From: Sarcocystis neurona
Lineage: Eukaryota > Apicomplexa > Conoidasida > Eucoccidiorida > Sarcocystidae
Assembly: GCA_000727475.1 (NCBI GenBank)
Contig: KL647295.1
Span: 174,839 to 238,838, forward strand
Direction of reading: 5' to 3'
Length of the DNA stretch: 64,000 nt
The notes under the pieces were generated by a model that saw nothing but the letters and a program-made list of their open reading frames with translations, made no database searches and was not told the DNA's origin. Every line of letters begins with the position of its first letter. Within the stretch, counting starts at the first letter, position 1. A program made the position numbers and the translations under genes. Positions 1 to 64,000 of this stretch are shown here, piece by piece.

Positions 1-3000
1 ATACGACTACTCCGTTCGACATTGTAAAGTATACCTTGGCCAAAGATAAGCAACCTGAGGACTGATGGTGGGCGGACGCTCACCAGCAGCGGACGTTACC
101 GGGGACTGCTTCATTTAATCTTAGCACGCCAGTACACCCACACGTATTTATCTATCCCCGAGTCCCCTGGTTCTCCCTGTAGTACCTTTCTGCTAGTAAT
201 TCAACGACAAATGTGACCCCCCGTATTGCCACCGCCCCTACCGCTACCTCTCTCAAGGGGGGGGCGTTGAAGTGCGTTAGGCATCTACGCAATATCGACG
301 TAGATGCCTGCGCATCTCTGTATGCGTGCTGTTACCGTCAACACCCATATCGGGTTAGAGTCCCTGAAGTTATTAGAATTCCTACACGCAGGTGTTTACA
401 ACGATTCACTCATGACTTTGCAAGTAATCAAACACGTACACATGTAATCTTGCCACGTTGTATGCTCAAGATGCAGGTAAGTTTTGTCGGACAAGTCCTG
501 GGAAGCACTTGTGCACTGAGAGGAACCATCGTTGCGGGCAAAACGGACCGCCTACTGCCAGCATCGTTTACTAGTGGACACACTTGTACACGTGTGTTCT
601 CTGTGTGCGTGATTGTGTGACGTTGAACAATCGCGTCCACGCTACGCCCACTGTTTCTCCAATATTAAATGTTCGTGCACACCCCGGTTTCTTGACTTAA
701 AACTCTCATGTATTTCATTCCAGAGTACAGGATTCGAGACTGGTATTACTACTCACCAACTGCGTCCACGTGGCGACCCTGATACCGAAACACTGACGTG
801 AAGCATCTGCGACACAGACCGACGGTGAATGAGCAACTGCTACGTTATTTCGTATAAGGATATACAGCTTGTGTGCTTCGCAGGCATTCTTCTGTTCTCG
901 TGTACCCCCGCCGCGTGCTTGTTTCTTACGTAGCTCCGGTACAAATGGGGACGGAGCCCACGTCCCAGGCATCCCTAGGTCTTCTTGCTCTAGGTGTTGT
1001 CTACGGCTGTACTAGTTAAGATATTTAGGAGACTCCATCGACTTTACCTCAAGTTTAACTGCCCCATGGAGGCACTGCACTGCCTCCAGTATTGTTCGAA
1101 TGCGTTACGCTGCACGACGTAGACTGTCATTTGCGTGGCTCTCAGTAATAGTAATTTCTACATGTATCGTTTACAGAGATTCCTCTCCGAAAACACCTTC
1201 ACTTGAGCGTGTGTAAGCAAACGTGTAAAGATGCAGGTGTGCACGCAGGTGTAGCGGTAGATCTGTGTACGGCCGTATAATTGGGTCTCTATAAAAAAAG
1301 CCACTCAGACAGCCGGGTACAACTACATACCCGCGCACGTTGCCTGCCCAAGTGTGTCCTACATTGTTCGATCGATTACAGGTTGTCTTCACCTGTTCGC
1401 ACCCGTCACCTCTGCGCCGAGAGGTTTTTTGACAGGGACTGTACATGTTGATCGACCAGACAGAGGGCGCACATCGCAAAGAGGTAAACGGACACGTAAT
1501 AGAATGGGTGTGCAGAGACGTGAACACATCAGCCTGGACGGGTAGTGGGGATCTCCATTACCGAAAGGTCAAACGCACCCAGGCGTGTATATGGATATAT
1601 TAAAGACACTGAGAAACGCAACTAACGAGAGTCTTTTCATCGTACGAACGCATCTCGGCCTGTGTATTCTTTGCAAGTGATGTGGTAGCGGCATGATCTT
1701 CAAGCATTCGCCTTTTCACCGTCCTCCCTTTGAAGACTAATGCCAATGCGGCTGACCAACTTACTCAAGATAAAGAGACGGCGTCCAGCCAGGCAGCCAG
1801 AATGCTCTTCTGGCTTGTGTGCGCTGGTTCAAAGCTTCGGGAACTACACATCAGTAGTACAAGAAAGGCGCAAGCAACACAATTTTCATCTGGGTCTGTC
1901 GTGGACGAAAGTAATTGTAGCCCAGCTTACAGATTCTTCCTGTTCATGATTGTCTCCTATGAGCCACCCTCGCCGTCCACTCATTCTCGTTCTTTACATA
2001 TGCAAGTGAGTATGCAGTACGCCCAGTTGATACAGCGCGCATTTGAAACAGTCAACGGTGGGGGTGACCGCAGCCACTTTTACACATTCCCTGCATCCAG
2101 GAGCACTGCCGCCGAGCCGTGCTTCTCCTTCATGTACACACATTTACACGCATTAGCACGGGGGAGTCACACAGTTGAAGTTCCTGCCCCACGCACGATT
2201 ACACAGAGGACCCTACCATGTGCAGACATCATGTCTCACTGCAGGCAGTGTTTCTCGACCGCACGAATGCCTTTGGTCAAACTGAGCCCTGCATATGAAT
2301 ACACCACGATGTGCATGGACCGAGGAATTGCTTGTGATTTTCACCAGACGTCCATTCCATCCGCATGCGTTCAAAAGACAGACGATCTATAATAGTGGGG
2401 GGAGTGGACACACAGTCTTTGAAAAGCATGCACGCGTTTCCTGAAGTGAAGTCAAATATACCTCTTCTACGCATAATCTGTGAAAGTCTGCAAAAGAAGC
2501 AGTCACAGCTAGAGTTCACTGCAGTACTCACACGACAGGTTCGCTCGAGCAGCCAGCGCCGTCCACTGACGCTAACCCTTTACACACATACGTTTGTGTG
2601 CTGGGCTAGCGGTTCCTTTAGCGCAGTAACAGGTAAAGGCAGTGCAGACGAATTATCTGTTCAAAACACCCCTGTCGTCTACTCACATCTCCTTCGGCCG
2701 CGGACGTGGTGTGGGGAGAGAACAAATAGCTCGAGGGCCTCGACTTCTAGCATCTGATGAGTATTTTGCTCTGAACAGGCACCAGAGAGCCACCCTTTCA
2801 TAGCTGTCACGGTAAATCGGAGCAAATGAATGAGTACTGGGTATGAATTGTGATGACCGGTTTTGCAATCGATGCATGCAGTCGTGTGCTGGACGAAAAC
2901 CTTCCACACACACGGAAGGTGGAGCGGCATGCACCGCGAATAATGTTCGAATCACTCCACATCACGCCACATCCGCTGCCAAGACACGGGAGGCATTGAC

Positions 3001-4272
3001 GCCGAGACAATGCCAACGAAATGACCTGTGGAAGTTTGCGGGGTGGTAGGCTTCCTCTGAGCTTTCAAGAGGAAACACGCGCGCTCAATGAGCAGCGTAT
3101 TTGCAGACAGGGAAATAGCGATTCTAGCCTCACAGGCTACTTCAGTTGTTTGTTAAGGCAGAATGCGACCGCAGGAATTTTAAACGAAACCGTTAGACGT
3201 CCCCAACAGTCGCACATCGCTACGCTATCTGACCTGTCGCGTCCTGTGTAGCCGCGCTGCCAGCTGTCTATTTTTGGTAACAGTGAACGCGCGGCCACCA
3301 CAGTGTACTGGCGTGGTTGGTGCCGCAGTAACGACGTTCAGAATTGTGTAGCGTCAGCGTTTTTGTAGGCTTGGACGGCAGCGTGTAGTCCTGTCGAAGT
3401 CTTGTGTCGATGACCGTTTTTCGCCTGAAAACATTTAAGCCATCTGATCCCGTGACCGCTCGCGTTCTCCACAGGCTGTGTTGTACTGGGTCCCCTCTCT
3501 GCGTCAAGAATTTGTTCAAGCTGGGCGCCTATATATACACCACAATCTATACTGGGGGAGGCCTGCGGCTGTGTTTTTGGCTCCACTTTTTGACGTCTCT
3601 ACCGACTACACTCAGTCAGCAAGAGAGCATGTACTCAAATTAACTGAGCTTCTGGAGGTCGATTCGTCCCCCGTAGTTGCATTCTCTGTGCCTGATTCCT
3701 ACACTCAACCCAGGAGCAAGAAGTCCAACGCAGCTGCGCCGTCTGTGTATTTGTCAACCCGCAGATTTCTTTGCCATAACGCGAATTTTTGCGGAACGCG
3801 CGTGTCGACCACCTGTCTGTGGATGTTGTCCCTTGGTGAACGGGGGTAGTCCTCTAGACACGGGCGCAACTCATCTAGACACGAACATAATTCAGCTCAG
3901 CGTTTCGTTGTTCACGAAGGAAGTCCGTATACCTCTAGAGTGTCCTCTTCTAATCGCGTCAGCCTGCCCGCAATGTACACGTCAAATCCTATCTGTCATG
4001 ATACACTACTCTACTAAAGCTCAAATACCCACGTCTTTATTGTGATTCGAATGGGACGCGCAAGTTTTATCCGTTATCCTTCACCTCGCAGATGCGCTGC
4101 TGTGAGCAGCGTGTCGTGTCTACATTGCTACGCCGCACAACGACATGGTCGCCTGTCACCCCCCGAGGGTTAGCACATGCTTAAATATGTATGGATACGG
4201 ACGTACGCTCCCATCCTTGTCAATACGTAATCTTCAGAACGACGCATTTGGCTGCAGGAACACCTAGTGAAA
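1..4272. other. No supportable gene; repeat-poor leading region
   Basis: This stretch has balanced base composition, no CAG/CTG tracts and almost no microsatellites, unlike most of the rest of the window. Several frames stay open for 60 to 220 codons (the longest is about 1730-2392, + strand), but overlapping frames are open too, and none shows a recognisable domain, a compositional coding bias or a convincing splice pattern. It is probably intergenic or 5' flanking sequence of the lipase locus. A promoter may lie here, but no specific element can be named. Confidence 0.6.
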
Positions 4273-7200
4273 ATGGGCCTCACACTACGTTTTTCCGTCC
4301 CTTTACATCTTACTGTACTGCTGTTCAGAAGCCAGCCACAACTGAGCATCCAGGGCGCCTGGGGTTCCGCACTAATACTCAACAGTCCACAGGGAGCGAC
4401 AGGGAGCTCACAATCATGGGCACATGCAACTGAGCACATAAGTGAGACTCCTGTAGCCTTTTCTACCGAAGTAGAGAAGTCTTCTCCAGCAGTGCCAACA
4501 GTGGTGGAGACTTCACTGGCCACAGCAGCTGTGGACGATGGCTTGCTCTGGCAGGCACAACCTGAAAACTCTGACGCAGTTGGTTCTGCAGTAAATTTCG
4601 GCTCCGGGCGTGGTTCCATCGAGAAATTCTATTTTGCTGGACCTTTGTCACAGCTGCGTTCCTGTACTGACAGCCGCCGTACCACCGGTGAGAACGCTGC
4701 CTCAGAAACAGCTCACCGTGTGGCCCACGGTGACTTTACAGGTACCGACCCGTCCGCAGCTCGTGCTGTGCGTGCAGTGTCTCCTGTTTTACGGCCGGCC
4801 ACTAGAACAGTGGGAAGACGTCTGTCTTCTGCGGGTTCTGGTACTCGAACTTCTTCTAAACGTACAAGTGTTTCTTCTCAACCATGCGCCGACGCCTCTC
4901 CTCAGTGTTCTCCGGGGACCCTGCGTTGGTCAGCCGGTGGTGCCGTTCCCGCTGCGTATGCACTGCCTAGTGCTGCGGTTCTTCAATCTTCTGCTGCTGC
5001 TTTCGACCCATTACGTTTGAACGTCACGCGAGCTTCTGCCTCTTCCAATACGCGTGCAGCCTTAGGTACCACGGCGCCTCCCCATTCTGCTTCTCTTCCT
5101 CTCAGACATGCAGCACTATTGAATACTCCTGCGACAAAGCCAACACCAGCTGCATTAGCACAATTGTCACAGCAGAAGGCGCCTTTTTTTTCCGGTGAAT
5201 CCACCAGGTACACTGGTGGTTTTACTCGTCCTCGCTCTTCCCCACCGGTGGTGGCGACCTTCCCATCACAGCAACGATGGCCTGCGTATCAACTTCGCGG
5301 TGGCCTTCCCGCAGAGGTGCAGCAACCGCCAGCAAAACATGCACCAGCAAATGGAGAAGGCCTTACAGTTCATCAGAATAATTTGGCGCAGCCTGGCAAT
5401 ACCGAGAACAAATCTTTCACTGCTTCGCCTTACAAGGCTATACCGAGGGTACACGGGCCGCAACACCCAACGAGCAATCGTCTTTCTGCAGCTGCGGGTG
5501 CTCCAGCGGCAGGATTTCCTGATCGTGCGCCAGGCCCTCCCTCTTCTTATTCTCCCTCTCTTTCTCCGGGTTCTACTGTACCTGCAAATACGGGGCGACA
5601 ATCCGTAGGACGGCCTGGGTTGCCCACTGAGAAAAGTTTGGGTGACCTTCCGCTGCCTCTTTCGACTGCTTTAGGCTCCCCCGTTCTGGCAGGTGAGGCG
5701 ACCGTGTCGGGTCCGCATTCACAAGGGGTTGCCCTGGCTATACAGCAGGAACGGCTACGCCTGCAGCACCATCAAAACGCACTCCGACCTCAAGAGCGGC
5801 ATGTAGCGCAGCATCATGTGCAGCAGCACCACATGCAGCGACTGCCTAGCGCATGGTGGCAGAATGAGCTCGTACAACAGCAGCAGCAGAAGAGTACTTC
5901 TGGGGGAAAGTCGCAGGACCTTCTAGATGCCGAGAGTCCACAGGATTGGCTGCTGGCTCGGCAGCAGTTGCTGGGGGAGCAGACACGGCAAGAGGAACAC
6001 CAGCGGCTGCGTCACCAGCTGCGTCAGCAACAGGAGCAGGCGAGGGCATTGCAGGCACAATGGAATATCGACTTGCTCCGCCTGCAAAAGAGACAACACC
6101 AGCTCGAAGGTGTACCACGGGTCCACCCTGTGCATACACCTCACGGAACTGTGCACTTGAACGATGAGATTGGCCAGGAGGCAGTCCTCGCGGGGGCTGC
6201 TCCTCTTAGTGCAGGTCTGCCCGCTGTTTCTATTGGCGGCGAGTTCTTTATTCCACAATACCAGCAGGCCTATCCACTCTTTCGTGCTGACAGCTCAGGT
6301 GTTCGAGGCGGGCCACGAAGCGACCGATGGCGACACAGCTATCCCTCTGCAGGCGAGGTCCCTCCGGCTCACAAAGCAGATGCATTTCCTGCTTCAGCGC
6401 AGTACGCGCATGCTGTTCTCAGGGCTGACGACGCAGTTGCTGAGAATTACGAATTTCAATACAGACACCCAGATGCTGCTGCTGCTTTTAGTGCTGCGGA
6501 CCAGCGTGCACCAGAAGTGCAGCACAACCTGCCGCTCCGCAAAGGGGAAAAGGGGCATCGGACGTGGCTATTTCTCCACCCTCATGATCTGGAGCATTTG
6601 CCAGTTCTTTTGTCCCCAGTGTCAGCTTTATCAGCAGCAGCGGGAAAAGCGCCACGGACGAAAGTTGTCACTGCCGACGGACGTGACATAGGGTTCTCCG
6701 ATCCTCTGACTGGAGGGCGACAAACTGCAAGACCAGCGGCAGAAGTTCGGGGGCACGGCGTATGGTTTCCCATTACAGGACGCCAAGCAGGAGCGGAGAG
6801 CGTGAAATATGCAAAAACAGCCACGCCAACTGGTGAAGCATCAGCGCGACAGACAGAGGGATACGGCGAAGACTTCCCCCCTTTAAAACGCCTGGTAAAG
6901 GAAGTAGACCTGACTCAATATGGAGAAGATCCGGCGTACGACTATGTCGCGTACATGAACCAGCAAGTGTGTCGCGGCCTTTTCTATAATCCGCGTCAGA
7001 ATGCAGACCAGGACAACGCACAAGACGCAGAGGAGGACACTGCAACAGGAGACGGAGGAAAATGCTACGCACCAGATGCACGGAGGGACAGCACTACGTC
7101 TCCGGGAGTGTACGCGAGTCGGCAGCCGTCGACGTTGCGTACATATCTGAAGAAACTGCAAAACTTGTCTATGCTGTTTCACCTGAAGTCTCTGCTCAAA

Positions 7201-8224
7201 GCACCACAGAGAGCTGAGAAGTCGCTGTTGTTAAAAAGGCCGATGAATCAGCGATGCCTGCTGGACTACTACTTGACGAGCTTCGAAGAGTCGCTGCAAA
7301 CTTGCATTCCTAAGGTTTCTCCTGCTATGTGGGCAGAAAGGTCCGACCTCAGCCCACAACAGCTGCTGCGGTACCACAAAAGCATATGTAGAGTGAATGC
7401 ACCCTCAACCAACTCTTTCGATCTTTCCGTGCAGCCTGCAGGGAATCTTTACAGGGCCTTCTCTGCACTGACTAAGTACGTCGGAGGAGGCCGACAGGGA
7501 GGGCAGGAACCAGAAGAAAGCGGAGCGATGGCAGCAGCAGCAGAGGCAGACAAGCACGAGATAGCGGACGGAAACGACCATGCGACAGCTGCGTCTTCCA
7601 GTCCAGGACTCGTCACCGATACCATTAAACTCCAACGTGGTGGAAAAAAGGGGGAACAATTGATCGGCGCAGAGAGGAGAGGAGGCGCACGCAGACCCAC
7701 GTCAATAGAATGGGACGCAACTAACGCAGCAGGGCCGGTGGGAAGGGCTGTAGCGAAAGCGTCCATGCACTCGTACGGAAGAGCTCGATCAATGACTGAG
7801 GGAACTGCAGCAGCAGGAGGAAGCGGTAGGAGAAAAGCAGCAGTTATAGGGCAAGGCGAAAAAGACTCTCCAGCAGCGAAGCGAAGAGTCACGCAAGAGG
7901 TTTCACCCGAAGCACGCGAAACAGCAGCACAGTGGGCAGGAGCTGTGGAGGGAGCAGAGACTTTGGGGCCTGCGGAGCAAAAGGGCAGCCAAGCCCCTGT
8001 GAGATCCTTTGCTGGCCCAATGTCGTTCTTCCAAACGGTTCTTCGAGTTTTCCGTTCACCCGTCGCAGCTTTTCTACTGGGTTTTCTGCAGCGTGTGTCG
8101 CAGGAAGTGCGAAGACAGCAAAGGGAACCTAAAGCAGTTAACGTGGGGACGGCGTTGACTTCGGCGATTGAATCGGACAGGCGCTTGCAGCACGTTGAAA
8201 CAATTCAGACAGCTACTCTCCTGC
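4273..8224 (+). CDS. Large 5' exon, 1,317 codons, function unknown (probable N-terminal part of the lipase gene)
   Basis: The longest clean coding stretch on the + strand. The first ATG in the frame is at 4273; a TAA lies in frame at about 4229. The N-terminus ([18 protein letters not shown]) has a short hydrophobic core that could be a weak signal peptide. Residues 1-450 are Ser/Ala/Pro-rich. Residues about 480-615 are Gln/His/Arg-rich and likely coiled coil, with a QQQQQ run near nt 5875. A less biased, possibly folded part follows (about residues 870-1060, including [20 protein letters not shown] and [16 protein letters not shown]). I recognise no domain. The frame continues to a TAA at 8275, but a strong donor (GTAAGC) at 8225 leaves phase 1, which matches the acceptor before 9475. 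If the donor is not used, this is a separate intronless gene ending at 8277. Confidence 0.72.
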
Positions 8225-11200
8225 GTAAGCAGGACCCGTCACTCGAAAAAGTGCAGCAGACTTTGCGGTGTCCATAAGTCGGGGTCCAGCGGGTGAAAAT
8301 GGTCTGTTGCAAGAGATGTTTTCCGGTATTTGCTCATACAGAATTCTCCCCTGTTTCTCCAAGCGGCGTCATACCTTTTTTCTGACGCCTCTCTGTGTCA
8401 CCTCTGCTTAAGTACCCGAAGCCTACTTCTTCTGCGTATCAGCTGCTTCTCTCCCACGGAGGCACCAACACCAGATATGCCTACTGCTGTGTGGCTACCC
8501 GCCCTGCACGGGTCCCTGCAAGAGTGCTGTCTCTGTGTCCATGTCGTGCGTATCCCCTCCTGGTTCTTCTGCGGCGACGCCTCGTGTCTGGTGAATGGCA
8601 ATTGTCTATTCAGCTTGTAGAGCACTGCAACTGTTGCGGTTCCTGCAAGAGGAAACATTCGCGTTACGCACGCTGATTCTGCTTATCTGCCGGTGCAGCT
8701 GTTCTCAGCTGCTATAGTTCAGTAGAAACTGTAGGCGGTGCTGCCGCGCACATGTCACCTACCTCTACGCCGACTTCCCCTGCCTACTACTGTTGGTGCA
8801 CTTCTGCCTTACTTTCTTGCGTGGTGCTTCGGCGCTCCCGCCTATTGTTTCGTCGCTACTGCGGCGCAAAACGGACCCCCAGCTGGGTGAAGCCTCTGCA
8901 GGAGCTGGTGAGGGCGCCGTTGCACACACACGTTGACACTTGCTCCTGCAGCTGCCAAGAAGGTTTGCTTTTTCCTAAGTGAAAGAGACACAAATAGATG
9001 CAAAGGGGGATGTGGAAACACCCACCGTCTCAGCAATATGTGGTACGGGCAAGTCCAAGCACGCATACGTAAACGTTTGCACGTCCCCCTTTCTCTTTGT
9101 ATATATACATATATACACATATACATGTATGTATGACGACGTACGCGCACCTACATCACAGATGCGCCAGCTGCTGTAGTGATTGACTTGGTTGTTTTCT
9201 AGCCTCCGACTCAAGTTGCTGTTTCTACGTACTTCTGGGCAATCATGCTGCGCCCCTCGCTGGTGCTGTTGCTGTCTGTCTGGGAACGACTGCTGCGGCT
9301 TTGACCAGCGCAGCCCAGCAGTTGTGCGAACTGCGGCTGCGGCAGTTGCTCCCAAGACTGGTGCCGCAGTATTCCTGTCTCCGTTCGCGACGCTGCAGCG
9401 GCTGCCGTGGTTGCTTCTGTTGCTGTTCTTACGTCTGTTTTTTTGTTGCTTGTGATGCAATGACGCCTTTGCAGCTCTCATTTGCACTTCATATGTGCGC
9501 TACAGTGACCTGTACGCCGAAGGCTACGCAGAGAGGCCGCCCCATATTGGGAAGTGGGCTGAACACCCAGTCCTGCAGTTTCTGTATGAAAACAAAGAAG
9601 AAGCAGAACTCTTCATCCCGACGGATATTCCTCTTCATATACAGGTACGACACTGCGTTGTTGGACGTGCGTGTTGACACTTCTTCCTGTGGCGCGGCAT
9701 ACCTTCAGAGGTGAGACGACGCCCTACCTCCCTGTGTAACTACTACGCATATGTCAGCATACCGACAGTTCTTCGACTACACACCTATTCGTGAATTGAC
9801 CTGTGCGTCTCAACAACTCTTTCCAGTGCCCCTCTCTGCCTCTCCATCTCTTCCTCATCCAAGCTGTCCTGAGGCGCCCACCAGCGTCTTGAACGCGAAG
9901 CACCTGCGGAGCATATCTTCTCCATGTATTCTACACACTACCGACCCAGCACTGTCTTCTCCATTTGTAGGTGTGAGTGTCTCTTCGTTCTCTACAAGTA
10001 GATGTAATACGACGTAGCATACCCTGCGTAGTGCCGCCTTACGAACAGAGGGAGCACGAACGCTTCTGCAGGCCTCCCCAGAAGTTCTCAACGTCCACCT
10101 ATACAAACACCGAGCGAGACAAGGCCGAAGGGGCCTTGTCTCACACAGCTGCTGAATAGCCTTCTACGTATCTGGACGCTTGTGAACATTGTCGCCTCCG
10201 CGCAAAACCCCGTGTACTTCACCGCACACACACACGAAGAGCCAGACATTCACACAGGCTTCGGCATCGTCTCCCGCGTGCCTGTGTACACAGACGCAGA
10301 CACACGTATTCGCTTAGGTCCTTGCAAGTGCACAACAATGTTTGCATACGCGAGTAAAACTATAATATTTGTGGACGGCGGTATGGCTCCCTGCTCCTGT
10401 GTAAGACGAAGCCGGCATGTGTTCGTTGGAGGGAGTACACTACAGGAAAAAATTTGATCCCATACGCGTACACCTACACGCCGACACACACACACACACA
10501 TACCCTCACACAGAGGACTATATTTTCGCACTCGCAAATACACGCGCATGTGCGGAGGGGTGTGCACTTCCTGTCTGCGTCCCGTTTTTTTTCTCTCTCT
10601 CTGTCCCTCGTGTCTCGCCTGTTCTTTTCTCTCCCTGGGGGGAAGTGAAAGTTTTTATTGTACGCCCTCTGGTTGAATTGTATGCAACCAGGTGGACTTC
10701 GACAAGGCTCTGCGTGGGACTGAAGACGAACGGCATCTTGCTCTTTACGAGCTGTGGCACACGCTGTGGTTCATGGTGACGGAGCTGAGCCGAGCGGATC
10801 ACTTCTGGACGTGGTCGAGAAATAGGAAAGCAAACCAAGTGCTGCCTTGGTGGAACGTCGTTACAGTTGGGCTGCACAAACCGCTTCTTCGCCGTAAGCA
10901 GTGCAGACAACCTTGAAGAGAAAGAGAGGGAGGAAAACAGAAGAGAAGACGCACACAAGCATGCACACAAACTGGCACTTTGGCGTGCCTACACGCGTAC
11001 GTCTTTCTTCCGTTTCGTCTGAGGATACACGTATATGTGATCGTGCCTATCCATGTCTGGGCGAAGAAGGTGACAGCGAATGAAGTCAGCCGTCCCCGTG
11101 AAAGTTGCTGAACTCTGTGCGGCTGCTCACTCTTCGTGCAGGAAAAACAAGAGACGAGCACGACAAAAGGCAACGAGCGAAACACGTACACAAAAACGAA

Positions 11201-13573
11201 ACACAGCTTCCGAGCCTATGAGAAACACTTGCACGTGTAGGCAGGTAAATACGCGCATGTGAGCGAATGTTCGTCGTAGTGCGACATGTGTAGGTGGCCA
11301 TAATGTCGGTTGTGCACGAACGCCGAAGACGCCTGTACACCTACCCCTAAAGCCACAGTGACAGGCCTGCTAGGCAGGCAGACGTACACAGAAGTGGGTG
11401 CATGAATTAACCTTGTTTTGTCGCAGCCCCTTCTCTTTCTCACGTCTCGCTCTCTACCTCTCTATATTTTTCTTCTTGTGTTTCTCTTCCCTTGTCTCTG
11501 TGAGTGCTCCGGGTATGAAAGTGGCGCATTCTCTCCATATCTTTGTTTCGACGTGTCTGTTTCCGTCGCCGTGAAAGCATCGACGTTTGCTGGCGTGGAG
11601 TGGCGGAGGACTGTTGGGCTTGGTGGAACATGACCGTCTGATCCGTGGACTTTTTTGATGTCGAGAAAGAAGAGAAAAACATTTTCTTCTGTGTGTCTGG
11701 CGGAAGAGTGGGTGGTTGTGTGTGACATATGGCTGATTATCGCTGTTTTACGTGTATGTGTTTTATGTACACACGTAACACTTGCACTTGTCTACGTGTA
11801 CATATATTCAGAGGAACACACTTCATATCCACACCTATTTATATGAGTACATAGGTACAGATATATACCTATAGACTGTACGTATACTTTAGTCTCTGGC
11901 ATACACATCTACAGACTGTATTCTCGTACATTTGGCGTCGGTGAACTACACTTTGATTGTTATGTGCGTCCACCACCTTCGCTTACAAATTTCCATGTAG
12001 AGAGTGTCCGTATTTACATTTCTCGCCTCTGCGCTGGTGCATTATCTGTATATATCTCCGCATACAGAAATTTATTTGTATGTGTAACTTCGTGTGCCTG
12101 TCTGTATACCTGTATAGATATACCTGTGCATTACGTACACGCATACGCGTATATATATGTGTGTGTGTGTTTGTGCCCATGTGTGTATCTATGTACATGT
12201 ATATATGCGCACTTTTTCTCCCGACTCATGTGCGTACATGTATAAATATTGATCTATGTATCCGCACATGTATTCTGTCTGTGTATGTATGCCATATGAG
12301 TATGTCTGTAACTATCTATCTATTGACCTATATCTATCTGTTTGTGTCTATCTATGTATATCTATCTGTATCTGTCTATCTGTGTATCTATGTATCAATC
12401 TATCTATCCATATATATCTATATAAATATACGTCCCCCCAACTGTGCGTGTGCTGAGTCGCCGTAGAAGCGCAACAAGGTTCGCAAACGCGTCTTTGTGT
12501 CTCTATGTGTGGAGAAACATGTTTCTACGGGGAAAGAGACCGACGTGTCTCAAGAGATATCACGCCTAGCCACACGCGACTTCGAAGAAAAAGAGTTCAA
12601 GCAGAAATTCTTGTAGAACGTCTGCGGGAAAAGCTACACCCACACATACGTGTTGCCACCTTTGTGCTAGATAGTCCTACCTGTATACGTGTGCACGCAC
12701 ACACGCAGATAGAATTTTGGAGAATACTCTTCCTGTAGACGTGAGTGCTTCTTCAGTGGCGTACACACACAACGCAAACATACACACGCGTAGGCAGACT
12801 GAGATTTACCTCTTTTTTCCCGCGTCTACGTCTACCCGTATATATATGTTTGCAAATGAGACTCATCTGTGTGTGCTTATCTACTCGGATGTGTCTGCAT
12901 CTGCTTCCATATGCTTATGCGCCGTAAATACGGCATCCCACGTCTGCACCCACATATATATATGCATATATATGTGCGTACACGTATATACGTGTATGCG
13001 TGTATGTATGCGCGTGTACGTCTACATATGTACATATACGTATATGTGCACGTGATATTTGCCTGTGACTACAGCTACTTTGATGCGCCTGCATATGCTT
13101 TGGTGTGCTTATAGGCCACATGCGTGCCCTGACAATACAGGCTCATGCACTTCTATACATATATATATATTGTACACGTCAACAAACTATCCATATGCAC
13201 ATAGCCGTCTCCGTGCTGCAGTGTGTCACTGTGCATTAGTGTAGACGTCGATGCGAAGTGCGTCTATGCAACACAGATGGATGCGCACAAATGGACGTGT
13301 GTGAGGACTATTCACGCGCGTGTATATGTCTTCTTCCCTTCTGCTTTTTGATACCCCTTGTGCTTGCTGTCCACCTCTCTCTCTTTGTGTTCCTATGTCT
13401 CTCTCTCTACCAAGTGTGTAGAGTGTTACGCGCGTACGCGCATCCGAAGAGTTGCCACGGCGGGTCTTCGTCCAATGTCGTATCTCACGACAACTCTCTC
13501 GGCAGCGCATCAAAATGTCTTTCTCGTATACAAGTGTGCAAAGATTCAAAGAGAGAGTCGCGGCAGCCTGCAC

Positions 13574-13607
<34 letters not shown>

Positions 13608-16600
13608 GCGTATAAAAACATGTGGTGTGGTAACCTTGGTGGTCCAGCAGAGTACGACAGGACCGGTCATCAAACCACAACGGCCCTTCCGACACGTACA
13701 TACACATCTGAGTGTACACGAGAGAACAGGACACGTCGACCTATCGACTGTCTTCCCTTTTGGAACCACACGCGAATGAAAACGAATACTTCTTCGAAAA
13801 CCGAGATACTTTACATCTATTATTAGTTATCTATCTATCGATCGATATACGTATATGTGTATATATATATATATTCTCGTAACAAGCTGTGCACACACAC
13901 ACACACACACACACACGGCAATAGGTATCGAGTAAGGGCACACATGCACGTATACGAACGTGTATAATTTCAGACAAATACGTACCTATATGTATGTACA
14001 TATATATATATATATATTATTTCCAGTCGTACTCATACACGTATGTAGGTACACCTGTATATACCTTGGTTATACACGTGTATGTGCGTATGTGCATGTA
14101 CGTGTATCTGCTGTCAGCATAGTCGGCGCGCGTGTGTCTGCGTGTCAGCGGTTAGTCGTGCGTCTGTGTCTCGTGTTTACAAACGTGCTGCCTGCTCGGT
14201 GCCTCCCGTGGGTCGCATCCGTGTGCCGTGACGAGCAGTCTTTTCTGCCTTGTGTCTGAATATGTCCGGACGCAATACGGGGAAGATGCTGAGCACGCTG
14301 CTGCCTGGCCTGCTTGCGAGCGCGCGGTGCAGGCCCCGTGCGTTACGGCAATGGCGTGTGGCGTTTTAAAAATATAGACCCGACGACGTATCGTCTGCGC
14401 TGCGGAAAACCGGCGGCGTGTCGGTCTAGGGCGGACGCCTCCCCTGCCGCCGCTGCTGCAGAAGGCGCCTGCGACTTTATCCCGTCCCCTGCTGCATTTC
14501 CTCGCTCTTTTGACAGCGACAGCCATCCCGCCTCTTCCCTGGGAGAGGCCGGGGCAGCAGCAGCAGGGGCAGCAAGTGAAGAGAGCACGGCGGCAGGATG
14601 CAATCCTTTTGAAATGCGCCCTCCGCCCAGTGTCAGTGAGTCTCCGCGCAGGCGTTGGGGCACGAAAAGCTCGTCCGCAAGTGGCGCGTGGTCGCTTTTC
14701 CACGATATTCTCTCTGCCGGGCTCCGACAGGACAACCGGAACCAAGGGGACGCGCCGGTACGGAGGAGCTCCTGTTGCTGTCGCCGCTGCAGGAAAAACA
14801 GCTGCACACAGACACAGAGAAAGACATACACACACACACACACACACGTGTGCGTCGTCTGACTGTATAGGTGACGCAGAAGTGGCCAGCAAAATGCCGC
14901 AACCCGTGCGCTGCACAGAGCAGCGCCTTCAAAGCCGACATCTGTTGGCTGTCCCAGAACGGAGGCAGCAGCCATCCGGGAACACGCAGAGGCGCGCTGT
15001 GTGTGCAACACCTGCAGATGAGACGCGCGAGTCGGTTTGTGTGCAGCAGCTTGGAGCAGCTGCTCACGTGTACACGCGTAGGCAATCAACGACAGTACCG
15101 CCTGGTCAGAGATACGTAGGTCGCACCCCAGATGGTGCAGCGAAGTGCCGCACTCGTACAAGAAATAGAGACGTGGAGGATGATAATGGTGCCACGTCTG
15201 TGTGGCCTCGCGAGGCCGTCCAAGACTGTGTTGCACATAGGATAGAAACAAGGCGCAGCCGAGAAACGCGGCGCCCAACGTGCAGACGGAGGATATAGGC
15301 AGTGAAGAAACGCAGGTGGGAGTCAGGGAGCCCTCAGTCGACAGAGACAGAGAGGGACGAACACGCCAGAAGACAGCAGCGGCGCACACTGGGACGTGCA
15401 CACGAAAAAGTGTGTCTACGGCTACGGCTAAAACTACGTGCACACGGAGATACAAGTGCCTGCGTGTGCACTGCGCCGTATACGCGTACGTCTGTACTGA
15501 CACATAAATAGATATACGTGTAGGTGTATGTGTAGGTATACACATAAACAGACATCTACCTGTATGTATGCACACGTCGATAGGAGGATATATATGCGGC
15601 TAGACGCTTGCAGATGCCCACCAGATAAAGGCACAGACGGAGAAGTGGAGGAGAATGCGCACACGTAAGTGAATCCAGAGACACACGCCTGCGTGTGTAG
15701 ACCTCTCTTGCGAGGTAAGGAAAAACACGCACCAAGAAAAACTGTTGGGTGCCCGGAGTGTCACACAAGTGTATGCACAGACGTGTGTGTGTTGCGGACC
15801 TGTGGATCTGTGCGTCTGCAGATGTCCTTGTGTCCCCCAGGGAGGTAGGCAGGTGTGGGTAAGCCAGTGAACACCTACCGATTTGTCTTGGGTGCTGCAA
15901 ACGGAAATGTACCACCTTCTAGACGTAGACGTGCGCATACGTGTCTGCTTCTGTGTGTGTATGTGTGCGTGTCGGTCTGTGCGAGTGCCTACATGTGTAG
16001 AGACATGCACGTCTATCCGCATGGGGAAGCTGAAGAAACACAGCCGTGCTTGCGAGTGTGCACATGTGTGCAGCCCTGTGTTGGCGCGACTACGTAATAT
16101 GGCGGAGTTGCGTGTGAACACATGTATCTGGAAGCGGAGAAAACACAGCAGTGGCTGCGTATGCAGATGCACATGTATAAGTGTACAGTTGTACGCGTAG
16201 ACGCAGCTGGTTTTTCGTGTATAGAAGGGAAGACAACGGATCTCTTGCGGTGGTTGAGAATACCTTTATGTGTGGAGTCTACGGACATGCATAGAGAAAC
16301 AGAGAGCCACAGGCATGTGCACGGCTGCGACGAATAAAGGATATATAGGAGTCTCTTGTGTTCGCAAGCGGGCACCGCCCCTTGTACCTGGCGACACGCA
16401 CAAATCACGAAGAGAGGCAGGAAGGGAAGACAGCAGCAAAGGTGTGCAGCTCGCAGTGTTCTGGGCGGCCGCACATAAACGTTGAGCATTGCTGTACAGA
16501 GACTCAACCCAGGCTCGAGTCTCTGTCGAGAAGCAGGCAGGCGCTACGCGCGCAGAGTTTGCATAGAGGACGCGTCCGTGTTTCTCTACAGTGACGATGC

Positions 16601-19600
16601 AGGCGAGACAGTGAAAGCGTGAAAAGCATTGGGCTGTTCTCTCCAAGCACACTCGAGTTCGGCTGAGCAGCGGCGCGCTGTCGTGCTGCCCCTGTCTGCG
16701 GCGCGCCGTGGGGTACACGCAGGTGCAACAACAGCTGCTCGTACATTCCCCGCCGCACGGGCACACGGGCGCACCAGCGCGGCTGCAGCAGCAGAAGACA
16801 CAGAGCATTTTGTGTTGACGAGAGTTGAGAGCCACGTGTATGCATGCGCTCGTACAGTGCGCGGACCGCTCCCAAGAAGTCTTGTGGACTTTGCATTCCT
16901 GTGCCTGCACGTACATGAGTCGCTGGCATCTCTGTGACCAGCTGCGCCTAGGAGTCCGTGACAACTGCACACGGCCACCGCGTCGACCGCGCAGAGTGTG
17001 AGCGCTGTCCTGTGCGGTCACTCTGTAGCTGCTGTTGCTGCCTCCTCGTCGTCCTGCTGCGCTGCGACAGTGCTGGCTCTGTTTTGCTGCTGTTTCTGGT
17101 CTGTTGTGCTGCTGCTGCGGGTGTGGCAATGCTGGGGTTGTCTCGCTGCTGTTGCTGCCCTGTCGTGGTGCCGCTGCGCTGCAACGGCGCTGCCGTTGTT
17201 ACGCCGCCATGACTATTGCTGTTGTGCGGTAGTGTGTGGTGGTCTGCGGAATCAGGACAGCGCCGTCGAAGAGGGGACGTCTTCGCCTTTCGCCCAAGAC
17301 GGCCCGCCGGAAGATTGTCACAGCTTTCCATCGCAGCAGAAGAAGACGGTGCACTTCACATATAAAAATCGCCGCCTGACCATTCACCCAGACAAGTGTG
17401 GCAAGGACGCGACGTTTGACTACGTCGAGGAGGTGCCGTACGCAATGCTGCTGATTCCCCATGACCTGGCCACCAGAGATGGAAGACCACATCAGCGGCG
17501 GCAGTGGCACTACCAGGAGAAGCAGCGGCAGCAGCAACAGCCGTACCACTGGGGAGACAGCGGACACACAAGGGTACGCACCATTCCAGGGGACATCGCA
17601 GACGCTCTGTGGATCTTCAGCCCTACCTCCCATGCCAAAGTGAGCGACGCGACAACCCTGTCCAGCGGGAAGCTTGCTGCCCTTGCCAGCCTAAACACGG
17701 GAGGACACGCTCAACTTTACTTCCTTGTTCTTCCTGCTGTAGCTCTCTTCTTCTCTTCTATATGTTATATGTACACGTGTACGCCTCGGCCGTAGACGTG
17801 GGGGGATGCTCAAGTTTACTCTGTGGTCTTCCTTGTGCAACTCTCTTCCTCTCTGTCGACTGTATATCTGTACACACGTATATGTGTCTCTGCCCGTCGC
17901 TTCCCTCCGCGTTTGGCTATGTAACTACGAATGCAAGAAGGCGCGACCTGCAAAGTACAGAAAGACTCGATATCCCACGACTCCTCTAGCAATATTCTAC
18001 TTTTATCTCTCTTTCTCTCTCTACCCTATCCGTGTGTAGAAGGCATACGTTTCTATGTAGGTACGCGCGTGAAACAGACAAAGATGTGGACACCCCTCCA
18101 GCAGCAGCCTTTCGTCCTCGCCTAGCTGGCGAGTCCCATCCTCTCTTCTTCCAAAAACCGTGTTGTACTGGCTTCTACACGCCGTCACTCCCCAGAGCGA
18201 GCAGTCTGCCGTACGTTCCTCGTAGTCACATCACTGTAAACACATATGGCTCTGCATGCGGACACGTATGTACATATATATACATACGTATACGTAGATA
18301 TGCGTACATACACACCTCAGTGTATATACATGTGTGTATCGTCGTATGTGGGTTTGGGTGCGCGGTAAGGAGATGTTTGTTGAATTTTTCACCGACAAAC
18401 TCGAGAGAAAAAGTGGAATTTGTGTAAGACAGTGTGCCGACGTGTATGTGTAGAAAAACTTCTGGACAGCGGCTCACACACGTAGGCCGTGAAGGGACTC
18501 ACGTGGTGCTCCTTTCTTCTTGCGTGCAACACCTCCACAGCGCGGACCATAACAATACGGTTCAGCCGCGCCCCGTCATTCCCGTGCCGTGTTGTTCTTC
18601 CGCTTTTGCCGCCGGTGCTGCACCATCTGCGTGTTGCTGGTCTTGCTGTTATTCTGCTGCTGTTGTGTCTTTCCCTCCCGTACTCCTGCTGCATCTTTTT
18701 TCCTTCTGAAGAAGCCTGAAACTCTGCTACGTCTGATAGCCGATGCTGATGTCACGCTGCTGCGAGGTACAGCTATTCTGCTGCTGTGCTCTGCTGCTGT
18801 CGTGTCGCTGTTGCTGCTCGCTGGCAGCTGTGGCTGGCAAATCGCAACCTGAGTCCCTTGGAGGAAGAGCCGCTGCTGAGTACTGCGCCAGGTGCGGTGA
18901 TGCACCGAGGCTACCGCATGATATTCCGCACGTCCTATGCTGCTCTGATGGAGTCGTTCCGGGCTGCCTTGTTAGGAGAAAACGACACACCCGACTGGCA
19001 GCGAGAGACCGCGGGGGTCGGTGCAGAGGCGGCATGGCACGCAGAAGGTCTGGGAGAGAAAAAGCGCGGAACAAGCCTTCCTGCCGACTTCTTCTCTCAC
19101 TTTTCTGAATTCGGCGCCGAACGAGCCGACGACGAAGCAGCTGACGAGGAACGGGATCGCCAACGTCGGCAGCGCACGCAACCGCTACAAGAAACGCAGC
19201 AACAACAGAGGTACATGGCATATCAAAGGAACGCTTTGGCTGCTGCTTTCAGAAGTCGCAGCAGCACCAGGCCCTTCACAGTCGTGCTGGCGGGTCACTC
19301 CCAAGGGGGAGTGGGTGCACAAATTTGCGCGCTGTACCTCGCCAAGCTAATGCGATCTTCTGTCCGAGATGGGACGCTACGACTTTACGTAGTCACCTTC
19401 GGCGCCCCCCCGGTACATCGCACCTCTAGGAAAAAGGAAAAACTGCCCTTTTTATACCCCCTTCTCTGTCAGTAGAAAGAAAGACGGAGAGAGAGGCCCA
19501 GAAAAAGGCTTGCCGTAGCTAGACGCGGAACTGGTACGCACTGCCTGGTGAAAGTCGCACACGGCTGTGTGGTGAGCGGCAGCGACGGCCGAGTGTCGCA

Positions 19601-22600
19601 AAGCGGCAGCATCAGGAACACACACGTCCCACTACAACTTCCCTCACAGGCATTGTCGGCTTCCTGCTGCTGCTGCTGCCACGCGTCTTCCCGGCAGTTT
19701 TCCTGTTTCATGTAAAGAGAGATGTCTTGAAGAGAGACGGTGGTCAACGCGGCGTGAAGCGGTCGCCCACAGAAGTGTCAGGCTGACAGGCTGCCTAGGA
19801 ATGAGAACAAAACCTGTTGTGTTCGTAGAGGTAGCTGCCTGTAAGAGGAAGTTCACTCATACAACATTACTCGCATGCAAACAGCACGAATTCCTTGCTT
19901 GCCGCACCACGAGTTCTGAAAAGCAGATACAAACCCGGCACCGCTGGCTGAGGGTGGTCCTATCCTGCCCCCGCGACAGTAGTGGAAGCAGCAGCACGAG
20001 CGTGCAACAGCGGAGAACAACCCAGCAACAAGAAGAACGACACTGACTCTAGCTACAACAAAAAATAGCGCTTCAAGAGAACGTCTTCGCACCGCCTTCA
20101 AGAAAAAGCAGAAGTCAGGCCTGGCACAAATAAATTTCAGACGCCTGTAGGCGTCGCCAGCACGCGTATACTTAGTCAAGCGAATCTAGTTACCTAGTCC
20201 CTATATCCGCAAACACATATCTATACAGGAGACATACGTGTACGACATACGTAAACATAGATATATATATGTTATATATATAAATACATATATATATATA
20301 AATACATATATATATAGATAAATACATATATATATATATAAATAAATACATATATATATGTATATATATATGTATATATATATATGTATATATATATATG
20401 TCTGCACACACTGTATATCTGCGTACTCCTGCTGTCGAGTAGGCAAATGTGTGAAGGTCTTCGGGGCTTTGCGTGCGGAGCGCTGGGTCCTGTTGGAGCG
20501 TGCCACGACATAAACTTCAAATTGTGTCCATCTGACTAGCTGTACGCAAACGTATACAGACATATATTTTTCTTCCTTCCACACACATATTAAACACGTG
20601 CTCCCCTCGCTTTGATCTCTCGGCCCCTTTCTCAATATTTCTCTGTCTTTGTCTGTCTGTCTGTCTCTCTCCTTCGTCAAGAGTTTCGCGCGCACGGACC
20701 GCAGTCAAATCGTGCCATGTGTCCTTGTCGCGGGATTTATTTGAATGCCCGGGCTTGACGACAGACTCACCACGTGTGGGGCTCCGTACAGCTACTTTCC
20801 CCCCACCTGCGTGTTGCTGCCGCTTTGTTACCATTCGTATGCGTGTGCTACCGCCTACTTATCTGCAGTGCAGCAAGGGCTGCAGTGGGAAGCCTGTGTA
20901 CCTTCACGTGTGTGTATATTTAGGCGTAAAGCATTACACAGACGCACACACACCCGAAGTGCTACTTCCGCGGGTAGTGCAATATATGCATCTATATGCA
21001 TCTATCTATATATATATATATATAAATTTATAAATATACACACCGTGTGTGCCGCTGTGATGCGTGGTGCACTGCAGGTGCTGCCGTTGCGCTGCTGCTG
21101 TGCCTGAAATGTTGGTGTTGCTGAAGTGCTGCTGCTGCAGCAGTTGTTTTACTGCTGTTCGGCGATGGTGCCGCTGTTGCAATGACCCAGGCCGTGCTCT
21201 GGTGGAGGCGCCACGTCTGCGTTGGTGCGGGTAACTCAAAGAGTGCTCGTGCTGCTGCAGGTGCTGGTGTGTTGCTCCTGCGGTGCTGCAGTGGCACTGC
21301 TTCCGGCTGTGTCCCCTGTGTCTGTACGTCTTTTTTGCTGCTGCTTTCTGGCGTATCGCTCCTGTCCTTGCTGTCATGTGGCCGCTGCTGCTGTTGTTTT
21401 TCCCGGGGGGCAGTGGGCCAGCAGGAGAATGTACGAGGAAATCCGCGAAAATGGGGTGCTGCTGCATGAGCTGGCAGCCTCGGTGGATCCTGTGCCGACC
21501 GCCCTCTCTCATGATTTGTTGACGGGTCTCACGTCGAAGCGCAGCATCATCTCTGTAAGTCACCATCATCTCTGTAAATCGGCTTCATCTCTGTCGCACA
21601 TCCCCCCCTCCGACGCTTGGCCATCACCCACCAACCCCACCCGTTCCAGCACCAACCCTCCCCACTGGGAGAGGCCCCTGGGGTGCCCAGCAACTCGCCC
21701 CGCGTTCCACCGGCCGCGTCGACAGGCTCACAGTCCTCACCGCAACTGCTTTCAGCAGAAGCAGCAGCAGTAGCACCACGTTCACCTAAGTAACAGAACC
21801 CACCTTACGGACACGGGCCCAGAACAACCACCATTCGCCCACCATTTTACCAGAGCCCCACCACTTTCTCTCACCACCACCCCCACTACTACTACCACCG
21901 CACAGCTGCATCCACTCTTACCACTCCTGTACCAGAACCCCGGTCCCTCTCACCACCTTACCGCAGCCACCACCTCTTCCCCCCCGCCACCAAAGCGCAT
22001 TCGTCACCAGTCTCGTCATCAGCTTCACACCACCAGCACTCTCACTCTCACGCACAACATGAGGGTCGTGTGTTGCCGTTATCACCACCATTCTCACTAC
22101 CGCGCTTTTCCCACCACCACCACGTTAGTCGTGTTTCCTGCTGCCAGCACCGTCGCTGTCCTCACTCCCCTATGTCTTGTCATTATAACACCATGCTGAC
22201 CACATAATCACCACCATCCCGACTACCACCGTTTCACTTGTTTCGCTTTGTATTTCTGACTCTCACAAATCTGTACTCTCTTCTGTTTCGTGTCTCTCTG
22301 TTCTTCACGTGCTTTCCTTTCCCCCTCATTTCCTGCTGCCCTCTGTATCCAGCCACGCACCACCTCCCTCCTTCCGTCCTCCTTGTTTTCCTCCTTCTCC
22401 TTTTTCTGCCTATTCTCTCGCTCTTCCGTTCCACTTGCAGTCTGCTGGTATAATAGCTCTCTGAGTCGCACTAATAGACTCACGCTTCCCTCATATACTT
22501 CTAGTCTTCCTCGTTCCTTCAGATTCGTCTTGTTTTACATCTCCTTCTCATGATGACCCCTCCTTTTATTCTCCCTTTCTCTCCTCCCCCTCCGTCTTCC

Positions 22601-25600
22601 TCTTCCTCCGATTGTATTCCTGTTGCTTCTTCTTCTGTCCACCACCTCTCTCCCCTTTTCTCTCTTATTCTTTTGCCCCTTCACACCTTCGTCTTCTTGC
22701 TCTTCAACGTTTTTTGCGCGACGGCTCCCTGTTCTTTGTGCCTCACTCTTGATCCCCTTTCTCTTTCAGTTATTCACTCTTTTTCTTGTCCTCCCCTCTG
22801 CTCCCGTCCCTCTTGCCTCATTTTTACCAGCTACCACTGGAGGAGTTTCAAGAAATTGAATTTTCAACTCCCTTCTGCTTCAGCGGCAAAGCCTGGAAAC
22901 AGGCCCGCGCAAATAGTAACCCGGTGACCAGACTGCTGGGGCGCGCCCTTGGTATTGACGCTCTTCTCAGTGTCCCGATAAACCCAATCATTGCCCACCA
23001 CCACGCGTACGGTGCTCTCCTGGGAGTTCTCTCTGGCAGATATAAACACCTCGGGTAAGCACCTGCTGATGCAGTCTTCTTCATCCGCCTCCGCCGATTT
23101 TCAGCCTCGGCGTCCCCTCTCCATCTGCTTCTTCTGTCGCCGGTCGACTCTGCATGATCAGGCCGAGTGGTAGCAAAGTGTGCACCACTCACTGTGGGAG
23201 CGCCGGTGTCGAGGGGGTTTGCGGAGGAGCATACAACCTGTCTCACATACATGTCACCGGGCGTTTAGGGCGGGAAAGAGGGGTTTACGAAGATGTCCGT
23301 ATGTGTACACACATACCTGTATAGAAGAAGCACACAGACGTGCGTACGAATATCTACAGACGCGCCTTGAAGGCTGGACAAATACTTCACCTAAAGCCCT
23401 GCACTGCGAGAAAACGTCGGGACCCCTACGGATGTAGATTCCTTGCTCCAAATGTATTCATACACACATATATCTATATGTGTAGTTCTAAGCACGTGCG
23501 ACTATGCACCATTCGTGTGAGTGCACACAAGCGTGTGCACACATATATATACATACGTATCTGAATGCCGATATCGAGACGTAGACACGAGCGGAGAAAG
23601 AGGGGACATCTGTACAGGGTGGGTGTCTGTGTACCAGTGTCGGGCGGAATGTACGAACGATGTACATAGAGGTGTACACGTACACAATGGAGCAAACAGC
23701 TTTTGGTATATATGTATATACGTATATACGTGTGCATTCAGATGGAGAAAAAAGTGAACACAGGTAAGCGTCTGCGTAGAAATCAGTGAATGCGCATGTG
23801 TAGCAATGCCTCCATAGACGCTCACGCCTGAGTGTAAGGTGGTGGCGGCCAGCGAGTACTGCAGGAGCCTGTCTGCAGCGCCGACCCGGTTCTGCTGCTG
23901 TGACGTAGTGCCCGGTAAACGGACTTTTGCCCGGCGTGCACTTGGGTCTGACGCTGTTGCTGCTGCTGTCATGTTGCGCGAGTCCAGTGCTGCTGCAGCT
24001 GCGGGTGATCCCGCTGCTGATCGTCCTGCTGCCGCTATATCGTCGTCGGTGCTGTCCCTGCTGCGACTGTTTGTATCTGTAAAGCTGCGGTCGGTCTACT
24101 GCTGCTGCAGCTGCGGGTGACCCCGCCGCTAATCATCCTGCTGCCGCTATGTCGTCATCGGTGCTGTCCCTGCTGCGATTGTATGTAGCTATAAAGCTGC
24201 GGTCGGGGCTGCTGCTTCTGCTGCTGCTGCTGCTTGTCTACTGCTGTGCTGCGCTTTCGTTGCTTTTCCGCCGACGCTGCTGCAGCCGCTGCCCCTCCGG
24301 CCGTTGCATGTGTGTCGTCACTCCTACGCGGTGGCTAGGGGCGGTACCCGGTATGCTCAGCAGCCTAGTGTTTGACACCTACACTGCCCAGGTAGTGCTC
24401 TGTCTAGCGCCCGGCGTGTCTACGTGTTGGTAGCTAGACGGGTGCGTCTGACCGATGTGTTTTCTCCTTCTCGAGTAAAAATACGCAATGCACGCGAATA
24501 ACGGCTACAAACGTATTCAGAGAGAGAGGCCAGAGAAGTGCGTGTTTTAAGTTCGATCTGTAGCGCTCACATATTTCTGCTGTTTATCTCTGAACGTTCG
24601 TCTCTCGTGCAGGGGCGAGCCGATGTGTGTAGCTGCAGTCACTGTGTTTGTATGTGTGTATGGGCCTTCTCCCCCTCATCAGCAGTATTATCTGCAGTCT
24701 TTTGTGGGCACTCTATGTGTACCTCTCTACAAAACATTTGTTTTTTCTTTCTGAGGGTTTCTGTCTCTACACTCTTCTTCCGACTGGACAGGCCTCTCGA
24801 TATGCGTGTCTGTGTCCGGAGTTCCCTTTCCGCTTCTACACTCACCACAGATATGTACGTCTTTTCCCTTGCTGTATACATATAGAGGTGTATATGCGCA
24901 TCATGGAAAAGCGTGCACTTGCACAGTGAAACAGCTATGAATTGCACGCCTGCATCCGTGTCGAGACAAGCTCTGTGTAGCTGCTAGTCACATCTGCAGC
25001 AGACACCTGCCTGTGTGTCTCGCGCTCACAGTCTGTCTCTATGTCTCTCTCTCTCCCCCCCTGTATACACATATATATATATATATATATTTGTACACAC
25101 ATGTACATATGCGTTTACGCAGACACGTGTGTGTACAGTGTCGCGACCACCGTTGTTAGTGTTGCTTGCATCTGGGACGCTGCTGCTGGCCCAGGACAGT
25201 GATGTCACCCCTCACATACTACTTTTCCACTCTAGCTATACACATACACACATACATATATATATATACACACTTCCTCACATACTACGTTCATACATCT
25301 GCTATATATGCACATATATGTATATAAAAGTGCAAGTACGTATATACACATTAATAACACACATATATAGGTATATACAAATACGTATCTGCGTGTACCC
25401 CTCCACACACGTCTCTCCATAGGCTCCATACCCGTGTGCGCACAGAGATACGTAGACGTGCGTTGGTACACAGGTGTACGTATATATCACGCAGGAGGTG
25501 TGTATACGTGCCCAGCTACACAGACGTACGCATATCCGCATATATTCAAATACATATACACATAGTGCGAAATAAGTGACAAGTTCTATTACGTTTATAA

Positions 25601-28600
25601 CCTAGGTCCTCCCACGTGTATGTAGACGTTAGTAAAAACAACTATTCTACCTAGTTATTCATAAAATGTATATATATATATATGTGTACACGGGTGTATA
25701 AAGCTGCTATCGCTATTTCGCCAGACTTGGCACACGTGCTGAACCGTCGAACAGCAAGGATGCCAGCCGGTGCAACCACTATCGGGTTCTTAGGTTGCAT
25801 TTCTGCGCATAAATACTTATGCACATATATATATATATATATGTCCGCGTAGGTATGTATACGTAAATACGTATATATACATATATATATATATATGCAC
25901 ATAGACTTCAGTTGTATTACTACAATAAAACACGTCTACATTTGTAACACACTTGCGGCTTGACGCGCAGAAATGCACGTCGCTGCTGTCTTGCCGCTGC
26001 TTTGCTGTGTCTGCAGTTCGAACGGAGTGACCCCCCTGCCAGTGATTTGCAAGAAATAGTAACAGGCGCCTTGTCTCTTGCTTTAATTGCGTGTCGCATG
26101 TTTTCTTAGCTCGACGTGAAGCGATAAAATGTGTGTATCTGCGTGCATATGCGTGTGTGTTCCCGATGTGACTACCTGCACACGAATGATTTTTCCATCC
26201 ACACACGTGCGCGAAGAAAACACCCACACCTGCAGCTGTGCACTGCACCCGCTGATTCTTCTGTAGGTGGGGGAGCTTCTTAGCAGCACCCGAAGCAGTG
26301 AAAATCTTTTCAGCGGGGGCTCTTGTCCCGGAGGCCCTCGAGGCCCTGATGACGGCGCACGAGCGTATGGTCGCTACTGGATGCAACGATTCGCCCCGCT
26401 GGTTCTCTATGCAGTGGTAAGTACGACGATGTGTCAAGCCCAGCACCAGCAACAGCAGCAGCGACGGTAACAGCAGCAGCGGCGACAGCAACAGCAGCAA
26501 CAACAGCAGCGACAGCAGCAGCAGCCCCATCCGGCCACAGCAGCACTGCCGGCGGCACATGGACTGGTGCAGCAGTGAGAATGAGCTGCAGGGGAACACC
26601 GGAAGAAACGTGGAGAAAACGCGACCAATATCGTCAACAGGGGAGACGGGGACAGTGGCAGCAGTAGCAGTAGGATCGTCGGCAGCGTCAGCAATATGAA
26701 GGCCAGTAGTCAGGTTAGCAGCAACAGAGCCGGCAGCAAGCCGACAAGAACCAGCTACTACAGAAGCAGCTAGAGCAGGAGATGCGGCGGCTTCTGGTGC
26801 TAGAAGCCGCACAAGAGCAACAACAACGTTGCGCCGCCGCAACAAGAGGGAACTGCTTTAGCGGCAGGAATCACCGAGAACGGAGAGTGCTGTCTAGAGA
26901 TCATTGGGACAAGCGGCCGTCACTCACTCGCACGTCTACACAAACATCAGAACGGCCGCAGAGGTGCGGCAGCAGAAATAGCTGCGAGGAACGTTTGCCA
27001 CTTCATGTGTCAGTCGTGCCATACAGGTTTCTGTGTCTCTAGATGTATATACATAGACGCATACATTCACACACACACACACACACCTACCCACACACAC
27101 ACACACACACAGAGGAACACAGTAACAGTACATACACAAGTCTACATATGTGTGTATAAATAAGTGTAAGTACTAAAGGTGTGCACGCGTAGGTGTATAT
27201 ACATTCATACCTAGGAAGCCGTCTTCGAATACGGAAGGAGCTCCCGGGAAATCCTCACACAGGCACATGCAGTGTGCCTTTATACAGGTGCATAAAAGTA
27301 TAGGACACGTCTTACCTGTGAGGTAGAGGTAGAAAAGAGGATCGTACGCCATTTTCTCTTAGAGACATCCTCTTATTGCACGTCTGGTGAGGCACAGCCA
27401 TACGGCGCTCACTTGCCATACTCTCAGTATTACTACTACCGCTCCTATTACTACTAGTACTACCACTACTGCGACCACAACTGATTAATCTCTTTCAAAC
27501 GTACGTATGCATATTCAGCGATACGAGTTGATCGCGCATACACAGATAAGTACGCGTACGACGTCGTACGCCGTTTTGTAAACAGGGAATGAGGGCGCGA
27601 AAAGGGTCCAGGGGTTTACAAATTGTAAAAAGAGTAGCTGTTGAGTTCATCTGTGAGTAATCGTATGTCTCGGTGAAGTCGGGCAATGAAAAAAAAAAAG
27701 TTATGGCTCTGTAAGAGCTCTGCCGACAGAAGGATGAAGAGTTACTATAAATGAATGCTCTGTGCGCACGCGACGCTGCGAAGTCGCCTTTGCCCCACAC
27801 TTGATCAATTTCTCTTTATAGGCGTACGCCCACATACTTCTGCAAAAGGTCGAAGTAAACTCGAAATGTTTAAAACGGGCTGTCCGCGTACGCAGCTCTG
27901 TTACAAAACAAATTTACAGAGACAGGTCACGAGAGGGATAGACTGCGGGGATAAGGTTTGGTCTCGGTGTACTACTATGCAGAGTTAGAAATTGAATTGA
28001 CGTTTCGTCGCGACACTCCTACGCACTCGACAACGGGTAATGAAACGAAATGCAGTTCTTAGTGACGCTAAGAAAGGGCACTCAAGCTTGTGTCGATCGG
28101 TCTACGTCCATGTGTATTCTCGTGTATAGGTGTATACAAGTGTGGTGGGTTCCCGCAAGTACCACCTGTCTATACGTCTGTCTCCATATTTGAGTTTGAG
28201 GAGCTCGCACTGCCTTTTTGGAGATGAGGAAGCTTTACTAGGCGCGCACACCTATGCTAGGGCCATTAGTGCTACTTCCTCTGTCTCTGGCTCCGTGCCT
28301 GTATGCAGATAGATTTACACGTGCAGGTATTTTGGACCGTGAGTGATAGCGACAAACAACAGTATGTGTCGCTGTGCATTTATTGGCTCACACACGCACT
28401 GGTTTCTTTGCCTCCGTCTCTGAATCAAGCATTTATCTAGTCAAGCTTGTTCGCGTATACCTTTCTGCATGAAAGGATGGGCTACACAACCTGGTAAACG
28501 GGCAAGCTACGAGTGCACAGGCTCAGCTTGACACACACAGAGCTGTTCACGCCAGCACGCCGAATTTTCCGTCTTTCCAGGGTCGTGCTTGGAGAGCATT

Positions 28601-29142
28601 TCCGGTAAAATCACGTATTTGTTTCCCCTGTTTCTCTTCGTAGACGAAAGAATAGAGTTTGGACAGCCACACAGGCCGAATACCTCTGCTTATGTCTCTC
28701 TTATTCCGTACACCTCCGTGTAGTTATACGAGTAGGTGAGGGCGCACCATATTGCCTGGTCTGTGTGTACACATGTTCGAAGAAGGAAAGTGCAAAAGGT
28801 TCGTTCATATATTGTAGACGGACTTGCATTCAGAGAAGGGGAGAAAGGAAGTGTTAATGTAGTTGTACATCCATTTCTGCACTGGTTAACTACGTTCTGT
28901 AACATCCACATGCGCGCAATTGCATCGCACTGGCGCTTTTCATAATACTTGCATATGTTACAGCTTTTTGGTGATGTCCACCGAGCACAGCGGTGGAGCT
29001 TGTAGGCGTAAGCAGTCATTCTGGTAAATACCCTTGGACTCTTCCCTATTTTCCCGTCTACTGCAGCGCGCCTGCGTTTTTGATGAGACGAGTCACCGTA
29101 AACGTGGAGTCAGGGCTACTCCACTGCCCTTCAGCGCACACC

Positions 29143-29177
<35 letters not shown>

Positions 29178-30286
29178 TGTGTATGTGTGTGTGTGTGTAT
29201 GTGTGGCATAAAATGTAAAGGAAAATTTTGCTCGTCCAATGTTCAAAGTTGACAAACCCGTAACGAAGGCAACACGAATGGACAGCCCTTACGACATATG
29301 CCCAGGGGGGAGGACATGCAAGCATGTTCGCTGCAGCAGCATTGGCGAAGATTGTTCAGTCAAGTATGTGCAACGTTATCTCCTCACCTCGCATGTAGCA
29401 GCGTTCAGATTTTTTAGAGGCTTCACGTAAAGCTGCATGCAACTCTACCTGTCCGCTTCACTGTAATAACACGGGAGTACGTACATATACATATATATAT
29501 ATATATACATACGTGTGTGTCGCAGCCATATATTTGAATACATGTCGCTTCAGTAAATAGCGTGGAAAGGACGTTCCTTCCACACAATATCGTACACATT
29601 TCTCCTTAGAAAGAAGCTCACGTTGTACATCGTAGAGGATTTGAGAGTACGCACCCCAGCAAAACGGCTTTACTGGAGGCCCTCTTGCGTGCACCTCTAC
29701 ATTCTACTGAAGGCCCGCGTCGCCCGCTTGAGGCAGCAACGAACACGCCACGACACCTATTCCAGTGATACAGATACAGCGACAGAGGTGAGAAACAATG
29801 CCTGACAAAGGAAGCGGCTGCTGTACTGCAGCTTACGGATGAGGAGAGACGGTTTTCATTGTTAGAACTTAGCGTAGACAAAACGGTTGTTGACGAGAAT
29901 CCTGCGATTCAGGTAAAAACGAGGTGGTTCAAAAGTTTTTTAATAAAGAAGAGCGCTCCTTCGGAGGCTGCAGATCTTATACAACCCAGCGTGCAAGGTA
30001 ACGTACATAGGTATGTGATATATATATATATATATTATATTATACATATACATACATATATATGCACTCGGCTCACACATAGATGTATAAATGATTACGT
30101 CCACTTGAAAAATCAATCTTTGCTCGTCTTAACGGGAGTCGATGCATACGTACACTTGCTCGTGTATACTGAAGCGGACTCATAGATGTAGATATATATA
30201 TATATATACATATGTATATGTATATGTGTACAGATGCAAGAACAGCAGGCGAACAGGAGAGCGCTGCAGCAGCTGTGCGCGTATGA
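4273..30286 (+). CDS. Class 3 lipase-domain protein (whole locus, multi-exon)
   Basis: Predicted to hydrolyse acylglycerols or related lipids through a Ser-Asp-His triad of the alpha/beta-hydrolase class 3 lipase family. The sequence shows, in order, an HRGY block before the nucleophile elbow, GHSQGG with the catalytic Ser, the strand ending TFGAPP, an Asp in DPVP as the likely acid, and a YKHLG block typical of the end of the domain; His candidates lie in AHHHAYG and TAHERM. Nine core exons (9475-9644, 10692-10893, 14333-14635, 14871-15115, 17256-17639, 18828-19412, 21414-21554, 22831-23054, 26267-26416) have GT/AG borders and matching phases at every junction. The 5' exon 4273-8224 fits by phase and would put about 1,317 residues before the known part. 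The 3' end is uncertain: 26416 ends in phase 2 while the next good exon (29610) starts in phase 0, so at least one exon is missing or 29610-30286 is a separate gene. Membership of the lipase family is firm; substrate and location are unknown. Confidence 0.8.
8225..9474 (+). other. Probable intron or intergenic spacer
   Basis: About 1.25 kb. 8330-8680 is open in all three + frames and could hide an exon, but no frame stands out; a possible acceptor sits at about 8343. A short TA/CA-rich patch lies near 9100-9135. From about 9240 to 9440 the + strand is rich in CTG/CTGC and runs straight into the acceptor (tgacgcctttgcag) before 9475. Confidence 0.5.
9475..9644 (+). CDS. Lipase gene exon
   Basis: Reads in phase 1 as [17 protein letters not shown] and continues through [13 protein letters not shown] to [11 protein letters not shown], then a GTACGA donor in phase 0. 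The composition is that of an ordinary folded protein, with aromatic and charged residues and no homopolymers. A second AG inside (ctacag at 9501-9506) would shorten it by about 30 nt. There is no ATG in frame here, so the gene must have an upstream exon. Cys/Tyr-rich start, role unknown. Confidence 0.82.
9645..10691 (+). other. Lipase gene intron
   Basis: Joins phase 0 to phase 0. Holds a CA-rich patch at about 10485-10512 and a pyrimidine tract with TCTCTC at about 10585-10640 upstream of the acceptor (tatgcaaccag). Nothing else recognised. Confidence 0.7.
10692..10893 (+). CDS. Lipase gene exon (Trp-rich helical segment)
   Basis: Reads [20 protein letters not shown], then [21 protein letters not shown] and ends at PLLR plus one base before GTAAGC (phase 1). 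The high Trp/Leu content around residues 21-42 of the exon suggests an amphipathic or membrane-facing helix, common before the catalytic core in membrane-associated lipases; that is inference. Both splice sites are good and phases match the neighbours. Confidence 0.87.
12290..12430. repeat. TCTA/TCTG tetranucleotide cluster
   Basis: Repeated tctatcta, tctgtctatc and similar units on the + strand inside a lipase gene intron. Confidence 0.9.
13892..13916. repeat. (CA)n microsatellite
   Basis: An uninterrupted CA run of about 25 bp following a TA run at 13858-13874. Confidence 0.95.
14333..14635 (+). CDS. Lipase gene exon
   Basis: Enters in phase 1 as [20 protein letters not shown], a compact conserved-looking stretch, then becomes Ala/Ser/Glu-rich (low complexity) and ends [10 protein letters not shown] in phase 1 at a GTGAGT donor. 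Length 303 nt fits the phases exactly (2 + 300 + 1). The opposite strand is also open here, but its frames lack splice logic. Confidence 0.83.
14871..15115 (+). CDS. Lipase gene exon (less certain frame)
   Basis: Acceptor gactgtatag just after a CA repeat. In the phase required by the previous exon it reads [20 protein letters not shown] and later [17 protein letters not shown], ending at a GTAGGT donor in phase 0, which fits the next exon. A second frame is also open over the same bases and looks coding-like, so the frame rests mainly on phase agreement. Confidence 0.65.
15116..17255 (+). other. Lipase gene intron
   Basis: About 2.1 kb, phase 0 to phase 0. A + strand frame at about 16098-16337 (starting [18 protein letters not shown]) looks protein-like but lacks an acceptor in the right place and ends at a stop. 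From about 17020 to 17200 the + strand is CTG-rich, leading into the acceptor ggtctgcggaatcag. Confidence 0.65.
17256..17639 (+). CDS. Lipase gene exon, start of the catalytic domain
   Basis: 128 codons, phase 0 at both ends (donor GTGAGC). Contains [34 protein letters not shown], a short Gln/Arg-rich insert, and [16 protein letters not shown]. By position the last strand corresponds to the hydrophobic strand that in class 3 lipases precedes the HRG(F/Y) block. The charged Gln insert is a lineage-type low-complexity insertion. A possible earlier donor (GTACGC at 17574) would shorten it. Confidence 0.85.
17640..18827 (+). other. Lipase gene intron with CTG tract before the acceptor
   Basis: About 1.2 kb. 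TA/CA patches occur near 18260-18340. From about 18590 to 18827 the + strand is dense in CTG/CTGCTGTT units right up to the acceptor gctcgctggcag. Confidence 0.75.
18828..19412 (+). CDS. Lipase gene exon with the nucleophile elbow GHSQGG
   Basis: 195 codons, phase 0 at both ends. Starts [15 protein letters not shown], then [20 protein letters not shown] (HRG block), an insertion of about 90 Glu/Arg/Gln/Ala-rich residues, then [20 protein letters not shown] with the catalytic Ser near nt 19299, and [12 protein letters not shown] before a GTACAT donor. GxSxG plus TFGAP in this order identifies a class 3 lipase (Pfam Lipase_3 type). The insertion between HRG and GHSQGG is longer than usual for the family. 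The frame stays open to 19475 if the donor is skipped. Confidence 0.92.
19413..21413 (+). other. Lipase gene intron
   Basis: About 2 kb. 19480-19720 has open frames on both strands with no clear winner. A dense TA/TATG array covers about 20252-20402 and a second TA run about 21006-21033. From about 21070 to 21405 the + strand is CTG-rich up to the acceptor (cccggggggcag). Confidence 0.7.
20252..20402. repeat. TA/TATG microsatellite cluster
   Basis: About 150 bp almost wholly built of atatatat blocks broken by aaatac and tgt. The Tyr/Ile-rich frames on the - strand are translation of this repeat. Confidence 0.95.
21414..21554 (+). CDS. Lipase gene exon with the likely catalytic Asp
   Basis: 47 codons, phase 0 to phase 0, donor GTAAGT. 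Reads [20 protein letters not shown], then [16 protein letters not shown]. The DPVP motif after TFGAP is where class 3 lipases carry the catalytic Asp (N-x-x-D-P-V-P). Direct phase-0 joins to both neighbours support it. Confidence 0.88.
21555..22830 (+). other. Lipase gene intron, strongly pyrimidine/CCACC skewed
   Basis: 1,276 nt. 21600-22230 is rich in CCACC/CACCA units and 22240-22830 is a long CT-rich tract (very few purines) that runs into the acceptor catttttaccag. This strand asymmetry, not codon use, explains the Ser/Pro/Phe-rich open frames here. Confidence 0.8.
22831..23054 (+). CDS. Lipase gene exon, late catalytic domain
   Basis: Phase 0 in, phase 2 out (donor GTAAGC). Reads [57 protein letters not shown] and RYKHLG. 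The NPVTRL and YKHLG blocks match the part of class 3 lipases after the catalytic Asp. The AHHHAYG segment supplies one candidate for the catalytic His. Confidence 0.92.
23055..26266 (+). other. Long lipase gene intron
   Basis: About 3.2 kb, phase 2 to phase 2. Contains a 112-bp tandem duplication (about 23989-24212), CTG-rich sequence at about 23880-24290, many TA runs between 25060 and 25900, and a short CTG-rich patch at about 25980-26015. No exon is supported. Confidence 0.7.
23989..24212. repeat. 112-bp tandem duplication, diverged
   Basis: Copy 1 starts gctgctgcagctgcgggtga at 23989 and copy 2 starts the same way at 24101. Both contain ctgctgccgctatrtcgtc and ggtgctgtccctgctgcga. About a tenth of positions differ. 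Lies in a lipase gene intron. Confidence 0.88.
26267..26416 (+). CDS. Lipase gene exon, end of the catalytic domain
   Basis: Acceptor gctgattcttctgtag. In the phase left by the previous exon it reads [20 protein letters not shown], then [19 protein letters not shown] and DSPRWFSMQ, with a GTAAGT donor in phase 2. The His in TAHERM is a second candidate for the catalytic His (family pattern H-x-x-x-x-Y/L near the C-terminus). Another frame across the same bases is open but does not fit the phase. Confidence 0.85.
27065..27112. repeat. (CA)n microsatellite
   Basis: CA run broken once by ctacc; lies after the last firm lipase exon. Confidence 0.95.
29144..29202. repeat. (GT)n microsatellite
   Basis: GT run of about 60 bp with TTT and TAT interruptions. 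Confidence 0.95.
29610..29997 (+). CDS. Candidate exon(s), Gln/Leu/Glu-rich, with one in-frame TGA
   Basis: Acceptor atttctccttag, phase 0. Reads [32 protein letters not shown], then after the TGA (29766) [30 protein letters not shown] and [15 protein letters not shown], leaving phase 1 at GTAACG. The TGA sits in a 21-nt GT...AG segment (29765-29785). Alternatives are a 44-nt intron from 29789 with a different first frame, or an earlier donor at GTAAAA (about 29916). Whether this belongs to the lipase gene is open. Confidence 0.45.
30234..30286 (+). CDS. Candidate terminal exon ending in TGA
   Basis: After a TA/TG run and acceptor gtgtacag. Joined in phase 1 to 29997 it reads [17 protein letters not shown] then TGA at 30284-30286. 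If the earlier donor near 29916 is used instead, phase 0 gives [20 protein letters not shown] and continues to about 30345. Both readings are protein-like; only transcript data can choose. Confidence 0.4.
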
Positions 30287-30772
30287 AGTGGGACGCGTTA
30301 AAGCTTGTCGAGCTTTTCGTATGCGTTGGCGTAGGCGCATCTATACATTGTGTGTATATATATATATATATGCCTACACGTATGTAAATACGCAACCAAA
30401 TACGGGTGTGAATTGGATGTTTCGTGGTACGTGGTGGCGCTGCAGTGCAAAAAAGAAGAATCGACGCATTTGTGATTAGGGCACCCGTAGCAGAGACCTG
30501 GTGTGGAAGAGTATAAAAAATTGTGCCTTTCCTTTGAAATACTAGATGTGTACTTTTTCCAGCACGTCGTCTTACAGGCCGACACGATGTGGTCTTTTTA
30601 AGCATGAACTTTCCTACCACTACACTCAATACATACGTATGTAGAGACAGAACTTCAAAGTGCTTTGGAGAGTATCTACAGTATCGCAAACGATAGTATT
30701 CGTGAACAATGATGTGTACAACTTCAGCGTGCACATCCACGCAGAAAGCCGACTATGCCCCCCTGCATATGC

Positions 30773-30803
<31 letters not shown>

Positions 30804-31299
30804 CATATATATCCAAATGCTGGTCACATAAGTTTGCCTTCGCGAAGAAGACAGATCACGCCAGTCATACGCTCAGGAGTGGTGTTAGGAAAAAGGGACT
30901 GCCCGACCGAAACCTCCAGTACATCAGCCTCTGTGCCGAAGCCCTCTGCTAGCACGAACTTAATGCAGAGCCGCAAGCAATAACCTGTAGTAACTTACGT
31001 CACCACAAACCCTCCACTCAGAATCCATAGCCTTATTCAACTAACACGCAGGTATACACACACATACACATATGTACGTATATATATATATATCTATCTA
31101 TATATATATATATATACGTACGTATATGCATGTGCACATATTCACACGTGTATTCACATGCGTTACTTATGAATATTTTTATTCATTCTCTCTCCGTGTA
31201 TACGCATCGAAACACTCTCTCCGCCCCCATTCCGTCACACGTATTTCCGCGGAGGCTGGGGCACTTACGTTCGATGAGCCCAGTTGCTGACTACTACAG

Positions 31300-31557
31300 G
31301 GTGGAAAATCTCTTCAAGCGTGCTCCTGCGATATGTCCGATTTATATCGTCTCCTGCAAGCGTACACAGACACTCCCTGTTACCCGCCGCTTTTCTCTCG
31401 CTGTATGTCGGGAGAAACATGTTACCTCTGTAACACAGGTCCTGAAAACTACGAAATAGTTCAGAAGAGCACTGTAGGGTCTTCCAACTGCGTACACGAG
31501 CAGCAGCTGTGGCGAACGAGCAGCGATTCTATCCCTGAGAACGCGGGAGCCCACTAA
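31300..31557 (+). CDS. Weak candidate terminal exon, Cys-rich
   Basis: Begins after ctactacag and is open for 85 codons to TAA at 31555. Contains five Cys in about 45 residues (SCDMSDLY, PLFSRCMSGETCYLCNTG) and ends SIPENAGAH. A second frame is open over the first 160 nt. No partner exon with matching phase can be shown, so this is kept only as a lead. Confidence 0.2.
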   Translation, partial: GGKSLQACSCDMSDLYRLLQAYTDTPCYPPLFSRCMSGETCYLCNTGPENYEIVQKSTVGSSNCVHEQQLWRTSSDSIPENAGAH

Positions 31558-33520
31558 GGAGGAAAAGCTGCGAGAAAAGCGTGTGCGTTATGTACGCCAA
31601 TAAGCACATCTCTTCGCTACCAATGTTGAATACGTCGATCTCCTGCTGATGCATAAATAGGTGTGTTTCAGTACGTGCAGACGCAGCTCGCTGTTGCGTC
31701 TCTCCGCCTGCGGAGTTGGTGCAGTGAAAGTACAGTCGCTGGAGAGGGGGCGGCGCCGCAACAGCGGAATTAACAGCAGCAGCACCGCCATTTCTGCGTG
31801 CGGCATGGGCACAGATACCTCGAAATAGTAATGCGTCGCTACAGCGGTATAGTCGCCGCAGCTGAAATGCACTTGCTGTATCACGATATGCATACACCAG
31901 CAGCAGGGCTACGTGCTGCATCCGTTCTTGCATGCAACGGTGGTCAGTTTCGTGGGAATGAGTAGCTCTGTACCTTCACAGCCAAAACAGCACGAGGCGC
32001 TACGGTGGCCGTCCCCGTGTAATCAAGCCTGCTGTAGGGGAGCCGCACACACACGTGCAGCTCCAGCCTAGCGGCGGCGAATCCTGCTTACATCTACATG
32101 ATTCCGCCATTTCAGGTAAATTGTAACTGTGCTACGCATCTGTTCGTGGTACGAATACGTATTCAGGCATAATTAGAAACGTTTAAATGTAAATAAATAC
32201 GCACGTACGTGTACCCTATATATTTAAATATATACATACAAATACCCCATGCTGCTATAGCGTAGCAACCTCTCTTCCCAGTATTGGTGGTTGTTGTGTA
32301 CTCGTCCGGCTTCTGTGCGTTGCAGCACGCACGCTGCAGAAATAAACTCTTCGCTTGAAAGCTGCAGGTTCTGCACGCTGCATGACGGAAAGAGCAGCCG
32401 CACGGCGGCAGTGGCAGCAGCAGCAGTGCGAAGGCGTGAGTGGTCTGCCTCAACACGAGCAGGTGCTGCACTGATACGAGTGTTTCACGGAACCACCAGC
32501 AGAAGCGCCCGCTTGCTGTGCTCGGTTCGGTCGTTAGACGTGCGCCCGAGCGCGAGCGCAGCAGCAGCAGCCACGCAACACAACGACACCAACACCCTTC
32601 ACGTCTGAGGCTCGCGAGCAGCACCAACGGCAGCTGATGTGGTCCCCCCAACAGAAACAAACGCCAAACGCGACCTGTTACAAGGCAGTGTCTCGTTCTT
32701 GTCAGATGTCCATATTTAGGTGACAACAGCCGGGTGCACGCTGCTGAGTGCTGGTACTGCACCATTTGCCGTCAGTGTGTACCGCTGTTCATTCTAACAC
32801 AGCGCAGAAATGGCATGCTCACCTGCATGCGCCTACACACCTTACTGCAGACGTGCGGGCGACCCAGCACAGAGTAAGTGCAAAAAATCAGTACGTACAC
32901 TGGTTGCCGAGACGGCAGAAGGAAGGACAGAACAAAACTTCCTCGAAATTCCTGTTTTAAGGCGGCAGAAAAACACCATACTGTGGAATAGTAGAACTCT
33001 AGAGAGCCCGGGTGTCCAGCGGGGCGGACTGCTGTGAAACTCCGGTCTTCAACGACCCTCAAAACAAAGAAGCAGCAACAGCGCCGCAGCGCACAGGCGG
33101 CAGTAGCGCCGAAGAGTAACAAGAGCAGCAGCGCAGCACACCGCCAGCACCCGTGCGCGTGGCAGCGACCGCACAGCAGGAGAAGCGGAGCCGCAGCCGC
33201 CGTAGTCATCGCCGCCTACAAAACTCTGCTGCAGCTGCAGCAGCCTCTTTTCATATGAGAAGACGTCCGTCGCGTTACCCGGTGGTACCACTGTGTGTCA
33301 CTGTCGGTTAGTCAGATGCACGCAGCAGCATACGGTGAAGCAGCAGCACTCACGCTCTCGGCCAGCAGCGCCCCTCGCAGCAGCGGCCGCAGCAGTTCAT
33401 TTCCTGCACCGCGTCTGTTACGTATCGCAACGGGAGACGGTCTCCCACACAGTCGTCACCGCGTTTTTAATTCGTGCTCAACAACACGCCCTTTGGCTGC
33501 GCAAGTAATTGCCTAATGAC

Positions 33521-33523
<3 letters not shown>

Positions 33524-33562
<39 letters not shown>
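33524..33562. repeat. (TA)n run on the left side of the assembly gap
   Basis: About 39 bp of alternating T and A, followed by gtcgtcgtagtacgtacgac and then the gap. The matching run on the right side suggests the gap formed at a collapsed or unassembled TA-rich repeat. Confidence 0.9.
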
Positions 33563-33565
<3 letters not shown>

Positions 33566-33582
33566 GTCGTAGTACGTACGAC

Positions 33583-33985
33583 NNNNNNNNNNNNNNNNNN
33601 NNNNNNNNNNNNNNNNNNNNNNNNNNNNNNNNNNNNNNNNNNNNNNNNNNNNNNNNNNNNNNNNNNNNNNNNNNNNNNNNNNNNNNNNNNNNNNNNNNNN
33701 NNNNNNNNNNNNNNNNNNNNNNNNNNNNNNNNNNNNNNNNNNNNNNNNNNNNNNNNNNNNNNNNNNNNNNNNNNNNNNNNNNNNNNNNNNNNNNNNNNNN
33801 NNNNNNNNNNNNNNNNNNNNNNNNNNNNNNNNNNNNNNNNNNNNNNNNNNNNNNNNNNNNNNNNNNNNNNNNNNNNNNNNNNNNNNNNNNNNNNNNNNNN
33901 NNNNNNNNNNNNNNNNNNNNNNNNNNNNNNNNNNNNNNNNNNNNNNNNNNNNNNNNNNNNNNNNNNNNNNNNNNNNNNNNNNNNN
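33583..33985. other. Assembly gap (403 N)
   Basis: Unbroken run of N. Any reading frame crossing it is an artefact of N translation. It lies between the two convergent genes and probably costs no exon of either. Confidence 0.99.
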
Positions 33986-33987
33986 AG

Positions 33988-33989
<2 letters not shown>

Positions 33990-34030
<41 letters not shown>
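33990..34030. repeat. (TA)n run on the right side of the assembly gap
   Basis: TA-alternating tract starting just after the gap (agacatataatatata...). Mirrors the left flank. Confidence 0.9.
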
Positions 34031-34033
<3 letters not shown>

Positions 34034-34687
34034 TCTGAGTACACGGACGAGAGCCCCGGTTTTATGTGCACGCTCAACAGCGTTAGTGGCGGTGTGACGC
34101 ATAACGCCCACACAAATCCAACATAGATATTGCGAGAGGCAGAACTGTATTCGTGAGCCTAGCTACACGACGAAACGCCTGTACTGCGCGTTAATCGGCC
34201 CCCACGCACGTACATATGTGGAGCGTATGTGACGGCTACCGCACTTCCGTATACTTCTACGCCTACGTGCACGTACGTTTACGTGCTCAAGACCTCTCCA
34301 GTATCCACAAGCACACACACAAGTAGCCACGCGGCAAGCAGACACATCCACATCCATACATATACATATATACGTATACGAAAGGCACGCAGGCATACGA
34401 AGTACCCACCTCCATATGTATCTGTGTGGGTATGCGGGTGTGCCTTTGCGTCTATCTGTATGCGTGCATGTGCTTGTGTGCAGACATATGTTTCGAAGAG
34501 ATGCAGACGCATGTATGTATGTTCTGTGAGAGCGTGCAGATAGAGACAGACACATGCATGTGTTGCAGTTCACTGAATACTGCAGTACGCCTCTCTTCGG
34601 CCGGAGGCCCCGCGGCCGGCCCCCGCCCCACGGGCGCGCACGACTCCCAGCAGCTGCCTGAAGCGCAAGTAAACGGAGAAGAGGAGA

Positions 34688-34870
34688 CGAAGACCCCCTA
34701 GCTCTTTCCACACAACGCAACTGGGCATGCACAAGAAAAGACAAAGACAGGCTAGCTCTCTCTCCATACAGCGCAGTTGCACGCCAAAGTGAAGACAAAG
34801 ACTACCTAGCTCTTCCTACACAACAGCGCAAGCGCATGCAATTGAAGACAACGACTAGCTGGTTTACTGC
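34688..34870. repeat. 54-bp tandem repeat, three copies plus a partial
   Basis: The core CTAGCTC(T) recurs at 34698, 34752 and 34806, with CTAGCT again at 34855, each preceded by GAAGAC(A)AAGAC-like sequence and followed by CACACAACGCA-like sequence. Copies have diverged. Confidence 0.8.
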
Positions 34871-35394
34871 GTACTCACAATAGATCATACACACATACCT
34901 CACGTGAATCTTCAGAAAGAGAGAGACACGCAGAGACGTACGAAATTCCTCGCGCACATACTACTATAGAGTACGAGGAGGGGACGACGGCGGAGAACGC
35001 AGGCGAGAGACGCAGGAGGAAGAGGTGAACAGGGCTCGTGTTGTGAGTGACACGGATGGGCGCCGAAAAGAAGATGGTGCACGAAAGAAACGGCAGCAGA
35101 CTTTACAACAATCGCAGGACACATGCAGCGAGATGCGTGTGAAATAGAGAGAAGAAGAAGTGCTCGAGAATAGGGTAAGTGCAAAAGAAGGAAGAAACGC
35201 AAGAGGTAGGAGCGTGGTAATGCTGGCCGAGAACTGGCGTGCACCATAGCAACAGCTGCAGGGCGCGCAATGCAGCAGCAGGGACACGACGAAGAGCAGC
35301 AAACAAAAACGCAACGCAGCAGCAGCACCTGCATCTGAAGCAACGGCAGCAGTAGCTGCACCGAAAGCAACAGCAGCAGCTGCAGCGCCTGCGT

Positions 35395-35580
35395 CTGAAA
35401 CAGCAGCAGCAGCACCTGCATCTGACGCAGTAGCAGCAGCACCTGCATCTGACGCAGTAGCAGCAGCACCTGCATCTGACGCAGTAGCAGCAGCACCTGC
35501 ATCTGAAGCAGCAGCAGCAGCAGCACCTACATCTAAAGCAGCAGCAGCACCTACATCTAGAGCAGCAGCAGCAGCACCCG
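35395..35580. repeat. 27-bp CAG-type minisatellite
   Basis: The unit acctgcatctgacgcagtag plus cagcagc repeats three to four times almost exactly (about 35415-35500), flanked by more diverged copies (acctacatctaaagcagc). On the - strand it reads as Leu-rich RQMQVLLLL repeats in one frame, but it lies after the stop codon of the WDTC1-like gene. Confidence 0.85.
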
Positions 35581-35911
35581 CACCAGCAGCAACAAGATCT
35601 TTCGGCTACCACGCGACGTAGCAGCAGCACCAGCAGCAACAGTATCTAACGGGCACGCAACGTAGCAGCAGCGGCAGCAGCAGACACGGTAGACACAGCA
35701 GTGCCCGATACGGAAGCAGCAACAACTGCACAAGAACACTAGCAGCAGCGTGAAGCGCACCAGCAACACGAAGACTACCAGCACCAGCACGAACAGCAGC
35801 AGTAACAGCGCAGCGTCACCACCAACAGCAGCACTACCATCCACAGCAGCCGCGCCAGCAGCTGCAGCAGCACCAGCAAGAAAAGCAGCAGCAGATGGTG
35901 GGGGGTGGAGC

Positions 35912-36019
35912 TCACTCGAGAACGTCGGGGCGGATGTCCGTAACAAAAGTGCGGTTTGCCCACGTTTGTTCCGCCAGCAAATTCTGGTTTGTACGTAGCA
36001 CTTGTTCTGCTTTCTCGTC
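35912..36019 (-). CDS. WDTC1-like terminal exon with stop codon
   Basis: Acceptor cgccgacgcag, phase 0. Reads DEKAEQVLRTNQNLLAEQTW, then ANRTFVTDIRPDVLE and TGA at 35914-35912. Exactly 36 codons. WDTC1 relatives have a helical tail with a NQ(R) motif right after the last WD repeat, and NQN here fits. Ordinary composition, unlike the CAG-rich surroundings. Confidence 0.88.
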   Translation of the reverse strand, partial: DEKAEQVLRTNQNLLAEQTWANRTFVTDIRPDVLE

Positions 36020-39000
36020 CTGCGTCGGCGGACGCACCAGCCACAGCAGAATCAGCAGGAGAAGCAGCAGCAGCAGCGTGTGCAGCAACAGAAACATGCT
36101 GCAGCCGCAAAGCAGCAGCAGGAAGATGGAGAAGCAGCCGAAAGTATACAGAAGGGCACTCGCATAAAGGATACACCAGCAGGAGCACAAAGTCGGTGCA
36201 TGACAAACAGCAGCAAGGGCAAGCAGGGGCAGAACCAAACAGTAGTAACACCACCAGTAAAGAAACGGCGACACTGCGAGCGGCTCCCGCGGCAGCAGCG
36301 GGAGTGTCCTCGAAGGCTGCAGGTTGCAGGAGCAGCACGGATGTGTCTCTAGAAGCAGCACCGGCGGCAGCAGTGCCTTAAACGCAGCAGCAACGGCATC
36401 AGTGTCTTACACGCAGTAGCAGCAACAGCAACGTCTACAGTGCAGCACCAGCAGCGTCTGCGGTGCAGCAGCAGCAGCGTCTGAGGTGCAGCAGCAGCAG
36501 CAGCGCTCGAGATGCAGCGGCAGCCGCAGCAGCATTGTTCCAGATGCAGCAGCAGCAGCAGCGTTCGAGATGCATCAGCAACCGCAGCAGCAGTGTTCCA
36601 GATGCAGCAGCAGCAGCGGTAGTATCTTGGGAGGGTGGGATGCAGCAACAGCAGCAGCAGCAGCCTCTTAGATGCAGCAGCAGCGGTGCAAGGCCAGCAC
36701 TCACGCTTGCACGACAGACAGCTTAAAGCGCACAGAGGCAGCAGCAGCACAGGGCAGAACTCTACCAGCGGCAGCAGCCGTTCAGTAGCAGCAGCAGCAG
36801 TCGCCAGAAGAACAGAAAAATCAAGCAGTGATAATAGTCTCCAGAGGAAGGCGTAGGGGTAGCACCAACGTCGGCAGCGGAACAGTAGTACGGGCAGCGA
36901 GGGAGCAGCAGCAGCTGGAAGGACGGAAGACCTCTCATGCAGTGCACGGTGGACTGCTAGAGAAGTTGCAACTGCTATTGCTGCTGGTCTGCCACTACAA
37001 CAACTCCGTGCTTCTAGTTGTCTCGCCTTTCCCACTGCTTCTGCACTGCTGCACCTGCTGCTGTTCGTGCTTCGGGGTCTGCTCCCCTCCTGCTGGTATA
37101 GACATCCGCGGCTGCCTGCTGCTGCTGTCGTTCCTACGAGTTCAAACGGAGTGGCGCCAGTCGGCTCCCAAATTTTGATATAATCGTCGATGCCACTCGT
37201 AGCGACGCACTCGCCGGCGGGATGAACGGCGACGCAGTTCACGTGGCTCTCATGGCCGTGCAAAATGTTAATAAGCTTCCCTGCAATCACGGCAGCAGCA
37301 GCGCCACCAGACACACACAGCAGAACAGACACGCACCAGCCGCAGCCTGGGAGACGCAGCATCAGCAGCAAGTCGAGACACAAGACACCACCTAGATGCA
37401 GCGATACTCACACAGAGCAGCTGCCGCGGAGGCAGCAGCGGCAGCAGCGGTGCCAGCCGCCGCAGCAGCACCGCTGACAGCCGTGGCAACAGCAGCGATG
37501 GCAGCAGCGACAGCAAAAGCGGCGAAAGAGGAACACCCGCTGAGATGCAGCAGCGGCTGTTGAAGACCGGCCTGGTGGCACAGACAAGGAAAATTTGGAG
37601 GGAGCGGTAAAAAGAGAGGCAGCACCACAGCGGCACCCGCTCCGACGGGGGTGGGGGCGAAGGGGAATGAATAAGAAAGCCGGGGCCGGCACCCCTGCAC
37701 CATGAAGAGAATACCAGTAAACAGAAATAGGCTTCATATTTACTCTGCTATGTTGTCCTGCAGCTGCTGTCATGGAGTGGCAGTCCCCCCCGTCCCCAGG
37801 CAGAACTTCCATGCATGACAACCTCTCAGTCGTCCAGGAGGCTGGCTCTTTCTCTGTCTTCATATGTATATATACACGCACACGAAATACGAGTTTTTTT
37901 TTGTCTCTGTATGGAGACATTATCGCTTTCTCTCGACATCCATATATACATACACCCATATACATACAGAAATACAGATAGACAGGCCTACGTCTGAACG
38001 GCTCGCCCCGTGGAAATACGTCTACCGCACAAAGGAGTACCGATTCCTCTATATACCTATACATATATATATATATATCTCTCTCTCTCTATATATATAT
38101 ATGTATACATGACTCTCTTGCTGCATGTAGATGTAAATATATACCTCTCTCATTCCCTCTCTTTGGCGCTCTCCATATATATCTGCATATATCCACATCT
38201 GCATTCAAAGATACATAAATATATACACATATTGATTACACGCCTATCAATCCACCTAATATATATATATATATATGTATGAACAGGTCCCGTGAAGCAC
38301 GCTTGTCACATATTTCTCTCGCTACGCGTATCTCCGTGTGCGTCTGCCTCTGTAGTTTTCCACTACGAATTTCCTTTTCTTTCTCTGTCTCTCTCCCTAC
38401 AGACGTATATTTGCCGGCAAGCCCTAACAGTTCTCCCCCGTTCAACCAACTGCAGCGTGGCAATTTCTTTATCTCTCCCCCCGCAGTCCCCCTCTTATTC
38501 ACACAGGGGCTATTACACCTACATATATATATATATATATACTGAAAAGCATACACACACATATGTGTAGGTCACAGATATATACATATATATACTTACA
38601 CACACATATTCAGACCTTCAAGGCTGGAAGTCAAACACATATATATATATATATAGACGCACAAACGTGTAAGTCAGAAACATATCCATCTATATATTCT
38701 TCCGTCTATCTATCTGTCTACTATCTACCTGTCTTTCTCTCTACATATACACATACATTTACGCTTACAAACAAGCATGTCAAATATATATATATGTAGA
38801 TAGATACGTATCTTCACATCTATCTATCTATATACACATACAACTCAATGTATGTGTGCATTCAGACATAAAAAGTCGGGAAGGGAATTACAAGGACGTG
38901 AGTTTCTCTTCTTGTGCGATATCACACATTCAAAATTCACAGACTTCGTTCAAACGTATATATATATATATATTCGTTTTAGGCATATAAACGTGTAAGT

Positions 39001-39322
39001 CGTATGAATATCTATCTATCTACCTATATATATATATATGTAGGCGTACAGACGAGTATATCAAACGTAGACCTATATATACATTCAGACATTCAAACGT
39101 GTAAGTCAGATACATCTACATATATATATATATACATGAATGTATGTGTGAATTCTTAGAGTGTGATATTGCACAAGAAGAGAAACTCACGTCTTTGTCT
39201 GTAATTCCCTTTCCGACTTTTTCTACGCTTCACCCAGGAAGACAGCAAAGGCAAAGATATCCTGCGCGCGTGTGTGTGTCTGCGTCTACACAGACGCGAC
39301 TAAAGCACTCCGTGTACACACG

Positions 39323-39353
<31 letters not shown>

Positions 39354-42300
39354 GTATAGGCGTGTGTACCTATTTGTGTAGGTACACAGACACACACGTC
39401 TGTGTGTGTGGTGAGGAGTGTCATCGTCTAGAAGGAGCCACGACCGCGCGCTCTTCGCCGCTGGTGCCATCAAAGAAGTGATTTCCTGCATCTCTCGAAG
39501 TCTGTCGCAGAAGTAGTTTTTAACAAATGGCCCATCCGTCGAGGAAGACGCCTACACATATCCACACGTCATTTATAAATATGTGTAGAAAGAGAGACAA
39601 GGTGACAGACAGGGAGACAGGAGACAGAGAGGGAGACGGGGACAGACACAGAGAGGGAGACAGAGAGACAGAGGGGGGACACAGAGAGAGAGAGACAGAA
39701 AGACGGAGACAGAGAGACGGAGACAGAGAGGGAGACACAGACAGAGAGACAGCTACACAGACAGGGAGAGAGTGATCTACCGATTTTTCTTCATCTTTGT
39801 AGATGAGTGGAGTTTTGCGCGCACACACACATACATATGGACAGACCCAAACATATTCCTGCGTGTCCTTGTCTAGCGCTTTACATTTCTGAATAGGATA
39901 GGGATATACACATCGACGCAGAGAGAGAGAGAGAAAACTACACCTACCTACTTCGTCCCCTGTTTATTTCTGTATATCCTTCAGGACTTCCCCCCACACA
40001 CACGCACACGTACACGGAGACATACACGCACTCCGTCTCTCTCTACAACTTCCGACATTACTGCAAGCTGATATATATATATATATAGATACACAATATA
40101 TATTTATACAGAGAGTGAGCTCTCTACCTCCCTCATTTTTGCTAGATTCTAGTAGAGTAGCATCAGGGGTTTACCGTCAAAAAGGCGCCAGGCAAATACC
40201 GAGCCATCGTCGCTGCCAGCCATAACGTAGTGGTTTCCCCAGAACGCAACTTCCTTTATGTCTGTTGCCGCGTTGCAGTGCCCGACTAGTCTGCAGCAGC
40301 AGCAGAACAAGGAGGAGGCAAGCAGCTGCAGACGCAGCAGCAGAGTCGCTGCGGCGCCACCGCCACGGCAGCTGCAGCTTTGCAGCAGAACCGGGCAGCC
40401 CAGCGGCACAGAGAGGGACCGCAGCAAGCGCAGCAGCTTCGTCCGAAGGCGGGGCAGCAGGAGGAGGGGGCGGGGCGCAGCAGGAGCAGGGGGAGCAGCA
40501 CGAGCACCAGCGACGGCGCAGGCAGAAAGCACAACAGCAGCCGCTACACAGGAACCGCAGCTGCGGCAGCAGCACCACCGTCAGACGGAAAAGAGGACGA
40601 GGACGAGGAGGAGGAAGACGAGTAGGGCGAGGACGACGAGGAGGAGAACACGTCTAAGGACAAGAGTGAGGTCTACAGCAAAAACTCATCACAACTACGA
40701 GAAATCAAATCCTACTCCACGTACACATATGCATACATATATACATACTTATGTATATACAGATGGCCCGAGACGAGACAAAACGACATTGGGACAGACC
40801 CGCAGTTCTGGAAAAGAAAGACGGAAAGGAAAAACGGTCAGCCAGCAGGTCACCGCCGTCATGCGCGGCTCCTGCATGCAGACAACACGAGAGAGAGAGA
40901 AACTTCACATAATAGCAAAGAAAAGCCGTCTCCTGCGAGAATATGAACAGACACGAGAATACGACTCAGCAAACAAGTACCGGAGGAGGGCAATAAGAAA
41001 TAAGGTAAGCGACCGTGTCACAACGAGAGCCATGCCAAGGCACGCCGTACACCGCATACCAAGATAAACAAACAAATACTTTCTCGAATCCTATCCATAC
41101 CTGCGCAGACTTCCACACATCAATCTACATATATATATTAATATACATATTTATAGTCATCTCCGAGTGCTGCACGCATATATTGATACAATTACTGACC
41201 ATAATACAAATATGTGGTCACATACGTACAATATATATATATATATATAGTGTCTAACTGATTTCCTACATATGTATGATTCATGCATATATATATACAT
41301 ACATACAAAGTTGTATAGTAGTGTAATATATACATATATATATATACATATATGTATGTATATGTAGATACGTACAATTATTGACCATACACATACGTAT
41401 TATACATATACGTTTAATATTAAGATATACATATATATATACACTGTGCAGTCAGTATCCTATATATGTGTAAATCATATATATATATATATATGTACGT
41501 ACGTATATTTGGACATAACATATATATATATATATGTATACACATGTCGATTTAGTCGTATTCCACGTGAATGCACACGGCGTGAGGAGAGGAAGTATTA
41601 TATCACGACCGATGGGAAGACGCCGCAGAGTCAGATCCGAAGGGGAAAGAAAGTAGCAGCGGGACGGCGTTCAGCAGAAACTTCCACTAGAGGTTCACGA
41701 CAAAGAAGACTGCGTACACGGAAAACAGCAAATATTTTGACAACAGAGACGGAGAGGGCATTAAAGAGACAGAGAGGAAATACCGGGAAATTTCGGCCTG
41801 GGGACGCCAGTCGGCATCGAGCAGCGACAGCAAAGCCTCTTCCGCCGAGTCGTATGAGGAACGCCACGAGCCCGGGTACCCCGCCTCTGCTGCAGTCTTC
41901 AGAAATCAACAGCCCACAGCAGCCGCAACAGCAGCAGCAGCCGCAACAGCAAGAGTAAAACCAGCAAGAACGAGAGGAGCAGCAGCAAGAGGGGCAGCAG
42001 CAATAGTCGCAGGCGCAACGGCAAGACCAGCAACAGCAGCACCAACAGGAGAACTCTATGAGAAAGAGGCAAAAGAGCACCACCAGTAGCAGGAGCAGCA
42101 AAAGCTAGCAGCACGAAGAGACTATCTCTGGCGCAGCTTTTGTAGGAGCCATATATACATATATATATATATATATATATGCTCTCTCTCTCTCTCCCAT
42201 TCTCTCACTCACTCTCTCTACATATACATATATATATATATATATATATATGTACACTTCTGAGAAGCGAACGTGCGTCTACGGCAGGTCTGTACGTGGC

Positions 42301-43316
42301 CGTACCCAGCATACCGCTGCTTATGGAGCCAGACTTCACTCGTACGGGCAGACACAGCAGCAACTTGCCGCGAGAGTTCCACGCCGGAGAGACCCTTACT
42401 GCAACACACGTCCGACGGCCAGGAACAGAACTACCTCAGAGACGCACGCAGCATCAAATATATATATATATATATATATATGCAGGAAAAAACTGAGTTT
42501 CTCTTTCCTTCTTGTAGATCTATGTGTGTATGTATTCTCCTCTGTATCATGTGTTACATGCAAAAGTCCGGGAAGAGCAGGACTTCCAGGACCAAAGCGC
42601 AGTATCCCTCTCACTCCTCTACACATACTCACGTGGGTGCAAATGCTAGGCACATGCACACATGTACATATATATATATATACACATACACCGCGTAAAC
42701 CATTTTTCATACTCAGAACTCTATGTACATATACATATATATATATATATATCTTCACATTTACATACATATGCACAGACCCCCACACACACATACTGAT
42801 ACACAGACATCTGTATATACAGATACCCTACGACCTCATCCTCAACTGTTTATCTGGACTTGGGTACCGGTGTACATACACACATATATACATAGATGTG
42901 TATATCTGCATTTGCGTGTAGGTGTACACACACACATAAATGAATATGTATATATATATATACGTTTCGCAACGCCGCTTTCTCACACATATATATATAT
43001 ATATATAGACACTAAGGTGTACATATACATGCGAGGAGCATGGAGGATTGAGAACGGTTTACTTGTGGAGTGGAGCGAAGTGCAGAGAATTCTTCGTCCC
43101 CAGCAAATCTGCTGCTGCGTCGCCGCGCACCGAGCCACGTGACACGGTGCCTCAGCTCTGCCTCTGCGTCGGAGTCACTGGGAAGCGAAGCCGAGCTGCC
43201 CTGGTCGCTGCCGCTGCTGGTCACGTTGTCGCCTTCCTCTTCTGCTTCCTCTGTGCCCCTTCCTGCTGCACCCCCGGCCTCCGTCGACACAGCAGTATTA
43301 TCTTCTCCTCCTCTTC

Positions 43317-43347
<31 letters not shown>

Positions 43348-46300
43348 GGCTGTTCCGGCGCCAGCAGGCGCCCCTTCTTCTCCTTCTGCTCCTGTTGCTT
43401 CCCCTTCGAGTCCTCCTGTCGCTGTTTCTTCTGCTGCACCCGGTGCCGCTGCTGCTGCTGCTGCTCGGCGAGAGGTAGCAGTCGTTGCTACTGCGGCGAC
43501 TGCAGGAACGGCTTCTCCTGCTGCTCCAGCAGCTGCAGCCGATGCAGCACCATCGTCAGCAGCAGAACCTGCGACAGTCCGCCCACTCTGCGTCGCACGG
43601 CTTGCTGCTGGGCGAGATAAAGGCCCGAAGCTTTGCTGCGCACCGACAGCCACAGCAACGGCTGGCGTCGCTCTCTCTGCTTCTTCTCCACCGCGGCGGC
43701 TGCTTCTTCTCGCAGCTGTCGCTGCTGTGCGACCCGTTACGCGTGTTCTTACACGCAGCGTACTGCCTTCGCCAGCGGCACTAGAATCTGTATGCAGCAG
43801 CTGCTGCTGACCATGCAGAAAACAACGAGATCCACTCGCCTCCGCTTCCTCTTCCCCAGTCCCCCCTCCATGCTGTTGCTGCCGCTGTTCGTTGTCCTCG
43901 TCTTCCATTTGCTGCTCTTGCTCCTCCTGCTCTGCCCGCAGACCCTCCTCGTCTTCTCCTGTCCTCCCTGTGTCTCCGCTGCTACTGCTGCTGTTCTGCG
44001 CCTCTCCTCTTGCAACTGTTGCCCTTCTTCCTCTTCCTCCTGCTGCGCCTTCAACTGCTGCTGTTGCTGCGTGTGCCTGCCGCTGCTGTGCTGCTCCACA
44101 GATCACGCGCCCTTCACTGTCTCCTGTCGCTGCTTCTCCTTTGCTTCCTTCTTCTGCTCCTGCTCCTCCCGCAGCAGGAGTTCCTTCAGCGGCAGCTGCT
44201 GACACAGCAGGAGCGCTTGCTGCAGCAGCGGGTCTCCCTGCTCTCAAACTCCCGGTCACTTGATAGGGGAGCCCGCTGCTGCTACTGCTGCTGTTGTTGC
44301 TGCTGCTCTCCCTGTCTTCCACTGCTGCATCGCTAGTGCGCCTCTGCGGGTGCTGCTGCCCCGGGACGTCCTTCTCCTCTTCGCCTTCTTCGATTCTCTG
44401 CTGCAGCAGCGGCTCCTGCCGTCCGCTGCTGCTTTCTGTGGTCATGTCGCACTCGCTCCCCGTCCTGCTGCTACTGTTGCTCCTGACCCTGCGCTGCTGT
44501 CCTCCTGGCGCCGCAGCTGCTGCAGGGGAAGAAGACGACGAGCAGGAAGAAGACGACCTGCGTCCCTCAACAGCAGCGCGTGGGTCCTGGATGCGGACAC
44601 GTCGGCTCCCCTGCTGCTGCTGTTGCGGCCTCCTTTGTTGCTCCTGTTGCTGCTGCATCGCGTCGGTTGGCTGCTGCCGGTGCTGTACGTCCTCTTCGCT
44701 CTGGAGTTTCTCGCTGCTGCTGCTGCTTCCACCATCCCTTGCCGCAGACCTCTCTGCTGCTCTTCCTCCTCCTCCTGCTGCCGTGATCGCATGCCGTCTG
44801 CTGCTGCTGTCGCTCTGCTCTTCCAGGCCGGTGCAGCAGCCCTCATCTTCGGCCGCTCGCCAGCTGCTGCTGTCGCTGCTGGTTTCGAGAAAATCCTCGC
44901 CCTGCAACAGCAGCGTAGACGGCGTCACGAAGCCGCCGAAATCGCCAGCCCGTCCGGCAACAGCAGCAGCAGCAGTAGAATGACTCGCAGACGCAGTAGC
45001 ACATCCACGAGGAGAAGGAAAGGTACAGGAGGACAGCGAGCTGCTGCCCTGAAACATCGGACCAGCAGTTTCTGCCGCGTCACGCCGTTCGCTCTGCTCG
45101 CGCGAAGTTTCCTCTGCGTCCTGCTGCTGCTGTTGCTCTTCTGCCGCAATACGATGGAACCTTCTGGCTGACACTTTTCGTCCACGCCCGCTGCTGCTGC
45201 TGCTACTTGCTGCGTCTTCAGCAGCAGAGGCGAACGCCGCAGCCAAAAACGTTCCGCGCCTTCCTTCTGTGTTCTCCGCAGCACTGCCACCACCTCTCAC
45301 TCTTCTTCTGAGTGCGCCGCCTCCTGCCTCTGCTGCTGCTGCTGTCCCTGCTGCTGCCGCTGCGACTGCAGTGGCTGCCGTACCGCCGCCTTCGCTCGTG
45401 GGGCTCTTGCGTAACAGAAGCAGGCGACTGTTCGAACTGCTCGTCGACGACCGTTCTCTTCTGTTTCGCTTTCTTCCCCTGTCTCCACTGCTGTTGCTGC
45501 CGTTGCTGCTGCTACTGCTGCTGTCTGCCGCCGCTGCGGACGGGTCACCACGGTCGTGCTCCTTCTCAGGCGGCGGAAATGCAGCCACATCTTCCGGCTC
45601 GGGCTGTTCCGATGCGGCCACATCAGAAATCCCCTGCTGCTCTCGCTGCTGCTGCACCTCCTGCTCACCAGGCTGCTGCTGCTGCTGGCACGCTCTCTCA
45701 CCACCGCTGATGCTACTGGCATCTGCAGCAGCAGAAAGCGCCCCTTCCCGCTGCGAGATGCGTTGTTGCTGCTGCGGCTGCTCCCCTCTCAGAGGTCCTT
45801 GATGCAGCGCTGGTGGCTCCTTCGCAACCCAAGCGTCGCCTTGTCCTTGCCGTTGCTGCTGCGCTTGCTGCTGCTGAAGCAGTGGCAGGTCCTCCCGTTG
45901 CGTCTCCTGCTGCTGCACCTGCTGCTGGTCCTTGTGCGACTGCTCCGCCGTGTGCTGTTGCTGCTGCTGCCGCTGTTGCTGCTGCTGACGCTGCTGCTGC
46001 TGCAGGAGCAGCAGGCGTCGCTGCTTGCGTCTGCAGCGGTGGCGCAGCATGCGGCGGTAACAGTCTTCTTTTATAAGGCGCTGCACCACGTGCACAGCAG
46101 GCCATCCTGGCCAGCAGCTGACACGCGAGCGGAAGCAGTAGGAAGCAGCAGGATGAAGCCACAGCGGCTGCCCCGCTTCACGGGTACTCTCCACCCACTG
46201 GCGCATCTCCCGCAGCGCCTGCTGCACCTCTGCCTTCTCTTTCCGCGCAGTAGAAGCCTCTCCTCTCTCCTCGACACTCTGCTGCTGCTGGGGCGTGGCT

Positions 46301-49300
46301 TGCTGCTGCTCCCGCTGTGGGGTGGTTTGCTGTGGGGTGGCTGGCTGCGGCTGCTGTTCGACGCCGGCTTCCTGCTGCGGCTCGGGGCTGAGACGCTGCT
46401 GCTGCCGCAGCTCCGAGGAAGCAGCACGGCGAAGCGAAGGCCTTGCTGTTGCGCGAGTCTCGTCCGGTGTCAATTCGGCAGCACCCACTCCACCAGGTGG
46501 GGACGCAGCGCCTGCTACAGCACCCTCTACAGCAGTATCACCAGACAAAGAAGCAGCAGCAGCAGGAACTGCAGAAACGGTTTCTACCTCTTCATCCGCA
46601 GCAGAGTCAGAGAAAGGGGCATCAGTGGTGGGAGACCCAGCAGCAGAAGGCACACCAGCAGCAGCAGATCCAGAGGAAGCTGCGCTGTCCTCGGTGGGAG
46701 AAGCCGAAGGAGGACGCGCAGGTATGGAAAACAGCAGCGACGCGCCGTGGGTGCCTGATGCCCGCAGCGGCACACGAAGACGCACCCGGGATGTCCCCGG
46801 CGGAGGAGGAGGAAGCGCAGCAGCTGCAGCATCGTCGTCGGCAACAGCAGGACCGGCAGCGGTAGCAGAAGCCGCAGCAGCCGCCCCCTCCGCCGAAGAG
46901 AGGAAGGAAATGCGAAACATTGCAGGAGGGAAGGAACGATCCCGTTGCGAAGAGGCTCGCGCTGCATGCTGCTGTTCAACAGACACCTGCTGCTCTGCAT
47001 GCGTGGCGCTGCTGCTGCCCTCTGGTCCACTAGTACTGCTGCTGCGCCCGCTCCCAGAGGGAGGAGCTGCTGCGTTGTCGGCGTTCGTGGCTCCCTCGCT
47101 GTTGCCGCTACGTGGGGTGTTGCTGTTATTGCTATTGGTGGGGCTGCTCCTAGAAGCTGTCACCGTGCAGCTGCTGCCGCTGTCGGTTCTCCCTGTTGGC
47201 TCGTCACCTCCTGCTGCTGCAGAGGATGCGTCTCTTGCTGCTGCTCGTACTGCCGCTGTTTCCGCCAGCCCTCCTGCTGTTGCTCCCTCGCCTGCTATTG
47301 CTGCTTCGCCCGCCGCGGAACCGTCCCCTTCCCCGCGCGCTGCTGCGAGTGCCGCTCTCCCTGCTGCTGCTGCGTCCTCTGCTGCTGCTGTTCCCGCTCC
47401 TGTCCCTCCTGCCGAGCCTGTCGCTGGTGTTGACGCTCCTGGGTCTCTTGGAGAGAGTGTTGCTGCTCCCGTCCCTACCGCTGGGGAAGCCGTCCCTTCT
47501 GCGGGGGAAGCCGTTCCTCCGGCGGGGGATGCCGTTCCTCCGGCGGGGGATGCCGTTCCTCCGGCGGGGGAAGCCGTTCCTCCGGCGGGGGAAGCCGTTC
47601 CTCCGGCGGGGGAAGCCGTTCCTCCGGCGGGGGAAGCCGTCCCTCCTGCAGGGGATGCCGTTCCTCCTGCGGCAGGAGCCGTTTCTCCTGCGGGAGAGGC
47701 CGTTCCTCTTGCGGGTGAAGTTGTTGCTGCCGCCGTTGTTTCTGTTGCTGCTCCTCCTGGTGCCGTCCTCCCCCTTACTGTTGCTGGTGCTTCCTCTCTT
47801 CGCAGTCGACGACGTGCCGCGCGATGGCGGCTGCTGCGAGAAACAGCGAATGAAGCGGAAGACATTTCCTTCCTTGTGGGGAAGGCCTGGATGCCCGATC
47901 CGCCTAGCAGCAGGCGCTGCTGCGGTGGCTGGCGTGCCCGGGCGCATGCACTGCAGCAAGAGCAGCAGCACAAAAGAACAGAAGCAGTGCGCCATGACAA
48001 AGAGTAGCCACAGCAGCAGAAGGAGCAACAGCAACAGGGCGCCGTAGCAGCAGCAGCATAGGGCGCAGGTCGAACGCGAACGGAAGGTCGTGCTGCGGCG
48101 ACCAAACAGCAGCCGCAAGGAGGAGCAGGCAACAAGAAGGTCGCAGCAGTAGTAGGAGGATGCAGCAGCACATCGACAGCACCACAGGCAGAGGGCCTCC
48201 GGACGAGGATGTCAAGCGCTAGCAGGCGTGCAGCGGGTGAAGGAGCGCCTGGACCCATACAACACTGGCAACACGTGGGCGGCGCCAGCTCTGCGCAAAT
48301 AGCAGCAGAGAGTAAGCAGCAGCAGCAGCAGGAATACGTCTTCCTCGACGAAGTGCAACAGCTGTAGAAGTGTGGCACCAGTTTATGTACAGGAAGGCAA
48401 TACCAGCAACGCAGCAGCGCTGAACAAGAAGCAGCAGCATCACAGGGACAGGAGAGGTGTAGCAGCGGCAACAGGAATACGTCTTCCTCGACGAAGTGCA
48501 ACAGCCGTAGAAGTGTGGCACCAGTTTATGTACAGGAAGGCAATACCAGCAACGCAGCAGCGCTGAACAAGAAGCAGCAGCATCACAGGGACAGGAGAGG
48601 TGTAGCAGCGGCAACAGAGAAGTGGTGCATGCGCAGCAGGCAGCGTGTGTGCACCAGCAGCAGCAGGAGACGGCACAGTCGCAGCACCACATGCATACCA
48701 GCAGCGGTTCAAGAGTTGCGGCTCCCCCAAAAGGCGACGGGAGGTCGCGTACGTGGACAAAACTACGCTGCATCGAGCAGCAGTTTCCCGTCCCTGCTGC
48801 TGCAGTGCACAATCCCCCTTCGTGTGCGTCTGCCCGAATACGACTGCCGCGTTGGTGCGGCCCGCTATCGCTGCTGCTGCTCCTGCTACTGTTGGTGCTC
48901 CTGCTGCTGCTCGAGATGCGTCAGGAACAGCAGCAGTGCAGCGCGCAACGGCGACCGGCTGCTGCCAGCAAGCAAACAGCCTTCTCGCAGCTCCCCCTCC
49001 GCCACCAGCCCACACCCAGCTCTGCTGCAGCGTCACGTTCTTCAACCGACAGCCCGTTTTTCCCTTCAAACTGCGCGGTGCGTGGGGGACATCTGCTGGG
49101 GACTCTCCCTCCCACTCTGCCCACGGCGCCAGTTCATTCCGCCGGCGCGCTAGCCCGCGTCTACGCCGCCTGCGCAGCTCTTACAGTGGCCCGCCGCCAC
49201 GCGTCAAAGAAACAGGCAGAGCCTCTGACCGCGTGCAGGCTGACCTGGAGGATGCTGCAGCTGCTGCTGTTGTCTGTAAACCCCACCCACCCCCCCTGCA

Positions 49301-52300
49301 CGACTGCTGCCTGTTGACAGTAGGGGACTGGGTCTCGGGTGGTGTAGCTGCTCTGTCGGAGACCTTAGATTACAGAACTGAAGAACAGAAATTGCAGGAG
49401 GAGCTGCAGCAGAAGGACGCGCAGTCTGCTGCATGCACGCCGCCTTTGCCGCATCAGCAGCAACACCTGTGCTGTGGCGGGGGAGGGGGGAACGTGGAAG
49501 GAGCAGAACACGCCTCCGCTCGACTCTACGTGTGGAAGCACGGCTTGACGAAGTATTTTTGACCGACGGAGAAGAGAAGCTTCTACTGAAGAATCTCGGA
49601 TCTTCTCTTTTTGTCAAAGAAGAGAAATTTACCTGCCGGCTGCTGCGGCTGCTGCTCTTGGTGCTGCAACGTCATCAAGCTGCACGCACGCACTGACTCC
49701 TGCAGTGGCTTTCTGCTTGCCTCACTTCGGCCCGCCGTCTTCTTCTTTCTCTCTCTTCCTTTCTCTTGCTTATTCCCGTTGCTTCACGTTCGTCTGCTTC
49801 AACGTCTGCGTTTCTCGCCTCTCCGTCTTCATCGAGAGAATCGGCTCAGCAGTCAGCCATTTGTTCTCTGCTTCTCTTATTTGGTGTGCTACGTTTTCTC
49901 CTTCGTACGCTTACCGCAACTCTCTCTCAATTTCCTTCCGAACGCAGCAAAACTCTTGAACGTTGGGGAAAAGCCGACGGCAGTGCAAGGCCAACGCGTA
50001 GGCCACCGCAGGACGCTTCATCGACCGCAGCGCCTGGATACGCCTGAAGAAGAAGCAGCAGCAATGCACCGGAGCAGTGCAAGCAGCAGCTAGCTGTGGA
50101 CCGTGTGCAACAGCAGGAAAACGCCAAGACTACTGCAGCAGTGTGTCTCAACGGGAGCAGCAGCAGCAGCAGGACAGCACCAGCAACTGCGCACACACAC
50201 ACACATGCACAGAAAAGCAGCTCAGTTTCAAGGAAGGAGCAGCACCAGCAGGAGGGGAGAAAACAAGGGAAGCGTCAGCAGCTTCCCTCCGCGGAGAAAG
50301 CGTCCCTGAAGAAACAACGGCGGCATCACCTGGGCAGCAGGAGCGGCAGCGGCGGAACGCCACTAGCAGCAAGAGACTGCGCAGAGCTTGAAGGCGACAG
50401 CAGCAGTGACACAAGAGAAGAAATCCAGCAGCAGCAGCACGGTTGCAGCGGCAGCACACACTCGCCAAACAGCAGCGGCGCAACCGGCGCAGCAGACACG
50501 GCAGCTCGAAAACGGTGGAACGCTATAGCGATACACATACATATATATAAGTGCATGCGCCAACAGATACATTCCTCAACAGAAACGTCCACGAATTCTT
50601 TTCCCCTACCAAAAATTGACGGCAATGCACATACGTGTATATCAACGAGAGATGCAGGGCAAGACAGAGACCTCTACCCCTGGGCTTCTTAACTACCGTC
50701 TGTAGAAGCGTATCAGAGTCCTCGTGCATGTCTGCTACGCACTTCGTACATTCACCTGCCTCCACGACCTTCGCCGTTTTCCTCCTCAAAACGCCGTCCC
50801 TTTCTGTCTCGCTGTCTCTCTCTCTTTCTCCATACTCCCAACATATGCAGGAAATCTTCAGTCACCACCGGGACAGCACTCCAGCATCTCTTGTATCGTG
50901 GCGAGAATATACACACATATGTGTATATATGAGGAACTACAAAGAGGAGCACTTTTTCTTGAGGGACTACACATTTATGCGTAGACTCAGGTGAATATAC
51001 ATGAGTAGACATCGGAGTTACTCACGCACTCACACATATATCTCACACATACATATCTCACACACCTATACACATATGTATCTATATAGAGAGAGACAGA
51101 CATATATATATATACATATATATGAGCACGTTTTCTCTCTCTCGCTGAATATATCCCACACATCTATACACATATACATATATATATATATATATATATA
51201 GAAAGAGAGAGATAGACAGACAGGCACATATATATATATATATATATATGCACCCTTTCTCTCTTTCGCTGAATATATGCAGTGTACATTTGTAAGTGTA
51301 TACGAATAAATATACACATACGTATGTACAAAATATATATATCTATATATAGAGAGAGAAGTGCACCAAGATGTGCACACACACATATAGAGGGCCAAAA
51401 CTATATCTGCATCTATCTATCTACTGATCCACATATATATATATATATACGCACGTTTAAATATTATATATGTATGGGTCACTACCTGAAGTACGGTTTC
51501 GGATTGGTGGGAGCAAGGAAGGCCGCTTCAACAGCATCTCTTTCAGCAGCGAGGTCATCGCCTCGAGCTTTTCTTTTGATGAAGGCTTGGGCTCTGTTGG
51601 ACAGTAAAGGGACTCGCAGTTCTGCCTTTGCCGCGTATCGCAGCGCCTCTGTGTACAGGACGGCTGCCTCCGAGTATTTGCCGTCCCGCACTGCAGCCGT
51701 CGACATACCCAGGAAAAGAAAAACAACGAAGGTGCAACGTACACAGGAAGAAGGCGGAGGAAAGGGTCTCGACAACGGAGGACAAAAACAAGAAGGGGAA
51801 AGGAGAGGGCGAACAACCCCCGACCCGAAGAAGGGGCGTCCACACACCGGCTCCTGCCCCTTCGATCAAAAGACAAAAACGCGAAGACCCAGGCAGAGGG
51901 AGAACAGACAAATGCCACCCACTTCTTTACATCGCTACCGCGACAACAGTAGGTGCACACATATATGTAGAGCAGAAGAGGGAAAGGCATGTGGTACATC
52001 AGTCTATATTCAAAAAGAAGGATAGGAAGATAAAATATACGCGGTCTTCATCTACATAGAAAAGGGCATGTGAGTTCATACGTAAATATTCACACGGAAA
52101 GAGAGGGAGGCAGCAAAAGTACGCGGTCTTCATATACATATATGTATCTGTCTCTGTATATGTATACATATATATATATATAAACAGATAGACACACGCG
52201 AGTCATGCAACATAAATGAACACCCCCTGGGACTGCAGTTTTCGAGTTCACGCCGCAGAAGAACGGAAAGGGACGGGACGGAGAGACACAAATCGGCAGT

Positions 52301-55300
52301 CGTCCCCTCGCTCGCAAACAGACGTGTGAACGCAGCAGGTAATAAAACTGGAGAAGTGAAGTCCAAGCCCGTCACCACACCTCGTCGCTACCGCAGCAGC
52401 ACCCTCTACGACCTGTGCCTGCTGCTGCTGCTGCTCCTGTGCATGGGCAGATACCGAGAGACTAATGCGACCCTGCTGTGCTGCTCTTTCTCTACTTCTC
52501 TTCCTGCTTCCTCTGCCGGATTTGCTGGTCCTCGTCTGGATGAGCGGATGTGGACGCGCTGTGTCGCTACGTATATATACACAGACGTTTATAGATATAT
52601 GCATGCACATACATACGTATGTACAGCTCCAGACTTCCTCCACATTTACATTCTGACTGAAAGCATGCACACGTGTGTAGGAAGACACATACATCTGTGT
52701 GAAGGTAGACAACAGACACAGGCGAATGGAAATAAAATGGGGCAGTTATACATATATATGTATATATATATATATGCATTCAACTTAAATGAAAAGGAAA
52801 CCGCCCTCTGTCTCCGATACTCTGCCCGCGCACGGAGCATCTGGGGCAAACGATTCTCCTTAACACCACCGGCTTCCCTTCTCTCTCTAGACAATCCAAT
52901 CGCACACACACGTACACGAACAGGCAATCCAGCCACATACACATATATATATGTCTTTATAAACAAATATAGAAATATACGCACATGTACGTATGTATAC
53001 ATATAGACAATCCCACTGGCACATATATGTACACATGCAGATAAATAGGCAATCCAGTACCATGCACAGACATATATGCCTTCACAAACAAATATATAAA
53101 GATACGCATATGTATATGTATAGGCAGTCGAGTAGCGTACACAGATATATGCCTTTATCTACAAATATATAAATACTTGCATACGTGTGTGTATATATGT
53201 AGGCAGTCCAGTCGCATACACAGATATATATATATATATATGCCTTTATATACAAATACATAAATATACCTATATGTATATATATATGTATACATACCTA
53301 TACGCAGTCCATTCGCACATCTATACATATATACGTAAGTGTAGATAAATAGGCAGTGCAGTCGCATACACAGAGGTACATATGCATTTACATACAAATA
53401 TGTAAATATACGCATATGTATATATATATATGTATGTATATGTAGATATGGATAGGCCATGCATTCGTATATACGTAACATATATATGTATTATCCTTGT
53501 CGTCGGTAACGATCCGCATCTGCCTGTACACTGGAGCTCTCCCTGTTGTGTCTGTCTTTCTTTGTCCCCCCATGTTTCCCTTCCCCCACCGTTGGTGGCG
53601 CGGTGACGTACTGAAAGTGTTGGCCTTGGCCTGCATTTCTTTGATGGCCTCGTCGGAGCGGCCGCAGTAGCCGCAGGCATTCAGTTCCTCGACAGAGAGA
53701 ATTCCTGCTGCAGCCAGTCGTCTGCGGCGCGCCTCCGTTCTCCTTGCTGCTGCGCAAGAGCAGCAGACTGCCGCTGCTGCTGCTTCTCGTGCGGCCCTCG
53801 CGCCTCCTGCTCCAGCAGGCACCGCGGCCAGAGGGGCGGCGGAGGCACCGAAGACGAAGCGATGCGACGAAGCAGTCGAAGCAGCAGAAGGCGCGGCTGT
53901 AGCAGCAGCAGCGGGAGGAAGCAGCGCGCCGCCGCCGGGGGTTCCAAAAGGAGAAGGCAACGAAGGCCGGGTGTCGGGCCTGGCAGGAGAGGCACTAGCA
54001 GCAGAAGGCGAGACCGGCGCAGCAGCAGGTGCAGCAGCAACGGCAGCTCCAGCAACAGGCCACGACGGAGCCGCACCGCTGAAGGAGGTCACTGCTGCTG
54101 CTGAAGAAGAAGAGGATGATGCAATGGCGCAAGAGAGGGTTGCAGAAGCAATCTGCGTCGTTGCTGCTGCGGCTGCACCGACGCAGGAAGGAGGGGATGT
54201 GGCATCTGCTGCGCGGAAAGCAGGCTGCTGCTTTGTCTGCGTTGCCGCTGGGCGGTCTGTGGTAGCCGCTTCTCCTGGTCGGTTCTGAGCAACACGCAGG
54301 CAGCACAGACAGACACACGCACACACGTGAACACAGAAGCAAAGCCACACGCATGTGGAAAGGCGCCCGTGCAAGGACAGCAGCAGCGAGTGGCTTGCTT
54401 CGGCTGCCGCTGCTGCTTGCTGCTGCTGCCTCAATGAATCTGCAATTCCACGCCACCGCAGCAGCCTAAGAAAAACCAGGCTTCGTGACACGCAAGCCCA
54501 GTCCTTGACACCGCTTCCTTCAACGGTTCGTGCTGCGGCAGCGCTGACTGCTGGTGGTGCTACTCGGATGGCGCCGCAGTCGTTGTTGTCGACATGCAAC
54601 AGAAGCCGCGCTGCGGTCGCTGTTGCTCTCTCTACAAGGTCGTCGCATGCGCCGACCTGTCGCTGCTGCTGCTGCTGTTGCTGTCCGTCGGCCGCTGCTC
54701 TTGATAGTGTGCATGCGCTGTTGTTGCTGGCACTCGAGTGGTGGTGCGCTGGTGCTGCGGTTGCCTGGCAGACTCTACCGACGGGGATGATACTGCAGAC
54801 CGATCGGCACGCGCCCGTGGGATGTACGTACAGTAGAGGATGTGGCTCTCCGCACAGGGCTGGGCCGGTCGTGGGCAGCAGAGTGAGAGCAGAAAGGCGG
54901 AGGAGGAGGACGCAAGACAGGAGAAAATTTTCGCTCGGTCGAAGAAAGAAAAGGAAACACATAAATTTGCTCCCCGCTGTAAGTGGCTGCCAACGAGCGG
55001 CCGTCCGGGCTCCAGCTGCACGCAAAACATGCCCCCACCTCCACACGCGTGTCTTCATCCCTGGTGTACATACACCGCGTACAACGGCTTCGCGAAAGAG
55101 CAGAGACAAAACGCAGCGAGAAGGACGGAAGACGCGCACCCCCAGCGCACTCTGCTGCTCACAGCAAAGCGTCTCAGCTACCGCGAGTCTCAGCAGGACC
55201 CTCCCCCTGTAGCTAAGTACATACACATGTGTGCACGCGTCAGCACATGCAGGCGTCCCTGTCTCGGTACGAATATGCGCCCTTCGGTAGCGACCTAGTC

Positions 55301-58300
55301 CTGCACATATACATATGCATATATACATATATATGTACACACACACAAACAGAGGTATATACATGTACATATATATATATATATATATATATTGTCTGTC
55401 CCTCTCCGTGCACAGAAGACTAATCTACGTGACTCATCCCCAATACCTAGCTCTCGCGAACGGGGACCCTCGACATAAAGACAGCGAAGCAAGGAAGGGA
55501 GCCACAACCTCGTGTTCAGTCCCACACATAATGAAGAGCGCGTGTATTCGTACGTCCCGTGCCGGCAGGGACACATATCCGCAACACGTAACGCAGCCAG
55601 AGTCGAAGAAGCGACACTTGGGGAGCCAGCCTTGGACCTGTTGGCAGCCCCGCCCGCGCAGCACAAGCAGCAGCAGCAGCAGGAGAGAGACCGGGGAGCG
55701 GCGACGACCGCCTCAACGCAGCAGCAAGCACCGCCGCGCTGGTCGCAGCTGCAGCAGCAAACGGCAGCAACACGTTGCCGCGCGCAGAGCAGTCTTCACG
55801 GCCAGAGCACACCGCACAGCAGTGCGCACAGCAGCACCAGAGATGTGTCTGGTGGTGTGTGGGGCGGGGCCTGGGCACCTGAGATGGGTGACTGAGAGAA
55901 GCCTGGTGAAGCGCCTGTCCCAGCTGCGGTCGGCTTCGAACGGTACGCTCCAGAGAGTGGAAGGCAGGAACACATCGCACGGGACGACGTAGCGAGCGTC
56001 TGCCGCTGCTGCTGCTCGCCTGCTGGCCACCGCAGCAGCCGCGCCTCTGCTGCCTGCCGTAGCGAGAGCCGGGGACCCCGCCGCCGCGGTGGCTTGCAGT
56101 TGCAGCATACGACGGTCGTACACCCGCAGCAGTGGATCGTTCGCTGCAATGGCGATGTATTCCGGCTGCACGGGGTTGATGGCAGCAGCCTTGACCTGCA
56201 CACAACGCATGGAGCAGCAGTCGCCCGCGCGCACACATATCAGCCCCTTCGCAGCTGTACGTACCCTCCAGCATCCCCGCGCAGACCGCACGTCTGCGAG
56301 GCGACGGAAGACGACGCTGCGTGGGGCGCGCGGCGCCAAAACGCAGCGCCCCCCCACGGAGACATGCCGAGAGGCGAGGGCCCGCAGAACATTTGGAAGA
56401 CGAAAACCGAGCTGCTGCTGCTACTGTAGCAACAAAATTGCGGGAGAAAAAAAGGATCACTCTGGCAGGAAAAAGGCGCAGCTCTCTACGCACCACAAAG
56501 GCTGCAGCAACGCACGCCCCCAGACGAAGCTGCGGGCTACACGCACACCGCAGACTCTCCACCACCCCGCCTTTCAACTGACAGCGAGCAGACCGCCCCA
56601 TACGCGCCGAGACAATATGTAGATCTGCTCCCATCGGAGTGCAAGCCTCTGTGTCGACGGCCGCGACTTTCTCTCTGCACTAGTAGTGTTCACAGGGAAG
56701 TCCACGCGATCACTGTACACAGCGCGATTTCGCTGCTGCTGCTGCTGCTCCTGCAGGGCTCCCCTCTCTGTCCCTCTCTGTCTGCTTGGCAGCGTACCTG
56801 TGGGTGGCCCGAGCGGTTGCCTGCGGTGTGCTTCTGCCACTGGGCTTCGTAGTAAGCTCTGCGAAGAAGGCGGGGATTGGAGCGGAGCAGCGGCAGCAGG
56901 TTGCCCTGCAGCAGCTGCGTGCGAACAGCAGCAGCAGGAGAAGAAACCGTCAGAGAAGCAGCAGAGGAAGCAGCAGCAGCAGCCAAGCGAGAACCACCTG
57001 CTGCGCCTGCCGCCACGTGGCCCAGCGGGTGGTGCCGCGGCCCCTGCAGTCCGCCGCCAACAAGCATCTCGCTTCCCGATCCACAGGGATTCATATTTAT
57101 CAGGACCTGAAGCGCCGAGTGATTTTTCACCACCAGACACGCAAACACACAACGGTGCATGAACGTCAACTGTATATACACCAGGATCTGTACAGCGCTG
57201 TCCGCTGCCCATACGCATATATTTATGTGTATACACATATGAAGAGAGAGAGGAAGAGAAGGAAGGGACGATGAAGAAGACAAGGGGTTACAGGCATTTA
57301 CGCAGCACGCAAACAAATATATATGTATGTACTCTATAAAGAAGAAAACGAGGACATACTGGTCTGTGCGGTAGACCAGATTAACACGTACCCTTTGAAA
57401 AAGCGACAGACGTATGCCGCACGCCACTATCACGAATATGTATGTACTCTACAAAGGAAGACGTCGCAGGCTATACATGCATATACGTAGGTGCTCTACA
57501 ATTATACGGGCCCACACAGATTCGTGCAGTATATATATGGAGAGAGGGACATACCCCCAGTGTCCGTGCAGCAGGCTTCCACGTACGCATATTTTAATAC
57601 GTCGACGAATAGACGGGAGAGCTACATCAAGTACATGTAGCGAGTGTACATATATGTACAGGTAGAGCAGCTGAATAGATGTGTATAGAGAGAGGGAGGC
57701 GGACCGATGCGCACCGAGCACGTCTGACTATTTACTGCAGAAGCCACAGACGGAGAACGCGTGTGAGTGTGTCCCTGCACACCTCCACAGAGAAATTCCT
57801 CCCACGATTTTTATTATCCGAGTGCATGCACACACATATAAATAGGACGTGTGCCGAGGCGCTTCCCCCGGGACTCTATCTACTCCACACAAGTGGTTCT
57901 GGGGAGCGCAGTCAACCAAAAGTATATACAGTCACACACACACACATACACACACACACACACACACACGCATCCATATATATATACATACACCCCAACG
58001 TAGCGTCTGTACTTGCTGATATATACGAGGGTTCGCATGGAAGTAAAAACGGATGCGTCCCTGTTCTACGTACGGTGACTCACGTAGAGACGCGTGGCAC
58101 ACCAAATACTTTAAATATACACATACGTGCTTGTATGTAAAGAAAGACACGCAGGTCACCAAGCGTGTGGCTACTAATATACAGAGACGACTCGTAAGTA
58201 GGGTAATCTCATATATACATATACACGTAAAGATAGAGGGAGAGACACGTGCCACCGTAGGTTTGGCTACTAGTAAATATAGACGAGTTGTACATATAAG

Positions 58301-61300
58301 AAAACTTCATAAATATATACATAGAAAGAGACACAAGTGTCACTGTGGGTGTGGCTACAAATATGTGTGGAGGAGCCGTCTACAATAAATCTTGTACGCA
58401 TAGATGCTGCTGGGTGGGAAGAGAGCATCAGCAAGAGATACGAGTGGCAGCGACGCGCAGGGGCCGAGAGACGCGCGCGAGTCTGCGTCCCTTTCTTCTC
58501 CCTGGCTGCCTGTTTCACGGCCTGCGGCTGCAGCTGCTGACACGCGTACGGCCGGACGGCAATAATAATACTCAATAGGTGTACATACATATGTGTATGT
58601 GTATGCATGCGCAGACAAGACGAGTGAGAGTGAAGTAGGTATGTACGTACATGAGTTCGCAAGAGTAGAGATAAGAAGGAGAAATTCACAGGGAGAAGTG
58701 CAGGCAAGCATCTGTGCAAATATACGTGGATATACAAGAGGGAGTGGCCTGTGTGTCTATCCGTGTGTGGGGTCTGTGTGACTGCGGGAGCGGAAAGCGA
58801 GACAAATACGTATCGCTCGGCATGCAGCCCCGCGGACACCGGCGACACGGGATCTTTTTTCTTCAGAAGAGAAAAGAAGCGTATGCTGCCCCACTTTTCT
58901 TCCTCAAAACTCTACGCACGCACGACTGGACAACTTGACAACTACACAAGTACACGTGTATATAAATATATATAGAGAGAGTGTGACGGAGCGACATGGA
59001 GAAGGGAGACGCAGAACGGGTAGAGAGATCGACCCAGCTGGGAAACGGCTGGAGAAGAGTCCACGCCAGAGAGATAGAGAGACACATGGACACGGGGTGT
59101 CCTGTCACGTGTGAATGTTCCGATATGTCTACACAGAAAAAAATCCATATATATATATATATGTATGTATATATATACATCATATATATAGAGAGAGAGA
59201 ACGTGGGTCAATATACTTGTATAGACACAGAGGTGCCCTGAAAAAAAGCCGAGGTCTTCTGCGTCTGCCTGTCAGCAAATATACAGATACTCCACGGAAG
59301 GAACACACAGTTGAAGTGACATACGCACCTGTCGAACCAAACATACATGTGTATCTGCGCATGCAGTGGAATATACGTATGTGAGCTGAAAAGGAAAAAG
59401 CAGCACACTCGACAGGGAAAGAGAAGAGCGCGACTGCCACACAAAGACGCACGGGGCAACCAAACTCACGTTCCTGCAGCGGCGAGCCCCCGTTCCATCG
59501 CAGCGCGGGCGTTCGCGCTTATCGAACTGCCGCACCGTTCCTGCATCAGCCAGAGCGACAACAACGCACGCGGCAGCAGCAGCAGGTAGAATGCAATAAC
59601 CCGCCGGCAGTACACGCAACAGCAGCAGCAGTGGTACCTCCCGCAGCAGGAGCACGACGCACAGTGTTGGGGCAGCAGCAGCTGCTGTAGCTACGAAGCA
59701 ACAGTCACTCCACGTGTAAGAAAAAAGCAGCTGCAGTAGTGCGCAACACACAAGCAGCTGCAGCAGCAGAGACACATTCGATGTGTTCCATATCCTCCTT
59801 GTCCAAACGCTTCTCAGCAAGCAGCACCCGCTGCTGCGCGACCCCATGCAGGAGCGGCGCCGAGACGCGGCAGCAGCGGTTCACGGGGCAGAGGACACGC
59901 CGCACATTCTCAACAGGGACAGCCGCAGCAGCACGAAGAGGCCTACTACCTTCTTCACAGAACGCACGCAAGGATAAATATAGAATGCTTACTTTTACGC
60001 AGTGGGATTCACTGACGCTTACAATTGCTTATATATGTGTGTACGCGTATACTATATATATATTTATATTTGCATATAGCTATACGCAGATGCAGTGACA
60101 GACAAACAGATGTATATACACACATACACACATGAGAAGAGCGTAAACATGTATACGTCTCTTTGCGTGAACATGTTTATATGTAAAGACACACGCACAT
60201 TCATTTAGAGTGTGTGTATATGCTGTGTACGGGTTAGATCGATATGTATACATACGAATACATACTCGCTGTGCGCGGACGTTACAAAAGTAAACCAGGA
60301 CGCTGTGTGCTTCTGTATGTATAAATATATATACATGTATATGCATTTGCTGACAAAAATTCTTCTTGTTCGCTCCTGGGTGACATTACCGTCTTCACTT
60401 GCCGACCACCAGAGGGTGTGGGATGCGCGAGGCAGCGTAGCGATGTGTTTTACTCGATCAGAGTGGCAGGTGCAGACCTGACTGCATGCGCATTCCCAGC
60501 ACACATCGCAGCAGCAGCAGCAAAGTTGGGACTGCATGCGCATTCCCAGCACACATCGCAGCAGCAGCAGCAAAGTTGGGAGACAGCGGCGAGACGGCTC
60601 CGCAGCAGCAAAAAAACTATGTAGCAGCAACAGCAGCAGCCATGCAGTCATCAGCACGAAAACGTCGAGGAGAAAAGGAAGAAGCAGCTGAACTCGAGGG
60701 CGCAGTGCAGCACTACCAGCAGCAGCGCAGATGCAAAGTGGCAGCCGCAGGCAAAAAACACCCGACGCGTAGTAGTACCGGGGAAATGGGGAACAGCAGT
60801 AGCTGGTGCGGGAAGCTGACGCGGTGAAGTCGCACGGTCGATACCGCCAGAAGAGCGGCAGCAACGAAACAAGCAGCACCAGCTGCAGACGTCCGGCACC
60901 AGACGCAGTAGCAGCAGCAGCGAAGAGAGGTAGCAGCAGCAGCAACACATCCGCAGACCCACGCACCAGCAATGGCAGGGGAAATCTACACAGACAGGCG
61001 ACGGGGAAGGCAAACGGCAGTAGCAGCAGCAGACTACCAATGCGCAGCAGCCACACGACGGTCCCGCATCCTCCTCCTCCTTCTCTCTCTTCGCTTACAC
61101 GCATACATGTATACACAGATGTACACAGAGGAAGAAAGGCTGCAGCAACAGAGTCATGCAGCAAGAAAAGCTCTGCAGCAGCCTCAGGAAAAGACGCAGC
61201 AACACCGGCAGCAAAAGAGCAAAACACACATCAACGACACGGCGCAAGAAGCGCGGAGAAACGGGGGCAAGCAGCCGCTGAAAAACTCAAGCAAGCCACG

Positions 61301-62287
61301 CCTGTTCTACGCCCACGTCCCGCGTCCCCAAGATGCTGCTACAGGTGGTCGGTGACGCTTCACTGCCGCAAATTAAGATATGGTACAGAGAGGAGGCTAA
61401 CCGGGAGACACATAGATACACATGGAGACAGGGAGACTCGCACAGAGAGACAGGCGCACGTAATAGGCACACGCGTTTACCCTTCGACACACAGAGTCAC
61501 CTCTTGCATCTACGTGTTCCGCAGAAGCAAGCACAAGCCTGTTTCTTCCTCTAAAAAACAGATGAGACTGCTGCCGCTGGCCTCGCTGCTGTTGCTCTTA
61601 ACTCATCTGCTGCTACTCTTTCGCACTCTGCAAACCCGACGTCCTCCTGCTACTGGTGCGGCGCAAAAAAGTGCAGCGATGCTGGTCCTGCTGCTGCCCT
61701 CGCAGCACGAGTAGCCAATCTCACGCCACCCCTGCTGCGCCTCCCCACAGTACACTCCTGCTGCTGCTTTGCTGCTGCTGCTGCTTGCTGGTGCTGCAGC
61801 TTTGCTGTCGCTGCCGCTTTGCTGTTGCTGCAGCTTTGCTGTTGCTGCAGCTTTGCTGTTGCTGCAGCTTCGCTGTTGCTGCAGCTTCGCTGTTGCTGCA
61901 GCTTCGCTGTTGGTGCTGCGTGGCCGTTTCTGCTGCTTTGACCGTGGGGCCGTGCTACGCGTGCTCCTGCTGCCCGCGCGCTTCTCCTTCTGCGGGTGAC
62001 GCATTTGCTGCTGCTGACGCAAGCGCTGCGGCAAGAACTGCTGCTGCTCCTGCTGCACCTGCATTCGTGGGCTGTTCCTGCTGCAGTTGCTGCTGCTCTT
62101 GCTTCTTCTTCTGCTATTGCATTTTCTGCCTTCGCTGCTGCAACTAATCCTGCCTTTATCGCATTTCCTGCTGCTTACCAGACCGCGCCATCACGTATGC
62201 TGCAGAGTCGCACTTCTCTGTCCATCGCTCCCGTTGCCAGATGTGTGTCACCGAGGAACCCCACACCAAAGACATTTAATGAATGGC
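35912..62287 (-). CDS. WDTC1: WDTC1/DCAF9-like WD40-TPR protein (whole locus, 14 exons seen, 5' end missing)
   Basis: By homology a substrate receptor of a CUL4-DDB1 ubiquitin ligase. The exon order reproduces the family layout: WD2, WD3, WD4, WD5, WD with GEQIYVF, a TPR block, a long insert, then two C-terminal WD repeats and a short tail. Diagnostic pieces are SDRVKHIATLP with SASEDG, TVRQFDKRE and LLRVYDRRM (DxR motifs), SLAATYSGEQIYVF, RAQAFIKRKARGDD (TPR), GHCNAATDIKEVAF, and HVNCVAVHPAGECVATSGID. All 13 joins agree in phase. The seen coding length is 7,343 nt (about 2,447 codons including stop), several times the usual WDTC1 length, because of low-complexity insertions, chiefly 43063-47833. 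WD repeat 1 and the start codon were not found between 62288 and 64000 and may lie outside. No promoter can be named. Confidence 0.92.
36020..37137 (-). other. WDTC1-like last intron, dense CTG on the sense strand
   Basis: About 1.1 kb. Sense strand (-) is CTG/CTGCTG-rich over most of 36020-36900. Copies of a GATGCAGCAGCAG-type unit (+ strand) occur at about 36455-36690. The - strand frame continuing from the upstream exon is Leu/Cys-rich and is intron sequence. Confidence 0.8.
37138..37280 (-). CDS. WDTC1-like exon, last WD repeat
   Basis: Acceptor gtgattgcag, phase 1 in. Reads KLINILHGHESHVNCVAVHP, then AGECVATSGIDDYIKIWEP and ends at FEL before GTAGGA (phase 0). The GHESHVNCV...ATSGID...KIW order is a complete WD repeat and is the most conserved part of the WDTC1 family. 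Confidence 0.96.
38869..39222. repeat. Foldback (inverted-repeat) element, arms about 72-75 bp
   Basis: The left arm (38869-38940) holds aagggaattacaaggacgtg and agtttctcttcttgtgcgat. The right arm (39148-39222) is its reverse complement with a few differences, for example agaagagaaactcacgtc and gtaattccctttccgac. The loop of about 207 bp is TA-rich. Could be a MITE-like remnant or a hairpin made by local inversion. No coding capacity. Confidence 0.85.
39585..39775. repeat. Polypurine (GA-rich) tract on the + strand
   Basis: About 190 bp made of GAGACAGAGAGGGAGAC-like units with few pyrimidines other than the C of GACAGA. Lies in an intron of the - strand gene, so its transcript is CU-rich. 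Confidence 0.9.
40175..40290 (-). CDS. WDTC1-like exon, first C-terminal WD repeat
   Basis: Acceptor gctgctgctgcag, phase 2 in, phase 1 out (GTAAAC). Reads LVGHCNAATDIKEVAFWG, NHYVMAGSDDGSVFAWRLFD and one base. GHCN-xxTDIKE is the signature at this point in WDTC1 and plant DWD homologues, followed by SDDG and a W-type strand. The split Gly codon with 37280 restores DGKLINIL. Confidence 0.97.
40291..41783 (-). other. WDTC1-like intron
   Basis: About 1.5 kb. Sense-strand CTG tract (40291-40620) touches the acceptor. TA runs at about 41131-41155, 41230-41250, 41330-41346 and 41470-41540. Confidence 0.75.
41784..41896 (-). CDS. WDTC1-like small exon (linker)
   Basis: Acceptor gttgatttctgaag, phase 0 in; donor GTATTT, phase 2 out. 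Reads TAAEAGYPGSWRSSYDSAEE, then ALLSLLDADWRPQAEISR. It is the only piece found that links the phase-0 donor at 43063 to the phase-2 acceptor at 40290. The SYD motif and the acidic/hydrophobic stretch resemble the short linker before GHCN in WDTC1. The opposite strand is also open here. The donor is weak. Confidence 0.62.
41897..43062 (-). other. WDTC1-like intron
   Basis: About 1.2 kb. Sense-strand CTG tract at 41897-42115 ends at the acceptor. TA runs at about 42157-42180, 42228-42250, 42458-42481, 42738-42755 and 42988-43006. 42250-42440 is open in several frames on both strands and might be an unrecognised exon, but phase does not need one. Confidence 0.7.
43063..47833 (-). CDS. WDTC1-like giant exon, about 1,590 low-complexity residues
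   Basis: Acceptor cgctgtttctcgcag, phase 2 in; ends at STPQ before GTAAAC, phase 0 out. The frame stays open for 4,771 nt. Composition in order: basic start (SRHRAARRRLRREEAP), GGTASPA repeats (about 47480-47720), Ala/Ser/Gly/Thr-rich stretches, a short ordinary island (QALREMRQWVESTREAG, PLWLHPAASYCF, VVQRLIKEDCYRRMLRH; about 46050-46230), then long Gln, Ser, Ala and Glu runs, and an acidic end (SDSDAEAELRHRV, AGDEEFSAL). It takes the place of the variable linker between the TPR and C-terminal WD parts. Expected to be disordered. The frame stays open upstream to 48501, but that part is Cys/Leu-rich antisense-CAG sequence and is excluded. Confidence 0.82.
47480..47725. repeat. 21-bp coding minisatellite
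   Basis: About 12 copies of gaagccgttcctccggcggg (plus one g), with GAA/GAT variation and some CCT/TCT changes, in frame with the - strand exon, where it encodes GGTASPA units. The 21-bp period without stops keeps several frames open on both strands. Confidence 0.93.
47834..48889 (-). other. WDTC1-like intron with sense CTG tract and 143-bp duplication
   Basis: About 1.06 kb, phase 2 to phase 2. Sense strand is CTG-rich from about 47930 to 48660. Contains two copies of a 143-bp unit (48331-48616). Confidence 0.75.
48331..48616. repeat. 143-bp tandem duplication
   Basis: Copy 1 (48331-48473) and copy 2 (48474-48616) both begin ggaatacgtcttcctcgacg and are nearly identical (a visible difference is agctgtag versus agccgtag). 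A recent duplication inside an intron of the - strand gene. Confidence 0.95.
48890..49021 (-). CDS. WDTC1-like exon, end of the TPR block
   Basis: Phase 2 in. Joined to the TPR exon it gives YFRAGCGLVAEGELREGCLL, which lines up with the second TPR helix pair of WDTC1 (HFRLARCLFELKYVAEAL). It continues AALLLFLTHLEQQQEHQ and leaves phase 2 at GTAGCA. The acceptor is a tandem cagcag, so the exon may also start at 49024, adding one Ser. The + strand has long frames over the same region, without splice logic. Confidence 0.75.
49022..51485 (-). other. WDTC1-like long intron
   Basis: About 2.5 kb. CAG on the + strand (sense CTG) at about 50050-50480; CT-rich + strand sequence at 49740-49935; TA runs at 51105-51125, 51178-51202 and 51230-51250; a pair of roughly 120-bp diverged copies around 51115-51285 (gagcacgttttctctctctc and gcaccctttctctctttc). 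Open + strand frames such as 48645-49562 have no family match. Confidence 0.65.
51486..51690 (-). CDS. WDTC1-like exon, TPR repeat
   Basis: Acceptor acggctgcag, phase 1 in; donor GTAGTG, phase 2 out. Reads RDGKYSEAAVLYTEALRYA, then LRVPLLSNRAQAFIKRKARG, ERDAVEAAFLAPTNPKPYF. This is a canonical TPR helix pair with the family-specific R(A)xAxxKRK motif of WDTC1. The first codon is split with the previous exon (ANTFM-RDGKY). Confidence 0.96.
51691..53611 (-). other. WDTC1-like intron with a diverged satellite
   Basis: About 1.9 kb. 52920-53480 is a TA-rich tandem array of about 75-100 bp units. Other TA runs at about 52166-52180 and 52750-52775. 51700-52000 is open on the + strand with no family match. 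Confidence 0.75.
52920..53480. repeat. Diverged satellite, about six to seven copies of 75-100 bp
   Basis: The motif AGGCAGTCCAGTCGCATACA (with changes) recurs near 52922, 53048, 53123, 53200, 53303, 53350 and 53452. It is usually followed by CAGATATATATGCCTTTAT, ACAAATATATAAATA and CGCATATGTATATAT-like sequence. Confidence 0.85.
53612..54284 (-). CDS. WDTC1-like exon, Ala-rich linker plus start of the TPR block
   Basis: Acceptor gcgtgttgctcag, phase 0 in; donor GTACGT, phase 1 out. The first 170 residues are Ala/Ser/Pro/Thr-rich (FVFGASAAPLAAVPAG and similar). The last 40 are ordinary: AAGILSVEELNACGYCGRSD, then EAIKEMQAKANTF. The final segment matches the helix that opens the WDTC1 TPR block (QQANEAF). 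The frame is open far upstream and downstream, so borders rest on splice sites and phase. Confidence 0.85.
54285..54831 (-). other. WDTC1-like intron
   Basis: 547 nt, phase 0 to phase 0. Mixed CTG/CAG content: + strand CTG (sense CAG) at about 54390-54440 and 54530-54740. No further exon is needed. Confidence 0.65.
54832..55015 (-). CDS. WDTC1-like exon, WD repeat with GEQIYVF
   Basis: Acceptor gttttgcgtgcag, phase 2 in. Together with the last two bases of the previous exon it reads SWSPDGRSLAATYSGEQIYV, the equivalent of FSPNG...GGEQVYLF in WDTC1. The following part (FPFLSSTERKFSPVL, PPPPPFCSHSAAHDR) is a Pro/Ser-rich tail ending at a GTACGT donor (phase 0). A weaker donor just after QIY (GTGTTT, also phase 0) would shorten the exon to about 55 nt. 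Confidence 0.88.
55016..55878 (-). other. WDTC1-like intron
   Basis: 863 nt. Sense CTG at about 55660-55780, near the donor side; a TA run at 55367-55393. Nothing else recognised. Confidence 0.7.
55879..56195 (-). CDS. WDTC1-like exon, WD repeat with the second DxR motif
   Basis: Acceptor gcgttgtgtgcag, phase 0 in; donor GTGCCC, phase 2 out. Reads VKAAAINPVQPEYIAIAAND, PLLRVYDRRMLQLQ, an Ala-rich insert, then YVVPCDVFLPSTLWSV and RFTRLLSVTHL. VYDRRM corresponds to the YDIRM DxR box of WDTC1 that contacts DDB1 in CUL4 receptors. The join to 55015 restores VTHLSWSPDG, strong proof of the model. Confidence 0.95.
56196..56797 (-). other. WDTC1-like intron
   Basis: 602 nt, phase 0 to phase 0. 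No repeat tract beyond a short CTG patch (+ strand) at about 56735-56755. Frames on both strands are open but unsupported. Confidence 0.7.
56798..57106 (-). CDS. WDTC1-like exon (blade linker with Ala-rich insert)
   Basis: 103 codons, phase 0 both ends; acceptor ggcgcttcag, donor GTACGC. Starts VLINMNPCGSGSEMLVGG, comparable to EVLIDLTEYCG in WDTC1 straight after the DxR strand, then an Ala/Gly/Ser-rich stretch, TQLLQGNLLPLLRSNPRLL and RRAYYEAQWQKHTAG. Another frame is open in parallel; phase and the VLI motif decide. Confidence 0.83.
57107..59469 (-). other. WDTC1-like long intron with a 90-bp tandem repeat
   Basis: About 2.4 kb. Three copies of a unit of about 90 bp at about 58140-58370, a CA run at about 57931-57970, a repeated TATGTATGTACTCTA segment (57323 and 57438), a TA run at 59147-59190. 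No exon is supported. Confidence 0.75.
58140..58375. repeat. About 90-bp tandem repeat, three diverged copies
   Basis: Each copy holds GAGACACG-type sequence, then GTGCCAC/GTGTCAC, then GTTTGGCTACTA(A/G)TA-like sequence: near 58145-58200, 58240-58295 and 58325-58375. Confidence 0.7.
59470..59540 (-). CDS. WDTC1-like exon, first DxR motif
   Basis: Acceptor tctggctgatgcag, phase 1 in; donor GTGAGT, phase 0 out. Reads TVRQFDKRERPRCDG then TGARRCRN. The split Gly codon with 60390 restores SASEDGTVRQFDKRE, equal to the SAAEDGLIRQYDLRE strand of WDTC1. FDKR is a DxR box. Confidence 0.95.
59541..60389 (-). other. WDTC1-like intron
   Basis: 849 nt. Sense-strand CTG tract at about 59565-59720 just before the acceptor, more CAG/CTG at 59755-59945, and a TA run at about 60052-60066. 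Confidence 0.75.
60390..60481 (-). CDS. WDTC1-like exon, WD repeat 3
   Basis: Acceptor gaatgcgcatgcag, phase 2 in; donor GTAATG, phase 1 out. Reads QVCTCHSDRVKHIATLPRAS then HTLWWSASED and one base. Matches DHTNRVKRIATAP...FWSAAEDG of WDTC1 almost position by position. The acceptor lies in an exact 50-bp tandem duplication (60481-60580). Confidence 0.97.
60481..60580. repeat. 50-bp exact tandem duplication carrying a 3' splice site
   Basis: Copies 60481-60530 and 60531-60580 are identical, each starting actgcatgcgcattcccagc and ending gcagcaaagttggg (+ strand). On the sense (-) strand each copy ends gcgcatgcag plus t, so the acceptor of the WD3 exon is present twice in a row. Confidence 0.98.
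60482..62178 (-). other. WDTC1-like intron with opposed CAG and CTG halves
   Basis: About 1.7 kb. On the sense strand the 5' half (about 62178-61570) is CAG/GCAGCAACAG-rich and the 3' half (about 61240-60490) is CTG-rich. An 18-bp minisatellite lies at 61800-61915. 61290-61550 is open on both strands but matches nothing known. Confidence 0.75.
61800..61915. repeat. 18-bp CTG-type minisatellite
   Basis: The unit gctttgctgttgctgcag repeats about six times, with T to C changes (gcttcgctg) in the later copies. Intronic in the - strand gene. Confidence 0.9.
62179..62287 (-). CDS. WDTC1-like exon, WD repeat 2 (most 5' exon seen)
   Basis: Acceptor gctgctcttgcag, phase 1 in; donor GTAAGC, phase 2 out. 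Reads HSLNVFGVGFLGDTHLATGA, then MDREVRLCSIRDGAV. Corresponds to GHTANIFSVKFLP...LITGAADSKVHVHDL of WDTC1. The next exon upstream should encode WD repeat 1 and end in phase 1. Confidence 0.93.
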
Positions 62288-64000
62288 CTGCAAGAGCAGC
62301 AGCAGCAGCAGTAGCAAAAACAGGAACTCTTCATGCAGCGCCAGGAATGACAGCAGCAGCAATATCACCAGCAGCATCGCCTGCAGTCAAGGGTAGCATC
62401 AGCAACAGCAGGAGCAACCCCTGCAGCTGCGACGCTAAACGCAGCAGCAGCAACCCCACAGCGGCTGACGCAGCGACCCTGCCAGCAGCCATAGCAACAG
62501 CTTCTGCAGCAGCGGCAGCAGTTCCTCTTGCAGGCCAGTAAACCAACCATCCTCCTGCAAAACCGCAGCTACGGCCACTCACACCAACAGCTCCGCCTAC
62601 ACACATACACATGTACGTATCACGAGTATATACGTACACACAACAGCCACCTCGGCATCTATCTCTCAATATATAGAATGTATTTACAGGCATATCTACC
62701 TATACGTACCTGTCTGTACGGATCTCTTTCTATACTTGTGTGTGTCTCTCTCTATACGTGTATACTTATATTCTTCTGCGAATCTATCGATGTACCTCAT
62801 TGCCCATTTCTCTCTATAAAAGCATCTCTACGGTATATGTGTTTCTCTCTCTTCCCTCTCCATGAAGTGTATTTCCCTGCAACTTCATGTATGGCTACAT
62901 GTATCTCTCTGTATATCTATCACTCCGCAAGGACACATATATATATATACATATATACATATGCAGGAGAGAGATGTGCACCTGTCTACCTCTGGACCTT
63001 TGGCCCTATAGCAGCAGCAGTCAGCCGGCAAGCAGGTGCAACACAAGAACCGTCGGGCTTCTGTCTTCGACGCGAAGGTCTCCAGCACCCACCACCCCAC
63101 GCATCTGCTCCAACACCCACCACCCCACGCGTTCTCTCCACCCAGCACGCCAGACGTCTTCTCCACCAACCACCACCCCCCGCGTCTCCCCCACCACCCG
63201 ACGCGTCCCTGGCTGCACGTGCAGGTCGTGGCAAAGACAAGACGTTTAGTCAAAGAAAAAGGAACATACTCAACGTTCTGTGGGAAGGCGCGCAATCAAA
63301 GAGATGTCGCCTGACAAACAAGGACAACACATGCGCGTCTCCTTTACACCCCGTGCTGCTGCAGAAGGCACGTCACGTTCACGAGAAGCGCGGCAGCAGC
63401 ATCAGAGGCCGCTGCTGCGACAACACGAAATGCAGCAGCAGCAGCTGCGATGGAGCGGCCGCGGACGGCAGCGGCCACCTGCTGACTTCACAGAGAGCGA
63501 AGAACAAAACACTGGAAGGGGGGGAGATTGTAGTTATCGGCTACTGCTGCTGCTGCTTCTGCGAGTAAGAGAAAAGTGGTGTCTCCCTGCTTGTCCAGCG
63601 CAACCCAGTTCCGAAGCGGACAGACTCTTCTGCTGCTGCTGTGGCTGCAGCCGCTGTTCGTGGCGCCGCCGACCCTCCGTCCGAAGTTGCTGCTACCGCG
63701 TATGCTGCTACTGCTGTTGTTCCTAGCGGTGGTGGTGGTGCTGCTGTTGGTGGTGCTGCTGCTGCAACTAGTGCGACTCTGCTGCTGCTACAGCCTGGTG
63801 CTCCTCCGCGTCTGCAAATCTTGCTTCCCCTGCTCCTTCTGCTATTGCGGCTGGTGGTGTCGCCACTGCCGTGCTGCTGCCAGCCACGCAACGCTGTCTT
63901 CGCGAGGCTCTTCGTGTGCTGCTCCTCTAAAGGCTGTTGCTAGGTCTGTTGCACCTGCTGCTTCTAGTGCTGCCGCTTCCAAGGCCACGCTCCCGTTTCT
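62288..64000. other. Upstream intron of the WDTC1-like gene; WD repeat 1 not found
   Basis: Sense (-) strand is CTG-rich next to the acceptor (62290-62520) and CAG-rich at about 63600-63850. 62600-62960 is TA/TC microsatellite. 63060-63200 holds four diverged CACCCACCACCCCACGCG-type repeats. The last 150 bases are open on the - strand as an Ala/Glu-rich frame (ALEAAALEAAGATDLATAF) and on the + strand too, so no exon can be called. The start codon probably lies beyond 64000. Confidence 0.5.
63075..63200. repeat. CCACC-type minisatellite
   Basis: Four diverged copies of about 30 bp of the form caacacccaccaccccacgcg on the + strand. It gives GWWG-type repeats in - strand frames, which are not taken as coding. 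Confidence 0.75.

What the first reader, a model, noticed from the sequence alone, without database searches (positions are those of the whole stretch)
9240..62520. CTG tracts on the sense strand sit directly before many 3' splice sites, and flip with gene direction
Of 23 acceptors I placed in two oppositely directed genes, about 12 are preceded within roughly 250 nt by a dense CTG-type tract on the sense strand: 9475, 17256, 18828 and 21414 on +, and 62287, 60481, 59540, 47833, 41896, 40290, 37280 and 36019 on -. Exonic repeats in the same genes are mostly CAG on the sense strand (for example in 43063-47833). So orientation follows gene direction and intron/exon state rather than genome strand. 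CUG-rich RNA could act as the polypyrimidine/branch region or bind a CELF/Muscleblind-like factor. CAG repeats in coccidian proteins are known; I am not aware of this intronic rule.
Basis: partly seen in the sequence, partly recalled or inferred. Interest (0 to 1): 0.78.

Follow-up and report, generated by a model that had tools for sequence, protein, structure and literature searches.

The report
CTG-rich stretches before intron ends
In a single-celled, coccidian-like parasite, repeats of the letters CTG often sit just before the end of introns, most likely because the cell's splicing machinery favours U- and G-rich, A-poor sequence there and the genome is full of CAG/CTG repeats, rather than because CTG is itself a signal.

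Summary
All 12 named acceptors follow an AG and have 80-250 nt of sense-CTG tract in the preceding 250 nt; 13-16% of all window positions reach 80 nt. It recurs outside the window. In 34 introns with splice sites fixed by split Pfam domains, CTG hexamers exceed CAG hexamers in the last 300 nt in 18 against 5 (p=0.011). In 85 predicted introns outside the window the tract count is 26:9 (p=0.006). But it is neither a rule nor CTG-specific: 12 of 41 homology-supported acceptors have a tract of at least 30 nt, against 6 with CAG. The same flanks prefer TG over CA (21:5), poly-T over poly-A (15:3) and G/T over A/C runs (19:3), and the T-over-A skew stays when tracts are masked. A low-power genome-wide test upstream of strong donors is even (44:44 loci). 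Best reading: an extended U/G-rich, A-poor 3' part of introns in which abundant CAG/CTG repeats survive mainly as CTG. A CELF-like three-RRM locus exists; direct CUG reading is untested. Intron-end pairing is not supported. The organism is probably Sarcocystis neurona (inference).

The parts
9225..9474 (+). 250 nt before acceptor 9475: degenerate CTG/TTG-rich tract
   Evidence: 162 nt CTG tract, 32 nt CAG tract
17006..17255 (+). 250 nt before acceptor 17256: CTG tract
   Evidence: 86 nt CTG, 0 CAG; acceptor recovered by gene finder
18578..18827 (+). 250 nt before acceptor 18828: CTG tract before the lipase open frame
   Evidence: 80 nt CTG, 0 CAG; acceptor recovered
18828..19412 (+). Exon(s) of a class 3 lipase-like gene, homology support for the gene direction
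   Evidence: Pfam PF01764 E=4e-6 at residues 167-223 of the frame starting at 18750, no stop between; exon limits (iteration 0); one search splits it into 18828-19136 and 19253-19412
21164..21413 (+). 250 nt before acceptor 21414: CTG tract
   Evidence: 90 nt CTG, 0 CAG; acceptor recovered
62288..62537 (-). 250 nt before acceptor 62287 (- strand): CTG tract
   Evidence: 250 nt CTG, 85 CAG
60482..60731 (-). 250 nt before acceptor 60481: CTG tract
   Evidence: 181 nt CTG, 0 CAG
59541..59790 (-). 250 nt before acceptor 59540: CTG tract
   Evidence: 202 nt CTG, 41 CAG; acceptor recovered
47834..48083 (-). 250 nt before acceptor 47833: CTG tract
   Evidence: 171 nt CTG, 39 CAG; the open frame continues upstream to 48525, so this acceptor is uncertain
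43063..47833 (-). Very repeat-rich exon with CAG-type sense repeats coding Q/A/S/T runs
   Evidence: 58.7% CAG tract, 25.8% CTG tract; translation
41897..42146 (-). 250 nt before acceptor 41896: CTG tract
   Evidence: 210 nt CTG, 38 CAG; acceptor recovered
40291..40540 (-). 250 nt before acceptor 40290: CTG tract
   Evidence: 198 nt CTG, 0 CAG
37281..37530 (-). 250 nt before acceptor 37280: CTG tract before a WD40 exon
   Evidence: 205 nt CTG, 58 CAG; WD40 E=4e-9 in the exon; acceptor recovered
36020..36269 (-). 250 nt before acceptor 36019: CTG tract
   Evidence: 115 nt CTG, 0 CAG

Best explanation
Introns of this genome have a long U- and G-rich, A-poor 3' part (A/T skew between -0.12 and -0.27 in 40-nt steps from -40 to -400, and -0.47 in the last 40 nt). 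CAG/CTG repeats are very common in and around its genes. In the 3' part of introns they are kept mostly in the CTG orientation, because that orientation supplies U and contains no AG, while CAG would bring A residues and a ready-made acceptor every three bases. TG/CA and T/A repeats are sorted the same way. So the CTG tracts are a by-product of ordinary 3' splice-site constraints acting on an unusual load of trinucleotide repeats, and may serve locally as a substitute pyrimidine tract. Shown: the orientation bias, its generality over motifs, its extent. Inferred: that selection at splicing causes it, and that the tracts are used as part of the acceptor signal.
For: Acceptor-side bias in introns fixed by split Pfam domains (CTG over CAG hexamers 18:5, p=0.011, n=34; CTG over CAG trinucleotides 31:9, p=0.0007, n=41, -400..0) and in predicted introns (41:10 of 108 measured; 26:9 of 85 outside the window). 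The same flanks favour TG over CA 21:5, T5 over A5 15:3, GT-only over AC-only runs 19:3. Skew -0.178 with tracts masked, and -0.164 in the 25 windows without any tract. AG dinucleotides nearly absent at -25..-5 (0.007 per base) with A 8.8%, T 39%. Dinucleotide shuffles of the same flanks keep a strong CTG:CAG asymmetry (169:19 nt), so local composition already predicts the orientation.
Against: Observed CTG tract (719 nt of 10,200) is about four times the shuffle mean, as expected for true microsatellites but also for a selected element. The skew reaches at least -400, far beyond a normal pyrimidine tract. The summed tract bias in the 34-intron set is only p=0.054, and p=0.11 without the extreme C24 intron. 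Second half minus first half of predicted introns is in the expected direction but not significant (40:25, p=0.085 and 25:19, p=0.28 outside the window; 35:26 and 25:21 with the other gene set). Around the 41 Pfam-anchored exons taken as they are, the 700 nt upstream hold 914 nt CTG and 1,006 nt CAG hexamers (322:208 for the 25 with short upstream open frames). The genome-wide pattern test 250-280 nt upstream of strong donors is even (44:44 distinct loci), although it mixes exonic CAG with intronic CTG.
Confidence: 0.62

Rival explanations
1. CUG-rich (and UG-rich) RNA upstream of acceptors is a specific splicing element read by a CELF- or MBNL-like protein that helps define the 3' splice site.
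For: Three RRM exons on one strand at C9:1828239-1831533 (L031). One RRM has CUGBP1 as best solved relative (3nmr, E=8e-20); the C-terminal one also matches CELF1/2 RRM3 (2cpz, E=1.8e-17). The flanks are UG-rich (TG:CA 376:87 nt). CUGBP2 binds GU-rich motifs at the boundaries of branch sites (PMC2715136, abstract and passages seen). Observed CTG tract is about four times the shuffle mean.
Against: PABP and PUF60 are the best matches of the other two RRMs. CELF genes are widespread (recalled), so presence says little. In PMC2715136 CUGBP2 silences exons. CTG is no more asymmetric than TG or T runs. 29 of 41 homology-supported acceptors lack a tract of at least 30 nt within 250 nt. MBNL-type zinc fingers were not searched.
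Confidence: 0.13
2. Pure avoidance of AG upstream of the acceptor: (CAG)n is purged because every unit is a cryptic acceptor, and CTG is simply what is left.
For: AG is nearly absent at -25..-5 (0.0074 per base against 0.035-0.047 further upstream). CAG tract is 0 nt in the -25..0 bin of 34 introns.
Against: TG over CA (21:5) and GT-only over AC-only runs (19:3) are as strongly sorted although neither orientation contains AG. Further than 50 nt out AG stays at 0.044-0.047 per base, against 0.056-0.086 on the donor side.
Confidence: 0.1
3. Intron ends pair: CAG near the donor and CTG near the acceptor of one intron form a long stem that brings the splice sites together.
For: The donor side leans to CAG in the homology set (tracts 13:4, p=0.049 in all 41; tracts 10:3, p=0.09 and hexamers 15:7, p=0.13 in the 34) and 32:22 (p=0.22). 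One 1,239-nt kinase intron (C24) is CAG/purine-rich in its first half and CTG/pyrimidine-rich in its second, with 188 predicted pairs between its first and last 350 nt; a C3 intron has 62.
Against: Donor-CAG and acceptor-CTG do not co-occur in the same intron (8 of 40 against 20 of 94, p=1; 10 of 39 against 12 of 69, p=0.33; 4 of 10 against 5 of 24, p=0.40). Donor-side CAG bias is absent (25 CTG against 18 CAG) and weak genome-wide (37 CAG against 27 CTG distinct loci, p=0.26).
Confidence: 0.05
4. Intron-wide strand asymmetry from a transcription-coupled mutation process, with no splicing constraint.
For: T over A skew is present through most of the intron body (-0.04 to -0.11 in deciles 3-7). 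TG over CA is also seen on the donor side (15:6, p=0.08).
Against: The skew is not uniform: between -0.06 and +0.02 in the first two deciles and -0.18 to -0.25 in the last two, where CTG tract cover is also highest. A process tied to transcription alone would not know the distance to the acceptor.
Confidence: 0.06
5. Artefact of eye-made gene models: sense-CTG stretches look non-coding and were called intron, sense-CAG stretches look coding and were called exon.
For: A self-trained gene finder fell into the mirror trap and called antisense exons over CTG tracts. The open frame around 47833 runs on to 48525.
Against: The bias is seen beside Pfam domain fragments without any gene finder and in introns fixed by domain continuity and splice scores.
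Confidence: 0.04

Closest known systems
Polypyrimidine tract and AG exclusion zone of U2-type 3' splice sites
   Same: U-rich, A-poor and AG-poor sequence before a YAG acceptor
   Different: Here it is U/G- rather than U/C-rich, and the skew reaches at least 400 nt upstream. PMC2483917 (passages seen) takes poly-T concentrated between branch point and terminal AG as the likely ancestral pattern, with broader distributions in fungi.
CAG repeats in coding sequence (HAARs) of Eimeria
   Same: CAG-type repeats dominate exons on the sense strand (PMC9131526 passages)
   Different: Described for coding regions; the passages seen say nothing about opposite orientation in introns before acceptors.
CELF/CUGBP binding at GU-rich motifs near branch sites (CUGBP2)
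   Same: UG-rich motifs upstream of acceptors and a CELF-like locus in the genome
   Different: No evidence of binding here; CUGBP2 in PMC2715136 (abstract and passages) silences particular exons, it does not mark introns at large.
Myotonic dystrophy CUG repeat RNA and Muscleblind sequestration (recalled)
   Same: CUG repeats in RNA
   Different: Pathological expansions in a 3' UTR; here short, degenerate, intronic tracts.

Membership tests
U2-type 3' splice-site region (polypyrimidine tract plus AG exclusion) | YAG at the intron end | tested here: met
   34 of 34 homology-fixed introns end in AG, 28 CAG, 4 TAG, 2 AAG; AG was required by the search
U2-type 3' splice-site region (polypyrimidine tract plus AG exclusion) | U-rich, A-poor stretch and AG depletion just before the acceptor | tested here: met
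   -25..-5: T 39%, A 8.8%, AG 0.0074 per base
U2-type 3' splice-site region (polypyrimidine tract plus AG exclusion) | Pyrimidine (C+U) rather than G richness | tested here: not met
   G 28.1% exceeds C 24.0% at -25..-5; GT-only runs 456 nt and CT-only runs 385 nt at -330..-30. Met only for U
U2-type 3' splice-site region (polypyrimidine tract plus AG exclusion) | Branch-point motif upstream | tested here: inconclusive
   CTRAY in -60..-12 in 3 of 34, YTNAY in 10 of 34, no clear enrichment over the donor side
CELF-regulated intronic element | CELF-type protein with three RRMs encoded in the genome | tested here: inconclusive
   Three RRM exons on one strand in L031, taken as one gene by inference; one has CELF1 as best solved relative, the others PABP and PUF60
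CELF-regulated intronic element | UG-rich motifs upstream of acceptors | tested here: met
   TG:CA runs 376:87 nt, 21:5 introns
CELF-regulated intronic element | Protein binds these tracts and changes splicing | not testable with these tools
   Needs CLIP or a splicing assay
Intron-terminal inverted repeats (pairing ends) | Complementary tracts co-occur at both ends of the same intron | tested here: not met
   8 of 40 against 20 of 94; 10 of 39 against 12 of 69; 4 of 10 against 5 of 24

The most novel reading that the evidence does not exclude
In this repeat-laden genome, CAG/CTG microsatellites have been taken into gene architecture: sense-CUG and UG-rich tracts of up to several hundred nucleotides work as extended 3' splice-site signals, read by a CELF-like protein in place of a classic C/U tract, so that repeat expansion can create or strengthen acceptors while the opposite orientation is confined mainly to exons.
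Probability: 0.12. Interest if true: 0.68.

Novelty: new variant of a known kind. Interest (0 to 1): 0.36.

Why it matters
If the simple reading holds, repeat orientation becomes a cheap strand and splice-site cue for annotating repeat-rich coccidian genomes, and a warning: a gene finder trained on CAG-rich exons calls apparently false antisense exons over intronic CTG tracts (seen). If the bolder reading holds, it would be a natural system in which CUG repeats are splicing signals rather than poison.

Tried and rejected
Self-trained gene finder on all sequence: rejected, because splice consensus drifted and antisense CTG tracts were called exons. Replaced by a model with tracts set neutral, trained on 41 Pfam-anchored exons; later versions. 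These models place splice sites imprecisely: of the 4 domain-fixed introns lying inside loci, 2 donors (2843 and 5228 in L018) and 1 acceptor (5641 in L023) came out exactly. One search adds base composition at -25..-5 to the acceptor score, so tracts were counted only at -330..-30.

Weaker or mixed results: (41 anchored exons as they are, 914 CTG against 1,006 CAG hexamer nt upstream); iteration 0 (acceptors with a tract outside the window 14 CTG against 12 CAG of 47; iteration 1: 29 against 17 of 94); outside the window 23:16 (p=0.34); higher-scoring subset 13:11; higher-scoring outside subset 11:4 (p=0.12); half-against-half tests not significant.

Intron-end pairing: two vivid examples but no co-occurrence. 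Donor-side CAG preference: suggestive in the homology set, not seen, weak genome-wide (37:27 distinct loci). Branch-point role of CTG: no enrichment. The genome-wide count upstream of donors is low in power, because exact MAGGTRAGT also hits non-donors and exons carry CAG; it gave 59 raw/44 distinct loci for CAG and 56 raw/44 distinct for CTG (distinct = more than 300 nt apart, recounted).

Rows dropped: of 41 split-domain introns (37 fetched ends plus 4 inside 10-kb loci), 7 were dropped from the exact-site set (splice score of 5 or less, or domain-length deviation over 3); one of these (C44) is a likely paralogue of the kept C45. Results on all 41 are. Split pairs were picked by hand; pairs in one open frame or with large domain gaps were left out. 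40 further pairs were listed but never read. L001-L008 were left out of all counts because they were fetched by a CTG pattern. Protein search with the lipase-frame protein found no relative at E 0.001.

Literature: searches (one search failed on a character). I saw listings, starts of abstracts, and passages of PMC9131526, PMC5354109, PMC6381282, PMC2483917, PMC2715136; no whole paper. Nothing in those listings and passages describes oriented CTG tracts before acceptors; the 2014 genome paper on chicken Eimeria (recalled) was not sought or read.
Full report
What was tested. The window lies at G000:C8:174839-238838 of a 122.99-Mb, 74-contig assembly; the window is 52.4% G+C. Size and composition fit Sarcocystis neurona (128 Mb, 51.2% G+C in Table 1 of PMC5354109, passages seen); this is an inference and no call names the organism. 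CAG/CTG arrays of four or more units dominate the trinucleotide repeats of the window: 75 of 81 arrays. By a looser measure (30-nt windows with at least 18/30 match to (CAG)n or (CTG)n) 16% of the 304 kb held was tract, against 0.4% in base-shuffled sequence.

All 12 named positions follow an AG and have 80-250 nt of CTG tract in the preceding 250 nt of the sense strand, against 0-85 nt of CAG tract. Any position of the window reaches 80 nt in 13-16% of cases. A WD40 match begins right after 37280, and the frame opened by 18828 holds a Lipase_3 match about 420 nt on. Gene finders whose coding score ignores the tracts find 3 of 12 exactly (iteration 0) or 6 of 12 (with the two Pfam matches and a short composition term given). 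The others are unproven; at 47833 the open frame continues to 48525. The exon 43063-47833 is 58.7% CAG tract in sense.

Independent introns. To avoid eye-made gene models, Pfam families were searched in the whole assembly and neighbouring hits that continue one domain were taken as the two sides of an intron. The ends of 37 such introns were fetched and 4 more lay in fetched 10-kb loci: 41 in all. Before any splice-site choice, the 250 nt upstream of the downstream fragment carry a CTG tract of at least 30 nt in 12 of 41 and a CAG tract in 6 of 41; CTG trinucleotides exceed CAG in 29 and fall short in 10 (p=0.0034). Splice sites consistent with phase and domain continuity could be fixed in 34. 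In these the last 300 nt favour CTG over CAG hexamers 18:5 (p=0.011) and tracts 10:3 (p=0.09). The summed tract difference has a sign-flip p of 0.054, or 0.11 without one extreme intron. So the acceptor-side bias is real but moderate, and by tract length alone borderline in this set.

Predicted introns. With gold-derived splice models, 115 introns (both flanking exons scoring at least 3) were predicted in 25 sequences. At -330..-30 of the acceptor the tract count is CTG over CAG 41:10 (p=1.5e-5; 108 introns long enough to measure), and 26:9 outside the window (p=0.006; 85 measured). The donor side shows no bias, 25:18. Earlier and cruder versions lean the same way with more noise: iteration 1 (41 acceptors with a CTG tract against 22 with CAG, of 111; 37:20, p=0.033, of 134). 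Several subsets were not significant: iteration 0 outside the window (14 against 12 of 47), outside the window (23:16) and its higher-scoring subset (13:11), higher-scoring outside the window (11:4, p=0.12). A second-half-minus-first-half test was in the expected direction but not significant. The 41 anchored exons taken without any splice model show no overall excess upstream (914 CTG to 1,006 CAG nt; 322 to 208 for the 25 with short upstream frames).

Not CTG-specific. In the 34 introns at -330..-30, TG runs beat CA runs 376:87 nt (21:5 introns, p=0.0025), T5 beats A5 116:35 (15:3, p=0.0075), G/T-only runs beat A/C-only runs 456:91 (19:3, p=0.0009), TTC-type beats GAA-type 132:41 (13:3, p=0.02), and CTG beats CAG 309:78 (14:6, p=0.12). 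Pyrimidine-only against purine-only runs is not significant (12:9). A/T skew is -0.194; with tracts masked it is -0.178; in the 25 windows with no tract it is -0.164. In 40-nt steps the skew lies between -0.12 and -0.27 from -40 to -400 and is -0.47 in the last 40 nt. Along predicted introns it runs from between -0.06 and +0.02 in the first two deciles to between -0.18 and -0.25 in the last two. Dinucleotide shuffles of acceptor flanks keep a CTG:CAG asymmetry of 169:19 nt, so the orientation follows from local composition, while the amount (719 nt observed) reflects true repeats. CTG is therefore one member of a general U/G-over-A preference. AG avoidance alone cannot explain it, because neither TG nor CA repeats contain AG.

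Donor side and pairing. The donor side leans to CAG in the homology set (tracts 13:4, p=0.049, all 41; 10:3, p=0.09, and hexamers 15:7, p=0.13, in the 34), and one kinase intron is CAG-rich in its first half and CTG-rich in its second. This suggested end pairing, but the two do not co-occur within introns. A genome-wide count of (CAG)3 against (CTG)3 within 10-40 nt after strong donors gives 37 and 27 distinct loci (51 and 29 raw; p=0.26). The parallel count 250-280 nt before strong donors gives 44 and 44 distinct loci (59 and 56 raw). That is no support, although the test mixes exonic CAG with intronic CTG and many matches will not be donors.

Trans factors. An RRM search lists 80 matches. 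Three RRM exons on one strand at C9:1828239-1831533 (L031) resemble a CELF layout: the middle one has CUGBP1 as best solved relative (E=8e-20), the C-terminal one matches PABP best and ELAVL1, PUF60 and CELF1/2 RRM3 next, and the N-terminal fragment matches PUF60 best, then nucleolar protein 4 and Bruno-like proteins. The gene was not assembled, and no binding evidence exists. CUGBP2 contacts GU-rich motifs at branch-site borders in mammals (PMC2715136, abstract and passages). T. gondii branch hexamers of the type tctgac are listed in PMC2483917 (passages), but CTRAY is not enriched here (3 of 34).

Verdict. The likeliest cause is ordinary 3' splice-site composition (unusually long and U/G-rich) filtering the orientation of very abundant CAG/CTG repeats. 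A CTG-specific element read by a CELF-like protein is not excluded.

Noticed in passing
G000:C24:1619212-1620450 (L049, L086, L107): A kinase-gene intron of 1,239 nt that is CAG/purine-rich in its first half and switches at about nt 590 to CTG/pyrimidine-rich, giving a predicted long stem between its ends.
   Followed up: partly
G000:C1:4833588-4833801: Minisatellite whose unit holds a perfect donor-like CAGGTGAGT plus CAG repeats, several copies on the - strand.
   Followed up: no
L031 (C9:1824886-1834885), RRM exons at 3354-3566, 5426-5632, 6508-6648 on -: Three RRM exons resembling CELF/Bruno-type proteins.
   Followed up: partly
34 homology-fixed acceptors: Acceptor consensus is TGCAG|R: G at -4 in 18 of 34, T at -5 in 19 of 34.
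   Followed up: partly
window 9233-9422, 16963-17286, 18503-18715 on -: A self-trained gene finder calls apparently false antisense exons over the intronic CTG tracts, probably because CAG-rich exons dominate training; public gene models of such genomes may share the error.
   Followed up: yes
window 43012-48525 (-): 1,837-residue open frame made largely of Q, A, S, T and G runs, no Pfam match at E 0.1.
   Followed up: partly
window 33583-33985: A run of 403 N, probably an assembly gap.
   Followed up: no
34 homology-fixed donors, +10..+310: AGG/GGA-type repeats strongly favoured over CCT-type downstream of donors (159:23 nt, 12:2 introns, p=0.013), a purine-rich intron start.
   Followed up: no
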